A stretch of 64,000 bases of DNA from Pseudomonadales bacterium (lineage in GTDB: Bacteria > Pseudomonadota > Gammaproteobacteria > Pseudomonadales > Azotimanducaceae). Every line of letters begins with the position of its first letter. Positions within the stretch are counted from its first letter, which is position 1. Location: positions 1 to 64,000 of the forward strand of contig JANQKS010000003.1 in the NCBI GenBank assembly GCA_028281005.1. The letters run 5' to 3'. The notes under the pieces were generated by a model. The model was not told the origin of the DNA and made no database searches. It saw only the letters and a program-made list of their open reading frames with translations. The translations under genes and the position numbers were made by a program. Shown here in pieces: positions 1-64,000 of this stretch.

Positions 1-34
1 TTCGTTGCGCCCCTTGGCAAGGTACCTACATTGC

Positions 35-188
35 CGGCGGAACGCGCCTTGCCACAGACGCCGTATGACACGCTGAGCACATGAGACTTATTCAGAGGCT
101 CCCTAGCTAAATTCGCGGCGCAACGCGCCTCGCCACAGACACCGTATGCTACGCTGAGCACTGAGACTTAAGCAGAGGTTCTCCTAGT
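35..188. repeat. Two imperfect direct copies of a short dispersed element
   Basis: Positions 35-108 and 116-188 are two copies of about 74 bp. They share the core CGCGCC-TGCCACAGAC, then CGCTGAGCA, then a tail GAGACTTA..CAGAGG ending in CCTAG. The same core and tail form the complete palindromic element at 21136-21227. These copies lack the left inverted-repeat arm. The second copy ends one base before the GTG of tspO, and its AGAGG is the only Shine-Dalgarno-like stretch upstream of that gene. Confidence 0.85.
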
Positions 189-189
189 A

Positions 190-657
190 GTGTACGCCTA
201 TCTCACAGCTGCTGCTGTAGCCGTTCTAGTCGCCATCGGTGGCGGATTAGCCACCGATACCGGCCAATGGTACCGCACGCTCAATAAGCCCTCGTGGAAC
301 CCGCCAGACTGGCTATTCGGCCCGGCATGGACCTGTATCTACATCTTGTGTGTTTGGTCAGCCGGCTTGTTGTGGCACGCCTGTGACACGCGCCTCGACG
401 CGGTCATCAGCCTGGCGCTGTGGCTTGTTAACGCAGCGCTCAACCTAGCTTGGAGTTTCTTGTTTTTCCGCTGGCACAAACTTAAGTGGGCAGCTTATGA
501 ATCCATGGCGATGTGGCTGTCCATTGCACTGCTAATGGTCTGGACTGCCGAGTTTAACACCTTGGCTGCCGCGCTCCTGCTGCCTTATCTCATCTGGGTT
601 AGCTTCGCCACAGTGTTGAATCTGGCGATCGTAAAAGCCAATCCAGAATACTCATGA
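190..657 (+). CDS. tspO: TspO/MBR family tryptophan-rich sensory protein
   Basis: This is a 155-residue integral membrane protein with five predicted helices and the family signature around residues 33-48 (KPSWNPPDWLFGPAWT). TspO, formerly CrtK, binds tetrapyrroles. In purple bacteria it sits next to crtIB or the puf genes and tunes photosynthesis gene expression to oxygen, and its place just downstream of pufM (convergent) fits that. The start is a GTG immediately after a dispersed repeat, so the leader has been rebuilt by the repeat. The stop overlaps the next gene as ATGA. Family assignment is firm; the sensory role is known only from relatives. Confidence 0.95.
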   Translation: MYAYLTAAAVAVLVAIGGGLATDTGQWYRTLNKPSWNPPDWLFGPAWTCIYILCVWSAGLLWHACDTRLDAVISLALWLVNAALNLAWSFLFFRWHKLKWAAYESMAMWLSIALLMVWTAEFNTLAAALLLPYLIWVSFATVLNLAIVKANPEYS

Positions 658-896
658 GTGCTGCCCTCACCGAGTGGTTGCTGTATTTCGCGTTGGCTGT
701 ACTGGCGGTGGAGGCGTTGGTCAGACAACGACGCGCCGCTGCCGATGCCAGATTGGCCATTGCTGCCAATCTGGCCGCCGCAGCCGCACTGATCGTGGCG
801 ATACGTTTTGCTTTGGCGGGGTTTTACTTGGGTATTTGGCTGGCGATGAGCGTTGCGCTCGCAGCACACCTGCTAGAGGTGCGCTGGAGCCGCTGA
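654..896 (+). CDS. Small membrane protein coupled to tspO
   Basis: An 80-residue hydrophobic protein with two to three predicted helices (about residues 5-20, 35-53 and 55-72). I recognise no family. Its ATG overlaps the tspO stop codon (ATGA), so the two are probably translated together. It may assist TspO in the membrane, but that is inference from position only. The alternative frame covering the same bases has no hydrophobic pattern and is less credible. Confidence 0.6.
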   Translation: MSAALTEWLLYFALAVLAVEALVRQRRAAADARLAIAANLAAAAALIVAIRFALAGFYLGIWLAMSVALAAHLLEVRWSR

Positions 897-913
897 ATGT
901 CGAATGACAATAG

Positions 914-934
914 AGCGCGATAACGCGTCGCGCT
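914..934 (-). terminator. Hairpin at the pufM stop codon
   Basis: A 7-bp perfect stem (AGCGCGA / TCGCGCT) with a 7-nt loop covers the last bases of pufM and faces the end of the convergent small membrane gene. No clear U-run follows on either strand, so it may stabilise mRNA 3' ends rather than act as an intrinsic terminator. Confidence 0.4.
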
Positions 935-1856
935 ACTGCAAGGCTACCAAGCCGTGTTTGATCGCCCAGAGATACCAGTTATCCACTGCCGTACCGGTCA
1001 GCAAAATCCCGATACCGCCCGTTAGCGGACACAGCAGCGCAAACCATAGGGCCCAACGGTGAATGGATTCCATGGAAGCATTGAACCCCATGGTCCAGCG
1101 CCAGAACAGCGCCGCACGTTCCGAGGCGGTGCCGCGGTTGGCAATTTGTTCCAACTCCCGGTCTCCGCCAAAACGCTGTACTGCCAAAATGGTCGCCCCG
1201 TGCATGGCAAACAGCAGTGCTGAGCCGTAGAGGAAGGCGATAGACAACATGTGGAACGGGTTGTAAAACAGATTGCCGTAGCGCAGCGAGAAGTTATTGG
1301 TCCAATCCAGGTGAGTAAAAATGCCAAATGGGACAGCTTCGCTGAAGGTCCCCATCATTACAGGCCGAATGAAGCCTAACACGAGGTAAAGCCATATCGC
1401 CGCAGCAAATGCCCATGCGGTATGTGTACCCAAACCCAGCTTGCGGGCGCGCGTATACACCCTGACCCACCAAGATAGGATCGACACCGTCAGAAAGAAA
1501 CCCGCCATCAGCCACCAGCCACCTTCCGCCAGGGGCGGAATCGACAAACCGTATTCAGGCGGCGGTGGGTCCAATGTCAACCAAAACAGTTGGCGCACAA
1601 ACTCAACGGGGTCCCAGTTGACCGAAGCCCACATGTTGAGGCCAATAATTTCGATCGCAATGACGCCGGTGACAATGGCCAACAATCCGGATTTGCCTAA
1701 ATAGACAGGCCCAATTTGCGCGTCACCCAGTTTGCCCAACCAATAGTTATGGGCGGAGATTTTTTGACGGTCGTAAGACCCGGTTTCTATATCCACACCG
1801 TAATCGGTGGGGGCGTCTACCTGTATACGGTTATATATACTTTGATATTCTGCCAT
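933..1856 (-). CDS. pufM: Photosynthetic reaction center M subunit
   Basis: A 307-residue subunit with five transmembrane helices. It forms the reaction-center core with PufL and binds bacteriochlorophyll, bacteriopheophytin, quinone and the non-heme iron. The conserved stretch [22 protein letters not shown] contains the special-pair and iron-ligand histidines. It is the last gene of pufBALM, 9 bp after pufL. No pufC (tetraheme cytochrome subunit) and no pufX follow; the next genes are convergent. Length is normal for PufM without a fusion. Confidence 0.98.
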
Positions 1857-1865
1857 TTCCTTCTC

Positions 1866-2696
1866 CTAACCCCAGATGGGCATCTCCAACCACCAATTCC
1901 ACCACGTGGTCCAAGGCCCGGTACGCAGGAACGTGGGGCCGCTGATGACAATACATACAGCACTCCAAAAACCAGCGTTTAAAGCCAGAAACAAGCCCAG
2001 TCTGTGGATCCCCAACGGTCCGATGGAGTACCCGATAATGTCGCGGAAATAGGTGTTTTCATGCTCGGTTGTTTTCGACACCTCACCGCGTTTGGGATTA
2101 GCCGCCGACAGCACCAACGCGCCGTGTAGGCCCAGCGCAAAACAAGTGGTGAAGAAAAAACTCACCGCGATCATGTGTGCCGGGTTGTAGTGGAAGTTCA
2201 CAAACTGGTATCCCACATTGGACACCCAGTCGAGGTGCGTGAATATCCCATAAGGGAAACCATGCCCCCAGGCCCCCATAAACAAAGGTCGGATTACCAC
2301 CAGTGACACGTAGGCAAACACCGCCACGCCAAACGCGATGGGCACGTGATAACCCATCCCCAGTTTGCGACAGATCTCCACCTCTCGCAGTGCCCAGGAC
2401 ACAAATGCTCCCGTGGCACAAATAGTGATCAGCTGCCAGTTGCCGCCTTCGAGCAACGGCGCCAAACCCAGCCCATAACTCACATCCGGCGGCTCGATAC
2501 TGATCTGCCAGACGTTCCAAGTCGGGCCGTGGGATGCATCCCACAAAATCAGCGACACACCCACTATGGTGAAGAATATCGTTGTGACGCCGAACAATCC
2601 GACGTAAAACGGCCCTGCCCAAAAGTCAAAGAGGTCGCCGCCCAACAACGTACCGCCTCTGACTCGATACTTCTGTTCAAAACTTAACATCGACAT
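1866..2696 (-). CDS. pufL: Photosynthetic reaction center L subunit
   Basis: A 276-residue subunit with five transmembrane helices. It starts [20 protein letters not shown], the typical PufL N-terminus. The helix-D region ([23 protein letters not shown]) holds the bacteriochlorophyll and iron-ligand histidines. It pairs with PufM in the photochemical core. It lies 132 bp downstream of pufA; that gap carries a hairpin likely to protect the more abundant pufBA mRNA. Intact, with no unusual substitutions seen by eye. Confidence 0.98.
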
Positions 2697-2770
2697 ATTA
2701 TTAGTCTCGCGTTGGCCAGCAATTCCTATTCGCGGCCTTCAATCAGCCTCCCGCTCTGCCAAGCAAAGCT

Positions 2771-2821
2771 GCTCGGGACACAAACACTTGTGGGGACAAA
2801 CCCAGGTGCTTGCGCCCGAGC
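2771..2821 (-). promoter_or_regulatory. Intercistronic stem-loop between pufA and pufL
   Basis: In the transcript GCTCGGG pairs with CCCGAGC, enclosing a G/U-rich middle that can fold further (CACAA..TTGTG). Known puf operons use intercistronic hairpins here to stabilise pufBA against 3'-5' decay, giving more antenna than reaction center. That role is inferred from position and structure. Confidence 0.5.
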
Positions 2822-2828
2822 CCTAGCA

Positions 2829-3047
2829 TCAGACGATAGTCCGAGCTTGCGAGACCAATGAGGTCTCGTGCTTGCCTGGTAACACCATCTCTGCCTGCAC
2901 GGAAGCCGATGCCGCTGGACCTTCGATCCAGTTGAACCGGTCTGTGCTGAGCAGGATGAAGTGAATCAGAACAGCAAGAGAAAACAGAAACACGCCAAGC
3001 GCGATCAAAATTCTCCGCGGATCGAATAACAACCAAACTCTCCACAT
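2829..3047 (-). CDS. pufA: Light-harvesting 1 alpha polypeptide
   Basis: A 72-residue single-helix antenna protein. The N-terminus [20 protein letters not shown] and the core [17 protein letters not shown] are the LH1-alpha signature; the His in ALVLIH-like context ligates bacteriochlorophyll. It starts 12 bp after pufB with a clear AGGAGG. The roughly 25-residue tail after NWIEG is longer than the minimum and ends in a polar segment. It assembles with PufB around the reaction center. Confidence 0.97.
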
Positions 3048-3059
3048 ACCTCTTTCCTC

Positions 3060-3272
3060 CTATGCGATATAAGAAGTTAAAGCGGCTGCGGTAGATTGAA
3101 TGGTGTCAATCATCGCGTAGCCATCCTCACCAGGTAACCAGGGACGCCACAACCACGCCAACACGTGCGCGATAATGGCAACGACGGTAAATCCGATGAA
3201 ACTCGAAACGAAAACACCATGGAATTCTTTCGCTTCATCTTCCGTCAGTCCAGATAGGCTAGTATCACTCAT
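3060..3272 (-). CDS. pufB: Light-harvesting 1 beta polypeptide
   Basis: A 70-residue antenna protein with the LH1-beta pattern: an acidic N-terminus with [13 protein letters not shown], one helix, the bacteriochlorophyll-ligand His in [17 protein letters not shown], then a C-terminal extension of about 20 residues beyond the usual end. First gene of pufBALM. A GNRA-loop hairpin at 3310-3325 sits in its leader, downstream of bchZ. No pufQ is found between bchZ and pufB. Confidence 0.97.
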
Positions 3273-3309
3273 AGCACTATTTCCTCTGGTCGACCGAGAA
3301 GGTCACTTC

Positions 3310-3325
3310 CCGCGCTTTCGCGCGG
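3310..3325 (-). promoter_or_regulatory. GAAA-loop hairpin in the puf leader
   Basis: CCGCGC-GAAA-GCGCGG in the RNA: a 6-bp GC stem closed by a stable GNRA tetraloop, between the bchZ stop and pufB. No U-run follows, so it is more likely a 5' mRNA stabiliser for puf than a terminator. Confidence 0.4.
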
Positions 3326-3418
3326 CCCTATTTTCGTACTCGTTTCCGCCTAAACGGAGCGGAGCCACGAATATCCATCCGGTTACCCGAATGAATTCTT
3401 TTCGCGAAGTGTGTGAGG

Positions 3419-4873
3419 TCACGACAGAGCGATCTCCGACATTTCGCTGTCCAACACCGCGGCGATAATCTCCGCGGTGACTTGTGTTTTGCCTGCCTGC
3501 CGGGCGGCAATTTCGGCCGCGTCGCGCAAACGTTTAGCAGCAGAGATGCGCACCAGCATCGGTTGCTGCTCAACCCATTCATCCAGCCTGCTCTGCGCCT
3601 GCGCCTCCCAGCTAACAGCCTCACTGCTCCGCGATAAGGTGCTGTCGATTTGATCTAACTCCTGGCCCAACGGCAGGATGTCAAACAAAGCATCAAACAA
3701 GGCATTGCAGATCTCTTGCAGGACGTAGGTGGCGCCTGCGTACCCCATAAACGGTGTACCGGTATGTCGCCGGATAATGGCGCCGGGGAAAGAGGCCGGG
3801 ATATAACGGCTGGAGCCGTTGCTCTCAGCGACGTACATGCGCTCGTTAAAACTGCCAAACACCACCAGGGGTGGTTGTTTAAGAATGGCTTCACGCACAG
3901 CGGCGTTATCGGGTTTTTTGCCGGCGGTGCGCGCAAAGCTAAACGTGCAGGGTAAACCGAGGTCGTCACTGAGGTAGTGCTGCAAACCGCGCACATAGGT
4001 TTCAGTGGCGACAATGCCGAACGAAGCAGTGGCGAAGAAGTCTTGCGTGACCGAACGCCAAAGGTCCCACACCGGTTTAAGAGTGGTATGTTTTTCCTGT
4101 TCGATGAAAGATTCGGGATCAATGCCGAGCAACTCGCCTAAGCTGCGCAAAAACAACGTGGTGCTTTCCAAGCCGATCGGCGCCTGCAAGTACGGACGAT
4201 CAAGTTCCTCACACAACTTGCGGCCAAACTCCCGGTACATGCAGATGTTGACGTCGGCATCGGTGAGTTTGGGGATTTCCGCCAAATGTACGCCAAGGGG
4301 AAAAACCAAATTCACCTCGGCGCCGATGCCTTCTACCAAACGTCGGATTTCATGTAGATCTGAGGCAGTATTAAAGTAGCCGTAGGCCGGCCCAATGATA
4401 TTGACCTTGGGTTTAACCTCCGGCGCACGCGCTTTGCGCGCGGGGATCTTCTTCCTGCCGTATTCTTTCCACAACCACAACAAGGCGCGGTCCGCGCTTT
4501 GCCACTGATCTTCATCGATGGTGCGCGGCAAAAAACGTTTAACGTTGCTGCCTTCCGGTGTCACGCCGCCGCCGATCATTTCAGCGATGGAGCCGGTCAC
4601 CACAACACTCGGTTCATCACTAGCGAGCACAGCCGCAGCGCGTTTCATGGCCTCTTCCGTGCCATGTTGACCCAGCTCTTCTTCGCCAAGACCGGTCACC
4701 ACTATCGGCAATTCATGCGGCGGTAGCCCATCGGTGTAGTGCAAAACAGACGTCACCGGCAGGTTTTCGCAACCCACAGGCCCGTCGATAATGACTTGTA
4801 ACCCTTTGACCGCAGTAAACATATACACCGCGCCCCAATAGCCACCGGCACGGTCATGATCTAGCACCAACAT
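3419..4873 (-). CDS. bchZ: Chlorophyllide a reductase subunit Z
   Basis: A 484-residue nitrogenase-like subunit. With BchY it forms the catalytic component of chlorophyllide a oxidoreductase (COR), which reduces the C7-C8 bond of ring B; BchX is the ATP-dependent electron donor. The N-terminus [19 protein letters not shown] and the following CENLPV Cys region are typical of BchZ. I chose the ATG at 4873 because it overlaps the bchY stop as TAATG and matches the family start; an open frame extends upstream but overlaps bchY. Length is normal. Confidence 0.97.
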
Positions 4874-6381
4874 TAAATCGGGTCCTCCACCTGACTCGCC
4901 TTGGCGATACGTTTGGCGTACCGCGCCCGGTAAGCCGGGAAGTCTGTGGGCGTGTCTTCCCACACGCCGGCGGTGCGTTCAGCACCAACACCCTCAAAAA
5001 ATTCGGTCATCACATCGAAGCGTGCTTTGTTGGCGATGGCTGCGTTGATCACGCTGGCCAAGGACCCCGCCCCCGCCGGACCCATCAGCGGTCGCGCCGA
5101 AATTAGGTTGGTAAAATACAACGAAGGTCGTGCCGCCTCTTTGGCCTTCTGCACCACCGGTGTAGTGCCGATGGTCAAATCCGGCTGGAACTCTTCCATC
5201 GCTGCGAGGTCTTCTTCCAGCGACGCGCGGAAGCGCACCTCTACGCCATGGGCCGCAAGCCACTCGGCATCCGCGGCGGACCACTGGGTTTTGGGGCAAG
5301 CGGTGCCGACATAGCGTAGGTCTGCGCCGCTCTCCACCAGTAAACGCCCAACTAACAACTCAGATCCTTCGTAACCCGACAAGGTGATGCGGGCATCGAT
5401 CGGCGTGGCGGCCAGCGCCGCGCGCGTGGCGGCATAAGCGCCATTTGCAGCAGCTGCAATTTTGTCCGGTGCCACTGCAAATGCATCACCAATGGCTTGC
5501 AACCATACCTGACTGCCTTCAGCACCAACCGGCGCACTGCCAATCACTGTGCGTCCGGCGCTCTCAAACTCGCGAATCGCCGCCGTATAAAAGGGGTGGA
5601 TGGCAGCCGCGGCCTGACAATCCAGCGCTGCATACAGTTCACGCCATTCCCGGGTTGGGACCGTCGGGCCAACCGACAAACCCATGGGTTCAAGCAGGCG
5701 GTCTATGACCACCGGGTCGGCCGGAAACAGCTCACCCAATAGCGCAATGCGGCCTTCCCGCGTCTGTTGTTCGCGCGGCGCCAGCACCGGCCCCGCTTCA
5801 ATTTCTTTGCGCGCATACTTGAGCATGGCGCCGGCCAAAACATCTTTGGCCTCGGCATGGGTCGGTACCCCAAAGCCGGGGACATCAATGCCAATGATAC
5901 GCACCCCGTCGATTTGATCCGGCAACAGGTCTAGCGGTACCCCAGACGCCGTTGGGACACACAGATTGATCACCACCACCGCATCGTAATGGTCAGGCTG
6001 TGCCGTCTCGTGCACCGCGTCGCGGATGTCTTCGAACAACTTACCGGTCACCAGAGTTTCGGAATTAAAAGGCACATAACCCACCGAACGTTTGGCACCG
6101 TAAAAGTGGGAAGTGAAGGTTAAGCCGTAAACACAACAGGCGGAGCCGGACAGGATGGTGGCGGTCCGACGCATGCGTAAACCTACCCGCAAAGACCCAA
6201 ACGCAGGGCACATACTCTGCGGCTGGTCGTGCGGGCCGCGTGGATAGTCTTGTTGGTACTGGCGCAGCTGTTTGCCGGTATGCCCCGCGTTGGCCGCGGC
6301 TTGCTGCTGCAGTTGCTGCGAATCACACCCCACCGCTTCCAGATCAACCGTAGGTATACGTTGTTCCAGAGTTTCAGACAT
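4873..6381 (-). CDS. bchY: Chlorophyllide a reductase subunit Y
   Basis: A 502-residue COR subunit homologous to NifD/BchN. Conserved Cys occur near residues 58 and 82-83 ([21 protein letters not shown]), as expected for the shared [4Fe-4S] cluster with BchZ. The start ATG ([13 protein letters not shown]) overlaps the bchX stop by 8 bp; an earlier in-frame start would overlap bchX more and lacks family similarity. Middle gene of bchCXYZ. Confidence 0.97.
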
Positions 6382-7405
6382 TGTCGTAAACCACCTCCAG
6401 GGATTCTTTGACAAGCTGTTCTTTGCCGCACATGTCCTGCAAGGTGGCCGGCTCGAGCACTACGTCTCGCCCTACTGCATCACCACTAAACAGCGCCAAC
6501 AGGCCATCCTGTTCCAACGGCTGGGGGAGTTGTGGCGGTGCTTCAGCCACCGCGGTGGCGAGCTGTGAAAACAGCGGGCCCCAGGGACCTTCAGGCACAC
6601 CAATAATTTGGTAGTTTGCACTTTTGCGGCGAATGTCTTCGTCCGCGGGGATGGAGGCCAGCACAGGGATCTGCGCTGCTTCGGCGAACGCCTGCGCTTC
6701 ACCGGTGGCGTCGTCTTTGTTCACCACCAAACCCGCCACACCAACGTTGCCGCCGAGTTTGCGGAAGTACTGCACCGCCGAACACACATTGTTGGCGACA
6801 TACAGCGATTGCAGGTCGTTAGACGCAACGACAATCACCTTCTGACACATATCGCGGGCGATGGGTAGACCGAAACCGCCACACACAACGTCGCCTAGGA
6901 AATCAAGCAGAACGTAATCAAACCCCCAGTCGTGGAAGCCAAGCTTTTCGAGCAGTTCAAACCCGTGGATGATGCCGCGCCCGCCGCAACCGCGGCCCAC
7001 TTCCGGACCACCTAACTCCATGGCAAAGACACCGTCGCGCTTGAAGCAGACATCACCAATTTCAACCGCCTCACCACAATCGTTTTTGCGCGCAGAGGTT
7101 TCAATGATAGTTGGACACGCTTTGCCGCCAAACAGCAGCGAGGTGGTGTCGCTTTTAGGATCACAACCGATCAGCAGCACTTTTTTGCCTTGCTGCGCCA
7201 TCATGTATGACAAGTTGGCTAACGTGAAACTCTTACCGATACCGCCTTTGCCGTAGATCGCGATAACTTGAGTTTCTTGTTTGGTTTCTACGTGCTGGTC
7301 GCCATCCGATGTCGGTGCCAGCGGCTCTTGGGCAGCTTCCTCGCGCAAGTTGGCGAGCATCTCATCAGACAGTTTGACGGCTTGTTGAATTTCTACTTCG
7401 CTCAT
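6374..7405 (-). CDS. bchX: Chlorophyllide a reductase iron protein X
   Basis: A 343-residue NifH/BchL-like ATPase that passes electrons to BchYZ. The P-loop GKGGIGKS is at residues 52-59, the switch region LIGCDPKSDTTSL follows, and the cluster-ligand Cys lie around GRGCGGRGIIHG and in the VVCGGF region. The roughly 45-residue N-terminal extension ahead of the P-loop is normal for BchX and separates it from BchL. Located 60 bp after bchC. It shares the ATGTCTGA overlap sequence with bchY. Confidence 0.98.
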   Translation of the reverse strand: MSEVEIQQAVKLSDEMLANLREEAAQEPLAPTSDGDQHVETKQETQVIAIYGKGGIGKSFTLANLSYMMAQQGKKVLLIGCDPKSDTTSLLFGGKACPTIIETSARKNDCGEAVEIGDVCFKRDGVFAMELGGPEVGRGCGGRGIIHGFELLEKLGFHDWGFDYVLLDFLGDVVCGGFGLPIARDMCQKVIVVASNDLQSLYVANNVCSAVQYFRKLGGNVGVAGLVVNKDDATGEAQAFAEAAQIPVLASIPADEDIRRKSANYQIIGVPEGPWGPLFSQLATAVAEAPPQLPQPLEQDGLLALFSGDAVGRDVVLEPATLQDMCGKEQLVKESLEVVYDNV

Positions 7406-7465
7406 ACTTTGTATCCCGTTTACCCTTTTGTAACCCGCAACGTTTGTGCCGGCGTACCCCTTGGT

Positions 7466-8434
7466 TTAGTTGGTCCCCTTATAACTCTCACTGTCGGTGC
7501 TGCCTGCATCGTTCCAGTCGAGCGCCATCTTCAGACAACTGCTGTCGTTAAACGCCGTGTGGTAGGCATCGCTGGCTTGCGCAACCGGCGCCACATGCGA
7601 CAGCAGCCCGGAAAAAACCAGCTGGCCGGCTTGTTTTAGCGCTGCCACATCGGCTAAGTCGTTGGCTTGAAACTCGGCGCTGACGGTAAAACGTGCTTCC
7701 CGCATGAACGCCAGCGGAAAAGGTACGGTGAGTTCCGCACCGTAAAACCCACCCAAGATGATCTCCCCTCCCGGCGCGAGCACCGCGAGGGCTTCACCCA
7801 ACGCATCCAAACTGCCGCTCACATCAATGATGCGTGCGTAATCCCCGCGGGGGTCTGTGGTGGCATCCAGCACGGTGTAGTCTTGCGCGGCGTTGCGTGC
7901 GCCACTCGTCTCCCACACGGTGGGCAAGGGTTGGCCTTGGGCCCGCACCAAACGCACCAGCAATTGGCCTAACGCACCATGGCCAATGACCAGCTCTGGC
8001 GCCGGCATTTTGCGCAACATGCGCAAGGCGGTACCGCCTAAGGCATACAACACATCTTCAGCAGCCGCGGCGCCAGGCAAAGGTAAAACACGATCCGCCG
8101 CCGCAATCAGCGTCGCCGCAGCGCCGCCAAACAGCGCGCGGGCGTCGCTATAACAGCTTGCCCCTGGCACAAACACGGCTTGGCCTTCACTCAGTTGGGT
8201 ATCTGCGCCGGCCCAAACCACCTCGCCGACGGTTTCGTAACCCGGCACCAGCGGGTACCCCATACCTGGAAAGGCAGGCATCCGTCCGGTAAACAACAAC
8301 CGCTCCGTACCGGTGCTGATGCCGGACCAGCGGGTTTTTACCACGACTTGATCAGGTTGCGCCGGGCAAAGCTCAAGCATACGCAGGTCTACCTTGCCTG
8401 GCTCCTCGATAACGATCGCTGCAGATGCGCTCAC
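7466..8434 (-). CDS. bchC: 3-hydroxyethyl bacteriochlorophyllide a dehydrogenase
   Basis: A 322-residue MDR-superfamily dehydrogenase that oxidises the C3 hydroxyethyl group to acetyl in bacteriochlorophyll a synthesis. The N-terminal GroES-like fold includes TRWSGISTGTERLLFTGRMP, the BchC signature, and a Rossmann segment follows (VIGHGALGQLLVRL). The catalytic zinc ligands of ordinary alcohol dehydrogenases are not obvious, as expected for BchC. GTG start behind GGGAGG. Two TGT-N12-ACR operators lie directly upstream, as in Rhodobacter bchC. Confidence 0.95.
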   Translation of the reverse strand: MSASAAIVIEEPGKVDLRMLELCPAQPDQVVVKTRWSGISTGTERLLFTGRMPAFPGMGYPLVPGYETVGEVVWAGADTQLSEGQAVFVPGASCYSDARALFGGAAATLIAAADRVLPLPGAAAAEDVLYALGGTALRMLRKMPAPELVIGHGALGQLLVRLVRAQGQPLPTVWETSGARNAAQDYTVLDATTDPRGDYARIIDVSGSLDALGEALAVLAPGGEIILGGFYGAELTVPFPLAFMREARFTVSAEFQANDLADVAALKQAGQLVFSGLLSHVAPVAQASDAYHTAFNDSSCLKMALDWNDAGSTDSESYKGTN

Positions 8435-8460
8435 TTGCCTCCCGCCCCAAATGGGATAAC

Positions 8461-8504
8461 TGTCAGTTTAAAGTGACGGCTGGTAGTGTCAAGGAAAACT
8501 GACA
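8461..8504 (-). promoter_or_regulatory. Two PpsR/CrtJ-type operators upstream of bchC
   Basis: TGT-N12-ACG at 8461-8478 and TGT-N12-ACA at 8487-8504, separated by 8 bp, in the 120-bp crtF-bchC gap. CrtJ/PpsR represses bch, crt and puc promoters under oxygen by binding paired TGT-N12-ACA sites, and tandem sites before bchC are the textbook case. The second site is a perfect match to consensus; the first differs in its last base. Confidence 0.75.
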
Positions 8505-8554
8505 CTTGATCTGACACTTTAACCCACGCTTGATCCATGGCTTCAACAGACACG

Positions 8555-9622
8555 TTACGCATGGCCTTCCGCGGTTATGACACGGGTCAACAACGGCATA
8601 CGCGCGGAACGCACGCGCACCTGCGCGAAGCCGGCTTGACGCAAGCGCGCCGCAAGATCCTGTGGCGTGCGCAAGCGGCCCTGACGCATGACCAAAAAGT
8701 AGGTGGAAAAATAGGCGTTTAACCCACCTAACGAAGGTTCAACCATGGGTTCAGCGATTAACAGGCGGCTGTGCGGCGCAAACGCGCGATACACGTTACG
8801 CAACAGGCCATCGACGACATCATCCTCATGGTCGTGCAGCACTCTCACCAAGGTGTACAGATCCGCACCCTGGGGCAGCGCGCTGGTGCAGAAGTCACCC
8901 GGGCACAGCTGCAGCTCAATGTCACCTTTTGGTAGCGTCGCGAGCACTTCCTCGCGATCAAACAATAAAAGCTGCACATTTGCGTAACGCTCGGCCAGCT
9001 CGCGCAGGAAGGCGCCGTGTCCGCCACCTATGTCCACTACTTGATCACCGTCGGACAAACTGATGTGGTCGCAGGCCAACTCCGCCACCCAGTGCAGGGA
9101 GTCACGCATCAGCTCGGAATAGGCTGCACCCGCGGCGGACCCTGGCGCATAGTCCCAATAGCTTTGTAGTTCAGTGCGGTGTTGCGGGTCTTTAAGGATG
9201 CTCTCAACGTTGGCAAGATCACCGTATAAGAGCTGGTGATGCGCAACCATGGCGCGCGCCCCGGCATTCCCGGCATAGGCATAACCTAGCCCCGTCAACG
9301 TGACCCGCTCGTGTTTGCTCCAAACCAGGCCAAGCCCTTCCAAGGCCTGCACTAACTGCTGCATTTGCCGCGGCGGCACACCACATTGCACTTCCAGTTG
9401 GTGCATCGACACACCGCCGTTGCAAAGCTGCTCAAACAGCCCGCAACGATCAGCGGCAAACAACATCTGGGAATAAATAAAACCCGCGCTGAGATCAAAC
9501 AAGCGCTTAGCGCGGTGGTGTGCAATCCAACTGCCAGGCCACCATTTAGCGGCGCGCCGCTGAAAGTCGGGATTGGCAGCACGCTGCTCAAACCAATCCA
9601 GCAAAGGCTGGAAACGGCGCAA
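8555..9622 (-). CDS. crtF: Carotenoid (demethylspheroidene) O-methyltransferase
   Basis: A 355-residue SAM-dependent methyltransferase that methylates the 1-hydroxyl of acyclic carotenoids in the spheroidene/spirilloxanthin pathway. An N-terminal dimerisation region (LFDLSAGFIYSQMLFA near residues 42-57) is followed by the SAM-binding motif VVDIGGGHGAFL around residue 195 and the LHDHEDD segment. It begins with TTG, with no ATG nearby that keeps the conserved N-terminus, 12 bp after crtE. No crtA is in the window, which favours spirilloxanthin-type products. Confidence 0.93.
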   Translation of the reverse strand: MRRFQPLLDWFEQRAANPDFQRRAAKWWPGSWIAHHRAKRLFDLSAGFIYSQMLFAADRCGLFEQLCNGGVSMHQLEVQCGVPPRQMQQLVQALEGLGLVWSKHERVTLTGLGYAYAGNAGARAMVAHHQLLYGDLANVESILKDPQHRTELQSYWDYAPGSAAGAAYSELMRDSLHWVAELACDHISLSDGDQVVDIGGGHGAFLRELAERYANVQLLLFDREEVLATLPKGDIELQLCPGDFCTSALPQGADLYTLVRVLHDHEDDVVDGLLRNVYRAFAPHSRLLIAEPMVEPSLGGLNAYFSTYFLVMRQGRLRTPQDLAARLRQAGFAQVRVRSARMPLLTRVITAEGHA

Positions 9623-9634
9623 TCAACAAGCTCG

Positions 9635-10537
9635 CTATGCGACTCGCCGGGTCAGTTCTTCAGGCACAAAGGCCGTAGCTTCGTGGCGTATTTGTTTGCG
9701 CAGGGCGTCTCCGCCGGGGCACTCGGGGATAGACTCGCCCGCTTCGTCCACCAACTCCTTCAAACGCTTTAGCGCACCTTGCGCCCCATACAGCTCAACC
9801 GCGCTCGGGCGTTTGTGGCGACTGTCTTGACCCACGGGTTTGCCTACTTCATCTTCCTGGGCTATGACGTCGCGCAAATCATCGGCCACCTGATAGGCAC
9901 TGCCGATACAAAATCCCAAACGCGCCCACCCCTCGCGCAGGTCACCTCCGCAAGCGGCGCCAATCACCGTGGCGACGGAAAACAACGAGCCGGTTTTACA
10001 ACGATGGTAACAATCCAAATCAATTTCCGGCTCGGATTCCCAAGCCTGCCCGGCGCAAAGGCCATGCCCCATACCCACCGCACGCGCCAAACGCGCGGTC
10101 AGTTCCGGCATCATCTCCACCCCATCCGTGGCATGCACCGCTAAATTCTCGAAAGCCAGGACAATTAGCGCATCCCCCGCTAACACCGCGATAGGCTCGC
10201 CGTAAGCACGATGTACAGAAGGGACGCCACGGCGGGTCGGTGCATCATCAAAACAAGGCAAGTCATCGTGCACCAACGAAGCGCAGTGCAGCAGCTCAAG
10301 CGACGCCGCTGCCGCTGAAGACGTGAGCGGACGCGGATCCGCCGTCGCCGCAGCCACAGCTAAACACAAACGCGGACGTAAACGCGCGCCGCCGGGAAAC
10401 ACCGCGTGACGCACCGCAGCCTGCAGTTGCGCAGGCGTTTCATGGGTTTCACCCAAACTCAGCGCTGTCTCAATCGCTTGCTCTATACGATCGATGTGCC
10501 GATCCGTGTTCCGCACGCCCTCTCCCTGTATCTCCAT
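9635..10537 (-). CDS. crtE: Geranylgeranyl diphosphate synthase
   Basis: A 300-residue trans-prenyltransferase that makes the C20 precursor for carotenoids and the bacteriochlorophyll phytyl tail. It has both aspartate-rich motifs: DDLPCFDD (first, residues about 92-99) and DDLRD (second), plus GARLRP near the N-terminus. I chose the ATG at 10537 (GGGAGA eight bases upstream) over a GTG at 10588, because the GTG lies inside a perfect TGT-N12-ACA operator and the ATG gives the usual family length. First gene of a crtEF-bchCXYZ-puf superoperon. Confidence 0.93.
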   Translation of the reverse strand: MEIQGEGVRNTDRHIDRIEQAIETALSLGETHETPAQLQAAVRHAVFPGGARLRPRLCLAVAAATADPRPLTSSAAAASLELLHCASLVHDDLPCFDDAPTRRGVPSVHRAYGEPIAVLAGDALIVLAFENLAVHATDGVEMMPELTARLARAVGMGHGLCAGQAWESEPEIDLDCYHRCKTGSLFSVATVIGAACGGDLREGWARLGFCIGSAYQVADDLRDVIAQEDEVGKPVGQDSRHKRPSAVELYGAQGALKRLKELVDEAGESIPECPGGDALRKQIRHEATAFVPEELTRRVA

Positions 10538-10582
10538 CAAGATATTCTCCCGCGCATTGGCCCATAGACGAGCCACTGGTTG

Positions 10583-10625
10583 TGTCACAACTACTTTACA
10601 CGTTAAATGTACAGCGTAATTGACA
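10583..10625 (-). promoter_or_regulatory. Two perfect PpsR/CrtJ operators before crtE (shared with divergent crtD)
   Basis: TGT-N12-ACA occurs at 10583-10600 and again at 10608-10625, spaced by 7 bp, in the divergent crtE/crtD intergenic region. Both are exact consensus. Binding here could repress crtEF and crtDC together under oxygen. No PpsR gene is in the window. Confidence 0.8.
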
Positions 10626-10741
10626 CCATTCCCAGCAAAAAGTCAGCAAAAGGCCAGTAAAAATCAGCAATAAATCCGTCGAAATGTATTCAAAACCGTG
10701 GGTAACGTGGCGGTTTGCGCGGTGAGCACGGTCCTCGCGCC

Positions 10742-12268
10742 ATGAAAATTGCAGTGATTGGCGCCGGCGTGGGTGGCTTAGCGGCTGCAGCGACGGCGGC
10801 GGCTCAGGGTGCTGAGGTAACGTTATTTGAAAAAAACGACACCTGCGGCGGCAAAATCCACGCCAACCAACACACTCACCAACACCCCAACAAAAGCGGT
10901 GCACACGCCATCGATGCGGGCCCCACCGTGCTGACCATGCCCTGGGTGTTTCGCGACTTGTTTGCAGCGTGCGGCAAAGACTGGCTCGAATATCTCGAAC
11001 CCTTACCGATAACACCGGTCGCGCGCCACTTCTGGAACGACGGCACGCGCTTGGACCTACAACAAGACCACGACGCGAATGTCAGCGCAATTGAGGCGTT
11101 TGCAGGAGCGGCTGAAGCGTCCCGTTTTGTTAAATGGATCGCCCGGGCCAATCGGGCAAAAGTGGCTCTAAATGGCCCTTTTATCGCCTCAACCAAACCC
11201 AACCCGGTGTCATTGAGCATGCGTATGCGCAGCGATCTGCGCTTCATCAAACCGTTCAGTGACCTGATGAGCGCACTGGCCGGAAGTTTAACCGATCCTC
11301 GCTTATTACAACTGTTTGGGCGCTACGCCACCTACTGCGGCAGCTCACCCTACGCCGCACCCGCCACCCTCGAAATGATAGTGGCCGCGGAGCTGGAAGG
11401 CATTTTCCGCTTACCCGGGGGGATGCGCGAACTGACGCAAGCGCTGACTCGACTGAATCAGGAGCTTGGCAGCTGCATCAAGTTATCAACACCGGTAGAA
11501 AACATCTGCTCGCACGGTCGCGGCTGGCGCCTGTCTTACGGTCAACAACACTGTGACGTCGACGCGGTGATTGTTAACGCCGACCCAGCCGCGCTGTCGG
11601 CAGGCTGTTTTGGCGCTGAGTTACAGCAAGCGGTCAGCCCACCCGGCGCCCGTTCTCTGTCTGCCATGACCTGGACCTGGACCGCGCCGCCCGCAGACTT
11701 TGAGCTCAGCTACCACAACGTATTTTTCTCCGCCGATTACGCTGCCGAATTTGTAGCGCTGTTTAAACATCAGCAAGTCCCCACCGCACCCACGGTATAC
11801 GTGTGTGCACAAGACCGCGTGGCTGACCAAACACTATCAAGCGGGCAAGAGGAGCGCTTGTTTGCGCTGGTGAATGCGCCAGCTAACGGCGACACTGTTG
11901 ATTACCAGGGAGTTATACCGACATGCCAAAGCAATATGCAAACGACGTTGAGCGCTTGCGGCTGGCAGCCGCACTTACCAAACGACGTGCAAGTGACCAC
12001 GCCGACCATCTTTGCGCAACGTTTTCCTGCCACCGGCGGCGCCCTTTATGGCCCAGCTTCCCACGGTTGGCAGGCTACTTTTCGGCGCCAGGGTCAACGT
12101 ACGCGACGCCGGGGTCTTTACTTGGCGGGCGGCGCAACCCATCCCGGCCCGGGGTTGCCGATGGCAGCCATGTCCGGCCGCCTGGCCGCATCCTGCGCCC
12201 TGCAGGATATCGCTTCGACGAGCCGGTGGCGCCCAACGGTTACGCTTGGTGGTACGTGGATGCGATAA
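10742..12268 (+). CDS. crtD: Methoxyneurosporene (hydroxyneurosporene) desaturase
   Basis: A 508-residue FAD-dependent carotenoid C-3,4 desaturase of the CrtI family. The dinucleotide-binding motif GAGVGGLAAA is at residues 8-17, and the C-terminal family motif LAGGATHPGPGLPMAAMSGR is intact. It acts after CrtC and with CrtF on acyclic carotenoids. Starts at ATG 10742, where the flavoprotein motif begins at once; an earlier TTG adds nine unconserved residues. Its 3' end overlaps the N-terminal coding of crtC in another frame. Confidence 0.92.
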   Translation: MKIAVIGAGVGGLAAAATAAAQGAEVTLFEKNDTCGGKIHANQHTHQHPNKSGAHAIDAGPTVLTMPWVFRDLFAACGKDWLEYLEPLPITPVARHFWNDGTRLDLQQDHDANVSAIEAFAGAAEASRFVKWIARANRAKVALNGPFIASTKPNPVSLSMRMRSDLRFIKPFSDLMSALAGSLTDPRLLQLFGRYATYCGSSPYAAPATLEMIVAAELEGIFRLPGGMRELTQALTRLNQELGSCIKLSTPVENICSHGRGWRLSYGQQHCDVDAVIVNADPAALSAGCFGAELQQAVSPPGARSLSAMTWTWTAPPADFELSYHNVFFSADYAAEFVALFKHQQVPTAPTVYVCAQDRVADQTLSSGQEERLFALVNAPANGDTVDYQGVIPTCQSNMQTTLSACGWQPHLPNDVQVTTPTIFAQRFPATGGALYGPASHGWQATFRRQGQRTRRRGLYLAGGATHPGPGLPMAAMSGRLAASCALQDIASTSRWRPTVTLGGTWMR

Positions 12269-13110
12269 ATCCGCAGACCCATGACGCGCTGACCATTATT
12301 GCTTTCATCGGCAGCGTGTTCTCCCCCTACTACGCGCGGGCAAGGCGCAAACAAGCGGCCAATGCCTACAATCATGTGGCGCTAAACGCGGTGTTGTACC
12401 CCGCTGCAGGGGGTAAACGCTGGGCCATGACCGAACGCGGAAAGACAGCACTACAACACAGCCCAGAGCATCTGCAGATTGGCCGCAGCAGCTTAACCTG
12501 GAGCGGGCAGAGGCTGCGCATCGAGCTCGATGAGATAAGTGTCCCTTGGCTGCGACGTATACAAGGTTCAATTGAGTTAACGCCGCGCTGCCAACCAGAG
12601 ACCGCATTTGAGCTGGCCCCCGGGCATATTTGGCACCCCGCCATGCCACTGGCAGATGTTGAGGTAAATCTGAACACGCCGGATTGGCATTGGCAAGGCT
12701 CCGGCTATGCGGATCACAACGCCGGAGCAGAACCGCTTGAGGACGCATTCAAACGCTGGACCTGGTCGCGCAGCGCCAGCACGGATGAGGTGACCGTGTT
12801 TTACGAAACCCACGCCAAAGACGCCGAACACACATTGTTGGCCACCAGCATCGATGCAAACGGCAACTTTGCAGATCAGGACATACCACCTGTGCAAGCT
12901 TTGCCTACCACCGGTTGGCGCATCAAACGTTCGACGCGCGCGCGCAACGCTAAAGTAACCCGAACCCTGGAAGACACACCGTTTTACGCGCGCAGTTTAG
13001 TGGCCACAGAACAAGGGCACAGCATGCATGAAAGCCTAGATATGAACAGATTTGCCGCACCTTGGGTGCAAACGCTGCTGCCGTTTCGCATGCCGCGGCG
13101 GGCGGGTTAA
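12193..13110 (+). CDS. crtC: Carotenoid 1,2-hydratase (hydroxyneurosporene synthase)
   Basis: A protein of about 305 residues recognised by FDEPVAPNGYAWWYVDA, TIIAFIGSVFSPYYARARR and SLDMNRFAAPWVQTLLPFRM. CrtC hydrates the terminal 1,2 double bond of lycopene or neurosporene. The start is uncertain: the conserved N-terminus begins before the first in-frame GTG (12226), and no ATG, GTG or TTG lies in the expected place. I list CTG 12193 as the best guess; a distant ATG at 11923 would overlap crtD by 346 bp. Translation probably depends on coupling to crtD. Ends 1 bp from the convergent crtB stop. Confidence 0.88.
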   Translation: MRPAGYRFDEPVAPNGYAWWYVDAINPQTHDALTIIAFIGSVFSPYYARARRKQAANAYNHVALNAVLYPAAGGKRWAMTERGKTALQHSPEHLQIGRSSLTWSGQRLRIELDEISVPWLRRIQGSIELTPRCQPETAFELAPGHIWHPAMPLADVEVNLNTPDWHWQGSGYADHNAGAEPLEDAFKRWTWSRSASTDEVTVFYETHAKDAEHTLLATSIDANGNFADQDIPPVQALPTTGWRIKRSTRARNAKVTRTLEDTPFYARSLVATEQGHSMHESLDMNRFAAPWVQTLLPFRMPRRAG

Positions 13111-13111
13111 C

Positions 13112-14107
13112 TTAAACCGAACGTCGGCGTTCGATATCCACCAACAGCGAAAGGCCTTCGCTGACAAAACGCAGCTGAAGACCAGGATGCGGGCCAAGCC
13201 GCCCATGCTGCACCAAAAAGTCATTTGCCTGGGAAGCGGGTGCACGCCAGACCTCACCCCCGGCCCGCATCGGCACCATGCTGACCAACAATAGATATCC
13301 GCGGCGTGCAGCAGCCACGTAGGCGCGTTGGTCCACCGAGTTATAACCTTGCAGGGCAATCGAACGGCCAATATCGCGGTAAATGCGCGCTGCCGCACGA
13401 ATACTAAAACGGTAGCGTCGCGGCAGCCGGTTAATCCCGGGTGCAGCCCGGCGGTAGAGCCGCTGGGCATGATCCAAGGTTTGCTGCACAACTTGCGCCA
13501 GTTGTGGGGACATGTGCGGATCCGCCAGCCAAGTGTCCGGCTGCAAACCAACTTCGCGCATCAAACGCTGCGGTAGATACAGCCTACCCATACGTGCGTC
13601 TTGACCTACATCCCGGCAGATGTTGGTCAACTGCATCGCGGTACCAAGATCCGCGGCCCTCGCCAATTGATGTTTGGAGTGCACACCCATAATGGCCGCC
13701 ATGGCCACCCCTACCGATCCTGCCACCCGCGCACCGTAATCTTCAAGCTCCGCCAGGGTTTCGTACCTGCGGTTTGAAGAATCCCAGCGAAAACCTTCCA
13801 ACAAGGCGTCAAACACCACTCTGGGTAAGGCGTACTGGTCTACCGCCAGAGCCAATTGCCGGTCTTCCGGAGAATCCATTGGGGTGTTGGCAAACACCGC
13901 ATCCAAGCGCTGGTGCAACTGCGCAATGGCGGTGTCGATGGGTAAACCGGAATCGTCGACCAGATCATCCGCCACACGACAGAAGGCATACAGCGCGGTG
14001 ACCCCCTGAACGGCTGAGGCCGGCAACAAACGCGACGCAGCATGAAACGTACTAGAACCATTACCCAGATACGTTTGGCATATTTTCAGGTCGTCTTGCT
14101 CAGACAT
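13112..14107 (-). CDS. crtB: Phytoene synthase
   Basis: A 331-residue squalene/phytoene synthase joining two GGPP molecules. The first Asp-rich motif is in YAFCRVADDLVDD (about residues 40-52) and the second in QLTNICRDVGQDARMGRLYLP. The ATG at 14107 overlaps the crtI stop by 8 bp (ATGTCTGA, the same overlap as bchX/bchY) and gives the family N-terminus; the longer open frame upstream lies inside crtI. The final residues are charged and variable. Confidence 0.96.
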   Translation of the reverse strand: MSEQDDLKICQTYLGNGSSTFHAASRLLPASAVQGVTALYAFCRVADDLVDDSGLPIDTAIAQLHQRLDAVFANTPMDSPEDRQLALAVDQYALPRVVFDALLEGFRWDSSNRRYETLAELEDYGARVAGSVGVAMAAIMGVHSKHQLARAADLGTAMQLTNICRDVGQDARMGRLYLPQRLMREVGLQPDTWLADPHMSPQLAQVVQQTLDHAQRLYRRAAPGINRLPRRYRFSIRAAARIYRDIGRSIALQGYNSVDQRAYVAAARRGYLLLVSMVPMRAGGEVWRAPASQANDFLVQHGRLGPHPGLQLRFVSEGLSLLVDIERRRSV

Positions 14108-15587
14108 TGTCCACCACCTCATCCAATACACGAGCCGACGACAACACACCGGGTACACCGGCACCCGGATGGGTGCCTGCGCCGACCAGGTACAAACCCT
14201 CGATCTCTTCGCTGCGATTATGCGGCCGAAACCACGCGCTTTGCCAGAACTCTGGCGCCAATCCGAACGCGGCCCCCTGGGGGGCGCCGTAACGACTGGC
14301 AAAATCTTGCGGCGTCATCACAAACGACGCCGTTAAATGGGCTTCCAAATCCGGCAGCACCGCCTCCTGCAGCCGGGTGCATATCGCCTGGCGGTAACGT
14401 TCTGCTTGCTGCATCCAATCCACGTTGCCCAGAAGATTAGGTACCGGAGATAACACGTAGAACGTTTCTCGCCCTGGAGGCGCCAACGAGGTGTCCGTCG
14501 CCGTGGGCCGGTGTAAGTACAAGCTGAAATCCGACGCCAGCTGTCGGTGCTTAAAAATGTCCTGCAACAAGCCTGTATAACGGGGGCCCATTAGCATCAG
14601 GTGATGAGGCACATCTTCGTATTGGCGATCCGTGCCGAAATACCAAACGAACAAGCTCATTGAAAGCTGGGCACGCTGCACACGCCGCTTATGCCAACGA
14701 CGCTTGTTGAGGTCACCCAACAAAGATTCATACGTCGCTATCGAATCCACATTGGACACCACTACATCCGCTTGCACACGCGAGCCGTCCGCCAAAGTCA
14801 CGCCGCTGGCACGCCCGGCAACGGTGTCAATGCTGGCCACCGGCGAGTTTAAGTGCACAGCGCCGCCTTGGCTGGTGATCAAATCCACCAAACCTTGCAC
14901 CAACCGCCCCGTGCCCCCCATGACAAAATGTACACCCCATTGCCGTTCTAAAAACGCAATGAGGCTATAAATACTGGTTGTAGACAGCGGATTACCGCCA
15001 ATCAGCAGAGGGTGAAAACTGAAGGCGATGCGCAGCCGTTCATCAGAGAAAAAGCGGCTCGCCATTTTGTAGACACTTTGTTCCGAACGTAGCCGCACCA
15101 GATCAGGGACCACCTTCACCATGTGCGCAAACTTGTCAAATGAGCGATGCGCCAACTCCTCAAAACCGATTTCAAAAATGGCGCGGCTCTTCTCCAAAAA
15201 ACGATCGTATCCAGCTACATCGGCGGGCGCCAGCTGTTGTATTTGCGCACGCATAAACGCGGCGTCCGCGCTGCAGTCGAGCACGCTGCCATCGTGAAAC
15301 TGGATGCGATAAAAAGGATCTAGCGAGACCAGGTCAATCTCCTCATTGAAGCTGCGACCCGCTAAAGACCATAACTCTTCAAATAAAAACGGTGCGGTGA
15401 TGATGGTGGGCCCCATGTCAAACACGTGACCATCCATTGTCTCCACGGTCGCCTTGCCGCCTGGGCTGTCCAGCGCTTCAAACACCGATACGCGATAACC
15501 TCTGGCGCCCAGGCGCACCGCCGCCGCAAGCCCTCCAAAACCGCTGCCGATCACAACGGCGTGTTTTGAACATTGCTTGTGCGCCAT
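14100..15587 (-). CDS. crtI: Phytoene desaturase
   Basis: A 495-residue FAD-dependent desaturase converting phytoene to neurosporene or lycopene. The N-terminal GSGFGGLAAAVRLGARGY is the dinucleotide fold, and the C-terminal LVGAGTHPGAGVPGVLSSAR is the CrtI signature. The ATG overlaps the bchO stop as TGATG. The number of desaturation steps cannot be read from the sequence, but with crtC, crtD and crtF present and crtA absent, four-step (lycopene, spirilloxanthin) is plausible. Confidence 0.97.
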   Translation of the reverse strand: MAHKQCSKHAVVIGSGFGGLAAAVRLGARGYRVSVFEALDSPGGKATVETMDGHVFDMGPTIITAPFLFEELWSLAGRSFNEEIDLVSLDPFYRIQFHDGSVLDCSADAAFMRAQIQQLAPADVAGYDRFLEKSRAIFEIGFEELAHRSFDKFAHMVKVVPDLVRLRSEQSVYKMASRFFSDERLRIAFSFHPLLIGGNPLSTTSIYSLIAFLERQWGVHFVMGGTGRLVQGLVDLITSQGGAVHLNSPVASIDTVAGRASGVTLADGSRVQADVVVSNVDSIATYESLLGDLNKRRWHKRRVQRAQLSMSLFVWYFGTDRQYEDVPHHLMLMGPRYTGLLQDIFKHRQLASDFSLYLHRPTATDTSLAPPGRETFYVLSPVPNLLGNVDWMQQAERYRQAICTRLQEAVLPDLEAHLTASFVMTPQDFASRYGAPQGAAFGLAPEFWQSAWFRPHNRSEEIEGLYLVGAGTHPGAGVPGVLSSARVLDEVVDNV

Positions 15588-16429
15588 CAGGCTGCTCCTT
15601 GCTGCAAACGGCCTACCCAATCGCGGATTAGATCTACGACTGTTTGAGGTTGTTCTTCGTGGGCTAAATGACCGCACCCCGGCAGCACCTCCAGCTGCGC
15701 AAACGGCCAGATGGAGTGAAGCCAATGTAAATCCGTTGGCCGTACGGCTTGGTCCGTCCGCCCACCAACAATCAGGGTTGGCAAATCAAATTCCGGCAAG
15801 TTTGGCGCCAGTTCCTCCAGGCGCCACTGCGCCATCATGTTGAGCACTCCCTGCATGTGTTCTGGTTGTGAGAACAGCTGGGCATAGGTCTCCACCATTT
15901 CCGCATTGACCCGACAGCCAATGCCACCGAGCAAACGCTCCACCGCCGCCGCCTTGCCGCCACGACGAGCCAACCAATCTGCCACATATGGCAGACCCGC
16001 AATGGTCCGCGCTGCCAGTGGATAAACAAGCCCCTGCACACCGCGAAAAGGCCGTAAGGCGGGGCTGATAAACACTACGCCGCGGACTCTGTGTGGGTAG
16101 TGCAGCAACCAGTGGGTGGCTACTGCTGCGCCGGAAGAATGCGCAACCAGCCAAGACGGCTCATACGACTTGGCGGCCATCGTAGCTTGCAGCTGCCGCG
16201 CCATTGCAGCGATAGACATCAAATGCGGTGCAGCCGCACCCGAGCAACCATGGCCGGGCAAGTCAGGCATCACGCAGCGCCAATCCTGCACAAAGTGTTC
16301 AACCAGGGGTAGCCAACTTTGGTGATTCGCCGCGGTACCGTGAAGGAACAGCGCCATCTCACCTACACCATCTTCTTCAGCAAATAACACCGCGGGCGTT
16401 GCGCTGGTTTGCACGGCCACGGCGTTCAA
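15587..16429 (-). CDS. bchO: BchO, alpha/beta hydrolase of the Mg-chelatase locus
   Basis: A 280-residue alpha/beta hydrolase with a nucleophile elbow AHSSGAAVA and terminal GCGHLAHEEQP containing the catalytic His. BchO is the conserved third gene after bchI and bchD; its precise role in Mg-protoporphyrin formation is unsettled. It starts with TTG overlapping the bchD stop (TTGA), which is rare but forced by the gene junction. Confidence 0.93.
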   Translation of the reverse strand: MNAVAVQTSATPAVLFAEEDGVGEMALFLHGTAANHQSWLPLVEHFVQDWRCVMPDLPGHGCSGAAAPHLMSIAAMARQLQATMAAKSYEPSWLVAHSSGAAVATHWLLHYPHRVRGVVFISPALRPFRGVQGLVYPLAARTIAGLPYVADWLARRGGKAAAVERLLGGIGCRVNAEMVETYAQLFSQPEHMQGVLNMMAQWRLEELAPNLPEFDLPTLIVGGRTDQAVRPTDLHWLHSIWPFAQLEVLPGCGHLAHEEQPQTVVDLIRDWVGRLQQGAA

Positions 16430-18156
16430 TGCAACGCCGCCTGCTGATTCAGCACAACATCTCGAATCGCCGCGCCACCGCCATAAGGTAGGGGCAAATA
16501 GTTGGCGCCGAGATGAGTCGCCAAATCCTGGGCTTGGGAAACACCGCGCACAGAGGTGTCCAGTAACAAACCCGGCCAGCCACGCGCCTGCAACAGCTTG
16601 GCGACCAAGAGCGCATCCGCAAAAGCCTGTTCGCGGCCACCTAAGCCGTGCAAGCTGACGTTGGCGCGCGCGTCGGTGAGCAACACCACATAAGGCGCAA
16701 ATCCCCGGTGCTCAACTTGGTCGGCAAGCTCCGTGGCCAGTGCAATACCCTTGGCTAGCGGGGTACCACCGCCACCAGCCAACGCCACCAAGGTTCGTTT
16801 AGCGCGCACCAATGATCTAGTTGGCGGTAGTAACACTTCCGCATCGGCGCCTCTAAAGGCGATCAGCGCTACCTCATCGCGCCGCACGTAACACTCCGCC
16901 AGTAGTTGCTCGACAGCACCCTTGGCCTCGCCAAGGCGCTCTAAGGCTGCGGATCCGGAGGCGTCAACGACAAAGATGGTGGCAGTGGCGGTTTTCTGCC
17001 GAAAACGCCGTACGCGCACGTCGTCGGCGCGAAACACCAAGCGTGAACGCTGGCCGCGCAAGCGCCGGCGAAACGGTTGTTGGGGGATTGCAGCCCGTAC
17101 CGTGGCATGGAAGTCCAGTACCGTTTGCGCATCCAAACGCCGCGCCAGTGAACCTGCACGGCGGCCGCGTTCCAGCGACCAAACCGCTTGACCGGCCTTA
17201 CCCAAGCGCCCACGCCGCATAACACTGCGTCGGCCCTGTTGATGCGGTGGCGCCAAACTTAAACTACCGACACTTTGCGCGGCGAGTAACATCGCGGTGT
17301 TTTCATCAAAATCCAGCGCTGCGCCATCGGCATCCGCTTGGTTTTGCTCGGCGGGTTCAGCGTCCTGCTGGCCTGACTCCGGCGGAGCATCAGCCTCACT
17401 CAGATGCTCCGGTTGTGGTTGGGACATGGCGCTGAGCGCGTTTAACTCCGTCGTACAAGCCAAACTGAGGGCGTTGGAGACGTCATCGGCTGTCACGTCC
17501 TCTGCCTCAAACAGAGCAGCCAGGCCGCGTGCAAGGCGAGCAATTAGAATCAGCCGACGCGCAGACTGGATTCCCAGTCCCGCAGCGGCATCACAAATCA
17601 AGGCGTATTGTGAGTTGGTAAGCGTTAAACTTTTGTAGCGCTCAAGCAGGGTTTTGATGTGTGCTTGTTTGAACAGCGGTGCATCCCAAATCTCCCAGGA
17701 CACCGGATCAAGGTTAATGAGCAACGGGATTCGGTCCTCTAACTGACTGGCAATCTGCCAATCGTCGGTACACGCGATGATATCTAAGCTGCTGGCAGGT
17801 TGATCCATGGCATGACATATCGCGGTCACCTGGGCTGCGTGTAAACGCTCACAGCCACGAATCATAAGCGGGTCATCCCTGCCCTGTTCGAGAATACCCC
17901 GATGTAACAGACGCCTACCTGACGCCAGGGTGGCAATGACGTCGACGCTACCTAACAAATGATCCAACGAGGTATACGGGTTCATTTGGCGCCAGTCTTG
18001 TTTGCCGCGCCAATCGCGCAACAATGATTGCCAACGCTCCCAGGCAGGACCATAAGCGCCGACGACGCGCACACCACCAAGTTGTCCGGGCAAACCCGCC
18101 ACCAGGGCGGCAATAATTTGTGCGCGACGCCAGGCTTGACCGTCGTGTGCAGTCAT
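16426..18156 (-). CDS. bchD: Magnesium chelatase subunit D
   Basis: A 576-residue subunit inserting Mg into protoporphyrin IX together with BchI and BchH. An N-terminal degenerate AAA+ domain is followed by an acidic/proline linker (about residues 255-290, rich in E, Q, P, D) and a C-terminal von Willebrand A/integrin-I domain with the MIDAS motif DASGSAALERL. The ATG at 18156 overlaps the bchI stop (ATGA) and is preferred to a TTG two codons upstream. Downstream gene of bchIDO. Confidence 0.96.
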   Translation of the reverse strand: MTAHDGQAWRRAQIIAALVAGLPGQLGGVRVVGAYGPAWERWQSLLRDWRGKQDWRQMNPYTSLDHLLGSVDVIATLASGRRLLHRGILEQGRDDPLMIRGCERLHAAQVTAICHAMDQPASSLDIIACTDDWQIASQLEDRIPLLINLDPVSWEIWDAPLFKQAHIKTLLERYKSLTLTNSQYALICDAAAGLGIQSARRLILIARLARGLAALFEAEDVTADDVSNALSLACTTELNALSAMSQPQPEHLSEADAPPESGQQDAEPAEQNQADADGAALDFDENTAMLLAAQSVGSLSLAPPHQQGRRSVMRRGRLGKAGQAVWSLERGRRAGSLARRLDAQTVLDFHATVRAAIPQQPFRRRLRGQRSRLVFRADDVRVRRFRQKTATATIFVVDASGSAALERLGEAKGAVEQLLAECYVRRDEVALIAFRGADAEVLLPPTRSLVRAKRTLVALAGGGGTPLAKGIALATELADQVEHRGFAPYVVLLTDARANVSLHGLGGREQAFADALLVAKLLQARGWPGLLLDTSVRGVSQAQDLATHLGANYLPLPYGGGAAIRDVVLNQQAALH

Positions 18157-19163
18157 TCGCAAAGCTCAGCAATGGCACGCTCGACCCGCACGTGGCCGTC
18201 GGACTCATCCAACGGGTCGCGCCGCAAACGATGGGACAGCGCCGCCGCGGCCATGGTCACCACGTGTGCGCGCTCTACTGCAGTGTCGTCCTGCAACGCA
18301 GCCCACGCCCGCGCGGCGCGCATCAAGGTCAGCTCCCCGCGCAAACCGTCACATCCTAGGTTGACACACAATTGGCTGATCAGCTGCAGCACTTCATCCG
18401 ACACTGGGATGTCTGCGACGTTTTCTTGGGCGCGCCTCAGTTGGCTGCGCAGGGTGCTTTGGCGACGCGCGTATTTTTTCGCAAAAGTTTGAGGTTCGCG
18501 CTCAAAGGCGTCGCGGCGTTTGATGATTTCTACCCGCTCATCCACCGCTTCTGGGGTACCAACATTGGTACACAAGCCGAAGCGGTCCAACAATTGCGGT
18601 CGCAATTCACCTTCCTCGGGATTGCCGCTGCCTATAAGGACAAATTTGGCCGCGTGGCGCAGACTGATCCCTTCGCGTTCCACCACGTTTTCACCCGAAG
18701 CAGCCACGTCGAGCAGTAAATCCACGATGTGGTCTTCCAGCAGGTTAACTTCGTCGACATACAAAAAGCCGCGGTGGGCGGAGGCCAACAAACCGGGTTG
18801 AAACGATTTTTTCCCCTCTAACAGAGCGTCTTCGATATTCAGTGACCCAACCACTCGATCTTCGGTCACCCCCAGCGGCAAATCCACCACCGGCATCGGC
18901 AGTTGTTTGGATTTCTCGTTAAACGCGGGGCAATTCTCGCAGTTGGGTGTGGGTGTGTCCGGATCACAGCGGAACGCACAGGAGGGGCGCACAGAAATTT
19001 TGGGAAGTAACTCAGCCAGCGCGCGGATGGTGGTAGATTTGCCGGTGCCGCGGTCGCCGAATACCAGCACGCCGCCCAAACTGGGATCAACCGCAACACA
19101 CATCAACGCACGCCGCATTTCTTCCTGACCGACTATCGCCGAGAAAGGATAGGTCGCCGACAT
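18153..19163 (-). CDS. bchI: Magnesium chelatase ATPase subunit I
   Basis: A 336-residue AAA+ ATPase. Walker A GDRGTGKS is at residues 36-43, the Walker B segment is FLYVDEVNLLEDH, and a helical C-terminal lid follows. It assembles as rings with BchD to drive Mg insertion, the first committed step to bacteriochlorophyll. First gene of a tightly overlapping bchI-bchD-bchO-crtI-crtB series. Imperfect PpsR-like sites lie 50-80 bp upstream. Confidence 0.97.
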   Translation of the reverse strand: MSATYPFSAIVGQEEMRRALMCVAVDPSLGGVLVFGDRGTGKSTTIRALAELLPKISVRPSCAFRCDPDTPTPNCENCPAFNEKSKQLPMPVVDLPLGVTEDRVVGSLNIEDALLEGKKSFQPGLLASAHRGFLYVDEVNLLEDHIVDLLLDVAASGENVVEREGISLRHAAKFVLIGSGNPEEGELRPQLLDRFGLCTNVGTPEAVDERVEIIKRRDAFEREPQTFAKKYARRQSTLRSQLRRAQENVADIPVSDEVLQLISQLCVNLGCDGLRGELTLMRAARAWAALQDDTAVERAHVVTMAAAALSHRLRRDPLDESDGHVRVERAIAELCE

Positions 19164-19199
19164 CTAACTCCCCCAAACAACCCGCCTTAACAAAGGCGC

Positions 19200-19245
19200 T
19201 ACACGCACCAGTGTAAAGCTGACGCTACGTAAAGGGAAGTTTACA
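19200..19245 (-). promoter_or_regulatory. Possible PpsR-like operator region upstream of bchI
   Basis: Two overlapping one-off matches to TGT-N12-ACA lie at 19212-19229 (ends ACG) and 19228-19245 (begins CGT). An inverted repeat TACAC-N6-GTGTA lies at 19200-19215. Each is imperfect, but their clustering ahead of bchI matches the operators before crtE and bchC. Confidence 0.45.
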
Positions 19246-19276
19246 TTGCGGGGCGAAACCGCCCGGCGTAGGACCT

Positions 19277-19615
19277 CTACTTGAGGGTATTGAGGTAGGC
19301 GATTACGTCCCAGCGATCTTGGTCGTTTTGCAGTTGCATGGCCATGGGACGCATTTGCTGGCCGTAGACGTCATCCCGGGTAGAACCGCGCACGCCTGAT
19401 GAAAAATTTTGCAACTGACGCAGTATGTACCAGTCTTGCAGACCCAGCAGATTGGGTGCGTTCAGCGCCTCGTTTCCTCTGCCGTCAGCCTGATGACACG
19501 CTATACAGGTCTGGTAAAGCACCTGACCTCGCTCCGCATCACCGTGGTCGTTAGCCATGGCTGCCGGGCTGGCAAATACCGCAAGAAACAAAGCAACACA
19601 CACAAGCCTGGACAT
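19277..19615 (-). CDS. Class I c-type cytochrome, candidate periplasmic electron carrier
   Basis: A 112-residue protein: cleavable signal peptide (to about residue 21, ending SPAAMA), one CIACH heme site, and a Met-rich stretch (GQQMRPMAMQL) supplying the axial Met. It resembles short class I cytochromes of the c5/c553 type. I start it at ATG 19615 (GAGGGGA six bases upstream) rather than an upstream TTG. It follows bciA and the four-helix membrane protein in one direction and precedes bchI. Since no pufC is present, it could reduce the reaction center, but that is inference. Confidence 0.85.
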   Translation of the reverse strand: MSRLVCVALFLAVFASPAAMANDHGDAERGQVLYQTCIACHQADGRGNEALNAPNLLGLQDWYILRQLQNFSSGVRGSTRDDVYGQQMRPMAMQLQNDQDRWDVIAYLNTLK

Positions 19616-19651
19616 ATCGAATCCCCTCGCCTTTAGGATTTTGTTCAAGCT

Positions 19652-20179
19652 TTATGGATCAACACCTGCCTTGTCAAGCGTTCGACCGCGTAGAGTGGCA
19701 AATAATTTTTTGAAATTGGGCCGCCAGATTCCTAGACCTATACTCAGAACCGACAGCACCAACATAAACCACAACACCGATGTTTCGTGGCGGTTGGCCT
19801 CGGTAAACAGCGCCAGCGAACGCTCCGTGTAGGGCAATATGGCCGCAGTATTATATGCGCGCTCGGCAGGGCCAATGATCCCGCCGAGGGTACCTTCCAA
19901 GATCCAAATCACCGTCACCGCCTTGGCCCAGACCCAACCGGCGTTATGAAACGGCCGGTGCACCGCAATGCTCAACAAGCCACTCACAATCACCAGCAGC
20001 ATGGACGGCAGCAAGATATAACGCGCTGTATAGTGGATAAACTCCCGCGCCGCCTGAAACGCCGTGGTATCGGCGGGGTCAGGCAGGGAGGTTGCGGCCA
20101 GCAAAAGCACCGTAGCGGCACCGCAAAAACCAACGCTGCCCATGGTATGCAGAAATTTTAACCATTTTTTTACCGCCAT
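19652..20179 (-). CDS. Four-helix integral membrane protein (DUF2269-like)
   Basis: A 175-residue protein with four predicted membrane helices (about residues 12-30, 50-72, 82-103 and 133-152) and His at several helix ends. The overall pattern (KFLHTMGSVGFCGA, SGLLSI, WVWAKAV) resembles DUF2269-type membrane proteins; the function of that family is unknown. Its ATG overlaps the bciA stop (TGATG), and it is 36 bp ahead of the cytochrome c gene, so a membrane redox partner for that cytochrome is possible but unproven. Confidence 0.7.
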   Translation of the reverse strand: MAVKKWLKFLHTMGSVGFCGAATVLLLAATSLPDPADTTAFQAAREFIHYTARYILLPSMLLVIVSGLLSIAVHRPFHNAGWVWAKAVTVIWILEGTLGGIIGPAERAYNTAAILPYTERSLALFTEANRHETSVLWFMLVLSVLSIGLGIWRPNFKKLFATLRGRTLDKAGVDP

Positions 20180-21159
20180 CAGAACAACCGCTTGACCGCT
20201 GTATCAACCCGACTGTTGTCGTTTAGCGCCTGGATGAACATGTCTTCGATAGTTTGCTCACCATACTCCGGAGTGCCTTGGGCATCATATACATCGTGGT
20301 TTGCATCCCAAAGCAACATCGACTCGGTGGCATAGTAGTGACCAATCCTCAAGAACTCCGCCGTCTCATCCAGATTGTTAGACAAGAACGTGAACGGGCT
20401 CAACAAAGATGACATTACTTTAAACAGGCCCGGCGGCACGTGACGGTAGCAAGGCTCTTGCTGGAGCAACCGAAATAGCAGCTCTCCATGCTGCATAGGG
20501 GTCAACGCCGGACCCGGCCCACCGATCGGCAAGATACCCTGGTGTTGGTCCGGTTGTTCGACACAATCGACCATGAAACGCGCGAGATCTATCTGACTGA
20601 TTGGTTTACACGCGGTCAACTCTCCATCGCCGAAGACCAGATAGGGCCGCCCGTCGCGGATGCGTTGAATTTGACCGGTGATGGATTTAACAAACGCTGT
20701 TGGACGCACGATAGAGTAGCCAACCCCGCTGTCCGCCAGCGCAGCTTCAAACTTAAGTTTTGCATGCTGAAAAGCCAATCGCGGTTTCTGCACACAAATG
20801 GCAGACAGCAAAACAAAGTGGCCCACACCGAGGACGGTCGCCACCTGCAACAGATGCAGATTGGCTTGATAATCCACCGCCCAGCTGTCTTTGGCCGTAC
20901 CTGTGCGGGACGCGATACAGGACACCACAACATCAAAGCAGCGGCCTAGCAGCGCGGCTTGCAAACTTTCAATCCGGGCAACATCGGCGTCAATAAACTC
21001 ACATTCGGCCGGTGCCTCAGGCCGCTTGGAATCCGGCCGCACCAGTGCAGCTATGTGGTGTCCGCGCGCATGTAATTCAGCCAACACATGCCGCCCGATA
21101 TAGCCGCTGGCCCCCACCAGCAATACCCGCCGAACAGGGTGCCTCTGAATAAGTCTCAT
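20179..21159 (-). CDS. bciA: Divinyl (proto)chlorophyllide a 8-vinyl reductase, BciA type
   Basis: A 326-residue atypical SDR with NADPH-binding GASGYIGRHV at about residues 16-25 and the BciA-like stretch YSIVRPTAFVKSITGQI followed by LVFGDGELTACKPIS. BciA reduces the C8 vinyl group, needed for bacteriochlorophyll a unless COR does it. The start ATG and the first eight codons (MRLIQRHP) are encoded by one arm of a dispersed palindromic element (21136-21157), so the original N-terminus appears to have been replaced. Family N-termini vary here, so activity may be unaffected. Confidence 0.88.
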   Translation of the reverse strand: MRLIQRHPVRRVLLVGASGYIGRHVLAELHARGHHIAALVRPDSKRPEAPAECEFIDADVARIESLQAALLGRCFDVVVSCIASRTGTAKDSWAVDYQANLHLLQVATVLGVGHFVLLSAICVQKPRLAFQHAKLKFEAALADSGVGYSIVRPTAFVKSITGQIQRIRDGRPYLVFGDGELTACKPISQIDLARFMVDCVEQPDQHQGILPIGGPGPALTPMQHGELLFRLLQQEPCYRHVPPGLFKVMSSLLSPFTFLSNNLDETAEFLRIGHYYATESMLLWDANHDVYDAQGTPEYGEQTIEDMFIQALNDNSRVDTAVKRLF

Positions 21160-21227
21160 GTGCTCAGCGCATCATACGGCGTCTGTGGCAAGGCGCGATC
21201 CGCCGGAGACTTATTCAGAGGCACCCT
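21136..21227. repeat. Complete 92-bp palindromic dispersed element (MITE-like)
   Basis: Perfect 22-bp terminal inverted repeats (21136-21157 and 21206-21227, each reading GAGACTTATTCAGAGGCACC plus CT outward) flank a 48-bp core. The core is the reverse complement of the repeats at 35-108 and 116-188. A deleted derivative lies at 47821-47862. One arm encodes the start of bciA. No transposase is present. Confidence 0.85.
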
Positions 21228-21245
21228 AGCTAATCCAGCGCAAAC

Positions 21246-21380
21246 CTAACGCGCGTTGGTGGACAGAAACAGCAGCATCAGCCCTTCGATCAGATCGGAA
21301 AACGGTTGAATAAACAGCAAGCCGAGGACCCAAATCGCATTTATCGCCAGACACAGAATGATGTAGTTCTTCCAGCTCAT
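21246..21380 (-). CDS. 44-residue membrane peptide
   Basis: A small hydrophobic protein: polar start MSWKNY, one or two helices (IILCLAINAIWVLGLLFIQ and LIEGLMLLFLS), end TNAR. It has an AGGAG eight bases upstream and its ATG overlaps the stop of the preceding gene (ATGA), so translation is well supported. I recognise no family. It stops about 20 bp before the palindromic element that begins bciA. Confidence 0.6.
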   Translation of the reverse strand: MSWKNYIILCLAINAIWVLGLLFIQPFSDLIEGLMLLFLSTNAR

Positions 21381-21934
21381 GAAGCCACTCCTGATGCCGC
21401 CGTGCGCGGTGTCAATTCAAAAATCCAGGTTTCTTCTTCATCAATACTACGCTTGGCTTCGCGGACGGTGTCTTCGGTGGCGCCGCCACCGTACTTGGCG
21501 GCAATTTTGGTAGCCACCTGATCGGTGATGCGCGGGTCTTTGACGCGAATGAGCCGACGCTCATAGCGCGTGTCGCCAATACGCATGACCGCCTGATCGT
21601 CCCCATTGGCCGCATCAAACGCCCAGTCTTTCCAAAGTTTCCCCAGCATCGACTTCATGTAACCCGACGGTACAAAAATGCGCCCTTCCACCTCGACAAT
21701 AAAAATACGGCGCGAGCTGATTGGATTGCTGGTTTCCAACTCGATGGTGAAGACATCTTGGGTAAACGACCAGTCGGGCTCAGGACCGCGGTGCAAACTG
21801 CCCGTTACCAAAGCCCCACCGGGAAACAAGATCGACGGACCATCGTGATCGTTGTACTGAATACGTTTGGTGACGATGGTGACTGCAATTAGCAGGGCAA
21901 CCACGCCCATGATCTGCACGACTATTTTCAACAC
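21377..21934 (-). CDS. Membrane-anchored protein of unknown function
   Basis: A 185-residue protein with one N-terminal helix (residues 4-22) and a soluble domain that is probably periplasmic. The middle (IFIVEVEGRIFVPSGYMKSMLGKLWKDW) looks like a beta-rich small-ligand fold, faintly like the split-barrel nitroreductase group, but I would not assign it. The conserved-looking RLIRVKDPRITDQVA and an acidic C-terminal helix follow. It is co-oriented with the 44-residue peptide (4-bp overlap) and then bciA. Confidence 0.65.
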   Translation of the reverse strand: MLKIVVQIMGVVALLIAVTIVTKRIQYNDHDGPSILFPGGALVTGSLHRGPEPDWSFTQDVFTIELETSNPISSRRIFIVEVEGRIFVPSGYMKSMLGKLWKDWAFDAANGDDQAVMRIGDTRYERRLIRVKDPRITDQVATKIAAKYGGGATEDTVREAKRSIDEEETWIFELTPRTAASGVAS

Positions 21935-22121
21935 ACGAGACTCCCTTTAACACCCTTGAACTGGATTGTAACGAATCACCCGCACTGCTGAATACCGCAC
22001 GAGAAACCAGGCTGGCGATATCTGACGCTAAGTTATCAAGCATCTTGAGCACCAGTTGCGGTTCGCTACAAAGGCGCATAGCCTGTAGCGATCACTCACC
22101 GCGCAGGCGACACGGCTCACC

Positions 22122-22763
22122 GTGAACAACTCCGACTCACCCAATTTCGCCACCCGCGCGCAGACGTTTATCGGCGAGCTGAAACGACGCAAAGTGTTTC
22201 AAGTCACCAGTGTGTATCTGGTGGCCGCGTGGGGACTGTCGGCTGGCGCCGCGGACATTTTTGAGGTGTTGGGTTTCCCGGATTGGGCATCCCGCTACTT
22301 TGTCATCGGACTATTTTCTTTTACGCCGGTAGTCATCGTTATTGCGTGGGTCTTCGAGCTGAACAAAACCGGCATACAGCGAGACCGGGGCCCGCAAACG
22401 GGTGAAGTCAGGAAGGTCGATCAGACCACCGTGTTAGCACTGCAGCGCCCTATCCCGGTGCTGACCGCCCAGTGGCAAGATAAAACCCAACGATTTACCG
22501 AAGACTTTATCGCCGGTCGCGACGATACCTGCGGGTTACAACTCGTAGATCCGATGATCTCCAGACAACACGCAAAGTTCGAATACACCCAGGGACAATG
22601 GTGGGTGCGGGACCTGGGCAGTTCCAACGGCATTGTGCTTGACGGCGTCAAGGTCGAGCACGCCCAACTTAAGCGTGACAGCTCCCTGCAGTTTTATCCG
22701 GATGGACCGCCCTTGCAGATCACCATTGCCAGCAGCGTTAGCGCAGAAACCCAATTGGCCTAA
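22122..22763 (+). CDS. Membrane protein with C-terminal FHA domain
   Basis: A 213-residue protein. Residues 1-90 (GELKRRKVFQVTSVYLVAAW, then a second helix and FELNKTGIQRDRG) match the two-helix N-terminal module often found ahead of TPR/TolB-like or cyclase domains. Residues about 110-205 form an FHA domain with intact phosphothreonine-binding residues (AGRDD, ISRQHAKF, LGSSNG). It would present a pThr reader at the inner face of the membrane. GTG start. Divergent from the neighbouring minus-strand genes and convergent with the FHA protein ending at 22875. Confidence 0.85.
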   Translation: MNNSDSPNFATRAQTFIGELKRRKVFQVTSVYLVAAWGLSAGAADIFEVLGFPDWASRYFVIGLFSFTPVVIVIAWVFELNKTGIQRDRGPQTGEVRKVDQTTVLALQRPIPVLTAQWQDKTQRFTEDFIAGRDDTCGLQLVDPMISRQHAKFEYTQGQWWVRDLGSSNGIVLDGVKVEHAQLKRDSSLQFYPDGPPLQITIASSVSAETQLA

Positions 22764-22846
22764 GCCAATTAGCGCCGCAGCTCAATAAAAAACACGGCTC
22801 AATAAACAACGCGACTCACTAAACACTGTGGCTCACTAAATGCTGT
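22753..22846. repeat. Hairpin plus four 17-bp tandem repeats
   Basis: AATTGGC-CTAA-GCCAATT (22753-22770) is a perfect 7-bp stem spanning the stop codon of the FHA membrane gene. From 22779 to 22846 about four imperfect 17-bp units follow (pattern GGCTCAATAAACAACGC, GACTCACTAAACACTGT, GGCTCACTAAATGCTGT). They fill most of the 111-bp convergent gap. The hairpin may end transcription; the role of the repeats is unknown. Confidence 0.6.
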
Positions 22847-22874
22847 GGCCTACTTGCTATAAAAGCTAAAACGC

Positions 22875-23924
22875 CTACATCAAAAAGAAATACGCACCAA
22901 ACATCAGCGCTAACACAACCACAAACGCCGCAATGCCAATGCCTGCCTTGCTACCACCTGAACTAGCGCCGCCGGTGTTCGTCGCACTTTTGCCGCGGCC
23001 CTTTCCTGCGTTCGGTAACAAAAAGGTGCACTCAACCGTACCGATGCGGATCTTATCCCCGCTATTCAAAAAGGCGGATACCGCCTTGGCGCCGTTAACA
23101 AACGTGCCGTTGGTAGACATTTGGTCAACCAGCTTCCAGCGTCCTTTTTCATGCGCCAGAATGGTGTGAAACACAGACACACCCTGATCGTTAAAGACGA
23201 TGTCGCGGGCATCATCGCTGCCGATGCTCCATTCTTTCTTATCACCGTCGGTAACCAGTTGAATCACGCTACCCGCTGCTGCACCGGAGGTGACTTGCAG
23301 CAATGGCACATCACTTTCAACTTTTTCCTCCACGGTTTCGCCACGCATCGCGGCTAGGTCTTCGGGGGAGAAAAACTGTGTGCTGGAGGCGTTTTTAGCG
23401 TTTGGATCAGCCCAACTACCGGGTTTCACCGCCTTTTGTTCAGCAGCGGGGGCGTCGGCAGCGGGAGGCTCAGCAGCAGCAGGCGCGTTGGAACTGGCCT
23501 GGGATGCTGCTGCATCTTTGGCGATCTCCGCCTCCAACTCCGCTTGGCTGGGCACGGCGCGCAACATGGTCCGATTGGGGTCTTCTTCACTGTCCGGCGT
23601 CGGCCGCAATACAGTGCGGTCGTCACGCGCTGGGCGCTGTACTTGGAAGGCAAATTTGCTGATGTCAAACGCGACTTCATCACCGTCCGCCAACAGGCGC
23701 TTACCACTGATTCGATCACCGTTGACAAAGGTGCCATTGGTGGAATCTAAATCGTCGACATAAACCCCGTCCGCTTCGACGCTGAGCTTGGCGTGATTTC
23801 GAGAAGGCTGACCGTCGCTGATGACCAAATCACAATCGGCGCTGCGCCCTACGGAATGATCACCGGTGAGTTCAATCTTCTCCCCTGAACCTGAAGTTAG
23901 AAAATATTGATCACCTTGAGACAT
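22875..23924 (-). CDS. Double-FHA domain protein with C-terminal membrane anchor
   Basis: A 349-residue protein. FHA domain 1 (about residues 18-90) has VGRSADCD, SRNHAKL and DSTNGTFVNG. FHA domain 2 (about 222-300) keeps STNGTFVNG but has SVFH in place of SRxH, so its binding may be altered. Between them is a 110-residue Ala/Pro/Glu linker opening with TVLR (104-107) and TMLR (119-122). The same motif is repeated in the kinase at 40863-42626. One C-terminal helix (about 328-348) anchors it. It follows the PP2C gene by 2 bp. Confidence 0.9.
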   Translation of the reverse strand: MSQGDQYFLTSGSGEKIELTGDHSVGRSADCDLVISDGQPSRNHAKLSVEADGVYVDDLDSTNGTFVNGDRISGKRLLADGDEVAFDISKFAFQVQRPARDDRTVLRPTPDSEEDPNRTMLRAVPSQAELEAEIAKDAAASQASSNAPAAAEPPAADAPAAEQKAVKPGSWADPNAKNASSTQFFSPEDLAAMRGETVEEKVESDVPLLQVTSGAAAGSVIQLVTDGDKKEWSIGSDDARDIVFNDQGVSVFHTILAHEKGRWKLVDQMSTNGTFVNGAKAVSAFLNSGDKIRIGTVECTFLLPNAGKGRGKSATNTGGASSGGSKAGIGIAAFVVVLALMFGAYFFLM

Positions 23925-23926
23925 TG

Positions 23927-24802
23927 TTAGCCCCCTTTAGCAAAAAACACAAAAACCAAAAACACAACCAGCGCCGCCGCGATACCCATAAACAATGGCG
24001 AACGTATCCACGCAAGCATGCCGTCAGGAGGCGAGCCGCCGGCAGCCACCTCGGCACTACTGTCACCTGCAACAGTGGGTTGAGGCTCTGCCACGCGGGC
24101 GGAAGGTCCGTCATATTCAACCGCCACCACACTGACATTATCCCTACCGCCATGCGCCAACGCACGCTGTATCAACAATTCCGCCACTTGCTCCACATCA
24201 CCGTCAGCGGCCACCAGTTCTTCGGTGATTTCCGCGTCAGTTAACTCATCATTTAAGCCGTCACTACACAACACCAACCAATCGCCACTTTGCAACGGCA
24301 GAGCGTGCGTATCCGGTTGTGGCTCCCCCAACCCCAATACCTGAGTCACCATGTTACGTTTGGGGTGATCTCTGGCGGTCTCTTCGGTGAGGTGTCCTTG
24401 ATCAATCAACAATTGCACGTAGGAGTGGTCGTGGGTGGCCACGCTCAGCACGCCGTTGCGCCATAGGTAGCAGCGACTGTCACCTACCCAAACCAGGTGC
24501 GCGTGCTGATCGGCAATCTGCATGGCCACCAAGGTTGAACCCATACCATGCTGCGCCTGCTGGGCTTCCGCCGAGGAAGCAATGGCCGCGTGAGCATCCA
24601 GAGTGGATTGCACTGCATCCACCCCATGCTGCATTTGCTCGATGAAGGCATCTTTAGCGATGCGACTGGCTACCTCACCGGCGGCGTGCCCGCCCATGCC
24701 ATCCGCCACCAGCCAAATATTGAGCGTTTCATCACAACCGACGGTGTCTTCGTTCTCGTCGTACTTCGTGCCGGGGTCGGTTTGGATGGAGTACCTAGTC
24801 AT
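23927..24802 (-). CDS. PP2C-family Ser/Thr phosphatase with C-terminal anchor
   Basis: A 291-residue phosphatase: metal-binding motifs DENED, DGMGGHAAGE, LCSDGLND and GRDNVSVV occur in the canonical order, as in Stp/PrpC. A linker and one helix (last about 20 residues, IAAALVVFLVFVFF) tether it to the inner membrane. It would oppose a Ser/Thr kinase; the kinase at 40863 is the only one in the window. I start at ATG 24802 (AGGATGG upstream), 39 bp after the cytochrome stop. An ATG six codons earlier is possible. Confidence 0.92.
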   Translation of the reverse strand: MTRYSIQTDPGTKYDENEDTVGCDETLNIWLVADGMGGHAAGEVASRIAKDAFIEQMQHGVDAVQSTLDAHAAIASSAEAQQAQHGMGSTLVAMQIADQHAHLVWVGDSRCYLWRNGVLSVATHDHSYVQLLIDQGHLTEETARDHPKRNMVTQVLGLGEPQPDTHALPLQSGDWLVLCSDGLNDELTDAEITEELVAADGDVEQVAELLIQRALAHGGRDNVSVVAVEYDGPSARVAEPQPTVAGDSSAEVAAGGSPPDGMLAWIRSPLFMGIAAALVVFLVFVFFAKGG

Positions 24803-24841
24803 ACGGTTGCCATCCTGGGCCATTGCCCACGGTAAAATCAA

Positions 24842-26143
24842 TCAAAAACGTGCCGCTGCCGCACGACTGGCGGCCCGGAATTTGGCTGGGGAATAGGTCT
24901 TATCTGATTCTACCGTGTCAAACAGATTGTCCAGCACCTGCTGTTGGGCGTCAGCATCACCTAGATTGAGGCTCAAGTTTTCAATACCCAGGAACGCCTG
25001 CTCGGCAGCAGAAAAGTCATTGAGCTCGCCGCTGGCACCATATTGCGCCAGGGTTTTGCGGATGGCGCGCATCTCCGCGGCGCCATAATTACGCTCAAGC
25101 CACACAGCGCCTCGTTCTTGTAGCCAGCTCTGCAGCGCCTGCGCGCGAGTACGGGTGGCGCTGTAGCTGCTCTGCCCGGCTTTCAACAGGTCAACAATAG
25201 CGCTTTGCAAAGCTTGCCGTTCGTCGTCATTCAACACTTTTGCGACAGCTTTGAGCATGAGCAGGTGATGGTCTTGCAGGCGCAATTGTCCCGGTTGCAA
25301 ACCTTGTGCGCGACGCTGTTCACTCCAGCGGATGTCGTCCATGCTGTGGTGACAACTATGGCAGTCGTACAGCGAAAACTCTGGCGTGATACCCGTATCT
25401 TGTAGTCTTTTACCCTGCAAAAGCTGCAAGTAGTTGTCTGCCGCCGCCAATTGCCCCGACAGCCACAGGTTAAAGCCAACCACCGGGCGTTTACGCGCGA
25501 TGTAGTCGTCGTCCACCGCGTAGTGCGCAGGCTGGTTGGCGGTAAACGCTTCCAGCTCAAAACTCAGGCGCGGGTGCCCTGCGCCCATAATTTTGTGCGT
25601 GGTAAACTGATCTTCGTTACCCATGTGGCATTTCAAACACAATGCCGCACGTAACACCGGGTCTTCGGTGGGGTACATGTTTTTCGCCAGATTGTCCGCG
25701 TGGGTGGCGTTTTCTTCGGTATGGCTTTCGATCCACTGGGCAGAGCCGCCATGGCAAGCTTCACATCCCACCCCATCGGTAATCTGAAATTTCTCGCCAC
25801 GCTTATCCGCCACTACGTTGTCCGCATGGCAATCTAGGCAAATGTCCGCGGTATGCGCGCTGGCTAAACCTAAATTGCGCGCAATCCGCTTGGAGTCTTC
25901 GTTTAACAGCGTTTTGTACGCACGCGAATGACGGTCTTCATTGGACCAGATGCGAAATTCGTTGAGCCAGACATTTTCGTTTTCCTGCTCGGAAAGCTTG
26001 CCGTGACAGACACTGGAGGCACAGCTGGCCACCCCCAGATGCACATCTGCATCAATGGGCGGCACATTTCCGTCGGCCTGGACTCCTAAGCTTGCGCTAC
26101 TCAGAACCGCCCATAAGACCAGTTTGGTTATTGTTGCCTTCAT
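24842..26143 (-). CDS. Multiheme cytochrome c, c554-like
   Basis: A 433-residue periplasmic protein with a signal peptide (residues 1-23, MKATITKLVLWAVLSSAS). Heme sites: one CX4CH (CASSVCH, near residue 40) and four CXXCH (CLDCH, CEACH, CLKCH, CHSCH). The first half resembles the cytochrome c554 family; the rest is a helical domain without hemes. The ATG at 26143 overlaps the 3' end of the upstream decaheme gene by 47 bp and gives a proper signal peptide, unlike the longer Arg/Lys-rich open frame. A periplasmic electron shuttle within this operon is inferred. Confidence 0.88.
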   Translation of the reverse strand: MKATITKLVLWAVLSSASLGVQADGNVPPIDADVHLGVASCASSVCHGKLSEQENENVWLNEFRIWSNEDRHSRAYKTLLNEDSKRIARNLGLASAHTADICLDCHADNVVADKRGEKFQITDGVGCEACHGGSAQWIESHTEENATHADNLAKNMYPTEDPVLRAALCLKCHMGNEDQFTTHKIMGAGHPRLSFELEAFTANQPAHYAVDDDYIARKRPVVGFNLWLSGQLAAADNYLQLLQGKRLQDTGITPEFSLYDCHSCHHSMDDIRWSEQRRAQGLQPGQLRLQDHHLLMLKAVAKVLNDDERQALQSAIVDLLKAGQSSYSATRTRAQALQSWLQERGAVWLERNYGAAEMRAIRKTLAQYGASGELNDFSAAEQAFLGIENLSLNLGDADAQQQVLDNLFDTVESDKTYSPAKFRAASRAAAARF

Positions 26144-29100
26144 CCTTACTACCTTTCGCACTACCTTCCGCACTATTTGCCGCCGCGTGTGCAGTCTGTT
26201 GGCGGTTTTCTTTGTTACTGACAACCCAAGGATTGCCGTCATCGTCCAAGTACATACGCCGGATCTCTTCGAGATTAAGCGGCCGCGAACCTTTGCGCCC
26301 AAACACAGCCACTTGACCACCCGTTTCATCCACGCCGCGATCGCGTTCTAACGCCCGTGACAAGCTGCGCGCGGGTTTACCGGTGGCATAGGTGGCAATC
26401 AAGGCCGGATTAGGCTCCGGGCTAAATCCGTAAAACTTTGGCTGCAGGTCGGGTGATGTCAGTTGCAGCACCTTGAGCCCACCTACCCCATCAGCCACAT
26501 AAGCAAACAGGGAAGCATTGGTGGTGGCGACCACCACATCGGATGCATCTACCAAACCTTCTTTTACGGTTTGATACACTTTGAGTTCAGTCGGCCGCTC
26601 AGCGTCAACAATCACCAGACCGTCGGCACCCGCGGCCACGTAAGCATAGGTACGCGCCAGGAAGACGTTACGCGCATCATCCAGCGGTATCGTGTTGTTG
26701 GGTATGACAGACGCCTTTTGCGGATGTGTCACATCCACCACCTTGAGGCCATCCGCATCGGTCACAAACAGATAGCGGAACTGTAAGAAACTGGCAGTGG
26801 CGCCGTTTAGCGGCACGGTGCTAACCACCTGCGGCGACATAGGCTCTTCCAAGCTCAATATCACCAGCTTGTCGCCGGTGGTGATGTACGCCAGGTAACC
26901 ACCCAGGGTGACGTGATTGGCGCCATCCAGCACACCCCCTTGGTTCCACGTCAGCGCACGCGTGAGATTGTTGTTGCGCGGTTCACCATCCGTCATCGTG
27001 TTGATGTCCACCAGGATCAAACCTTCTTTGCGATCGGTGATCACCGCATAGTTGTAGATCGGTAAGAATGGCTGCTCTTGGTTGGTGACCCGCATCAGCT
27101 CACCTTGGTTTTTCCACGGCGCCACCGGTTGGGTGGTACCTAAGGACACGCAGGTGGCGTCATGAGTTTCAATGTGGGTGTCGTGACCCAGCGGTGAGAA
27201 AGGTGCTGTGATAAACCGCTGAGAAAAACCTTTGTTGGCGACGTTAGCCACGTCATACACTTCAAAGCCGCGTGAGCCCTGTGCCACATACAAGTACTCA
27301 CCACGCAGTTGCAGACACCCTACTTCACCGGCGTTGTGGGTGTACGCCGTCTTGAGCGCCTGGCCACGCTGTTGGTGCTCGGTAAACCAATCCGGATAGG
27401 CGTATTGGTGCAGATAGCTGCCGATCACCGCCTGGGGTTCTTCCCATTCGGTGACCTGCACCGCACTGATTTCACCTTCACCGCCGACCCAAGCGTTGTA
27501 CCCAACAAAATCGATAAACTTGGTTCCAAACATCAACAGCTGCGCCATGATCGCGTTGTTGTCGCCGTTAGCGGACAGGTGGCAGTCCTCACATTCCTTG
27601 GTTTCCGTTTTACGCACGGTATGCGGAAAGTGCGGGTTAAGCGCTTGGGAACTGAAGCCGCTGGAAGCCACCGGTGGTTGCTGAATGTAAATCTTCTCGC
27701 GATTGGCGTTGGTGGAGCTCAGCACTAAGGCGGATGTAGAGCGCACCGGCGCAATTTTGCCGCCCTTGGCTGGCCCGCGGCGCCCGATGGTGAACAACTG
27801 ATCACGCGCAACCTGGGGGTTATAGGTGGCAAAGTTGCGGCTGATGCCACCTTCATAATGGTGCCGTTCGGTTTTCCAGTTGGCTTCAATGGGCAAGTGA
27901 CAGCCACCGCAACTGGTGGTCCAGGAAGTGTGGCAGGTATAACACTCCATCTCGTCATAAGAATGTGCCAGATTGTCGGCCGCAACCTCCAGACCCCAGT
28001 CTTGGGTGGTGGTGTCTTTACTCATGAGTTTGGCTCGTGCCGCTTTGGCATTGTAACCCGCATGCGCCGGATTGACGGAGTCTTTCACCAACGACATTTG
28101 CCATTCTTTGTCCGGATACAACATGGAGCGCTGGTACAGATCATCACCCACCCACTCAAACCGACGCCGGCCATCGGGTGTGCGTAGCGCAGCCATGTCC
28201 AAGCCGCCCGCCAACGCGGCAGGTCCAGAGGTAAACAAATTGGGATACTGCTGGGAAGTACCGTGGCAGTCTTTACAATCAATTTCCACCGCCAGCGCCA
28301 CTTCGCCATGTATGTAGCCATTGCCATGGCCGTCGTTGGAGAAATGGCAGTCGACACAATGCATACCCACATCCACGTGGATGGAGGACATGTGGACGGC
28401 TTTCTTAAATTTTTCCGGGTCTTCGTCGCTAACCTTGTTCCCTTCAGCGTCCAACAGGTTACCTTTGCGGTCGCGCTTGTAAATGGCGCGGAAGTTCCAG
28501 CCATGACCGTGATAATCGGCGAAGGTGGTGTCCTTGGTCTGATCATTCAGCTCCCAAACGCCCTTTAGAAAATCCACGTCTGCCCACTTACCCCGGGCGG
28601 CTGCGCCTTCCGGGTTACGCTCGTTCACTTCACGGATCTCCGCGTGACTGGGGTATTGTTGCTCTTCCGGCCACATCAGCGGTGCGTCGGACTCGTAGTC
28701 CCACATGGTGTAACCCAAATAGGTGTTTAAGAACATATTGGGTTGGTGCATATGGCAAATCATGCACTGGCTGGTGGGGATGGCCCGGGTGAACTCATGC
28801 TTCAGTGGATGCCCACTTTTGCTTTTGTCAATGGTGGGGTCCACCGTAATGCTGGTGCCGTCGTGACCGTATTGCGCATAGGGGCCCGAATGGCGCGGGT
28901 CACGGTCATTGCTATACACCACGTGGCACGAAGCACAGCCGGAATTGCGATAGTCGCCGGGCTGATCATTGGTGCCGACAAACCACGTAAACGGGTCATT
29001 TAGCCGGGTTTTAGTGATGTTAATCACTGGCACAGCAATACGCGCACCGGTGCCGGGGCCGCGATTGGACTGCCTTTGGTCGGGTTTACCCGGTTCTTCG

Positions 29101-29963
29101 ATCCGCTGCATCAAACCCAATGCGTTAGGTATGCCGGTTTCCGGGAATAAGTTGGAAATGTTGCGGCCACCGCGCTCGAACACGCGGAACACATCACCCG
29201 GGTCAATCGTCTCCCAAGCCGGCAGCGGATAAATCACCGGCAGGATACCTTCGGCAAACGCGGCATCTTTTAACTCATCAGGCAGTTCCGGACTTTTTAT
29301 CGCCACCCCATACCCTTCGCGGTTATAAGCTTCACCGAGAATGTAGTTTTTGAACGGCAAAATACCGTTGTTGTAGGACGCCCCACCCCACAACATCGCA
29401 CCTGTGCTGTGCATACTGCGTTTACTGGCTTCGATGATTTGCTGGTGACAGGCGCCGCAGGCTTCATCCGCTATGCGGTAATCTGACGGATTCATGAAGC
29501 GGATAAATTCCGGCGCCTCACGATTCAGCAGGGTATAGGTGCGTTCCGGGTTGGCTGAATGGGGAAAGTGCCAGGAATCCGGATACATCGGTAAAACATG
29601 GGCCTGGTTACGCGCATCCGCATAGGCAGTCCCTTCCTTGGCGCGACTGATTTCTCCGTGCCCCGGATTAAACACGCTCGAGTCGCCGCCATGGCAGTCT
29701 GTACAACCGAGTTTTACCGCGGGGTTGCGGTGCATGGTTTTAGTATCCGAATCGGTATGACAGGACACACAACCGGCACTTTTGTCCTCTACCTCAGCGG
29801 CACTTTGCCCGGCCGGTGCCGGTGGCGCCGTGACGTAAGTGCGTTTAACCGGTTTTTCACCCTCCGCGGCCACCGCCCATTCGCTGCATAACAAGGTGGC
29901 AACCAACACTGTACACACAAAGGCACAGTAGCTTGAGAATCTCATGGTCATGTTGGTCCCCAT
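26097..29963 (-). CDS. Decaheme cytochrome c with C-terminal LVIVD beta-propeller
   Basis: A 1288-residue exported protein. After a signal peptide (to about residue 33) it has ten CXXCH sites at residues 65, 87, 169, 343, 400, 536, 563, 674, 685 and 791. From about 880 to 1190 come LVIVD-type repeats, each with an R-YLYVA / GLVIVDV pattern, forming a likely propeller. The C-terminal 70 residues are polar. It starts as TAATG on the porin stop. Position suggests the outer cytochrome partner of that barrel, facing the outside or the periplasm. The substrate is unknown. No Cys near the N-terminus makes a clear lipobox. Confidence 0.88.
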   Translation of the reverse strand: MGTNMTMRFSSYCAFVCTVLVATLLCSEWAVAAEGEKPVKRTYVTAPPAPAGQSAAEVEDKSAGCVSCHTDSDTKTMHRNPAVKLGCTDCHGGDSSVFNPGHGEISRAKEGTAYADARNQAHVLPMYPDSWHFPHSANPERTYTLLNREAPEFIRFMNPSDYRIADEACGACHQQIIEASKRSMHSTGAMLWGGASYNNGILPFKNYILGEAYNREGYGVAIKSPELPDELKDAAFAEGILPVIYPLPAWETIDPGDVFRVFERGGRNISNLFPETGIPNALGLMQRIEEPGKPDQRQSNRGPGTGARIAVPVINITKTRLNDPFTWFVGTNDQPGDYRNSGCASCHVVYSNDRDPRHSGPYAQYGHDGTSITVDPTIDKSKSGHPLKHEFTRAIPTSQCMICHMHQPNMFLNTYLGYTMWDYESDAPLMWPEEQQYPSHAEIREVNERNPEGAAARGKWADVDFLKGVWELNDQTKDTTFADYHGHGWNFRAIYKRDRKGNLLDAEGNKVSDEDPEKFKKAVHMSSIHVDVGMHCVDCHFSNDGHGNGYIHGEVALAVEIDCKDCHGTSQQYPNLFTSGPAALAGGLDMAALRTPDGRRRFEWVGDDLYQRSMLYPDKEWQMSLVKDSVNPAHAGYNAKAARAKLMSKDTTTQDWGLEVAADNLAHSYDEMECYTCHTSWTTSCGGCHLPIEANWKTERHHYEGGISRNFATYNPQVARDQLFTIGRRGPAKGGKIAPVRSTSALVLSSTNANREKIYIQQPPVASSGFSSQALNPHFPHTVRKTETKECEDCHLSANGDNNAIMAQLLMFGTKFIDFVGYNAWVGGEGEISAVQVTEWEEPQAVIGSYLHQYAYPDWFTEHQQRGQALKTAYTHNAGEVGCLQLRGEYLYVAQGSRGFEVYDVANVANKGFSQRFITAPFSPLGHDTHIETHDATCVSLGTTQPVAPWKNQGELMRVTNQEQPFLPIYNYAVITDRKEGLILVDINTMTDGEPRNNNLTRALTWNQGGVLDGANHVTLGGYLAYITTGDKLVILSLEEPMSPQVVSTVPLNGATASFLQFRYLFVTDADGLKVVDVTHPQKASVIPNNTIPLDDARNVFLARTYAYVAAGADGLVIVDAERPTELKVYQTVKEGLVDASDVVVATTNASLFAYVADGVGGLKVLQLTSPDLQPKFYGFSPEPNPALIATYATGKPARSLSRALERDRGVDETGGQVAVFGRKGSRPLNLEEIRRMYLDDDGNPWVVSNKENRQQTAHAAANSAEGSAKGSKDEGNNNQTGLMGGSE

Positions 29964-31918
29964 TAGTATTGCAACAAGAAATTGAGCAACAGGTAATCAC
30001 TGTCTTCGTCCGGGAATAGGTCTTTGTAACCTTCTCCGGGAATCAGGCGCGCGTAAGAGGCGCGGATCACAATGTTCTGCGACATAAAAGGCCGATAGGT
30101 CGCGACGATGGATACATCGTGCCCAATCTCCTCATCTATATTGCCTTGATTACGCGCCACCTCGAGCACCTCGGTGGTGTCGAAACGCAGGTAGTTCCAA
30201 TTCGCCGCGACGCGCAGCGACGGCAAGATGTCTAAATCCACTCCGGCACCCACCAACCAGATACCCGGATTGGTGAAATTTGATTGCCCTTCTTCTTTCG
30301 AAGAGCGCATGGAGTTGAGGATACCGTTACGGCTAGACAAGGTGACGCGGCCGCCGCCAATCAGCGGCACCGGCTGACGAATCCAATAAGCGGTGTCCGC
30401 ACCGGCAAACTGTGGGTTTTCAAAGATCGCGTCAAATCCCTGGCTTTTGTCGTCAAAAGGGTCGTCATCCCCGCTGCCCCACAAGAACGACACGCGCGGC
30501 CGTATCCAGTCCAGATCGTAAGACACCTCCGCCGCGACAAAACCGGCTTCTATATCACTCTCTTCCGCTCGAAACACGCTGCCATCCTCTTTACCGAACG
30601 CGGCATACGCCGACGCGGTAAGGTTTAAGCGCCCAAAGTGGCCGTCGCCGTTGTAGCCGAGGTAGTAAACGTCATAGTCGCGCGGCCGCTCTTCACCGAG
30701 CGAGGCTGGGCGTTGAATGAAGCCGTTCTCGTCGAAGTAGAATTCATCTTCGCGGTTGCGGTTGTAGTACGCCGATACCTGGGAGATGAACCCTTTCACC
30801 GGCATGTCCTGCCAATAGAGATTGGCCACAAATACATCGTCGTCGCGAATACTTTTACCGACGTCGTTTAAGCCGCTGTTTGTGTCTTTTTCTAAACGCC
30901 GAAACCAAGCCAAGTTGTATTGAAAGATGTTGTTGTCGCGATTGCCAAACAGGCGCACACCCAGCTGATTGTCTTGGAACAAGAAGCCGCGAAAATCCGA
31001 AGAAAACGGCTGGATGCCAATCCGAAAGCTGTCGAAGTCGTAGCGGTCTGAGACGTTGCGTAAGTGTTTGTCGTAGAACGCGGCTTGGATGCCGACATGG
31101 TCGTCCCGGCGGGTATCGCGGTTGATCGGCTTAACGTTGATGCCAAGGATCTCGTCGATCTGTACATGGTTGTAGTTCACCACCGGTGTGAAGCGAAATT
31201 CATGATCCGGCGGACGAAATACCGTGTCCCCTTTGTACCAGACAAACTCCATGGCCAAATTCTGGTTCACCAACCATTGATCGTTGCTGCCAAACACATC
31301 CAACTGGCCGGGGTTTTCGGTACTGCTGACACCCACCGGCGTTGGGATCTCGCGGTTTTCATAAACCGTGTCTGAAATGATCAAGGCGTTAAAAAACCAC
31401 TCGCCCACCACGGGTTTATCCGCTTTGAAGACGTTGCGCCCGTTGTACGGATCCCACCAGGGTCCTTTAAACCCCAACGCGTCCATAATCCGCCAGCGGT
31501 CCGGCATCGGCACCATGGCCGGATAATCCGAAGGATCAGGCCGCGGAAGCGGCGATATTTCACCGCGGGTGGCCAGGCGCGCTGACATAGAGCTCGGGTG
31601 CCCAGTGTCTTCGGTGCGCTTCTCAACCGTGCGCTGACGTTCGTAACCAGCCTCATCTTCCGCCGGTGTCACCGCCTCGTCGGCACTTTCACTGCCCGGG
31701 CAAGGCACACGTTCATAACCAGGTCGGCGCCGTCGCACAATGCGTCCGGAGTCGTCCTGATAACAGACTTCAGCCGCGTGCGCGGCCGGGCTTGCCACGC
31801 TGGCACCCGCAGCCGCTAACGTCGCAAGCAACAAAGCAGTTAATGAAGAACCACCAAGCGCTGCGAGCCATTTCAAAATACGCATACCGCAGAACCACTG
31901 TTTGATGGCTTGGATCAT
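29963..31918 (-). CDS. Outer-membrane beta-barrel protein of the cytochrome operon
   Basis: A 651-residue exported protein. The signal peptide is at about residues 12-50, then a C-x(n)-C pair around a basic patch (VCYQDDSGRIVRRRRPGYE), then many alternating amphipathic strands rich in Tyr, Asp and Asn. It ends LLLNFLLQY, with an aromatic last residue, as outer-membrane barrels do. It is not clearly MtrB/PioB (no CXXC near the start). Sandwiched between multiheme genes, it could form a porin-cytochrome conduit. Start MIQAIK at 31918 uses a GGGGAAA from a tandem repeat as its Shine-Dalgarno. Confidence 0.75.
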   Translation of the reverse strand: MIQAIKQWFCGMRILKWLAALGGSSLTALLLATLAAAGASVASPAAHAAEVCYQDDSGRIVRRRRPGYERVPCPGSESADEAVTPAEDEAGYERQRTVEKRTEDTGHPSSMSARLATRGEISPLPRPDPSDYPAMVPMPDRWRIMDALGFKGPWWDPYNGRNVFKADKPVVGEWFFNALIISDTVYENREIPTPVGVSSTENPGQLDVFGSNDQWLVNQNLAMEFVWYKGDTVFRPPDHEFRFTPVVNYNHVQIDEILGINVKPINRDTRRDDHVGIQAAFYDKHLRNVSDRYDFDSFRIGIQPFSSDFRGFLFQDNQLGVRLFGNRDNNIFQYNLAWFRRLEKDTNSGLNDVGKSIRDDDVFVANLYWQDMPVKGFISQVSAYYNRNREDEFYFDENGFIQRPASLGEERPRDYDVYYLGYNGDGHFGRLNLTASAYAAFGKEDGSVFRAEESDIEAGFVAAEVSYDLDWIRPRVSFLWGSGDDDPFDDKSQGFDAIFENPQFAGADTAYWIRQPVPLIGGGRVTLSSRNGILNSMRSSKEEGQSNFTNPGIWLVGAGVDLDILPSLRVAANWNYLRFDTTEVLEVARNQGNIDEEIGHDVSIVATYRPFMSQNIVIRASYARLIPGEGYKDLFPDEDSDYLLLNFLLQY

Positions 31919-31920
31919 GG

Positions 31921-31985
31921 CTATTTCCCCACACGATTTGCCCACATTATTTACCCACACTATTTCCCCGCACTATTTCCCCGCA
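31921..31985 (-). repeat. Five tandem 13-bp units across a stop codon and a ribosome-binding site
   Basis: On the coding strand the units read TGYGGGGAAATAG with small changes in two of them (31921-31933, 31934-31946, 31947-31959, 31960-31972, 31973-31985). The outermost unit encodes the last codons and TAG stop of the GlcG-like gene. The innermost lies three bases before the porin ATG and provides GGGGAAA. Unit number sets the distance between the two genes. Confidence 0.85.
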
Positions 31986-34006
31986 CAGGGGTTTTGCTCA
32001 TCGCTGTCGATAAACGGCTTCTGCGGGCACTGGATATACCGTAAACGTTCCCCTTGCGGCTCCAGGCGATCGGCGCGGATATCCGGCGGGGCGTTGTTGA
32101 TGGCGCCACCTAACGCTTCACCGGCGTTGTGCACACCCAAGAAGGCAATCATGTCATCCTGATCGATGCCATCTCCGGATACGCCAATACCCCCTACCAA
32201 GGTATTGCCGCGATAAATCGGCACGCTGCCCGGGAAAATTTGCAGACCGTTGGCCGCCTTGAGTTCGGTGACGGTCGGCGGGCCGAGAGATAAATCCCCG
32301 CGCACATCCACACCGGCGCAGTTTTGCCCAACGTCGGGCGCTGCGCCCAACAAGAACAATACGTGTTGCAATACCGCGTTTAAGGTCAAATCCAGCTGCA
32401 GGCCGGATGAAAACACGCTCCACTCACCCCTCGGTAAACTGAAGGGGCCATTCTGGGTACCTTCAATGCCATCCGGGTAAAACGGCCGCGACAAGTTGCC
32501 TCCGGCGCGGTCGGAAAAAGCAAACGCCCCGGTCACCAGGGCGTTGGGGTCGCCGATAAATGCTTGCGCCGCATCCACGTAGTCACCCAGCACACTGGAG
32601 CGGCCAGCCCCCAGATAAATGGCATCCGGCAGGTTACGCAGAAATACATCAGTGCCTGCGTTGGAAAACAGTGTGGCGGTACGCGCCTTTTGCAAACTGA
32701 CATCCGCGCCAAACACCGGCGCATCACGGGTACGGGCCATCCCCAAAATGGCGCCGTTGGTATCCACCACGGAAATAGTAACCCGCGCCTGGGAGTCCAA
32801 TGGCCGCCGGATTTGCGCACGCGCGCGATTGGCAATAGCCAGGGCTTCGCTGATCAGCGTACGCACTTCGTCCGCCGTCAGCTGGCTGCCGCCGAGCAGC
32901 GCTGCATCTGTGCCGGCCTGGGGCGGGTAACGCAAAGCGTTGGCGCCATCCACAAACACAAAGGCATCACGGCCCGGATAATTGACGTCGTTGTCCGGTC
33001 GTATACCGGACTCCGGCTGCCCAAACGCCGTGCCTTGGGCGATGGTGCCGGAGAAATAACCAGGCAACGCAAACAGCACCCCATCCGCGGACGTTAACGT
33101 GTTAAAGCCTGGGGCAGATGCCGGATCACTGGCCAAATCGCCAAAGCCAACATCGGAAAAGCGGAAGGTTTTACCTTCCACCGTGATGCGGTCAGCGCGC
33201 CGATCCAACGGCGCGCCAAATCCAAAAGTGGCGGCAGTGGCAACTAACTCGTCGACGTCGCGGTCCAGGTCACTGATGATGGTATCAATGCCGTAGCGAC
33301 CGTCGGCGATCACCCCCACACCACCCACGGCGGTGCCACCTTTATATAACGGTAAGCCGCCGGGGTCTGCGGACAATCCCAGCGGTGAGCGCTTCGGCCC
33401 CACATCAGGACCTACCCCATTAAAGCGCAGAGCAAAGTCGGAACACGGCAGCTGACTAAATTGCACGCCAAACAGCGGCCCCGCCGGTTGATCGGTTTCA
33501 CCCGGGTTAAAGTTCTCCTGCACAATCTGGTTGGCAGTGCGCGTGGTGAACGCGTTACCCTCCGAAGACAAGAACGCACCGGTCACCGCCTTGGCCACAG
33601 CGGCCGCCGCGTCAACGCCGTCGTTCGGCAAGTTTATCCCCTCCAAACCCGCGTTGATGATGGCATCGCCGTTGGCATCGGTGCGGGTTGCCACCAATAT
33701 CTGCTGCGGCGCCATCTGAAAAATGCCTAAGATATTGCCGACCCGATCCGCCACGGCGATGGTGGCATTTACACCTTGCGCCTGAGCTTCTGCGACCGCT
33801 TGGGCAATCACGGTTTCGACATCCGCCACGGTGAGCCGGGTGGTGTCGTCTGCACAACTTCCGCTACACGCCCCCGGGGTGGTATCGGTACCCGCGTTGC
33901 TGCCGCCACCGCCACCGCCACAGGCCGCCAACGTGAGCAACCCCGCCAGGAGCCACACACATATATACGTGTAGCGCGAAGAAGATCGAATCCAGGAACC
34001 GGTCAT
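31973..34006 (-). CDS. Lipoprotein with two GlcG/HbpS-like domains
   Basis: A 677-residue exported lipoprotein: signal and lipobox LLTLAACGGG (Cys at about residue 29) then a Gly/Ser linker. Two GlcG/HbpS (DUF336) modules follow, each with the helix-strand start (VIAQAVAEAQAQG, LISEALAIANRA) and the glycine loop VGGVGV / VGGIGVSGDG. They are enlarged by insertions compared with the 130-residue stand-alone domain. HbpS-type domains bind heme or sense redox; that role here is inferred. ATGA overlap with the upstream cytochrome gene. Its last codons lie inside the 13-bp tandem repeat. Confidence 0.8.
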   Translation of the reverse strand: MTGSWIRSSSRYTYICVWLLAGLLTLAACGGGGGGSNAGTDTTPGACSGSCADDTTRLTVADVETVIAQAVAEAQAQGVNATIAVADRVGNILGIFQMAPQQILVATRTDANGDAIINAGLEGINLPNDGVDAAAAVAKAVTGAFLSSEGNAFTTRTANQIVQENFNPGETDQPAGPLFGVQFSQLPCSDFALRFNGVGPDVGPKRSPLGLSADPGGLPLYKGGTAVGGVGVIADGRYGIDTIISDLDRDVDELVATAATFGFGAPLDRRADRITVEGKTFRFSDVGFGDLASDPASAPGFNTLTSADGVLFALPGYFSGTIAQGTAFGQPESGIRPDNDVNYPGRDAFVFVDGANALRYPPQAGTDAALLGGSQLTADEVRTLISEALAIANRARAQIRRPLDSQARVTISVVDTNGAILGMARTRDAPVFGADVSLQKARTATLFSNAGTDVFLRNLPDAIYLGAGRSSVLGDYVDAAQAFIGDPNALVTGAFAFSDRAGGNLSRPFYPDGIEGTQNGPFSLPRGEWSVFSSGLQLDLTLNAVLQHVLFLLGAAPDVGQNCAGVDVRGDLSLGPPTVTELKAANGLQIFPGSVPIYRGNTLVGGIGVSGDGIDQDDMIAFLGVHNAGEALGGAINNAPPDIRADRLEPQGERLRYIQCPQKPFIDSDEQNPCAGK

Positions 34007-35709
34007 AAGTGACGCTCCAGATAATTAATGGGCTCTACCACCTGCGGGTGGTATTGGTGGCAACTGATACAATCCAATGGCACGGTGTCGGCGGTGTTAC
34101 GATCCGAGTGGCACTGGGTGCAGTTCAAGATATCCGGAATCATGAGATCAGCGCTGGTGTTCGAGGTGGTTGCGCTGTGGCAGGTCAGACACGCTTCATC
34201 CCCTTGCGCGTCCTTCTGGGTAAAGTGCGAACGATGGTCGAATATCGCGGCGGGAATGAAATCGTGAGACAACCGTATCGGGTGCACCTGATAACGCGCG
34301 AAAATGTCCTGCGCCTGGGTGTCTTCAACCACGTGGCAGGTGACGCAGCCGCTTCTGGTGAATTGATCCAACACCGCGTTTTCGGTGCTTTGTTGAGCAC
34401 ACTCGAGGGTGGTACCACTACAACTTGAGCCACGATCCCGGCGCCGATCGGGAATGCGTCTGCCACCCGTGTCACGCTGCCGAGGCTGGGCAAACTGCAA
34501 AGCAAAGTGGCCTTGCATCATCTGGATGACTTCTGTGGGTTGCCCGTGGGGCAGCTGGCGGTCGCGCGCCGAGATATCAAAGGTCAGCTCATGGCAGTCC
34601 TGGCAATGAGCCTCCATGCTGATGGGCTCAAAGTGTTCATCATCCGCGGTTAACGTGTGGCAGTCTGCGCACACCATGCCACGGCCTTCTTGAGCGGTTT
34701 TTACCGAGTCCGGGTCTAAGTGCAAATCATGGGGAAATTTCAGGTTGGACGTTTCTGCGGCACCTTCCAACAGCGCCTCTTTAACACCCCAGGAAAAACT
34801 CAAACCGGTACCCGACGCTGTAGCGGCGGGTGTCAGCAAGGCCACTTCAAACGCTGGGTGATTTTCAACATTAAAGCCGTGTACCGCCTGCATGTGACCA
34901 GCACCATCGCTGAGCGGCGCTGGATCTGCGTGACAATCCACGCACAAACCATCGGCTTCAACAATCAAAAAGGTCGGTTCGTTGTGTTCTACATGACACA
35001 CCGCACACCGCTCAGTGGTGACGTTGGAGGCAGCGTAATGCGTGTCGGGGTAGTGATCAATCAACTCGGCATGACAGGCGACACAGGCTTCGTCTTGGAC
35101 CTTTTGGAATGGCACCTGGTGGCATGCGCCGCAATCATCGCCGATAGCGACGTTGTGCACCGGGTGCAAAGGTCCGCTGGTCCAATAGGCGTCGGTGAGC
35201 AACACAGCATCCGGGTTGGGTGTGCTGTCGTTGCCGTCGAGAATCAGCACCAGGGGTATCAGCAATCCCGCCACCAGGATTAACACGCTTAACACCCACG
35301 CCGGTCCGCGCTTGGACAGCCAGGTGTCGCTCAGGCCGGTTTGGAAGGCATGTTCAAAGGCCGCAGGATCAACGTCCGGATCAGGCGTGAGTTCCAACGC
35401 AGCATCAAATCCGGCCGGCGCCGCTGCCACGGTCAAGGTATGGCCACCGACCTTAAAGGTATCGCCAACCGCCAAGGTGGCCGACTTGGTGCGTTCGCCG
35501 TTGACCTCAATGAAGCCGCCGTTGGTTTTTACCCGCACCCCGCCACCGGCCGCGGTGAGCACCGCGTGGGCAGCCTGAATGTCGACACCCAGCAGCTGTA
35601 TGAGCTGATCATTACCACAACCCATGCTGATTTTGTCAGCCGACAGCTCACGATCCACAAAAACACCGACGCCGGTGCTGTCCTGGACTTCGCGCAGTAA
35701 CAGTTCCAT
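34003..35709 (-). CDS. Degenerate FHA domain fused through a membrane helix to a decaheme cytochrome
   Basis: A 568-residue protein with an unusual architecture. Residues 20-95 follow the FHA pattern (ISMGCGNDQLIQLL, IQAAHAVL, GFIEVNGER, VGDTFKVGGHTLTV), but the usual GR is GC and SRxH is QAAH, so phosphothreonine binding is probably lost. A membrane helix follows at 137-157. The periplasmic part has ten CXXCH sites (residues 193, 209, 235, 256, 347, 369, 455, 507, 530, 547). No signal peptide: N-in, C-out. The ATG lies 4 bp after the cytochrome-b-like gene. It would carry electrons in the periplasm while its fold faces the cytoplasm. Confidence 0.85.
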   Translation of the reverse strand: MELLLREVQDSTGVGVFVDRELSADKISMGCGNDQLIQLLGVDIQAAHAVLTAAGGGVRVKTNGGFIEVNGERTKSATLAVGDTFKVGGHTLTVAAAPAGFDAALELTPDPDVDPAAFEHAFQTGLSDTWLSKRGPAWVLSVLILVAGLLIPLVLILDGNDSTPNPDAVLLTDAYWTSGPLHPVHNVAIGDDCGACHQVPFQKVQDEACVACHAELIDHYPDTHYAASNVTTERCAVCHVEHNEPTFLIVEADGLCVDCHADPAPLSDGAGHMQAVHGFNVENHPAFEVALLTPAATASGTGLSFSWGVKEALLEGAAETSNLKFPHDLHLDPDSVKTAQEGRGMVCADCHTLTADDEHFEPISMEAHCQDCHELTFDISARDRQLPHGQPTEVIQMMQGHFALQFAQPRQRDTGGRRIPDRRRDRGSSCSGTTLECAQQSTENAVLDQFTRSGCVTCHVVEDTQAQDIFARYQVHPIRLSHDFIPAAIFDHRSHFTQKDAQGDEACLTCHSATTSNTSADLMIPDILNCTQCHSDRNTADTVPLDCISCHQYHPQVVEPINYLERHL

Positions 35710-35713
35710 CCAG

Positions 35714-36583
35714 CTACCAGTAAATGAACGTCGAAATGATGTGCACGATGAGTGCCACGATGAGTGCAATGGTCAGCGGCACATGCACATACAGCCACAC
35801 GCGCAACCAGCCCTCTAGCTGTATGTCTCGGCGTATGCGGCGCAAAATGGTTTGCCGCCGGCACAACAGGGATAACATTTCCTCCAACGCAACCGCCTCG
35901 GCCGCGCGCTCCGCCTTGGGGATACGCTCTGCAACAAGATCCACCACGTACTGCTGATCCTTGTTTGGCGCGGGTTTGCCTGCATCGGTTGCGACCAGCG
36001 AATTGTCCTTGGCAAACAGTTGCGCCAACACACCACCGCCAATCGCGGTACGCTCGATGCTGCTGGAAATGGCGCCTTGGAGATCCGCAGAGCAATTGCC
36101 GACCAGGGCCAAACCACGTGTATTTAGGTCGTAGAGCTCGGCAAACAATGTCTGCCGGGAACCGCCGCGGCGATTTTCAGCCAGGCTGTGTGGGTAATTG
36201 ATGTATACGTGCAGCCCGTAGAAACCGCTGAAAATCACCAGACACATCAGCACATAAGCCACGGTGTGGACGTTCCAGCCAAACTCCATGGCGCTGTGCA
36301 GCGAGCCTATGATCAGCACCGCAGTGCCGAGATAGATGTGCGCTGACGTCCAACCCTGCACGGTTCCCATGGTGGACTTATAGCTGCGCTTGCGTACCCC
36401 CAACCAGGACAACCAAACGATCAACAGTGCACCCAAAGTGCCCAGCGTATAACCTTGCCAACTGCTGCCGCTGGGCGGATTGGCCGCGGAGTGGGACGTG
36501 TACAAGCCGACGCTGATGATCACCAATATCAATGACCACCAAAGATAGCGGCCACCTCGGTAACGGAAGATGTTCTCAAACAT
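35714..36583 (-). CDS. Cytochrome-b-like membrane protein
   Basis: A 289-residue protein with five predicted helices (four in the first half, one at the C-terminus). Helices three to five carry His at heme-ligand spacing (SAHIYLG..SLHSAM; VHTVAYVL..YGLHVYI; YVHVPLTIALIVALIVH), suggesting two b hemes. A soluble stretch of about 130 residues precedes the last helix. It starts as TGATG on the preceding stop, so the two proteins are probably partners: reductase in the cytoplasm, membrane b-heme carrier here, decaheme next. The family is not firmly recognised. Confidence 0.75.
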   Translation of the reverse strand: MFENIFRYRGGRYLWWSLILVIISVGLYTSHSAANPPSGSSWQGYTLGTLGALLIVWLSWLGVRKRSYKSTMGTVQGWTSAHIYLGTAVLIIGSLHSAMEFGWNVHTVAYVLMCLVIFSGFYGLHVYINYPHSLAENRRGGSRQTLFAELYDLNTRGLALVGNCSADLQGAISSSIERTAIGGGVLAQLFAKDNSLVATDAGKPAPNKDQQYVVDLVAERIPKAERAAEAVALEEMLSLLCRRQTILRRIRRDIQLEGWLRVWLYVHVPLTIALIVALIVHIISTFIYW

Positions 36584-39138
36584 CAGTCCACCAACCTTAT
36601 GAACTGCTCCGGAGACAGGCGTTTTGCCGCTCCGGTGGGACAGGCCGCCACACAAGCTGGCCCGCCTGGTTGGTTCATACACGCGTCACATTTCACTGCG
36701 CGTTTACCGCTGGCCTTGGCGGTATCATCCGGCTCAAACCCCTCTACCTCACCGGGGCCATCACCACGACCGAATAACATCCAGGAGAACAAACCTGGTT
36801 TTTTCGGCGCGGGATAAGACATCTTGATGACGTCGTAGGGACAATTTGCTTCACAGTTGCCGCAACCGATGCAGGTATCGTCGATGAACACTTCCCCATC
36901 CAAGCCGCGATTAATGGCGTTGGGTGGACAGTCTTTCATGCAATGCGGGTGTTCACAGTGGCGACAGGAGATTGGGATGTGGATGTAGGCAAACGACGGC
37001 CCCGCGCTGCGATCCAAGCGTGATATGCCGTCGTGGGTTTCCGCACAGGCTTTTTCACAATTGTCGCAGCCCACACACAGTCGTTCGTCTATCAACAGCG
37101 CATCCGTTGCTTCACCCAAACCGTTGTTCATTAAAAACTGCATGACGCCGGTGGATTCGGTGCGCACTTCCATTTGCGACAAAGCCAGGGCTTGGCTGCT
37201 CACTTGCTGTTGCAAGCTGGCCACACCGGCTTCATTTAATTCAATCAGCGCCAGAAACTGGGTGCGGTCAATTTCTATGGTTTCACTCGCAACACTGGCC
37301 ACTGCGCTCTCGCGCCGACTTGGGTCCCCCATCAAGGACATCTGCCCAAACAGTTCACCCGCGCGTAGCTCCGCCACCAGCACCGGTGGACCATCATCGG
37401 TGCTGCGACTTAGATTAACCGAGCCGCTGCGCATGAGGTGCATGGAAGCACCGTCTTCACCCTGGCGATACACCACCTCACCCGCTTTAAACTCCCGTAT
37501 CGGTGTGTTCTGGGCAATGTCGCGCAACTGCTGGAACGTAGCTTCGGGGGCAAAATGACGCTGCAGCTCGCGCACGATGAAAATCCAATCGATGCCCGCG
37601 CGGACCTCTTCATTGGAGTTCATCAGCTTAACCATGGTACGGCGCGGGCTTTCGATGAGGATACAGCCGCTGCCGGCACGTGCCGTTTCTTTCCGTGCTT
37701 GACCTGAAATTAGGCTGCCTTCGCCAAAAAATTCACCCCGTCCCAAGGTGCGCAAAACTTCACCGTGGCCATCTTCAATGATCACCTCACCTTCAACGAT
37801 GGTGAAAAAGGAAGTGGCGTAGTCGCCTTGTTGATAAAGGTAGGCGCCTTCTTCAATGATGCGCGCGGTACGCGGCTGCGGGTCTTTGTCCTGCAGTTGG
37901 CCAAGCAAGGTGTCCAGCTTAGTTTGTGCTTCTTGGTGCATCGGCCCTTCGGCGTATGAGACCAGCACATTGCTTTCGATGATCAGCTCACGAAAGTTTA
38001 GGGTATTGAGCTCCCTGAACATGGGAATACGTTGTTGGAACAGCTCGAGCAGCTCATCCACCTCACGCATGAAGGGCATCATGTGGAATTGATATTCGAG
38101 CAGCGGATGATCCGCCGGTTTGATCAGGTTGCCGCGGATGAACTCAATGACGTCATGTCCCTGGTTCATCGCCTGTTTAATCAACGGACAACCCGCCAAC
38201 GCGCCGATCACGTAGACCCCGGGCACGTTGGACTCGTACGTACTACTCAGTTCGGGCACCGCGTCAGGGCGAGCGTTGGGGAACTCAACGCCAATACTTT
38301 CAACAAACTTACGCGGCGGTATGCCACCCAAACGTGCGATCACCCGGTGGCACGGTACTGCTTTTTCACCGTCCGGGGTTTCAAACCAGATGGTGATGGG
38401 AATGTCACCCTCGGCGTTTTCCTCCACCCGCAGCACGTTGGTTTCATACAGGCAGGAGAATTTGTTTTTGGGATCATTAATCGCCGCCAGCACGGCATTA
38501 AGGTTGCCGTCTTTGGCGCGGCTGAATTCGTCGCGGCGGTTGACGATCACCACTTCGTTGTGGTGGCTGAGCGCGATCGCGTTTTCAATCGCCGCGTCCC
38601 CAGCGCCGACCACCACAATCACCTCATCGCTGTAGGCATCCGGATCGTCTAATTGATATTGGATTTGCGGGAGGTTTTCGCCATCTACGCCGAGTTTACG
38701 CGGATTGCCCGCCGTGCCCATGGCAAGAATGACGCTGCGCGCGGTTAAGCGGCTGCCGTCCGCACACGCAAGCTGAAACACATCCCCCTGGCGACTCACT
38801 TGCGTGACATCCGCGCCGTAGCGAATGTTCACCCCTTGAGCTTCCAGGGACGTCTGCCACTCGCCTAATATGGATTCACGGGTACCTGCCTGAAAATCAA
38901 AATCGCTGCGCAGATCCAGGAAACCCGGCTCTGCCATGACGTGTTTGCCTTTTTGGTACTGCTGGATGGTTTTGGCGGGCGCGTTAAACCCTTCTAACAA
39001 GACATAAGACGGTGCGGTCAATCCGTTTTGGGCGTCGTGAAACTGCGCGCGTCCGGCAGCGCTTAAGCCGGCTGGTCCCGAGCCGACAATCGCGACCTCA
39101 AAATCAGCCGCGGCTTGTGCTTGATTCGCCCCTTCCAT
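36583..39138 (-). CDS. FAD/NAD(P) oxidoreductase fused to two cNMP-binding domains and a 4x[4Fe-4S] ferredoxin
   Basis: An 851-residue cytoplasmic protein in three parts. Residues 1-350 form a two-dinucleotide flavoprotein (GSGPAG at 19-24, GAGDAA at 178-183) without the CxxC redox disulfide of thioredoxin reductase. Roughly 420-660 hold two CAP_ED domains (GEFFGEGSLISG; GELFGQMSLMGD), the second lacking clear evidence of ligand residues. Roughly 680-840 is a DmsB/NrfC-like ferredoxin with CVGCDNCEKAC, CRHCEHPHC, CIGCGNCEANC and CDACMNQ..CVAACP. NAD(P)H-to-quinone or cytochrome b transfer gated by a cyclic nucleotide is plausible. First gene of the operon. Confidence 0.9.
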   Translation of the reverse strand: MEGANQAQAAADFEVAIVGSGPAGLSAAGRAQFHDAQNGLTAPSYVLLEGFNAPAKTIQQYQKGKHVMAEPGFLDLRSDFDFQAGTRESILGEWQTSLEAQGVNIRYGADVTQVSRQGDVFQLACADGSRLTARSVILAMGTAGNPRKLGVDGENLPQIQYQLDDPDAYSDEVIVVVGAGDAAIENAIALSHHNEVVIVNRRDEFSRAKDGNLNAVLAAINDPKNKFSCLYETNVLRVEENAEGDIPITIWFETPDGEKAVPCHRVIARLGGIPPRKFVESIGVEFPNARPDAVPELSSTYESNVPGVYVIGALAGCPLIKQAMNQGHDVIEFIRGNLIKPADHPLLEYQFHMMPFMREVDELLELFQQRIPMFRELNTLNFRELIIESNVLVSYAEGPMHQEAQTKLDTLLGQLQDKDPQPRTARIIEEGAYLYQQGDYATSFFTIVEGEVIIEDGHGEVLRTLGRGEFFGEGSLISGQARKETARAGSGCILIESPRRTMVKLMNSNEEVRAGIDWIFIVRELQRHFAPEATFQQLRDIAQNTPIREFKAGEVVYRQGEDGASMHLMRSGSVNLSRSTDDGPPVLVAELRAGELFGQMSLMGDPSRRESAVASVASETIEIDRTQFLALIELNEAGVASLQQQVSSQALALSQMEVRTESTGVMQFLMNNGLGEATDALLIDERLCVGCDNCEKACAETHDGISRLDRSAGPSFAYIHIPISCRHCEHPHCMKDCPPNAINRGLDGEVFIDDTCIGCGNCEANCPYDVIKMSYPAPKKPGLFSWMLFGRGDGPGEVEGFEPDDTAKASGKRAVKCDACMNQPGGPACVAACPTGAAKRLSPEQFIRLVD

Positions 39139-39438
39139 CCCTTGTTTATCCAGAGCCTCGCTCCGGATTTACGCCCCCTGCCACATGAGCCCCTTTGAAT
39201 CCTTTCGGCCGTTGCTCGCAACCGCTCACCCCCACGGCGCGACCTCCCTTACCACCGCGACCGCGCGCCGCGACCGCGCGGGTTTCCCGTAAGGGATACT
39301 AGCGCAGCTTTGCTGAATAAACATCTCACTTTTTGTTAATCTTGCGTGACGCCTGCTCAGCCTCTGTACACCGGCTGAGCAGGCGTCACATGGAAGATGA
39401 GCACGCGCACGTTCAGCGCAGCAAACAAGGGGACCAAC
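39139..39438. promoter_or_regulatory. Divergent intergenic region with a 17-bp perfect hairpin
   Basis: 300 bp separate the oxidoreductase (minus) from gdhA (plus). GTGACGCCTGCTCAGCC at 39346-39362 pairs perfectly with 39373-39389 across a 10-nt loop. No U-run follows on either strand, so an operator, RNA structure or repeat remnant fits better than a terminator. A 13-bp tandem duplication (CCGCGACCGCGCG twice) lies at 39255-39280. Confidence 0.6.
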
Positions 39439-40791
39439 ATGGCGGTATCTGATCACGTTAACTTAGATGAATTCATGACTGGACTACGCCGGCGCAACCC
39501 CGGCGAAACTGAGTTCCATCAAGCCGTGTACGAAGTAGCAGCCAACGTATTCGACTTCATTGCCGACAAAGAGATCTACCATGAAATGCAGATCCTGCGC
39601 CGCATCGCGGAACCGGACCGCATCATCAGTTTCCGCGTTTGCTGGGAAGACGACAACGGCAACATCCGCGTCAACCGCGGCTACCGTGTACAAAACAACA
39701 ACTCCATCGGCCCCTACAAAGGCGGCTTACGCTTTCACCCGTCGGTCAATCAGAGCATCCTCAAGTTTTTGGCGTTTGAGCAAACCTTTAAAAACAGCCT
39801 CACAGGTCTACCCATGGGTGGCGGTAAAGGCGGTTCCGATTTCAATCCGAAAGGCAAATCCAACAACGAGGTGATGCGCTTCTGCCAATCGTTTATGACC
39901 GAATTGCACCGCCACGTGGGTGAAGACACCGACGTACCCGCCGGTGACATCGGCGTCGGTGCGCGTGAAATTGGCTATCTATTTGGCCAATGGAAACGCC
40001 TGACAAACAAATTCACCGGCACCCTAACCGGCAAAGGCCGCGAATACGGCGGCAGCCCAATCCGCACCGAAGCCACCGGCTACGGCACCGTTTATATGCT
40101 GCAGGACATGTTGCAACAGGCGGGTGAAGACCTCGAAGGCAAAACTTGCCTGGTCTCCGGTTCCGGCAACGTGGCCACCTACGCCATCGAAAAAATCAAC
40201 CATTTGGGCGGTAAGGCAGTCACCGCCTCCGACTCCAGCGGTTTTGTTTACGACGCTCACGGTATTGATACGGAGCGTTTAGCCTTCCTGATGGAGCTAA
40301 AAAATGTGCGACGTGGTCGCATTGAAGAATATGCCAAAGAATTTGGTGCCGAGTTTTATGCCGGTGAGCGGCCGTGGCGGGTGGCGGCTGATGTTGCCCT
40401 GCCTTGTGCGACGCAAAACGAAATCAGCACCGCAGAAGCGCAAACCATGATTGGCAACGGCATCAAGGCGGTATCTGAAGGCGCCAACATGCCTACAGAG
40501 CAGGAAGGGATCCACGAATTCACCAACGCCAAGGTGTTGTTTGCGCCCAGCAAAGCCGCCAACGCCGGCGGCGTTGCCATTTCAGGGCTGGAAATGAGCC
40601 AAAATAGTGCCCGCATCACCTGGAAAGAACAGGAATTGCAGGACCTATTGCGCAACATCATGGGCGATATCCACACCAGTTGCGTGGAATACGGCAAAGG
40701 TGAAGACGGCTACATCGATTATGTGAAAGGCGCCAACATCGCCGGATTTATCAAGGTAGCTGACGCAATGATTGCTTACGGCGTGGTCTAG
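39439..40791 (+). CDS. gdhA: NADP-specific glutamate dehydrogenase
   Basis: A 450-residue hexameric-type glutamate dehydrogenase: glutamate-binding YKGGLRFHPSVNQSILKFL, active-site GLPMGGGKGGSDF with the catalytic Lys, and the coenzyme fold VSGSGNVATYAIEK. Residue S in GSGNVA, rather than acidic, suits NADP. It makes glutamate from ammonium and 2-oxoglutarate. I chose the ATG at 39439 (AAGGGGA six bases before) over an upstream in-frame start that adds an unconserved Ser/Thr stretch. Confidence 0.97.
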   Translation: MAVSDHVNLDEFMTGLRRRNPGETEFHQAVYEVAANVFDFIADKEIYHEMQILRRIAEPDRIISFRVCWEDDNGNIRVNRGYRVQNNNSIGPYKGGLRFHPSVNQSILKFLAFEQTFKNSLTGLPMGGGKGGSDFNPKGKSNNEVMRFCQSFMTELHRHVGEDTDVPAGDIGVGAREIGYLFGQWKRLTNKFTGTLTGKGREYGGSPIRTEATGYGTVYMLQDMLQQAGEDLEGKTCLVSGSGNVATYAIEKINHLGGKAVTASDSSGFVYDAHGIDTERLAFLMELKNVRRGRIEEYAKEFGAEFYAGERPWRVAADVALPCATQNEISTAEAQTMIGNGIKAVSEGANMPTEQEGIHEFTNAKVLFAPSKAANAGGVAISGLEMSQNSARITWKEQELQDLLRNIMGDIHTSCVEYGKGEDGYIDYVKGANIAGFIKVADAMIAYGVV

Positions 40792-40862
40792 TCAGCATCT
40801 CCCCGCAGGCGAATGCGCTAAAATGTAACTTTCCCTGCGGCCAGCGCAGCCAGGAGGCTTGA

Positions 40863-42626
40863 GTGCCGAAACAGCCAGGCAAGCCCAAAGACTCAGACAG
40901 TCCGGAATCCCAGGCGGAGGACGTCGGCGCCACCATCCTGCGCGGTGAAGAACAAACCGTCCTGCGTAATGACCCGCAAGACGCACAAACTGTGCTGCGC
41001 AGTGATGAGCAAACGGTGCTGCGCGACGCGCCGGCGGAGTCAGACAATTCCGCTTTTCCTTCCGCTTCCGCTGCCGACGACGCCACTGAGCTATATCGCG
41101 ATGATGCGATAGCCCCAGACAAAACCACTGTGTACCTCGAACAGAAGGCAGGCCCGGACAAAACCACCGTGTATCGAGCCGACCCAGGTACCGCTGCGGG
41201 TGGCGTGGCCGCTGCCGATGCAAACAAACCCACAAAAATCAGCGACCAAGAGGATGCGGACCACGCAGAAAAAGAGACCGTCGTCGCCTCGGACTTTACC
41301 TCTAGCACCGCCAAGTTCCTTGCAGAAGATGCCCGCGAGGCCGCAGACTTAGAGATGGGCGCCATCGTCAAAGACCGCTTTGTCATCGAAAAGATCCTCG
41401 GCCGCGGCGGCATGGGAGTGGTCTACTTAGCCCTCGACCTGCGCAAACAGGAGGCGCGGGATCGTCATCCTTATGTGGCGCTGAAGGCCCTTTCCGACAG
41501 CTACCAGCGCGATGAGAAGATGGTGATTTCACTGCAGCGGGAATCCCAGAAAGCACAAAGTCTCGCGCATCCGAACATCGCCACGGTGTACGACTTCGAC
41601 CGCCAAGGTAGTCTCGTTTACCTGACCATGGAGGTCCTCACCGGCAGCCCGCTGGATGACTTCATCAAGGATCACCCGACAGGTTTGAGCGCAGAACGGG
41701 TGCGACCCATGGTTCGCGGTATCTGCTTGGGATTGGCCTATGCACACAACAAAGGCATCGTCCATTCCGACTTCAAGCCCGGTAACGTTTTTCTCGGCGC
41801 CAAGGACAACCCTAAGATCCTGGATTTTGGCATCGCCCGCGCCGCGCCGGTGAACGAAACACAAACCCGTGAGGCATCCACCGAAACCCAATTCGACGCC
41901 GGAGAACTGGGGGCATTGACCCCCTCATATGCCGCGAAGGAGATGTTTTTTGGCGCCGATCCGCACCCATCAGACGATGTCTATGCGTTGGCCATCACTA
42001 TTTATCAACTCCTCACCGGCCAACACCCGTTCAACAACAAACCTGCGCCTCAGGCTGAATCCGAAGGTTTAAAGCCCGCGCCTATTCCTGGCATAAAGCG
42101 ACGCGAGTGGCGCGCCATTCGCCACGGCTTGGCAATCAACCGCGACGAAAGACAGCAGCATGCGGCTGAATTTCTGCGCGAATTTGAAGGCCAATCCAAG
42201 TTACGCCTAGTAGCCGGGGTTGCAGTATTTCTAGGATTGGCGTTTGCCACCTACTTCGGCTTTGTGCAGGTCCAGGAGCAAGCGCGCATCGCGCCCGACA
42301 TTCCTTTTGAATCGTTAAACGGCGAGGTGCAAGGCCTGGTCACGGCGTATCTAAACGACGGCCAGGGATTGGAGCTGTTCCAAGACTACGCTGGCGCGTT
42401 GACCCAATACCGCAACGCCTACGAATTACACCCGCGCAATCCCGAAGCGGTGGAACATATCGTCACTCTAATGGAATCCTTGCGGGACATCGCGGTGCAG
42501 AGCAACAACCCGGAAGTGGCCACTAACCTGTTGCAAAATCTTAACGACCTGATGGAGACAGATGGCTTCTTGAGCACCCACGATACGCTCAAGAACATCC
42601 GCTCCGAATTGGAAGCGTTGATATGA
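40863..42626 (+). CDS. Membrane Ser/Thr protein kinase with TVLR-repeat N-terminal tail
   Basis: A 587-residue protein. The N-terminal tail of about 155 residues has repeated Thr motifs: TILR (24), TVLR (32, 43, 51), TTVY (88, 101). The kinase domain (about 165-435) has GRGGMGVVY, the catalytic loop HSDFKPGN (Arg of HRD replaced by Ser) and DFGIARA. One helix (about 453-471) leads to a TPR-like C-terminus. The tail looks like a string of phosphoacceptor or FHA-docking sites. GTG start with CAGGAGG. Its stop overlaps the caspase-like gene (ATGA). Confidence 0.93.
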   Translation: MPKQPGKPKDSDSPESQAEDVGATILRGEEQTVLRNDPQDAQTVLRSDEQTVLRDAPAESDNSAFPSASAADDATELYRDDAIAPDKTTVYLEQKAGPDKTTVYRADPGTAAGGVAAADANKPTKISDQEDADHAEKETVVASDFTSSTAKFLAEDAREAADLEMGAIVKDRFVIEKILGRGGMGVVYLALDLRKQEARDRHPYVALKALSDSYQRDEKMVISLQRESQKAQSLAHPNIATVYDFDRQGSLVYLTMEVLTGSPLDDFIKDHPTGLSAERVRPMVRGICLGLAYAHNKGIVHSDFKPGNVFLGAKDNPKILDFGIARAAPVNETQTREASTETQFDAGELGALTPSYAAKEMFFGADPHPSDDVYALAITIYQLLTGQHPFNNKPAPQAESEGLKPAPIPGIKRREWRAIRHGLAINRDERQQHAAEFLREFEGQSKLRLVAGVAVFLGLAFATYFGFVQVQEQARIAPDIPFESLNGEVQGLVTAYLNDGQGLELFQDYAGALTQYRNAYELHPRNPEAVEHIVTLMESLRDIAVQSNNPEVATNLLQNLNDLMETDGFLSTHDTLKNIRSELEALI

Positions 42627-44251
42627 AACATACAACCCCTTTTTCTGTTGCGGCGGTACTCACCACGGTGTTGGTGATGCTACCCGCCAACGCCGGAGAA
42701 GCTGCCAATAGCGACCGTGAGCGTGTGGCTAAGTTACATGTGGTTGACTGCCTGCTGCCCGGACAGGTACGGCAACTCGGGCGGCGCACTTACCTCACTC
42801 CGCGCCGTCCGATTCGTACTACCGCGGCAGACTGTGAAATACGCGGTGGTGAATATGTGGCTTTTGACCGTGCCGATTATCAGACCGCGCTGAAAGTCTG
42901 GATGGAAGCCGCCCAAGCCGGAGATGCCGAAGCGCAAACCAACGTGGGCGAAATATTCGAAAAAGGTCTAGGCACCACCCCCAACTATCAAGCCGCGGCG
43001 CTGTGGTATGAAAGAGCCGCGCAGCAGGGGAACACCCGTGCTCAGTTTAACCTCGGCACGCTGTATGAAACCGGCCGCGGCGTACCTATGGACAAGTTAC
43101 AGGCGCTAAATTGGTATCGCGCAGCTTGGGGCATGGCGGAAGACGATCTGATGTTTGCTTCAGCCGCTGCGCGTGAACAGGAGCAGCTGCGCACTGAGCT
43201 GGAACAGTCTCTGCGCGAAAAAGAAGAGCAGCTCGATGTGCTGCGCGATCAGGTTAACCAACTGCGCCAGCAGCTCGACAGCAGCAGCGCCGAGCAGTCC
43301 GCTGCCCAAGAAGCTGCGGCAGCCCAGGCTAAAACTTTGGAGTCTCTGATCACCCAGCTCGAAAGCCAGAAACAGGAAACCACCGTGCGTTTGTCAGGTT
43401 TACCCAAAACCCGCGAACCGGTGATGCGGATTGTGAAAGAGCAGAGTGAAGAAGCCAAACAAATCAAACCACGTATGTATCGCGATTTGGAACTTGGTCG
43501 CTACTTTGCGCTGCTTATCGGCAATCAGAACTACAGCACCTTGGAGGATTTGGACACGCCGTTAAATGACGTCACCCGGGCACGCCAAATCCTCGAGGAC
43601 AAATACGGCTTTACCGTCATCACAATAGAAGACGGCAACAACATCGAATTGATGGAAGCCATTAACGACCTTTATTCCCTGGTGGGTGAAAACGACAATC
43701 TGCTGATTTTCTATGCTGGCCACGGCAACCGCCTCAACACCGGCGGCAACGAGATCGGCTACTGGCTACCGGCCAACGCAGAACCACCGCCTCGCAACAC
43801 CTACTGGGTTGCCAACGAATTTATTTCGGGACATCTATCACGCCTAAAGGCACGACGTGTGCTGGTGGTAGCGGATTCCTGCTATGCGGGCTTGCTATCC
43901 ACCGAACCCACCTTTTTGTTGCTCGGCGATAACACGCCGCGCTACGACAACACGGATTTCTTCAAAATAAAGCTGCAAAAACGAGCGCGCCTGTTGCTTT
44001 CATCCGGCGGTGACAGCCCGGTGTTGGACGGCGGCGGTGAAGGCCATTCCGTCTTTGCCAAGGCTTTTTTTGACGAGCTGGAAAACAACGGTGATTTGTT
44101 AACCGCGCCGGAACTGTACGTACGCGTGAAAGACCGCGTAACCTTGGCCGCACAAGACATGGATTTCGAACAACAGCCTGATTTCAAAACCATCAAAGCC
44201 GCCGGTCACGAAGTGGGCGACTTTTTCTTTGTGCCCACCGAACTGCGCTAA
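42623..44251 (+). CDS. Caspase-like (C14) peptidase with Sel1 repeats
   Basis: A 542-residue exported protein: signal peptide (to about residue 25), Sel1/TPR-like repeats (about 85-165, EAQTNVGEIFEKGLG, RAQFNLGTLYETGRG), a coiled coil (about 170-255, repeated EQL/QLR), then a caspase fold (about 285-530). The catalytic dyad is present: His in FYAGHGNRL and Cys in VADSCYAG. Such metacaspase-like proteins are probably Arg/Lys- or Asp-specific, but specificity is not readable. Translationally coupled to the kinase, which may control it. With a signal peptide it acts in the periplasm. Confidence 0.9.
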   Translation: MKHTTPFSVAAVLTTVLVMLPANAGEAANSDRERVAKLHVVDCLLPGQVRQLGRRTYLTPRRPIRTTAADCEIRGGEYVAFDRADYQTALKVWMEAAQAGDAEAQTNVGEIFEKGLGTTPNYQAAALWYERAAQQGNTRAQFNLGTLYETGRGVPMDKLQALNWYRAAWGMAEDDLMFASAAAREQEQLRTELEQSLREKEEQLDVLRDQVNQLRQQLDSSSAEQSAAQEAAAAQAKTLESLITQLESQKQETTVRLSGLPKTREPVMRIVKEQSEEAKQIKPRMYRDLELGRYFALLIGNQNYSTLEDLDTPLNDVTRARQILEDKYGFTVITIEDGNNIELMEAINDLYSLVGENDNLLIFYAGHGNRLNTGGNEIGYWLPANAEPPPRNTYWVANEFISGHLSRLKARRVLVVADSCYAGLLSTEPTFLLLGDNTPRYDNTDFFKIKLQKRARLLLSSGGDSPVLDGGGEGHSVFAKAFFDELENNGDLLTAPELYVRVKDRVTLAAQDMDFEQQPDFKTIKAAGHEVGDFFFVPTELR

Positions 44252-45032
44252 GCCCGCACTTTACCAAACACGCCTCAGGGCGCTGCTGTATTGTGGCTGG
44301 TTGCTTGTCACCGCCAGCGGCTGCAGCGGCTGGCACAAGCAGTTGGTTGCCGGGGATGGCTTCACCCACCAAATTGCTACACAAAGAGGTCCTGCGCGGG
44401 ACGGTCCGCTACACATATATATCCATGGCGACGGTACACCTTTTACGACCCCAACCGAGGTAGCCGCAGATCCATCACCACGCGTTCCGTACGTGTTGTC
44501 TCTTATGCAACAGGATCCCCATGCCAGCGCCCTGCTGGGGCGGCCTTGTTACTTTGTTGCGCGAACATCAGACACCTGCCACCCCAAATGGTGGACCACG
44601 CACCGCTACGCCAAACAAGTCGCGGACAGCATGACGCTTGTCGCCAACCAGCTTGCGAACGGGCGTGAGGTGGTATTGATCGGTTACAGCGGCGGAGGCA
44701 GCTTGGCCATGCTAATGGCACCTGGAATCACCCAGCTAAAAGGTGTGATCACCGTTGCAGCCAACCTAAACATCAACCAATGGACTGAGCTGCACGGCTA
44801 TACGTCTTTGTATGGTTCTCTCAATCCTGTAGATCAAATTCAGCAGACCGCCGGCATCCCTCAAATCCACTACGTCGGCAGCGACGATGAAGTGGTACCG
44901 CCTGAGCTGAGCAACCACTATCCGAGCCAATTCATGCAGGCACACGTGCGCGTGATTCCTGGCCAGGACCATGCCTGTTGTTGGCATCGGCAGTGGCCCG
45001 AGCTACTGCAACAAGCCCTCAGCACGTTTTAG
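44229..45032 (+). CDS. Alpha/beta hydrolase lipoprotein
   Basis: A 267-residue protein. A hydrophobic N-terminus with lipobox LVTASGC suggests a lipoprotein. The hydrolase fold shows IYIHGDG as oxyanion strand, nucleophile elbow IGYSGGGSLA, Asp in YVGSDDEVVPP and terminal His in GQDHACCW. No ATG exists: the frame begins at TTG 44229 inside the end of the caspase gene (23-bp overlap) or at a later Leu codon. Probably co-transcribed with kinase and caspase. Substrate unknown. Confidence 0.75.
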   Translation: MCPPNCAKPALYQTRLRALLYCGWLLVTASGCSGWHKQLVAGDGFTHQIATQRGPARDGPLHIYIHGDGTPFTTPTEVAADPSPRVPYVLSLMQQDPHASALLGRPCYFVARTSDTCHPKWWTTHRYAKQVADSMTLVANQLANGREVVLIGYSGGGSLAMLMAPGITQLKGVITVAANLNINQWTELHGYTSLYGSLNPVDQIQQTAGIPQIHYVGSDDEVVPPELSNHYPSQFMQAHVRVIPGQDHACCWHRQWPELLQQALSTF

Positions 45033-45096
45033 TTTTCATTTACAGCAGGCTTGCGGTTGGCGAGACTTTACTTACAGAAAACCAACAGGCCTTCAG

Positions 45097-46128
45097 ATGA
45101 GCAAAATCCAATCAGACCCCCGTATCGACCCACGCATCAAAGCTGTCATCGGCGCCATTCCCTCTCAGACAGCTGCCAATGTAGAGAGCCGGGAGCAGCT
45201 GTTGGCAGAGGTCAATACCGAAGAGGCATTGGCGCAACGTGAACAGATGACCGCCGCACTGAATATGATCGACAACGAGGAGGTGGCGCCTTCCGCGGGT
45301 TTATCCATCACCGATCACCAATTTGTCTCCGCGCCGGATGGCAATAACATCAACATCCGTTTTCTACGGCCAGACAACAATGAGCGTCTACCCTGCGTCT
45401 ATTACATCCACGGCGGCGGTATGCAGACGATGTCCTGCTACGACGGCATGTATCGCGCGTGGGGCAAAATCATTGCGCAGCAAGGTGTCGCCGTGGCCAT
45501 GGTGGATTTCAGGAATGCCTTGATCCCTTCTTCGGCCCCGGAGGTAGCACCCTTCCCGGCCGGTCTCAATGACTGTGTCAGCGGTGTTAAATGGCTCGCT
45601 CAACAAGCTGACACACTGAACATAGACGCTGAGCACATTATCGTCGCGGGCGAAAGCGGTGGTGGCAACCTTACCCTCGCTACCGGCCTCAAACTCAAAC
45701 AAGAAGGGGATTTGGGATTGGTGCGCGGCCTCTACGCACTGTGCCCCTACATCGCCGGCGCATGGCCACAAGAGCGTTTTCCATCTTCCATCGAAAACAA
45801 CGGTTTGCTCCTTGACCTGCACGACAACCGCGGCGCCATGGCGTATGGCATCGAACACTTTGAGCAAGGCAACCCGCTGGCGTGGCCCAGCTTCGCCACC
45901 GAAGAAGATCTAGCCGATCTGGTGCCAACCGTCATCAGCGTCAACGAATGTGATCCGCTGCGGGACGAAGGCATCGAATTTTATCGCGCGTTGTTGCGCG
46001 CTGGCGTCCCTGCACGCTGCCGTCAGGTCATGGGCACCACCCACGGCGTCGAGATCTTTGCCATTGCCTGCCCCGACATCAGCCGGGAAACCGCAGCCAG
46101 CATCGCACAGTTCTGTCGGGAGGCGTAA
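45097..46128 (+). CDS. HSL-family alpha/beta hydrolase (esterase)
   Basis: A 343-residue cytoplasmic esterase of the hormone-sensitive-lipase group: HGGG oxyanion motif (YYIHGGGMQ), nucleophile AGESGGGN, the acid region NECDPLRDEG and His in GTTHGVEIF. The start ATG 45097 gives the MSKIQSDPRIDPRIK N-terminus typical of this subgroup. Same direction as the kinase operon but 64 bp away. Confidence 0.92.
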   Translation: MSKIQSDPRIDPRIKAVIGAIPSQTAANVESREQLLAEVNTEEALAQREQMTAALNMIDNEEVAPSAGLSITDHQFVSAPDGNNINIRFLRPDNNERLPCVYYIHGGGMQTMSCYDGMYRAWGKIIAQQGVAVAMVDFRNALIPSSAPEVAPFPAGLNDCVSGVKWLAQQADTLNIDAEHIIVAGESGGGNLTLATGLKLKQEGDLGLVRGLYALCPYIAGAWPQERFPSSIENNGLLLDLHDNRGAMAYGIEHFEQGNPLAWPSFATEEDLADLVPTVISVNECDPLRDEGIEFYRALLRAGVPARCRQVMGTTHGVEIFAIACPDISRETAASIAQFCREA

Positions 46129-46195
46129 CTGGCAGTCCGTGACGATCTGTATTAAGTAAGTCGGCGCTTGCTGGCATGACATGAAGATGAGGGCT

Positions 46196-46465
46196 TTACC
46201 TCGGCCCTGCCAACGGCTCCAACTCTGAGCGGCTGATTTCTCCGCTTTTGTCAAATCGTTGGTCTAAGCCGGAGGTAAACACTTTGCCTTTTAACGTATA
46301 GGTGAACACCTCCCTGTCGCGCAAACTCAAGATCTGCTTGACCGTATCAAACAGGCTAGACGGCATCGGCGTGATGTTCTGCAGATAGACCTCGACGTTG
46401 CCCGGCGCTGCACACCCACTCAGCAGCACTCCCACCACCAGCCAATATGTACGTTTCAGCAACAT
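46196..46465 (-). CDS. Small lipoprotein
   Basis: An 89-residue protein with a lipobox (VGVLLSGCAAPG, Cys about residue 18) and a mature part of about 70 residues rich in beta-type patterns (VFTYTLKGKVFTSGLDQRF). I recognise no family. Minus strand, 19 bp after the aldose epimerase, so possibly co-transcribed. Confidence 0.65.
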   Translation of the reverse strand: MLLKRTYWLVVGVLLSGCAAPGNVEVYLQNITPMPSSLFDTVKQILSLRDREVFTYTLKGKVFTSGLDQRFDKSGEISRSELEPLAGPR

Positions 46466-46484
46466 GTGTTCTCCTTAAAACAAA

Positions 46485-47396
46485 TTAGTCAACGTGCTGC
46501 AGCTGCGGATCAAAGGTCCACGAGCAGCGATACACCTCTTGCGGACCGAGCTGCACAAAACCAGGCTCTCCATCTAAATACTCAGCCACCTTGCCATTAA
46601 ATGCATCAGGCAAATTACTCACACCCTCCACACAAAAGTAGTCTTCCCCATCCGGCGCCCATACCACCAGATACGGGCAGGAACTCTGCAAGCTAATTTG
46701 CCGCGCCGGTGCTTCACCGGAAGCCGGCCAGGTCAGCAGCGCCGTGCCGTTCCAGCCGGTAAATACGTGGTCGAGGGTTTGTTGACTGAGCGTTAGACCG
46801 TGGCGCAGATCCAATTCCGGCGGAATGTCACTGAGCGCCACCGGCAACAGTTGCGCATCCAATTGCAACCACTGTGCCACCTGCGCCTGCACCACAACGC
46901 CGCGGGTGCGCGGGAAATAGGGATGTAACCCTAACCCCAACGGCATGGTTGCCGCCGCGAGGTTTGTCACTGCGGCCTCCACGTGCAAACGGCGGCCGGT
47001 TACGCGGTAGCGCAGACGCGCGCGATACGGCCATAGCCAAGCTTGTGCCGGGTACTCATAACCCAGCAGCACCGTGTCACGCTGGGTTTCAATCACCTCC
47101 CAGGCGCGCTGGAATCCATGACCGTGAATCGCATGAGCCTCCGGCGGATTATTGGAAGGCAATACAACTGATTGATTTCTATAACTAAATTTGCCAAACG
47201 AAACGCGGCTACAAAACGGCACCATGGCAAAACATGCGCCACGATCCGCATCAGCCGGGGCAAGCCAATGTAGGTCCAGGCCCGCCAGACGAGTGGCATA
47301 ACTCTGCAGCTGCGCGCCTTGCTGTGGCGTAAGCGTTACCGTAGTTGTATCACCTTGACTGTCCTGCGACTGTATCTGCAGCACCGTTTGCGTCAT
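46485..47396 (-). CDS. Aldose 1-epimerase family protein
   Basis: A 303-residue galactose-mutarotase-like protein: substrate-binding segments CSRVSFGKFSYRNQ, HAIHGHGFQRAWEV (with the catalytic-type His) and LGLHPYFPR, and the late acid region. Members interconvert anomers of hexoses or act on hexose-6-phosphates; substrate not readable. Upstream is the divergent zinc-ribbon gene, 39 bp away. Confidence 0.9.
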   Translation of the reverse strand: MTQTVLQIQSQDSQGDTTTVTLTPQQGAQLQSYATRLAGLDLHWLAPADADRGACFAMVPFCSRVSFGKFSYRNQSVVLPSNNPPEAHAIHGHGFQRAWEVIETQRDTVLLGYEYPAQAWLWPYRARLRYRVTGRRLHVEAAVTNLAAATMPLGLGLHPYFPRTRGVVVQAQVAQWLQLDAQLLPVALSDIPPELDLRHGLTLSQQTLDHVFTGWNGTALLTWPASGEAPARQISLQSSCPYLVVWAPDGEDYFCVEGVSNLPDAFNGKVAEYLDGEPGFVQLGPQEVYRCSWTFDPQLQHVD

Positions 47397-47435
47397 CCTT
47401 ACCCCGTGTGTGCAATGAAGTCAGGAGCATAGTGC

Positions 47436-47822
47436 GTGGATTGTCCAAAATGTACCGGTGAACTGGTGGCTGCGCGCTATGGTGATGAGATCGAAATCCA
47501 GCGCTGTAACGTGTGCGCCGGTTTGTGGGTTTATCCAGACGATCTACAACGCATGAAGTCAACCTGGCTGGCGGAAGCCGTATTAGACACCGGCAGTCCG
47601 CGGGTGGGTAAATCGCTGGACGAAGTGGACGACATTGATTGCCCGCTGGGGCACGGGCCAATGCTCAAACGTGTCGATCCGGAGCAAAGTCACATCTGGT
47701 ATGAGCAGTGTCCAGTGTGTGATGGCATCTTCCTTGACGCGGGTGAATTCACCGACATGAAATTTGAAACGCTGCTGGATCGCGTGCGGGGCGTTGTGAA
47801 AGGCCGGCGAGACGTGGACTAG
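47436..47822 (+). CDS. Zinc-ribbon (zf-TFIIB) protein
   Basis: A 128-residue cytosolic protein with two zinc-ribbon modules: MDCPKC..CNVC at the N-terminus, then CPLGH..CPVCDGIFLDAGEF with the family motif for zf-TFIIB proteins. Function unknown. GTG start with AGGAG. Its stop TAG is the first bases of a dispersed palindromic element. Confidence 0.88.
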   Translation: MDCPKCTGELVAARYGDEIEIQRCNVCAGLWVYPDDLQRMKSTWLAEAVLDTGSPRVGKSLDEVDDIDCPLGHGPMLKRVDPEQSHIWYEQCPVCDGIFLDAGEFTDMKFETLLDRVRGVVKGRRDVD

Positions 47823-47862
47823 GGTGCCTGAAGAATAAGTCTCAAAAGTTCAGAAGCACCCT
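47821..47862. repeat. Core-less derivative of the dispersed palindromic element
   Basis: AGGGTGCCT-GAA-GAATAAGTCTC, a 5-nt spacer, then TTCAGAAGCACCCT: the two arms of the element at 21136-21227 with the 48-bp core gone. It can form a hairpin between two convergent genes and may act as their terminator. Confidence 0.75.
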
Positions 47863-47869
47863 AGCTGAA

Positions 47870-50341
47870 TCAATACGCAACGTCGGTGCGTACGGTCGGA
47901 TCCGGCGGCCGTTTGGCGTGGGTTAACACCAACAGCGCGGGTAACAAGGCGAGATTTGCAATCAAAGCCAGGAACATCGCCACCGCAGTCCACAATCCAA
48001 ACATTACCGTGGGCACAAAGTTTGAGAAGTATAAAACGGAAAAACCTACAATCACCGTCACCGACGTGAAGTAGAGCGCACGGCCAATGCTGGCGTGACT
48101 GAAACTCACCGCAACCCTGGCATCCCCCCAGCGCGCGTATTCGAGGCGGAACCGATGTAGATAGTGAATGGTGTCATCCACCCCGATACCGATGCAGATG
48201 GCCGCTATGGTGGTGGTCATCATATCCAGCGGTATACCCGCATACCCCATAGCAGCAATGACCGTGGCTGCCGCCAACGTGTTTGGAATCATGCCCAGCA
48301 GGGCATGTGGAATGGAACGCAACAATACCAGGAACATCACAAACACAGCGCCTAACACGTAGCTCAACGTATCAATTTGTGAATCCAGCAGCTGTTTCAA
48401 CATGCCGTTGAACAACACCATCATGCCGGTCACCTCAACTTCATCTTCGGTGAAAGACACTTCATCTGCACCAAACGCAATGATCTGTTGCCCGAATTCC
48501 TCGCGGTCAAAGGCGGGGCCACTTTCGATAATGCGACCGGATAAACGCAGGTGCCCGGTCTGTGGAGACGCGTAGGGCTGTATCAACTCCTCGTGCAGAT
48601 GGGGTGGAACCGCGCCGAGCACCGCCACAATTTCAAGGCTCGACAGTTTCTCACCGTCATTAAACTCCCGCGCAAAATCTTCCAATGCCGTAAGCGACAG
48701 CACCTTCCCCACCTGCGGCTGCGCTTCCAAAAAGCGGTGCACTTGCTCCAACCGGTCCAGCATGCCGCGGGAAAACCAATATCGTTCCGGATAAGGATCT
48801 TCCTCTTCTTCTTCGAAAAAGAAATCGTCTTCTTCGTCGAACACTTCTTCGACATAGGGCGGAAAAGACAACACCACATCAAACGGAATGGTACCGCCCA
48901 GCTGCTGATCGATATAGCGCATACCCTGATATATCTCAGTGCTGTCATCAAAGTACTCGGCAAAACGATTGTCCAAAGACACCCGTTGGATTCCAAAGTA
49001 GGCCACCACCGCCAACACCAGCGCGCCCAAGGCGATGACTAACGGTCGCCAGCGGGTTAGCTCACCCAGTGCCCGCACAAAGTGATTCACCCGGCCACTG
49101 TGCCCGGTGGGGACCTCTTTGCGCATCATCAACAGCACCGCGGGGAAAAAGGTATAGGTGGTGAAAAAGGACAAGAGGATGCCCATACACATCATCCAGC
49201 CAAAGTCTTCCACCGGCACTATGCCGCTCACTGTCAGGGAGCCAAACGCCGCCATGGTGGTGAGCGCGGTGAAAAAGCACGGCGCAAACTTTTCTCGCAT
49301 GGTCGTCGCAACCCGCTCTTCCAGAGCAAGATCCGCCTGGGTGTGCAACAGCTCACGATAGTGCACAATCAAATGGATGGTCAGCGAGATGGTGGTGATC
49401 CCCAACAGCGAGATAAAGTTGGAGGAAATCACCGTGGCTTGCCAATCCAGGAAGCCAAGCAGGCCAACGGTATAAGCCACGCTCAAACCGGCGGTAAGAA
49501 TTGGCAATACCACCCAACGTAAATGGCGGAAGAAAATGGCCAGTGCTGCGATCATCAACACCAGTACCAAGCCGCCAAACACACTCAAATCCCGCTTCAC
49601 ATAGGTGATCATGTCCGCGGCGATCATCGGCACACCGCCAAGGTGCAGCGTACCCGCAGACGCATACTTGGCCTTCACGGCGCGTGTGTCGTTAATCAGC
49701 TGTTCGCGTTCGAGGAGGTAAGCCTCGCGTACGCGTCGAAATTCAGCGCTGACCGAGGTCCACTCCGCGCTATCGGTGTTGCCCGCTGCGCGCAGGCGAT
49801 CACGCTGATCAGTGATGGCAAGCAGCTCCATGTTGGCTGCCAGATCAATTTTGATGGCGGTGGCGGTACCGTCCGCGGTGATAAGTAGCTCGCGAAAAAA
49901 CGGGCTATTCACCAACTCATCCTGGGCTAGAGCAAAGTCCACATCTGCTGAACGCAGGGTACGGAAACCATCCGCCAACTCCGCCAAGGTCATTGGCGGG
50001 CTTTTCAGCAGTGGCGCATCGAGCACGCTGAACACACTCTGGACACCTTCGACCTGGCTTAGGTCGTCGGCAATTTGGCCCAATGTCACCAACGAGTCCG
50101 GCTCTATAGGTTGGCGATTGTTGGGCTGGAAGGTGAGAAACAGAAAATCATCGCCGCCGAAAATAGCGGCCACACGCTCGTACGTGGCAAGATCTTTATC
50201 GCCCTCCACCACCAGGGTGTCGGCGGACGCATCAAAACGAAACAGGCTGGCGTAGTAGCCGGAACCCAGCAACAATAACAAGCTGAGCAATAGGACGGTG
50301 CGAGGCCAGTGCAGATAGCCAAATAGCCAGTGGGTGCTCAA
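47870..50341 (-). CDS. RND/MMPL-family transporter
   Basis: An 823-residue exporter with 12 predicted helices in two halves (helices around 20, 245-400, then 445 and 650-800) and large periplasmic loops. DD motifs occur in the transmembrane part (GIGVDDTIHYLHRF). The second periplasmic loop contains an extreme acidic run (EEVFDEEDDFFFEEEEEDP), which is unusual. It resembles hydrophobe or hopanoid exporters (HAE3 class). The TTG start overlaps the rapA stop (TTGA), so co-translation is likely. Confidence 0.9.
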   Translation of the reverse strand: MSTHWLFGYLHWPRTVLLLSLLLLLGSGYYASLFRFDASADTLVVEGDKDLATYERVAAIFGGDDFLFLTFQPNNRQPIEPDSLVTLGQIADDLSQVEGVQSVFSVLDAPLLKSPPMTLAELADGFRTLRSADVDFALAQDELVNSPFFRELLITADGTATAIKIDLAANMELLAITDQRDRLRAAGNTDSAEWTSVSAEFRRVREAYLLEREQLINDTRAVKAKYASAGTLHLGGVPMIAADMITYVKRDLSVFGGLVLVLMIAALAIFFRHLRWVVLPILTAGLSVAYTVGLLGFLDWQATVISSNFISLLGITTISLTIHLIVHYRELLHTQADLALEERVATTMREKFAPCFFTALTTMAAFGSLTVSGIVPVEDFGWMMCMGILLSFFTTYTFFPAVLLMMRKEVPTGHSGRVNHFVRALGELTRWRPLVIALGALVLAVVAYFGIQRVSLDNRFAEYFDDSTEIYQGMRYIDQQLGGTIPFDVVLSFPPYVEEVFDEEDDFFFEEEEEDPYPERYWFSRGMLDRLEQVHRFLEAQPQVGKVLSLTALEDFAREFNDGEKLSSLEIVAVLGAVPPHLHEELIQPYASPQTGHLRLSGRIIESGPAFDREEFGQQIIAFGADEVSFTEDEVEVTGMMVLFNGMLKQLLDSQIDTLSYVLGAVFVMFLVLLRSIPHALLGMIPNTLAAATVIAAMGYAGIPLDMMTTTIAAICIGIGVDDTIHYLHRFRLEYARWGDARVAVSFSHASIGRALYFTSVTVIVGFSVLYFSNFVPTVMFGLWTAVAMFLALIANLALLPALLVLTHAKRPPDPTVRTDVAY

Positions 50342-53142
50342 GTTGCAATCACCACCCTAATGGCTTGGGGCTCTAATGCCGCCTGTTGTATGTACTCGAC
50401 CGCGTGTTGCTGCTGTTGTTCGAGGAAGGCAAGTTCCACTTCCCGGATGGACGGATTGATACGTGCAAGATCCCGCAGCCGATTCAGCTCTCCGCCCACC
50501 ACCTGGTGCACTTCCTCTATGGCACTATCAATGAGCGGTTGCTGCTGGCTCTGCACTTGTTGTTCTACCCGATCCAGAATACCCGCCAAGGCCCCGCGTA
50601 TCTCTTTGACAATGGCGGTGCGGGCGGTGCGCGGCACCTTGGCGCACACGCGGTTCAGTTGATCATGGGAAATGGCCGCAGTGAGGTCACGTCCAGTACT
50701 GTCCAACAACACACGCACAACACTTTCCGGCAAAAATCGGCCGGTTTGGAATTTCCGCGGCGCGCTGCAGCGCATGGCATAAAAACACTCCACCAATAAG
50801 GTACCCGGCGGCAGCACCTTCAGCTTGATGGTTCCTATATTGGTATTACCCAGCTCCGAACCCAACACCATATCCATCACCTCCGTGGTGATGGGTGACT
50901 CCCAGGTGATGAACTCCATGTCTTCACGTACCAGCGCCTTGTCACGGTTGAAGGTGACCGTGAGACCGTCTTCTCCCACATAGGGGAAGCTGTGTAACAA
51001 CATTTGTTCCGTGGGTTTCAGAATCAGACTGTGTTCGGAGTGAAATTCCGGATCAACGCCAAACACTTCGCAAGCTTGTTCGATGTAGCTTTGAATGGCG
51101 TCGCTTTGTTCGTGTGTCTTAATGGCGTCAATCACCTGAGCGGCTACCTGGGGTTGGCAGGAATTTAACTCCAGCAACGCATCCCGCCCCTGCTGCAGCT
51201 CTTCACGCAACGTACGAGTGTACGCGGCGGTGTCGGCCACCAGTTGCGCAAAAGCCGCGTCATCCACCGCAGTACCGTCGAGGAACGGTTGCAGCGCGTC
51301 GCTGAACCGCTCCAACACCGCGGCACCCGCCGAAAAACTGTGACAGAAAGCGTCCATACCTTCGTCAAACCAACGGTACAACGCCGCCTGCGCACCCCCG
51401 TCTACATAGGGGGCGTGAATTTGTACGTCTTCGTTCTGCCCAATGCGGTCGAGCCGGCCTATGCGCTGCTCCAATAGATCCGGATTGGTGGGCAGATCAA
51501 ACAACACCAGGTGATGGGCAAACTGGAAATTGCGCCCTTCGCTGCCAATCTCGGAACAAATTAAGGCCTGTGCGCCGGCTTCTTCATCGGCGAAATAGGC
51601 GGCTGCCCGGTCTCGCTCCACAATGGACAAATCTTCGTAAAACGCCGCGCTACGGATCCCGGCATTGAGGTGCAGGTGATGTTCGAGATCCACTGCGGTC
51701 TGCGCCGCCGCGCAGATGACCAGCACTTTGTCCTGACGATGGTGTTTGAGGAAGTCTTCCAGCCATTGCACACGCAGGTCCAGCTTTACCCAGTCCGCTG
51801 CGTATTTACGCAGTTCACTTTCTGGCTGCAGACCATAAAGCGCGTGTTTGGCCGGATGTTCCGCATCCGCTTGCAGCGCATATCCATACAAAACCCGTTT
51901 AGGAAAGCCGGTGACTGCGTTACGGGTATTGCGAAACAATACTCGGCCCGTACCGTGGCGGTCCAACAGCTGACGGATAAGCTGCTCGGGATTGATCTGT
52001 TCCCGCTGCACATCCACAAACGATGCCACCAGCTGTTGTTGTGACTCGGTCAGTTCATTGCCGGCAAGTAGCTGATGCACCACATCGTTGAGTGCTACGT
52101 AGCCTTGTTGCTCAGCCAGGAACGCCTCCAGGTCGCTGAAGCGTGATGGGTCCAACAAACGCAAACGCGCAAAGTGGCTGGCGCGACCTAGTTGTTCGGG
52201 CGTGGCGGTGAGCAATAACAAGCCATCACAAAATTGAGCCAACTGCTCGATGGCGGCATATTCCGGGCTAACGTCTTCTTCCGACCAGTGCAGATGGTGC
52301 GCTTCATCCACCACCAACAGATCCCACCCGGCACTTGTGGCGTGGTCCAACGTGTCGGGTTCATCGATAAACAAACTCAGACCACACAGCACCAGTTGCT
52401 CGGTTTCAAATGGATTGCCTTCGTCACTGTCCTTCAGCGCCGTCAAACGCTCAGTGTCAAACAGCGCAAACCGCAGACCAAATTTTCGCAACATCTCCAC
52501 CAGCCATTGGTGGAGCAAAGCATCCGGCACCACGATCAAGACCCGGGAAGCTAAGCCCGTCTGCAGCTGATGATGAATAATCATGCCGGCTTCGATGGTT
52601 TTGCCTAAGCCCACTTCATCCGCCAGCAGGACGCGCGGAGCAAAGCGGCTGGCCACTTCATGCGCAATGTACACCTGGTGCGGCAACAAGCTGGTGCGGG
52701 TACCCAGCAGGCCGCGGGCTGCCGATTGTTGTAGCTGATGACGATGATGCAGCGACGCCACCCTTAGTTGAAACTCCTGGGCCTTGCCAAACTGACCGCT
52801 GAGCAGACGTTGTCGCGGCGTGCTTAGATGGATCAAGCCGGAGATTTGTGTTTCCGGCATCACACGTTCTGATCCTTCAGCGTCTCGCACCAGGTAACAC
52901 TGCAAACCGTCAAGGTCTTCAACCCCCTGTACGGTAAGCGCTTGTTGGCTTTCGTCATGGAGCGTGTCACCAGGCTGATAAACCACACGCGCCAGCGGCG
53001 AATTGCTCTGCGCGTATACGCGGTCTTCTTCAGCAACGGGAAATCGCACGGTGACATTACGCCCTTCGATCTCCACCACAATACCTAAACCCAGTTCGGT
53101 CTCAGTCTGACTGATCCAGCGCTGGCCTAGCACAAACTCCAT
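50338..53142 (-). CDS. rapA: RNA polymerase-associated ATPase/helicase RapA
   Basis: A 934-residue SWI/SNF-type ATPase: N-terminal Tudor-like domains, Walker A ADEVGLGKTIEAGMI, Walker B DEAHHLHW, motif V/VI region SEIGSEGRNFQFAH and RIGRLDRIGQ, and a long C-terminal regulatory part. RapA recycles stalled RNA polymerase. Length is slightly under the E. coli 968 residues. Characteristic of Gammaproteobacteria, which supports the taxonomic placement. Confidence 0.97.
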   Translation of the reverse strand: MEFVLGQRWISQTETELGLGIVVEIEGRNVTVRFPVAEEDRVYAQSNSPLARVVYQPGDTLHDESQQALTVQGVEDLDGLQCYLVRDAEGSERVMPETQISGLIHLSTPRQRLLSGQFGKAQEFQLRVASLHHRHQLQQSAARGLLGTRTSLLPHQVYIAHEVASRFAPRVLLADEVGLGKTIEAGMIIHHQLQTGLASRVLIVVPDALLHQWLVEMLRKFGLRFALFDTERLTALKDSDEGNPFETEQLVLCGLSLFIDEPDTLDHATSAGWDLLVVDEAHHLHWSEEDVSPEYAAIEQLAQFCDGLLLLTATPEQLGRASHFARLRLLDPSRFSDLEAFLAEQQGYVALNDVVHQLLAGNELTESQQQLVASFVDVQREQINPEQLIRQLLDRHGTGRVLFRNTRNAVTGFPKRVLYGYALQADAEHPAKHALYGLQPESELRKYAADWVKLDLRVQWLEDFLKHHRQDKVLVICAAAQTAVDLEHHLHLNAGIRSAAFYEDLSIVERDRAAAYFADEEAGAQALICSEIGSEGRNFQFAHHLVLFDLPTNPDLLEQRIGRLDRIGQNEDVQIHAPYVDGGAQAALYRWFDEGMDAFCHSFSAGAAVLERFSDALQPFLDGTAVDDAAFAQLVADTAAYTRTLREELQQGRDALLELNSCQPQVAAQVIDAIKTHEQSDAIQSYIEQACEVFGVDPEFHSEHSLILKPTEQMLLHSFPYVGEDGLTVTFNRDKALVREDMEFITWESPITTEVMDMVLGSELGNTNIGTIKLKVLPPGTLLVECFYAMRCSAPRKFQTGRFLPESVVRVLLDSTGRDLTAAISHDQLNRVCAKVPRTARTAIVKEIRGALAGILDRVEQQVQSQQQPLIDSAIEEVHQVVGGELNRLRDLARINPSIREVELAFLEQQQQHAVEYIQQAALEPQAIRVVIAT

Positions 53143-53180
53143 AAATCGCCCGCTTGAAAAAAGGCCGCGATTCTATCACC

Positions 53181-54440
53181 TCAGTCCGGTGGGCGGTCGA
53201 ACAAAATGCCCTCGTTTTCCAACGCCGCCACTTCGCTGTCGGAGAGTGCCAGCCACTCACTTAACACTTCGCGGTTGTGCTCCCCAAGACGCGGGCATGG
53301 GCGCCATTGGTCCGGGTTTAAACCCGCCATGTGAATGGGGTTGCCAGGCATTGGCGTGTTAAAACGTTCATACGACACAAAAAAACCGCGGGCTTGTATG
53401 TGCGCGTCCGCCGTCATGTCCGGTGTGGTGTTTACCGGGCCGGCTGGCACACCGTGACGCTGCAACAGGTCTGCCGCCGCATGTTTGGAGAATTGTGCAC
53501 TCCACGCGGCGAGGGTTTGATCAATCGCATCCGCATGCTGATGGCGGACAGCAACCGGCCAATCTGCCCGGAACTGATCCGCTCCCGGGGTAGACTGCAA
53601 GACCTGGCAAAGTGCGGCCCATTGAGCGTCCGTTTCACAGGCAATGGCCAGCCACTCATCTTCCCCTTGGCTGGGATAAATACCGTGGGGTGCCATCTGC
53701 GGATGCCGATTCCCCAAACACTGCGGGCTTTGGTCCATCTGTTCATCGATGAGCCAAGGACCGCTTAGTGACACTCCGCCTTCATGCAACGATAACTCCA
53801 CGCGCGCACCGTGGCCGTTCTGCTGGCGTTGCCGCAGCACGGTCATCACCGCGCCCACCGCATGGGTCCCTGCCACCGGATCCATCACCGCGAGTGCTGT
53901 ATTGCGGGGTTCTACGGGGCTATATCCCAGCATGGCAGTGAGACCGGACATAGGCTCCACCACCGGACCAAATGCCACCCGCTCACTGTACGGGCCGCTG
54001 GAGCCGTAGCCCGGCATGGTGACGTAAATGATGTTGGGATTGGTTTTGCTCAACACCTCGTAACCCAGCCCCATCTGCTGCATGGCGTAGGCACTGAAGT
54101 TTTCGATAATCACGTCCGCTTCGCGCACCAGCTGCAACAGCAGTGCCCGTCCATCGTCTTGTTTCAAATCCAGGCACACCGAGCGCCGATTCCGATGCAA
54201 CTTAACGAACAACGCGCTGTTGTTCCAAGGTTCGTCCCCGGGTTCGCCGCCTAACCAACCCCCAATCGGCTCAAAAGGTAACTGCTGCGGTCCGCGACCA
54301 TAGGGCGCTTCTATCTTGATCACTTCAGCACCCAAGTCGGACAACATACGCACTGCCAGCGGTCCCGCCCACACATGGGTTAAGTCTAAGATGCGTACCC
54401 CTCGTAAAGGGCCGTCCACCCCGCCGCTGGCATCCGTCAA
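53181..54440 (-). CDS. CoA-transferase family III (CaiB/BaiF)
   Basis: A 419-residue protein with family start LRGVRILDLTHVWAGPLAVRMLSDLGAEVIKIE and the CoA-binding region NRRSVCLDLKQDDGR. CoA-transferases of this type exchange acyl groups between carboxylic acids. The ATG overlaps the stop of the preceding CoA-transferase-like gene (ATGA); the pair may be a heterodimer. Substrate unknown. Confidence 0.92.
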   Translation of the reverse strand: MTDASGGVDGPLRGVRILDLTHVWAGPLAVRMLSDLGAEVIKIEAPYGRGPQQLPFEPIGGWLGGEPGDEPWNNSALFVKLHRNRRSVCLDLKQDDGRALLLQLVREADVIIENFSAYAMQQMGLGYEVLSKTNPNIIYVTMPGYGSSGPYSERVAFGPVVEPMSGLTAMLGYSPVEPRNTALAVMDPVAGTHAVGAVMTVLRQRQQNGHGARVELSLHEGGVSLSGPWLIDEQMDQSPQCLGNRHPQMAPHGIYPSQGEDEWLAIACETDAQWAALCQVLQSTPGADQFRADWPVAVRHQHADAIDQTLAAWSAQFSKHAAADLLQRHGVPAGPVNTTPDMTADAHIQARGFFVSYERFNTPMPGNPIHMAGLNPDQWRPCPRLGEHNREVLSEWLALSDSEVAALENEGILFDRPPD

Positions 54441-55462
54441 GAGAGGTCTCCTCGGGTTTGGGTCTGGGCTGGGCTACGCACGGAAAAAGGGACACCTGGG
54501 CTTTGCCAACTGTGTCCGTGCTGATCCTGCAGCTCGACAAAAAACTGGCGTGCTGCCAGATGGGGATCAGCCAACACTTCGCCCAAGGTCTGTACCACCC
54601 CCAGAGGGATACGGCATTGTTCCGCGCGCGCGCTGATTTCTGCTTTGGAGAGCGGCGCAAATACCTGCGCCACAATCGCGTGTAACGCCTCACGGTGCTG
54701 CATGCGCAGATCGTTACTGGCAAAGCGTTCGTCGATGAGGAGCTCCGGTTTTTCCAAGAACACGGTTAGCGGGTCCCAGAACGTGGGCACGATGTTGAGA
54801 TATACCCAGCCGTCCACACAGGCGAACAGATCGCTGGGCACCACAAACCAGAAATCCGAACCGTGGCGGGTGCGTATTTCCCCGGCGCAGTGCCAGCGCA
54901 CCGTGGTAAATTGCGACAAGCTCATCAACGTTTCTAACATGCTGAGGTCAACGACGTTGGTTACATCCGCATAACGGCAGGCGTTAGCAGAGGCGAACGC
55001 TAAGGTGCCAGTTTGAAACTCCACGTAGTGGCCAGGTAGGTTCAGCGGTGCTTTGTCGGCATCCCCCATCAAATAGGTGTAGCCACCCATGGCCAGGATC
55101 ACGTTGGCAGGGCCGCGCCAGTTACGCTTCGGTCCGCTGCGGCCAAACGGGGTGATGGCCACTTTGACCGGCGTGTCCCAGTCATCAAAGCCGTAATCCA
55201 GCAACTGTTGTGCGGTTTCAGCTTCGCACACCAACACATCCGCGGCCGCAGCTAAATCAGCCAGTAAATCCAAGTTATTCACCGCAACGTGCCGTTTCTG
55301 CGCGTGTAGGTACAGCTGCATGGCAGCCTCACTCGCCCATGCCGGAGCGGGTGCTGCAAGCTCGGGCGCTAACTGCGCGCGCACCACATCCGCGCCCGTG
55401 TGTGCAAACAAGCGCCCGCAATAACCCGCGGCGTGGCCGCCTATCTCCAGTACTCGATCCAC
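54437..55462 (-). CDS. Second, shorter CoA-transferase family III protein
   Basis: A 341-residue CaiB/BaiF-like protein starting MDRVLEIGGHAAGYCGRLFAHTGADVVR, with the C-terminal part PLSKAEISARAEQCRIPLGVVQT. It is shorter than the family norm of about 400 residues, mainly in the middle. I chose GTG 55462 (GAGGA upstream) over a GTG 19 codons earlier. It is coupled to the next gene and is probably its partner subunit. Confidence 0.85.
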   Translation of the reverse strand: MDRVLEIGGHAAGYCGRLFAHTGADVVRAQLAPELAAPAPAWASEAAMQLYLHAQKRHVAVNNLDLLADLAAAADVLVCEAETAQQLLDYGFDDWDTPVKVAITPFGRSGPKRNWRGPANVILAMGGYTYLMGDADKAPLNLPGHYVEFQTGTLAFASANACRYADVTNVVDLSMLETLMSLSQFTTVRWHCAGEIRTRHGSDFWFVVPSDLFACVDGWVYLNIVPTFWDPLTVFLEKPELLIDERFASNDLRMQHREALHAIVAQVFAPLSKAEISARAEQCRIPLGVVQTLGEVLADPHLAARQFFVELQDQHGHSWQSPGVPFSVRSPAQTQTRGDLS

Positions 55463-55576
55463 ACAGGTCCTCGGTTTGCCAAATCCCCTACTCCGTTCAG
55501 CGCCGTATTTACCTTGCACCCGGCGGCATTTGCGCCAACACTAGCGAACCAAGAGGGTTTGGAAAAGGGGGAAGTC

Positions 55577-57580
55577 ATGCGCTTGCGCTGTTCTGCCAAC
55601 GCGGGAAGGTATCCCGCGATCTACGCGGTTTTGTTTACGTTGTTGACGTTGCCTTGTGCGGTGACCGTGGCACAGGAAGCACCACCCCGGCCAACGTTAT
55701 TCCAAGCAGACCTGTTAACCATGCCGATGGATGCCAAACAAAGCGCAACACGCAGGCCGATGTTTGGGGATCTGCATGTCCACACCCGCTACAGCTTTGA
55801 CGCTTTTGCCTTCGGCACCATCGCCTCCCCCTCGGATGCATATCGCTACGCCAAAGGTGAGGCGATTAAACATCCGGCCGGTTTTGATATGCAGCTCAAG
55901 GCGCCGCTGGATTTTTATGGCGTCACCGACCACGCCATGTTTTTGGGCGCCGTGCCGGCGGCTGCCGATACTTCCACTGAGTTTTCCAAGCTGGAAATGT
56001 CCAAACCTTTCCACAACTTAAACCGGCCGGAAAACCTCACCGAAGAAAGCAGCGTCGACCGCGGCCAGAGGTTTTCAACCTTCCTACCCAACGTGATTCG
56101 TGGCGTGCAAGACGGCAGCATCGATTCCGAGTTGATCAACAACATTGTGAGCGAAGCGTGGCGCGACTCCGTCGCCGCCGCTGAAGCCCATTACGAACCG
56201 GGTAAGTTCACAACGTTTGTTGCCTACGAATACACCAGCAGCACCGACCAACGCGGCAACCTGCACCGCAACGTGATTTTCCGTAGCGGCGACCGCGTGC
56301 CGCGCATTCCTTTTTCGCGTTTCCATTCGCAAAACCCGGAAGGGTTGTGGGCATGGATGGATGCCTTACGCGGGCAAGGCATCGACAGCATCGCCATACC
56401 GCACAACTCCAACGGCTCCAACGGCGCAATGTTCATGATGACCAACTGGGCCGGTGAGCCCATCGACAGCCAATATGCTCAGCGTCGTATGCGCAACGAG
56501 CCCTTGGTTGAAGTCACCCAGGTCAAAGGCACCTCCGACACACATCCGCTCTTGTCGCCCAACGACGAGTGGGCTGACTTTGAAATTATGCCGTACCGGG
56601 TGGCCACCATGCTGCACAGTGAAGAAAACGGCAGCTACGTGCGCCAGGCTTATCTACGCGGCCTGCAAATGGAGGCGCAAACCGGCACCAACCCCTACAA
56701 ATTTGGTTTGATCGGCGCCAGCGATACCCATACCGGGGCCGGTTCTTTTGAAGAGGAAAACTTCTTCTCCAAAATTGGCATCTTGGACGCCAACAGTCGG
56801 CAACGCGGCTCGGTGCCCATCGACCCCACAGCATACGACGATGCCGAGGCAGATGACGGTTTGGCGCTGCGTGCCACCATGGATGTGGACGGCCGGCTGT
56901 TTTTAGAAAACGCGTTCAACACCTGGAGCGCTTCCGGTCTGGCCGGTGTATGGGCGGAGCAAAATACCCGTGACAGTATCTTTGACGCGTTTCGCCGCAA
57001 AGAGACGTTTGCCACCAGTGGCCCGCGCATGAGCGCGCGTTTGTTTGCGGGTTACGGTTACGACCCGCAGTTGCTCAAGCAGTCCAATTGGGTAGAGACC
57101 GCGTACGCACAAGGTGTCCCCATGGGTGGGGATCTACGCGCACGCGGCAAATCCGCGCCCAGCTTCATCGCGTGGGCAGCCCGGGATGCCACCAGCGCAC
57201 CATTACAACGCGTACAGATCATCAAGGGTTCATTCAAAGACGGCGAGATGAGTGAACGCGTCTACGATGTGGCGTGTTCCGATGGTTTACGGGTGGACCC
57301 AACCACCCACCGTTGCCCTGACAACGGCGCCAGCGTGGATTTAAGCGATTGCAGCATTTCTACCAACACCGGCGCCGCGGAACTCATGGCGGTGTGGCAA
57401 GACCCGGACTTCAACCCGGATGAGCAAGCGTTTTATTACGTACGCGCCCTGGAAAACCCAACTTGCCGCTGGTCCACCTGGGACGCCGTTAAAGCGGGCG
57501 TCGCTCCCCGTCCCGATTTACACGCCACCCTGCAGGAGCGCGTGTGGTCCTCACCTATCTGGTACATCCCCGCGGAGTAA
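55577..57580 (+). CDS. Exported DUF3604 protein
   Basis: A 667-residue protein: signal peptide (residues 1-32, ending TVAQEA) then FGDLHVHTRYSFDAF, a PHP-like metal-site start, and SHTG-like and IPHNSNGSNGAMF motifs typical of DUF3604. Predicted hydrolase or metalloenzyme, activity not defined. Start ATG 55577 has AGGGGGA. It ends 3 bp before the dehydrogenase and is divergent from the CoA-transferase pair, suggesting shared catabolic function. Confidence 0.9.
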   Translation: MRLRCSANAGRYPAIYAVLFTLLTLPCAVTVAQEAPPRPTLFQADLLTMPMDAKQSATRRPMFGDLHVHTRYSFDAFAFGTIASPSDAYRYAKGEAIKHPAGFDMQLKAPLDFYGVTDHAMFLGAVPAAADTSTEFSKLEMSKPFHNLNRPENLTEESSVDRGQRFSTFLPNVIRGVQDGSIDSELINNIVSEAWRDSVAAAEAHYEPGKFTTFVAYEYTSSTDQRGNLHRNVIFRSGDRVPRIPFSRFHSQNPEGLWAWMDALRGQGIDSIAIPHNSNGSNGAMFMMTNWAGEPIDSQYAQRRMRNEPLVEVTQVKGTSDTHPLLSPNDEWADFEIMPYRVATMLHSEENGSYVRQAYLRGLQMEAQTGTNPYKFGLIGASDTHTGAGSFEEENFFSKIGILDANSRQRGSVPIDPTAYDDAEADDGLALRATMDVDGRLFLENAFNTWSASGLAGVWAEQNTRDSIFDAFRRKETFATSGPRMSARLFAGYGYDPQLLKQSNWVETAYAQGVPMGGDLRARGKSAPSFIAWAARDATSAPLQRVQIIKGSFKDGEMSERVYDVACSDGLRVDPTTHRCPDNGASVDLSDCSISTNTGAAELMAVWQDPDFNPDEQAFYYVRALENPTCRWSTWDAVKAGVAPRPDLHATLQERVWSSPIWYIPAE

Positions 57581-57583
57581 TCC

Positions 57584-58636
57584 ATGAGCAAAAAACGTGT
57601 CGGCATTCAGCTACCTAAACAAGCCCGCAATCAGACTGTGGAGGAACGGTACTCCCTGGAACTGGAGGCGCTGGCGCCCATCGCCGACATCATCGATGTG
57701 CGCGCAGATACCCCGGAAGAATTTGCCAACGGCGTGCGCGACGTTGACGCCATCATTACCTCCTGGGGATTAACCATCGACAAACAGGTGATCGACGCCC
57801 TGGAAAACTGCGTGGTGATTGGCGTGGGCAGCGTCGGTGTCGACATGGTTGATATAGCCGCCGCCACCGAGGTGGGCATAGTGGTGACCAACGTCCCTGA
57901 TGTATTTATCGAAGAAGTGGCCGACCACGCCATGGGTTTACTGCTGGACATGGCACGGCGCACGCCCACCATGGTGCGGATGGCTCGGGATGGGGACTGG
58001 TACCAAGCGCGGCCGTTGTTGAGCAAAATCCCGCGCCTGTATGGCCAGACGTTGGGCCTGTTTGCATTTGGCAACGTTGCCCACTGTATGGCCAGGCGCG
58101 CCAAAGCTTTTGGCCTCAACGTCATCGCATTTGACCCCTACGTCAGTGAGCTGGAAATTACCGGCGCGGGGGTGGAGCCGGTGAGCTTCCCGGAATTGCT
58201 GGCACGCAGCGACTATATCTCGATCCACGCCCCGCACAATGACGAGACCCATCACGCTTTCAGTACCGATGCCTTTACCCAGATGAAAGAGAGCGCTGTC
58301 ATCATCAACACCGCGCGCGGGCCGATTATTGACGAGGCCGCCCTCATCGAAGCGTTACACAACCAGCACATTGCCGGAGCCGGCCTGGATGTACTGGAGC
58401 AGGAACCGCCAGAGCTCGACAATCCGCTGTTTGGCATGGAAAACGTGGTGATCACCCCTCACGTGGCTTCCGCCACCACCCGCATGCGTCCGGAGACCAG
58501 ACGCCGCGTGGGACGTGAAGTCGCTTTGGTGCTGCGCGGCAAATGGCCGATGAGCTGTGTCAACCCAACGGTGCTGCCCAAGGTCACGTTAGAACGCTGG
58601 CAACCGTATCCGATGAACCGCGGGCCTAATCGTTAG
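57584..58636 (+). CDS. D-2-hydroxyacid dehydrogenase (C-terminal-binding-protein type)
   Basis: A 350-residue NAD-dependent dehydrogenase. The core motif is LGLFAFGNVAHCMARRAKAFGLNV (unusual: GXFGXV region rather than GLGRIG), with catalytic Arg in NTARGPIIDE, Glu in LEQEPPE and His in VVITPHVASAT. It reduces or oxidises a 2-hydroxy acid or phosphonate-like substrate. Tight coupling to DUF3604 (3 bp) is notable. Confidence 0.92.
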   Translation: MSKKRVGIQLPKQARNQTVEERYSLELEALAPIADIIDVRADTPEEFANGVRDVDAIITSWGLTIDKQVIDALENCVVIGVGSVGVDMVDIAAATEVGIVVTNVPDVFIEEVADHAMGLLLDMARRTPTMVRMARDGDWYQARPLLSKIPRLYGQTLGLFAFGNVAHCMARRAKAFGLNVIAFDPYVSELEITGAGVEPVSFPELLARSDYISIHAPHNDETHHAFSTDAFTQMKESAVIINTARGPIIDEAALIEALHNQHIAGAGLDVLEQEPPELDNPLFGMENVVITPHVASATTRMRPETRRRVGREVALVLRGKWPMSCVNPTVLPKVTLERWQPYPMNRGPNR

Positions 58637-58641
58637 CGGCC

Positions 58642-58709
58642 CGTTGTGATCCCACCAGGCGGGATCCTGCCGTAGAAACCACGCACGGCCAAATGCCGTG
58701 GCAAAAATG
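58642..58709. other. Two weak hairpins after the dehydrogenase gene
   Basis: GATCCC-ACCAGGC-GGGATC (about 58648-58666) and CACGGC-CAAAT-GCCGTG nearby can fold, but neither is followed by a U-run. They may delimit the transcript. Weak evidence. Confidence 0.25.
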
Positions 58710-58749
58710 TCAGAGAGATGGGCTTAGCAGATTCTTGCCAGGTACCCTT

Positions 58750-59082
58750 TTAGTATACGCCGTCTCGGCCTGTCAGTAACTTTGTAAGCAATACCAGGGA
58801 CATCTGCTGTTCATAGTAGTGACCGAGCAACGTGGTTTCACGAAGGTTTAGCGCGCCTGGTTCTAAGCACGCTTTGGCCAATACCTTGGCCGCGTCTTCA
58901 CCCATAATCGCGGTGCTGCTGGCAAAACTGATAGAAAAATTGATGGAAAAATTGTCGCTGGTGAGTTGCGCTCTGGCCAAGGTGCGCACCTGCTGCAATT
59001 CCCAGATCACCAGACCTAGGCCCAGAAACACCCACACGCTGGTCAGCAGTTGAATCCAAGTCATCAGCGTTTGGTTTTGCAT
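58750..59082 (-). CDS. Small membrane-anchored protein of unknown function, probably truncated
   Basis: A 110-residue protein: MQNQTLMTWIQLLTSVWVFL, one helix, then ELQQVRTLARAQ and a short soluble part ending LLTGRDGVY. The first 70 residues recall a conserved marine-gammaproteobacterial family of longer proteins, so the 3' part may be lost. I start at ATG 59082; an upstream in-frame start would give an unlikely charged leader. Confidence 0.5.
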   Translation of the reverse strand: MQNQTLMTWIQLLTSVWVFLGLGLVIWELQQVRTLARAQLTSDNFSINFSISFASSTAIMGEDAAKVLAKACLEPGALNLRETTLLGHYYEQQMSLVLLTKLLTGRDGVY

Positions 59083-59155
59083 AACTTTCTCTGTGAACTT
59101 GCCTCTTTGAGTCCGAGTGTTAAGTCCGCGTGGGAATTCCGCGTGGTGAGAAGTG

Positions 59156-59551
59156 TTATCGCGCGTTTTGGACGTCTTGTTCACTCACCACAATCACCTC
59201 GTCGCCCCAACTGTTGGTGATAAACGCAACGATGGCAACAATTTCTTCATTGGTGAGAAAGTCCAAGCGGGGCATAAGCCGGGCACCTTCGCTCTCGGCA
59301 ACCTCGCCGACAGCCAATCGACCATGCAAAATGGCGCGTATTAAGCGTTCTTTGTCAGCCAGCAGCTTGGGATCACGTAATGACGGATAGAGTTTTTCCT
59401 GTCCGTAGCCGTCCAACTGGTGACATTTAATACAATTGTCTGAAAACACCAGCGCGCCTAAGCCAATTTGATTACGGACGTCTTGCTCAGAGGCGCTCGC
59501 CGCAACCCAGCCAAACAAAATTGCTGCACTAAAAATTAGTCTGATGGACAT
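59156..59551 (-). CDS. Class I c-type cytochrome
   Basis: A 131-residue protein: signal peptide (residues 1-21), heme site CIKCHQLDGYGQ, and axial Met in GARLMPRLDFL. Single-heme, similar to the cytochrome domains of alcohol or sulfite oxidation systems. No redox gene is adjacent, so its partner is unknown. The tail after WGDEVIV is extended. Confidence 0.9.
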   Translation of the reverse strand: MSIRLIFSAAILFGWVAASASEQDVRNQIGLGALVFSDNCIKCHQLDGYGQEKLYPSLRDPKLLADKERLIRAILHGRLAVGEVAESEGARLMPRLDFLTNEEIVAIVAFITNSWGDEVIVVSEQDVQNAR

Positions 59552-59650
59552 AAATAATCAGTCCTACAGCCGTTCACGAGAACTGGCATGGTACCCATAG
59601 TGCACACACGCAACAAACCGGCGTGGCGGATGACAAAATTTAACCATTCA

Positions 59651-60374
59651 CTGTTGTTTACGTCGCAAGAAAATCAACATGAACAGTAGGATCGCCCCTG
59701 GGCTACCAGCGCCATTGCTACCTTAGCGGCCAAACACCACGTCGCCATTACCCGTCGGCGCGTACAAAATGGCGCCTAAACCCCATATCCCAGCACCCAT
59801 AAGATAGCCATGGGGTTGGCGCATGGTTTGCACCAGCTGAGGAGTGAAAACACCGTTGTCCTCCAAATGCATAGGTCGAGCGGGTCATGTCGAGCGGCTC
59901 CAGCAACTCCCATCCAACCTAGTTGGCAAAATCCTCCCCAGTGACCTCTTCTATCAGTAACTGCAGCAGCAAATACCCACCGCCAGAATACAAAAATTCA
60001 CTGCCTGGCCCGATGCCAACGCGGATCTCGCGATCCGTGTTTGAGCGAGGAGCCTTGAGCAACACTGTGGGAGCGGTGATGAACTTACTGAAAGAAGCCG
60101 TTGGGAAAAGAGTGTCGCTACGAGTGCCGCGCGGTTGGTGGTGCTCGTGCGTGGGTTGACCCTCTTCAATGAGCATCAGGGACGCGCTGCCGGGATTTCT
60201 GCTTTGCAGTTCTTGAACCGCCCACTGATAGCACTCTGCAGACTTATCCTGGGGAACAACCGGTTGCAGCCACCAACCATAAAACGCCAGCACTACCGTC
60301 AAAACTACCCAGGCCACCGCAAACAGCACAAATACCCCGGCAAGTTTGATGAACCGAATCACCGCGGAGATCAT
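59651..60374 (-). pseudogene. Decayed serine hydrolase (beta-lactamase family)
   Basis: The first 151 codons include a membrane helix, a signature SFSK (SXXK) and YSGGGY, then a TAG at 59919-59921. Reading on in the same frame gives VGWELLEPLDMTRSTYAF, as in intact family members. Another frame then continues with QPHGYLMGAGIWGLGAILYA and GDVVFGR before a stop, followed by GSNGAGSPGAI. So one nonsense mutation and at least one frameshift have inactivated it. Its 5' end overlaps an oppositely oriented remnant. Confidence 0.75.
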
Positions 60375-60678
60375 CGCGTTGAGTTACTACGCGGCCCTCA
60401 AACAGGCCACCCGTCATGCCTACCTCCAAGCCATTTGCGACAAGATACTGGTCGACGAAGCCGCCCATGTACGCTATGAAGCTGCAGTCATTCGCTGCAT
60501 ACGGCGCGACAGCACCCCCTTCAAACGGAATCTAATCTACGGTTTGCATCGGCTGTTGTTCGCGAGGACGGTGCTAATTGTTTGGCACCAACACCACAGG
60601 GTGTTGAGGCGCGGCGGCTTTAGCCGACGCGCTTTTTGGCACAGATGCTGGAGGGATCTTAACGCCGCGGGACTCTAG
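60346..60678 (+). pseudogene. Fragment of a ferritin-like di-iron protein, cut by an inserted element
   Basis: A 110-codon open frame. Residues 6-52 (EIIALSYYAALKQATRHAYL, ICDKILVDEAAHVRYE) match the second helix pair of ferritin-like proteins, with E..Y and DEAAH iron ligands. The first helix pair is missing. The stop TAG lies in the first bases of the 34-bp terminal repeat of the next feature, so that insertion ends the frame. Likely non-functional. Confidence 0.5.
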
Positions 60679-60939
60679 TGCTCAAACCACTTTATAACTT
60701 AGGATCAGAGTTCGCCAGCTTTGGGCTGGCCAGGAAGAGTGAGGAGTAATATCCGGATATTGCGACGAGCAATGACGCAGTTAGCGTAAAGCTGGCGAAC
60801 TCCCACAGGGCGGGTCTGTGGGGTCCTTGGGCGTTGTTGGCGCACCTTGATGGGGCCCAACCCCACCGGCAGTACGCCGTCTAGCCCAAAAACCCCACAA
60901 ACCCGCTGATCCTAAGTTATAAAGTGGTTTGAGCACTAG
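60675..60939. mobile_element. MITE-like element with perfect 34-bp terminal inverted repeats
   Basis: 60675-60708 (CTAGTGCTCAAACCACTTTA...) is the exact reverse complement of 60906-60939. Inside are two more inverted repeats: 60708-60722 with 60788-60802 (15 bp perfect) and, less perfectly, 60811-60832 with 60884-60905. A perfect palindrome AATATCCGGATATT lies at 60748-60761. The ends carry CTAG. There is no coding frame. It resembles a non-autonomous transposon; the transposase family is unknown. Confidence 0.85.
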
Positions 60940-60967
60940 GAGATTTGGCATGAAAGCTACAGCGTGG

Positions 60968-61471
60968 CTACGCCGCATCAATAACGGTAATGGCTCTGCT
61001 GCGCATTTCAGATTCCGTCGGCGCCTCCCAGAAACTGTTGGCCACCTCAAACATCTCTGCAGAGACTTGCATTTTATAGGTGCCAGCCTCTTGCTGGTTG
61101 CGTACCAGCACCCTGCGGCGCCGCTCTTCAAACGGTGTATCCAACAGATGAACCTGCAGCTCATAGTCGGTGCCGTCCACCAGATGATAGAACCCTTGTC
61201 GGTCGATCGCTTGCACCAACCCTAATTCTAAGACCACCCTCGAACCCGCCGATAAAACCTGCTGGGAAACTGCCCAAATCTGTTGGATACACCGTTGCTT
61301 ACGCTCCGTATACCACGCCACAAAATCATCTGTGGGTCTGTCCGGCGAAAACAGGGTGACCATCCATTCATCGAGATCTAGGTGAGGCGCGGCGTGTTTA
61401 AGCGCAAGTTTTGCAGCGTATGTGGATTTGCCTGCCCCGACGGGGCCTTCAATCAGATAAATAGACGGCAT
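60968..61471 (-). CDS. AAA/P-loop kinase-like ATPase
   Basis: A 167-residue protein with Walker A EGPVGAGKST at residues 8-17, DLDEWM like the nucleophile/acid region of small P-loop kinases (AAA_33, zeta-toxin or chloramphenicol-phosphotransferase group), and a C-terminal basic lid (FEERRRRVLVRNQQE). Substrate unknown; no antitoxin neighbour is visible. It stops 28 bp from the MITE. Confidence 0.8.
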   Translation of the reverse strand: MPSIYLIEGPVGAGKSTYAAKLALKHAAPHLDLDEWMVTLFSPDRPTDDFVAWYTERKQRCIQQIWAVSQQVLSAGSRVVLELGLVQAIDRQGFYHLVDGTDYELQVHLLDTPFEERRRRVLVRNQQEAGTYKMQVSAEMFEVANSFWEAPTESEMRSRAITVIDAA

Positions 61472-61636
61472 GAGACTCTCACCCTGTGTAGTTGCATGCC
61501 TAAAGATAGAAGTTTTGAAATCAGAAGATCAGTCTGATATTTTGCGGGTTCTTATGTCTCGGGCCGACATTGGGGCTTTTCTTGGCCATCTTTCGCCACC
61601 TTTCCTTTCCCCGCGCCCCCGGCCACACCCGGCAGG

Positions 61637-62473
61637 CTACAAGATATAACCATCTCCAGCAGCTCGTACGGTGATGTCGCCGATACTCACTCCCCATGGC
61701 TGATTGATGGCGTAGACAATCTGTTCCGCCAGGTGTTCCGGCTCCAGCGCGTAGTATTCGATATGTTGCGGATCGGTGTGTTCGGCCGGTAACTCGCCAG
61801 CTTGATGCGCTTGTATCATTTGCCCGTAGGTTGGCATGTTGGCCCCAAGAATGCCGACAATGGCTTCGGGATTAACAATCCCCTGGCCTAACGCGGTGCC
61901 CGGTACACCGGTTGGTTTGACGATGGTGACTTTGATCTTACCTTGGGATTCCATCCGCAACGATTCAGACAAGAAGTTCACCGCTGCCTTGCTGGCTCCG
62001 TACACGCCGGCGCCTGCCACCGGAAAGTTCCCATATATGGAAGACACGTTGATGATGTGTCCGCGACCTTGTTCAATCATGGCATCGTAAACAGCGACGA
62101 TGCCATGCAGCACACCCTTGATGTTGATGTCTATACAACGGTCCCAGGCCGTCTGGGCATCGGCATGATCACTGTAAAATGCCAGCGGCATGATGCCGGC
62201 GTTGTTAAGCATCACATCGATACGCCCGTATGCCTTTTTGGCCGCGGCAGCAAGCGTCTGCATTTGAGGAAGGTGGGTAACGTCCGCAATCTGTCCCAGC
62301 GCTTCTCCGCCCGCGGTAGTGACACTGGCGACGGTTTCATCCAACGCTTCAGCGTTAATGTCGGCGCACACCACTTTGCCGCCTAAGGCAGCGGCTTTTT
62401 GCGCGACCAGCCGGCCGAACCCGCTGGCGGCGCCGGTAATGACAATGACTTTGTCAGCCACGTAGTTGTGCAT
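61637..62473 (-). CDS. Short-chain dehydrogenase/reductase
   Basis: A 278-residue classical SDR: TGAASGFG cofactor motif at residues 14-21, NNAGIM, and catalytic Ser-Tyr-Lys in INVSSIYGNF and VYGASKAA. D in CADINAEALD suggests NAD. Substrate not readable. Confidence 0.93.
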   Translation of the reverse strand: MHNYVADKVIVITGAASGFGRLVAQKAAALGGKVVCADINAEALDETVASVTTAGGEALGQIADVTHLPQMQTLAAAAKKAYGRIDVMLNNAGIMPLAFYSDHADAQTAWDRCIDINIKGVLHGIVAVYDAMIEQGRGHIINVSSIYGNFPVAGAGVYGASKAAVNFLSESLRMESQGKIKVTIVKPTGVPGTALGQGIVNPEAIVGILGANMPTYGQMIQAHQAGELPAEHTDPQHIEYYALEPEHLAEQIVYAINQPWGVSIGDITVRAAGDGYIL

Positions 62474-62540
62474 GGTGCTGGCTCAGATGGCTACTAGATA
62501 GAACTAGATGGAAGCTAGAAAAACGCGCCGGCAGCGTGAC

Positions 62541-63425
62541 TTAAGCCTCTTCCTCTACCTTCGTATCCCGGTCTTTACGGAAAGCCAAGGGAATTTTGAG
62601 ATCTGACACCAAACCCAGCTTTTCCAATCCGCGCAACAGCAGGTAGGTGAGGTCCAGTTGCCACCATTCCAAACCATGCCGGGCGGAGCTGGCAAACATG
62701 TGATGGTTGTTGTGCCAACCTTCACCAAACCCCAACACTCCGATAAATACGTTGTTGGTACTGGCATCCCCCGCGTCATACGGTTGCGCACCCCAGCGGT
62801 GGCAAACAGAATTGACCATAAAGGTAACGTGCCAGGTGAATACCGTGCTGATGAAAAATCCCCACACCATCATCTGTACACCGGAAGTGTTGTAGTCGTC
62901 ACCCAGCCAGGCGCCCAAGGCATACAACAGTGCCGGCTGTGCCAGCACCAGCCACACGTAGTGGCGCTGCAAAAATTTAATTTCCGGGAATTTGTGGAGA
63001 TCGCGCGCGTTGGTGCCTTTTTCATTAAACGCTGCGTCCGTCATCATCCAACCCATGTGGGCTTGCCACATACCGTGGGTGACCGGCGAATGGATGTCTT
63101 GTTCCGTTTCGGTTTCGGCATGATGATGGCGATGATGCGCCACCCACCACAACGGACCGCCTTGCACCGCAAGGCTACCCGCCAGGGCAAATATAAACTG
63201 CACCACACGACTGGTTTTGAACGACCGGTGCGCCAGCAGACGGTGGAAACCACCGGTGATCCCTAAACCCCGAAAGACGTACATGGCGACCGCAGCGACT
63301 ATGGCAGCAGTGCTGACACCGGTAAAGAATGCCCCCAGACAAGCCAGGTGGAACAAACTCATCCCAATAATGACGGTCCATACCTGCGGGCGTGCGCGTG
63401 GTATCTCCTGGGTCACTTCAGACAT
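62541..63425 (-). CDS. Fatty acid desaturase (delta-9 type)
   Basis: A 294-residue membrane di-iron desaturase with three His boxes: HRLLAHR, HHRHHH and HNNHH (GWHNNHHMF). Four helices. It introduces a cis double bond into acyl chains and is oxygen-dependent, which fits an aerobic or facultative lifestyle. Confidence 0.93.
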   Translation of the reverse strand: MSEVTQEIPRARPQVWTVIIGMSLFHLACLGAFFTGVSTAAIVAAVAMYVFRGLGITGGFHRLLAHRSFKTSRVVQFIFALAGSLAVQGGPLWWVAHHRHHHAETETEQDIHSPVTHGMWQAHMGWMMTDAAFNEKGTNARDLHKFPEIKFLQRHYVWLVLAQPALLYALGAWLGDDYNTSGVQMMVWGFFISTVFTWHVTFMVNSVCHRWGAQPYDAGDASTNNVFIGVLGFGEGWHNNHHMFASSARHGLEWWQLDLTYLLLRGLEKLGLVSDLKIPLAFRKDRDTKVEEEA

Positions 63426-63553
63426 GAGGTGGAATTGCCCTCCGCAGGCAGATGATTAGGCAGCGCGGATGGTAACGAGAAATGCCCAGCTTCGCTATGC
63501 GCAATTCCCACAGTAGCGGTTACGCGAGGCAGTCTATATGACGTTTGCGTCGT

Positions 63554-64000
63554 TCAGATCTTTTCCGCCATGCCGTGGAGCATAAAGGCGGCCACCTTAG
63601 GCCCCGGCTGGTAGCCGGTCTCTTGTTGCGTGATGTTAAAACCGCCGTCCGCCAACAGTTCGTCTGCGCGGCGGGTCAAATGACAGCCCCCGCCGATAAC
63701 TTTCCACAAGGGTTCGATACGGCGCTGCCACTTGGCGATGTGGGCTTCATCGGAACGGCCATGCTCAACAAAAATCAGCTTGCCGCCGGGTTTGAGCACA
63801 CGGCGCATCTCGTCTACCGCGCGGTATGGATTAGGGATGCTACACAAGGTCCAAGTGCAGACAATGCTGTCGAACGCGTTGTTGTCGAGGTCGAGGGATT
63901 CACCCGATATACCCAATACTTCCACGGGTGCGCTGATCTCGCTGGCGCGCTGCTTGGCCTTTTCGGTGAGCTCCGCGGCTGGGTCCACACCGGTGATCGA
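63554..64000 (-). CDS. Class I SAM-dependent methyltransferase, partial at window edge
   Basis: The 3' portion, about 149 codons, of a methyltransferase; the frame stays open through base 64000, so the start lies outside. VDPAAELTEKA, LDNNAFDSIVCTWTLCSIPNP and EMRRVLKPGGKLIFVEHGRS are motifs I (end), II and III of the UbiE/type-11 group. Substrate unknown. Confidence 0.9.
   Translation of the reverse strand, partial: SITGVDPAAELTEKAKQRASEISAPVEVLGISGESLDLDNNAFDSIVCTWTLCSIPNPYRAVDEMRRVLKPGGKLIFVEHGRSDEAHIAKWQRRIEPLWKVIGGGCHLTRRADELLADGGFNITQQETGYQPGPKVAAFMLHGMAEKI

Follow-up and report, generated by a model that had tools for sequence, protein, structure and literature searches.

A putative cyclic-nucleotide-controlled route for NADPH electrons across the proteobacterial envelope

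What could be the function of a gene set that places a flavin reductase with cyclic-nucleotide-binding domains beside a cytochrome b, three multiheme cytochromes and an outer-membrane barrel? The 64-kb stretch of DNA analysed here (the window) has nine coupled minus-strand ORFs between 22875 and 39138 (Table 1). The ORF list confirms the nine-gene, single-strand operon proposed in a first-pass annotation, in the order given there, all nine being coupled or overlapping. The reductase and cytochrome b genes have TGATG in common at 36583; the cytochrome b stop (35714) and the FHA-decaheme start (35709) are 4 bp apart; and the FHA-decaheme and GlcG genes share ATGA (34003-34006). The barrel and propeller-decaheme genes share TAATG at 29963, and the propeller-decaheme and c554 genes overlap by 47 bp if ATG 26143 is the c554 start. 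Depending on the start codon chosen, the GlcG-barrel gap is 12, 54 or 87 bp and the c554-PP2C gap 0, 18 or 39 bp; the PP2C-FHA2 gap is 2 bp. The annotated domain content was upheld by Pfam searches (Pyr_redox, two cNMP_binding and Fer4; HbpS-like; LVIVD; Cytochrome_C554; PP2C; two FHA) and by CXXCH counts, which are 10 for the FHA-decaheme, 10 for the LVIVD protein and 4 plus one CX4CH for the c554-like protein, a predicted pentaheme. Neither the cytochrome b nor the barrel matches a Pfam family at E 0.01. Terminator-like sites inside the operon (22 against 19.3 expected) and promoter-like sites (1 against 8.9) are uninformative.

Table 1 Features of the operon and its immediate surroundings in the window
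Feature	Position	Strand	Basis and remarks
NAD(P)H reductase, two cNMP-binding domains, Fe-S domain	36583..39138	-	ORF list, Pfam, NCBIfam, alignment
Inner-membrane di-heme cytochrome b	35714..36583	-	WX3HX13H twice, SGXXG once; Pfam: no match
Periplasmic decaheme preceded by a degenerate FHA domain and one TM helix	34003..35709	-	Heme motifs, Pfam, alignment
HbpS/GlcG-like lipoprotein	31973..34006	-	Pfam; lipobox LAAC; 4 conserved Cys
Outer-membrane barrel, AlgE/OprD-like fold	29963..31960	-	Structure model; alternative starts 31918 or 31885
Decaheme with C-terminal LVIVD beta-propeller	26097..29963	-	Heme motifs, Pfam
Cytochrome c554-like pentaheme (predicted)	24842..26143	-	4 CXXCH + 1 CX4CH; Pfam; longest ORF from 26329, start 26143 likelier
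PP2C-type Ser/Thr phosphatase, C-terminal TM, lineage add-on	23927..24841	-	Pfam; alternative starts 24823 or 24802
Double-FHA protein (FHA2), C-terminal TM, TVLR/TMLR motifs, lineage add-on	22875..23924	-	Pfam
NADP-specific glutamate dehydrogenase, divergent neighbour	39397..40791	+	Family profile match
Ser/Thr protein kinase, six TVLR/TTVY-type motifs	40863..42626	+	Pfam; homologues near L013, L034, L127, L131, L148
FHA-domain membrane protein, convergent neighbour	22122..22763	+	Homologues near L010, L014, L132/L148
Perfect 17-bp inverted repeat, 258-bp divergent intergenic region	39346..39389	.	Sequence scan

The annotation allowed that these genes might be only accidentally adjacent. Neighbourhood analysis shows that they are not. 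In 58 informative loci, that is, those with enough upstream DNA, the first six genes (the core, reductase through propeller decaheme) are complete in 55, and have the same order and strand as in the window in 46. This arrangement is conserved far beyond chance, which supports the view of one functional unit. PP2C (13/58) and the double-FHA protein (14/58) are an add-on outside the conserved core. Ten further genomes whose compared stretch had no reductase all proved to have one, in some just beyond the stretch and in others far away. In a 397-genome sample of the phylum, the propeller decaheme is present in 11 genomes (the window's own included), and every one of them also has the reductase, as do all three strong carriers among 58 relatives. 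Gene distances co-vary, with r of 0.77-0.94 overall and 0.92-0.94 within the inner trio of reductase, cytochrome b and FHA-decaheme.

The inner trio also occurs without the outer half nearby, once in genome G328, which has in addition a reductase copy without recognisable partners, and once in G359, where a single 1118-aa frame joins the reductase to the cytochrome b and keeps both WX3HX13H motifs. In G009 (locus L147) the same trio stands beside a different multiheme-rich outer set. The gene set is scattered across many ordinary proteobacteria, among them Sphingobium (on megaplasmids), Dokdonella and Solimonas, which are known as heterotrophs. All-against-all clustering of unassigned flanking ORFs yielded, besides one 173-aa protein present in 6 loci, largely spurious antisense ORFs. 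A link to photosynthesis was considered, the window having genes that resemble puf, bch and crt between about 1 and 19 kb; none of 15 photosynthesis-type window proteins matched any of the loci then compared, including that of Chromatocurvus halotolerans (L015), at tblastn E 1e-30, and this adjacency is judged accidental.

The FAD domain of the reductase is TrxR/YpdA-like, lacks the conserved CXXC, and has a conserved NR..EF.RAK motif, which we take to resemble the NADPH site of thioredoxin reductase. The C-terminal domain has 16 conserved Cys of the four-cluster [4Fe-4S] type, and no Cys is conserved before residue 688. In the cytochrome b family WX3HX13H is found twice in 59 of 60 sequences and once in the other, and SGXXG in all 60; hydropathy gives five helices in 26/60, three to six in the rest and three in the window protein. 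Its one match to solved structures by sequence (E 0.053) was judged to be chance. The fusion in G359 supports the earlier suggestion that an NAD(P)H reductase in the cytoplasm supplies electrons to a b-type carrier and to multiheme cytochromes.

The phosphate-binding cassettes of both cNMP domains are largely conserved in the 56 aligned reductases: the Gly is invariant in both domains (56/56), the Glu is present in 54/56 for domain 1 and 42/56 for domain 2, and the Arg in 55/56 and 56/56, respectively. The window reductase has Gln at the position usually Glu in domain 2, and in domain 1 Lys after the Arg, a position usually Ser/Thr. In eight measured loci, comprising two Sphingobium plasmids and six genomes of family f88, a class III cyclic-nucleotide-phosphodiesterase-like gene lies behind the inner trio, 16-216 bp from the FHA-decaheme gene or overlapping it. 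Cassette conservation and the phosphodiesterase-like gene support the cyclic-nucleotide control proposed in the annotation; the substitutions in the window protein speak against it.

Across aligned FHA-decahemes, 20 His and 20 Cys are conserved in at least 97% (10 and 10 in the c554-like proteins), which suggests ten bis-His hemes. The fused FHA domain is degenerate in the window protein, with Cys where 41/59 homologues have the FHA Arg, and with Gln in place of the Ser of SRxH. At about 37 residues per heme this protein looks like a wire, while the propeller decaheme, at about 80, looks more like an enzyme. The latter is the most conserved protein of the set, its identity being inflated by the selection of loci L010-L089 with its own peptides. 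A strict lipobox test was negative in all 81 sequences; a looser version, applied to over-long ORFs, was positive in 41/81. The listed fold matches of its model are propellers only, a comparison that barely probes the heme region.

The barrel model has 18 long strands by our own count, and the closest of the listed folds are AlgE and OprD-type channels. MtrB is absent from the 50 fold matches listed, which excludes nothing. By sequence, no MtrB/PioB family was matched at Pfam E 0.01, NCBIfam gave only DESULF_POR1, below its cut-off, and no solved structure was found as a relative (E up to 1). A barrel of 18 strands does not have the width to take an MtrA-like plug, so that passage of electrons across the outer membrane, by whatever route, is conjectural. 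The annotation placed the genes among porin-cytochrome conduits within a cytoplasm-to-surface chain. The chain from reductase to cytochrome b to multihemes is supported as one unit; the surface conduit, given a modelled barrel not recognisably of MtrB/PioB type, is just one possibility, and an MtrAB-type conduit is no more than putative. A classical MtrCAB-like conduit, its propeller decaheme exposed at the cell surface to serve respiration on minerals or electrodes, seems improbable. The barrel does adjoin multiheme genes, and G009 pairs the inner trio with another multiheme-rich set, but there is no Mtr/Omc family match above cut-off, and the strand number and a decaheme that is neither wire-like nor equipped with a strict lipobox also argue against it. 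For the MtrA/DmsE-type decaheme TIGR03508, the FHA-decaheme reaches 27.0 bits against a cut-off of 192.2, and the propeller decaheme has no match listed. MtrCAB, MtoAB and PioAB share the idea of a multiheme chain with an outer-membrane barrel, but their inner donor is quinol via CymA rather than an NAD(P)H reductase. Hosts already having separate MtrCAB clusters, as reported for some Halieaceae in the part of PMC8805035 consulted, would need no second one. A Methylobacter cluster (PMC13322032, seen in part) is of MtrAB type and is not the present system.

A glutamate dehydrogenase next to the operon is a recurrent neighbour absent from the first-pass annotation. The window protein matches the NADP-specific family at 720.6 bits (cut-off 536), and at least 13 of the 30 carrier genomes have such a gene within 4 kb of the system; it was not seen beside it in the other 17, in 7 of which none was found. 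It was plasmid records and searches of whole genomes that revealed these neighbours. Flank clustering missed them because 10-kb flanks often end near the reductase gene start; in that set gdhA is visible in only 3/80 loci. Homologues at 89-90% identity also occur in G007 and G025, both without the system.

The propeller decaheme could alternatively be the periplasmic terminal reductase of a small soluble substrate, with the barrel as dedicated entry channel and the GlcG lipoprotein handling the substrate; one fitting variant would be the reduction of a nitrogen compound to ammonium, which the glutamate dehydrogenase encoded next door then captures. We regard this periplasmic enzyme as unlikely, although it is the strongest of the competing explanations. 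The decaheme matches no known multiheme enzyme family above cut-off (Pfam, NCBIfam) and no solved structure by sequence (E up to 0.1); part of it matches ExtM of the Ext selenite/tellurite operon, at 58.9 bits far under the curated cut-off of 800. With 13 conserved His outside CXXCH, each of its ten hemes could have bis-His ligation, so that an open catalytic heme is not evident, and its high identity is inflated by the choice of loci.

The annotation's statement that no such system is described proved too strong: as far as the sources were seen, PCC4 (PMC5566968) has the inner half and PMC10734462 lists a 10-heme FHA protein. The porin-cytochrome cluster PCC4 (He et al. 2017, PMC5566968), in that text a prediction only, has an inner-membrane protein of five helices that carries SGXXG and two WX3HX13H motifs, and both motifs are present in the window-type cytochrome b. 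In its subgroup II a pfam13247 Fe-S gene lies upstream of this protein, as does our reductase gene directly upstream of cytochrome b (PF13247 at residues 718-773), and in one PCC4 host the two are annotated as a single gene, comparable to G359. PCC4 likewise combines a decaheme, further multiheme genes and a porin. Its heme counts of 4, 5 and 10 match the 5, 4 and 10 CXXCH beside the same inner trio in L147, but not the 10, 10 and 5 of the window. A 485-aa exported protein of L147, compared without a published PCC4 porin sequence, ends in Phe and has no Pfam match and no barrel profile match at E 1e-5. As for differences, the passages of PMC5566968 consulted mention no GlcG lipoprotein, AlgE-like barrel or propeller decaheme for PCC4, and the words FAD, ferredoxin, forkhead and cyclic are absent from its main text. 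PCC3 (PMC5566968, PMC10734462) shares the inner-membrane-protein signature type, a porin and multiheme genes, but in those passages its cytochromes have medians of 34 and 21 hemes, mostly more than 20, at 22-39 (median 26) aa per heme, and its porins up to 42 predicted transmembrane regions; the window cytochromes have at most 10 hemes each. The 'Forkhead-associated protein' of a Gallionellaceae pangenome (cluster 403; PMC10734462) has 10 CXXCH and, by description only, resembles the FHA-decaheme in joining FHA to ten heme motifs; it is a table row under 'Other' (last column 27) that gives neither gene context nor function.

The PCC4 authors drew electrons from a donor toward quinone (PMC5566968, that part of the source), opposite to the export reading preferred here. 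Such uptake, from an extracellular donor through cytochromes to the quinone pool or NADP+ for biosynthesis (glutamate dehydrogenase using NADPH), would account for the PCC3/PCC4 signature of cytochrome b (PMC5566968) and for a 10-heme FHA protein listed among iron-oxidiser cytochromes (PMC10734462), both sources seen in part. The trios in G328 and G359 without an outer half nearby speak against it. Reduction of NADP+ by Fe(II) or Mn(II) requires an input of energy, and a coupling device is not encoded; the carriers also include the heterotroph genera named above. We consider uptake distinctly unlikely, if less so than the MtrCAB-kind conduit.

On the basis of these observations, we hypothesise that the gene set encodes a cyclic-nucleotide-gated, trans-envelope NADPH oxidase passing electrons to some acceptor, with a probability of roughly 0.45. 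NADPH, presumably in preference to NADH, would reduce the FAD in the cytoplasm, and the four [4Fe-4S] clusters would relay electrons to the b-heme pair, from which they would move on to the wire-like, membrane-tethered FHA-decaheme in the periplasm. The further order is less certain: the propeller decaheme may receive them via the c554-like pentaheme or in parallel with it, and would cooperate at the outer membrane, its probable place, with the GlcG lipoprotein and the 18-stranded barrel to hand them to the acceptor. Transfer of electrons from NADPH to hemes with bis-His ligation is downhill, consistent with a presumed outward direction. The two cNMP domains would set activity through cAMP or a related cyclic nucleotide, and where gdhA adjoins, the dehydrogenase may be a local NADPH partner.

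The set thus seems to carry electrons from the internal NADPH pool across the envelope under cyclic-nucleotide control. The NOX/FRE oxidases share NADPH, FAD and a two-heme b-type membrane protein with HX13H pairs, a likeness already remarked for PCC3/PCC4 (PMC5566968, in part); here the flavin domain is TrxR-like, with four Fe-S clusters, mostly separate polypeptides and periplasmic multihemes, and the membrane domain FRD (PF01794) was not found in cytochrome b (Pfam, E 0.01). While the inner half resembles PCC4 of 2017 (PMC5566968, as seen in part), neither the propeller-decaheme/GlcG/barrel set nor an NADPH/cNMP reductase with multihemes was found described in the open-licence literature searched (main texts without supplements), and the whole system is undescribed there.

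Characterised trans-envelope electron chains mostly begin at quinol and have been studied in metal respirers. The window-type chain begins at a pyridine-nucleotide reductase with built-in cyclic-nucleotide sensors; if our reading is true, ordinary aerobes gain a regulated outlet for NADPH reducing power. It could also account for two orphan iron-oxidiser entries, PCC4 and the 10-heme forkhead-associated protein, and cultured hosts such as Sphingobium make direction and acceptor testable. More speculatively, and on balance doubtful, there may be a dispersed, partly plasmid-borne class of NADPH-driven exporters in aerobic proteobacteria, in which NADPH, often from the dehydrogenase next door, feeds a cyclic-nucleotide-gated flavin/Fe-S enzyme that bypasses quinone, and electrons are conducted over the inner membrane and periplasm to a terminal enzyme, the decaheme-propeller protein, in the outer membrane. 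Such a system would amount to a bacterial counterpart of NOX that extends through the entire envelope and whose outer half can be exchanged.

The annotation also proposed control by Thr-phosphorylation, and this stands in part. The genes for PP2C, FHA2 and the kinase adjoin, but PP2C is confined to the few loci noted above and the decaheme FHA is degenerate in the window protein. In the window lineage a kinase/PP2C/FHA circuit may have been added. Phosphorylation of the electron chain itself is not claimed, the TVLR-type motif being nearly confined to kinase and FHA2: of the seven proteins of electron transfer and the envelope, six lack it and cytochrome b has it once (0.12 expected), against six times in the kinase (0.09 expected) and three times in FHA2 (0.06 expected).

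The nine genes are overlapping or almost touching, as seen from the window's open reading frames and junctions, with the order and domains described in the first-pass annotation. Genes 1 to 3 are here called the inner half, or inner trio, and genes 4 to 6 the outer half.

Features of the window and of individual loci
Feature	Location	Strand	Description
Nine-gene set	window, 39138 down to 22875	minus	
Gene 1, reductase		minus	851 aa; pyridine-nucleotide/FAD domain, two cNMP-binding domains, 4Fe-4S region
Gene 2, cyt b		minus	membrane protein, 289 aa
Gene 3, FHA-decaheme		minus	568 aa; degenerate FHA, one TM helix, ten CXXCH
Gene 4, GlcG		minus	HbpS/GlcG-like lipoprotein, 677 aa
Gene 5, barrel		minus	outer-membrane barrel
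Gene 6, propeller decaheme		minus	1288 aa; decaheme with LVIVD repeats
Gene 7		minus	c554-like cytochrome
Gene 8		minus	PP2C phosphatase
Gene 9, FHA2		minus	double-FHA protein
GDH	window, 39397-40791		NADP-specific glutamate dehydrogenase
Inverted repeat	window, 39346-39389		perfect, 17 bp
Kinase N-terminus	window, 40863-41200		six T[VI]LR/TTVY-type motifs
Caspase-like protein	window, 42623-44251		directly downstream of Ser/Thr kinase
Photosynthesis gene cluster	window, 933-19163		
173-aa protein	L026, 239-760		secreted-looking
Split propeller decaheme	L130 (G206), 5472-9265		two overlapping ORFs
Inner trio, different outer set	L147 (G009), 7870-17886		5-heme, 485-aa exported and 4-heme proteins, beside gdhA

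Ligands were counted as conserved when kept in at least 97% of aligned homologues. The FHA-decaheme has 20 such His and 20 Cys, the number required for ten bis-His hemes, and the c554-like protein has 10 and 10, which suggests five hemes (four CXXCH and CASSVCH). The 16 conserved Cys of the reductase would ligate four [4Fe-4S] clusters; none is N-terminal of residue 688, and there is therefore no conserved thioredoxin-reductase-type CXXC. Besides the His of its ten CXXCH, the propeller decaheme has 13 further conserved His.

A single scan with the propeller decaheme across named genome contigs yielded 168 relatives; the analysis went on with the best 80. These were picked by short peptides of that protein, so that its identities are biased upward, and they include several near-duplicates, for example the Pseudoteredinibacter set. 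Gene content was counted in the 58 loci for which 9.3 kb or more of upstream DNA was available. GlcG and the barrel are present in all 58, and the three inner genes occur together in one identical set of 55. The c554-like gene (35/58), PP2C (13/58, all with gammaproteobacterial titles) and FHA2 (14/58) are less frequent. The adjacency of the gene set is no accident: genes 1 to 6 keep the window's order and strand in 46 of the 58 loci. Elsewhere the reductase lies downstream of c554 (seven loci titled Betaproteobacteria, two being MAGs titled Bordetella), the two halves are on opposite strands (two loci), or GlcG, barrel and decaheme alone are visible (three loci). Pairwise distances of the seven proteins co-vary (r 0.77–0.94, with 0 of 300 permutations that high), to which shared ancestry contributes.

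In 6 loci, L026 among them, a 173-aa protein without a Pfam match lies between FHA-decaheme and GlcG, at a distance of some 4.3 kb upstream from the decaheme. The titles of three lake-type MAG loci (L045, L063, L068), such as Bordetella parapertussis and Klebsiella pneumoniae, are probably wrong, the gene content resembling other proteobacteria.

In whole genomes, the propeller decaheme gives a strong match in 3 of 58 relatives, the window's own genome counted (a fourth match, in G052, is weak and via the propeller only), while the order sample has it in 17 of 293 genomes and the phylum sample in 11 of 397. The reductase is found in 4 of the 58 relatives and 14 of the 397, covering all 3 strong carriers and all 11 respectively. 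Ten genomes had no reductase in the fetched stretch; in all ten it turned up elsewhere, just outside in G403, G305, G166 and G547 and far off in the others. On these counts, presence of the outer half implies presence of the inner half. The reverse is not the case. Genome G328 (L161, L162) has one complete trio with no outer half nearby and one reductase copy without recognisable partners, and G359 (L163) has only inner genes, its reductase and cyt b being fused into a single 1118-aa frame containing both WX3HX13H. G009 (L147) combines the trio with a different outer set, whose 485-aa exported protein has no Pfam match. In G461 (L160) the trio, GlcG and the barrel start lie near a contig end, and a search of this phylum-sample genome found no decaheme. 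The propeller-decaheme gene is split in G206 and has one TGA within the aligned stretch in G003 (L003), which may reflect decay, assembly error or a natural split.

The inner half resembles a published prediction. Cyt b has two WX3HX13H in 59 of 60 sequences and SGXXG in all 60, the signature stated in the main text of PMC5566968 for the inner-membrane proteins of the porin-cytochrome clusters PCC3 and PCC4. Against the five helices of the published protein, a simple hydropathy method gives 5 in 26 of the 60 and 3 in the window protein. In the same text, a pfam13247 gene precedes the one for the inner-membrane protein in PCC4 subgroup II, and the window reductase contains pfam13247; porin-less clusters of multiheme, inner-membrane and redox proteins are also reported there, resembling our stand-alone trios. 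The text depicts PCC4 electrons flowing to quinone, and the words FAD, ferredoxin, forkhead and cyclic are absent from it. A table in PMC10734462 lists a forkhead-associated protein with 10 hemes and 27 in its last column. The inner half is therefore regarded as PCC4-related. The whole set is not assigned to PCC4, since the window lacks the published 4/5/10 combination of hemes; the L147 locus looks like the published PCC4. The system is not categorically new: multiheme chains across the envelope have been described before, and a 2017 paper already predicted the inner half. No description of an NADPH/cNMP entry point, of an outer half with the propeller decaheme, of links to GDH and a phosphodiesterase, or of a spread through cultured heterotrophs was found in the literature searched.

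The neighbouring GDH exceeds the curated NCBIfam cut-off. It was surveyed in 30 genomes, namely 29 with the propeller decaheme (from the relatives and the order and phylum samples) and G009, and is present in 23 and not found in 7. A gene of the system is no more than 4 kb away in at least 13 (G000, G083, G103, G206 as a partial match, G305, G009, G403, G442, G507, G547, G578, G622 and G648). In 10 others GDH is present with none seen beside the system; the inner half of three of these (G076, G133 and G203) was not located, which makes 13 a lower bound. From genome sizes we estimate a chance expectation below 1% per genome. The placement is divergent, co-directional or, in G648, within the operon, and this variety argues for repeated association. 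GDH adjoins the outer half on a Sphingopyxis plasmid, and is found in 3 of the 80 loci with 10-kb flanks (L014, L022, L066) and in 10 of the 54 relatives (of 58) that lack the system. GDH and the reductase gene diverge from a region that holds the inverted repeat, which may be an operator or a terminator.

Several observations point to horizontal movement of the set. The window decaheme is nearest to those of L010–L013, while those of its two genus-mates come 33rd and 42nd among the 80. Relatives G007 and G025 keep GDH at 89–90% identity and lack the system. After GDH, G025 has the esterase, epimerase, RND and RapA genes that also follow it in the window. This suggests an older GDH site around which the nine-gene set and the kinase were gained, or from which they were lost. 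The set is plasmid-borne in Sphingobium and Sphingopyxis: 13 plasmid records have the decaheme, the 12 from Sphingobium also have the reductase, and 2 of the 13 were typed as conjugative.

A calcineurin-like phosphoesterase lies 16–216 bp behind the FHA-decaheme, or overlaps it, on two Sphingobium plasmids and in six genomes of family f88, which we would guess are probably sphingomonads; relatives occur elsewhere in the locus in L083, L076 and G547, and the window itself has no match. It is labelled CpdA in one record and is closest to SpdA/CpdA and Rv0805, yet falls under the curated equivalog cut-offs. Together with the conserved cNMP cassette, this putative phosphodiesterase makes gating of the reductase by a cyclic nucleotide the most economical reading. 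Electrons would pass from the NAD(P)H reductase outward through the chain, the order being suggested by domains, topology and the reductase–cyt b fusion, and the direction by the NADP-type motif, by the partnership with NADP-GDH and by the lack of any energy-coupling part. If they exit the cell, they would have to get past the predicted 18-strand barrel; if they stay inside, the system would be a periplasmic reductase with the barrel as its own channel.

Homologues of the adjacent Ser/Thr kinase lie near L013, L034, L127, L131 and L148, all loci or genomes bearing PP2C, and the phospho-circuit therefore appears to move together with the PP2C/FHA2 add-on. The kinase motifs, also present in FHA2 and once in an FHA membrane protein (22122..22763), are candidate phospho-acceptor or FHA-docking sites. 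The nearby photosynthesis genes, which we take by likeness to be pufLM-, bchXYZC-, crt- and bchOID-like, gave no match next to any of the other loci searched. The caspase-like protein, whose NCBIfam match is below cut-off, has homologues adjoining L013, L034, L082 and L148.
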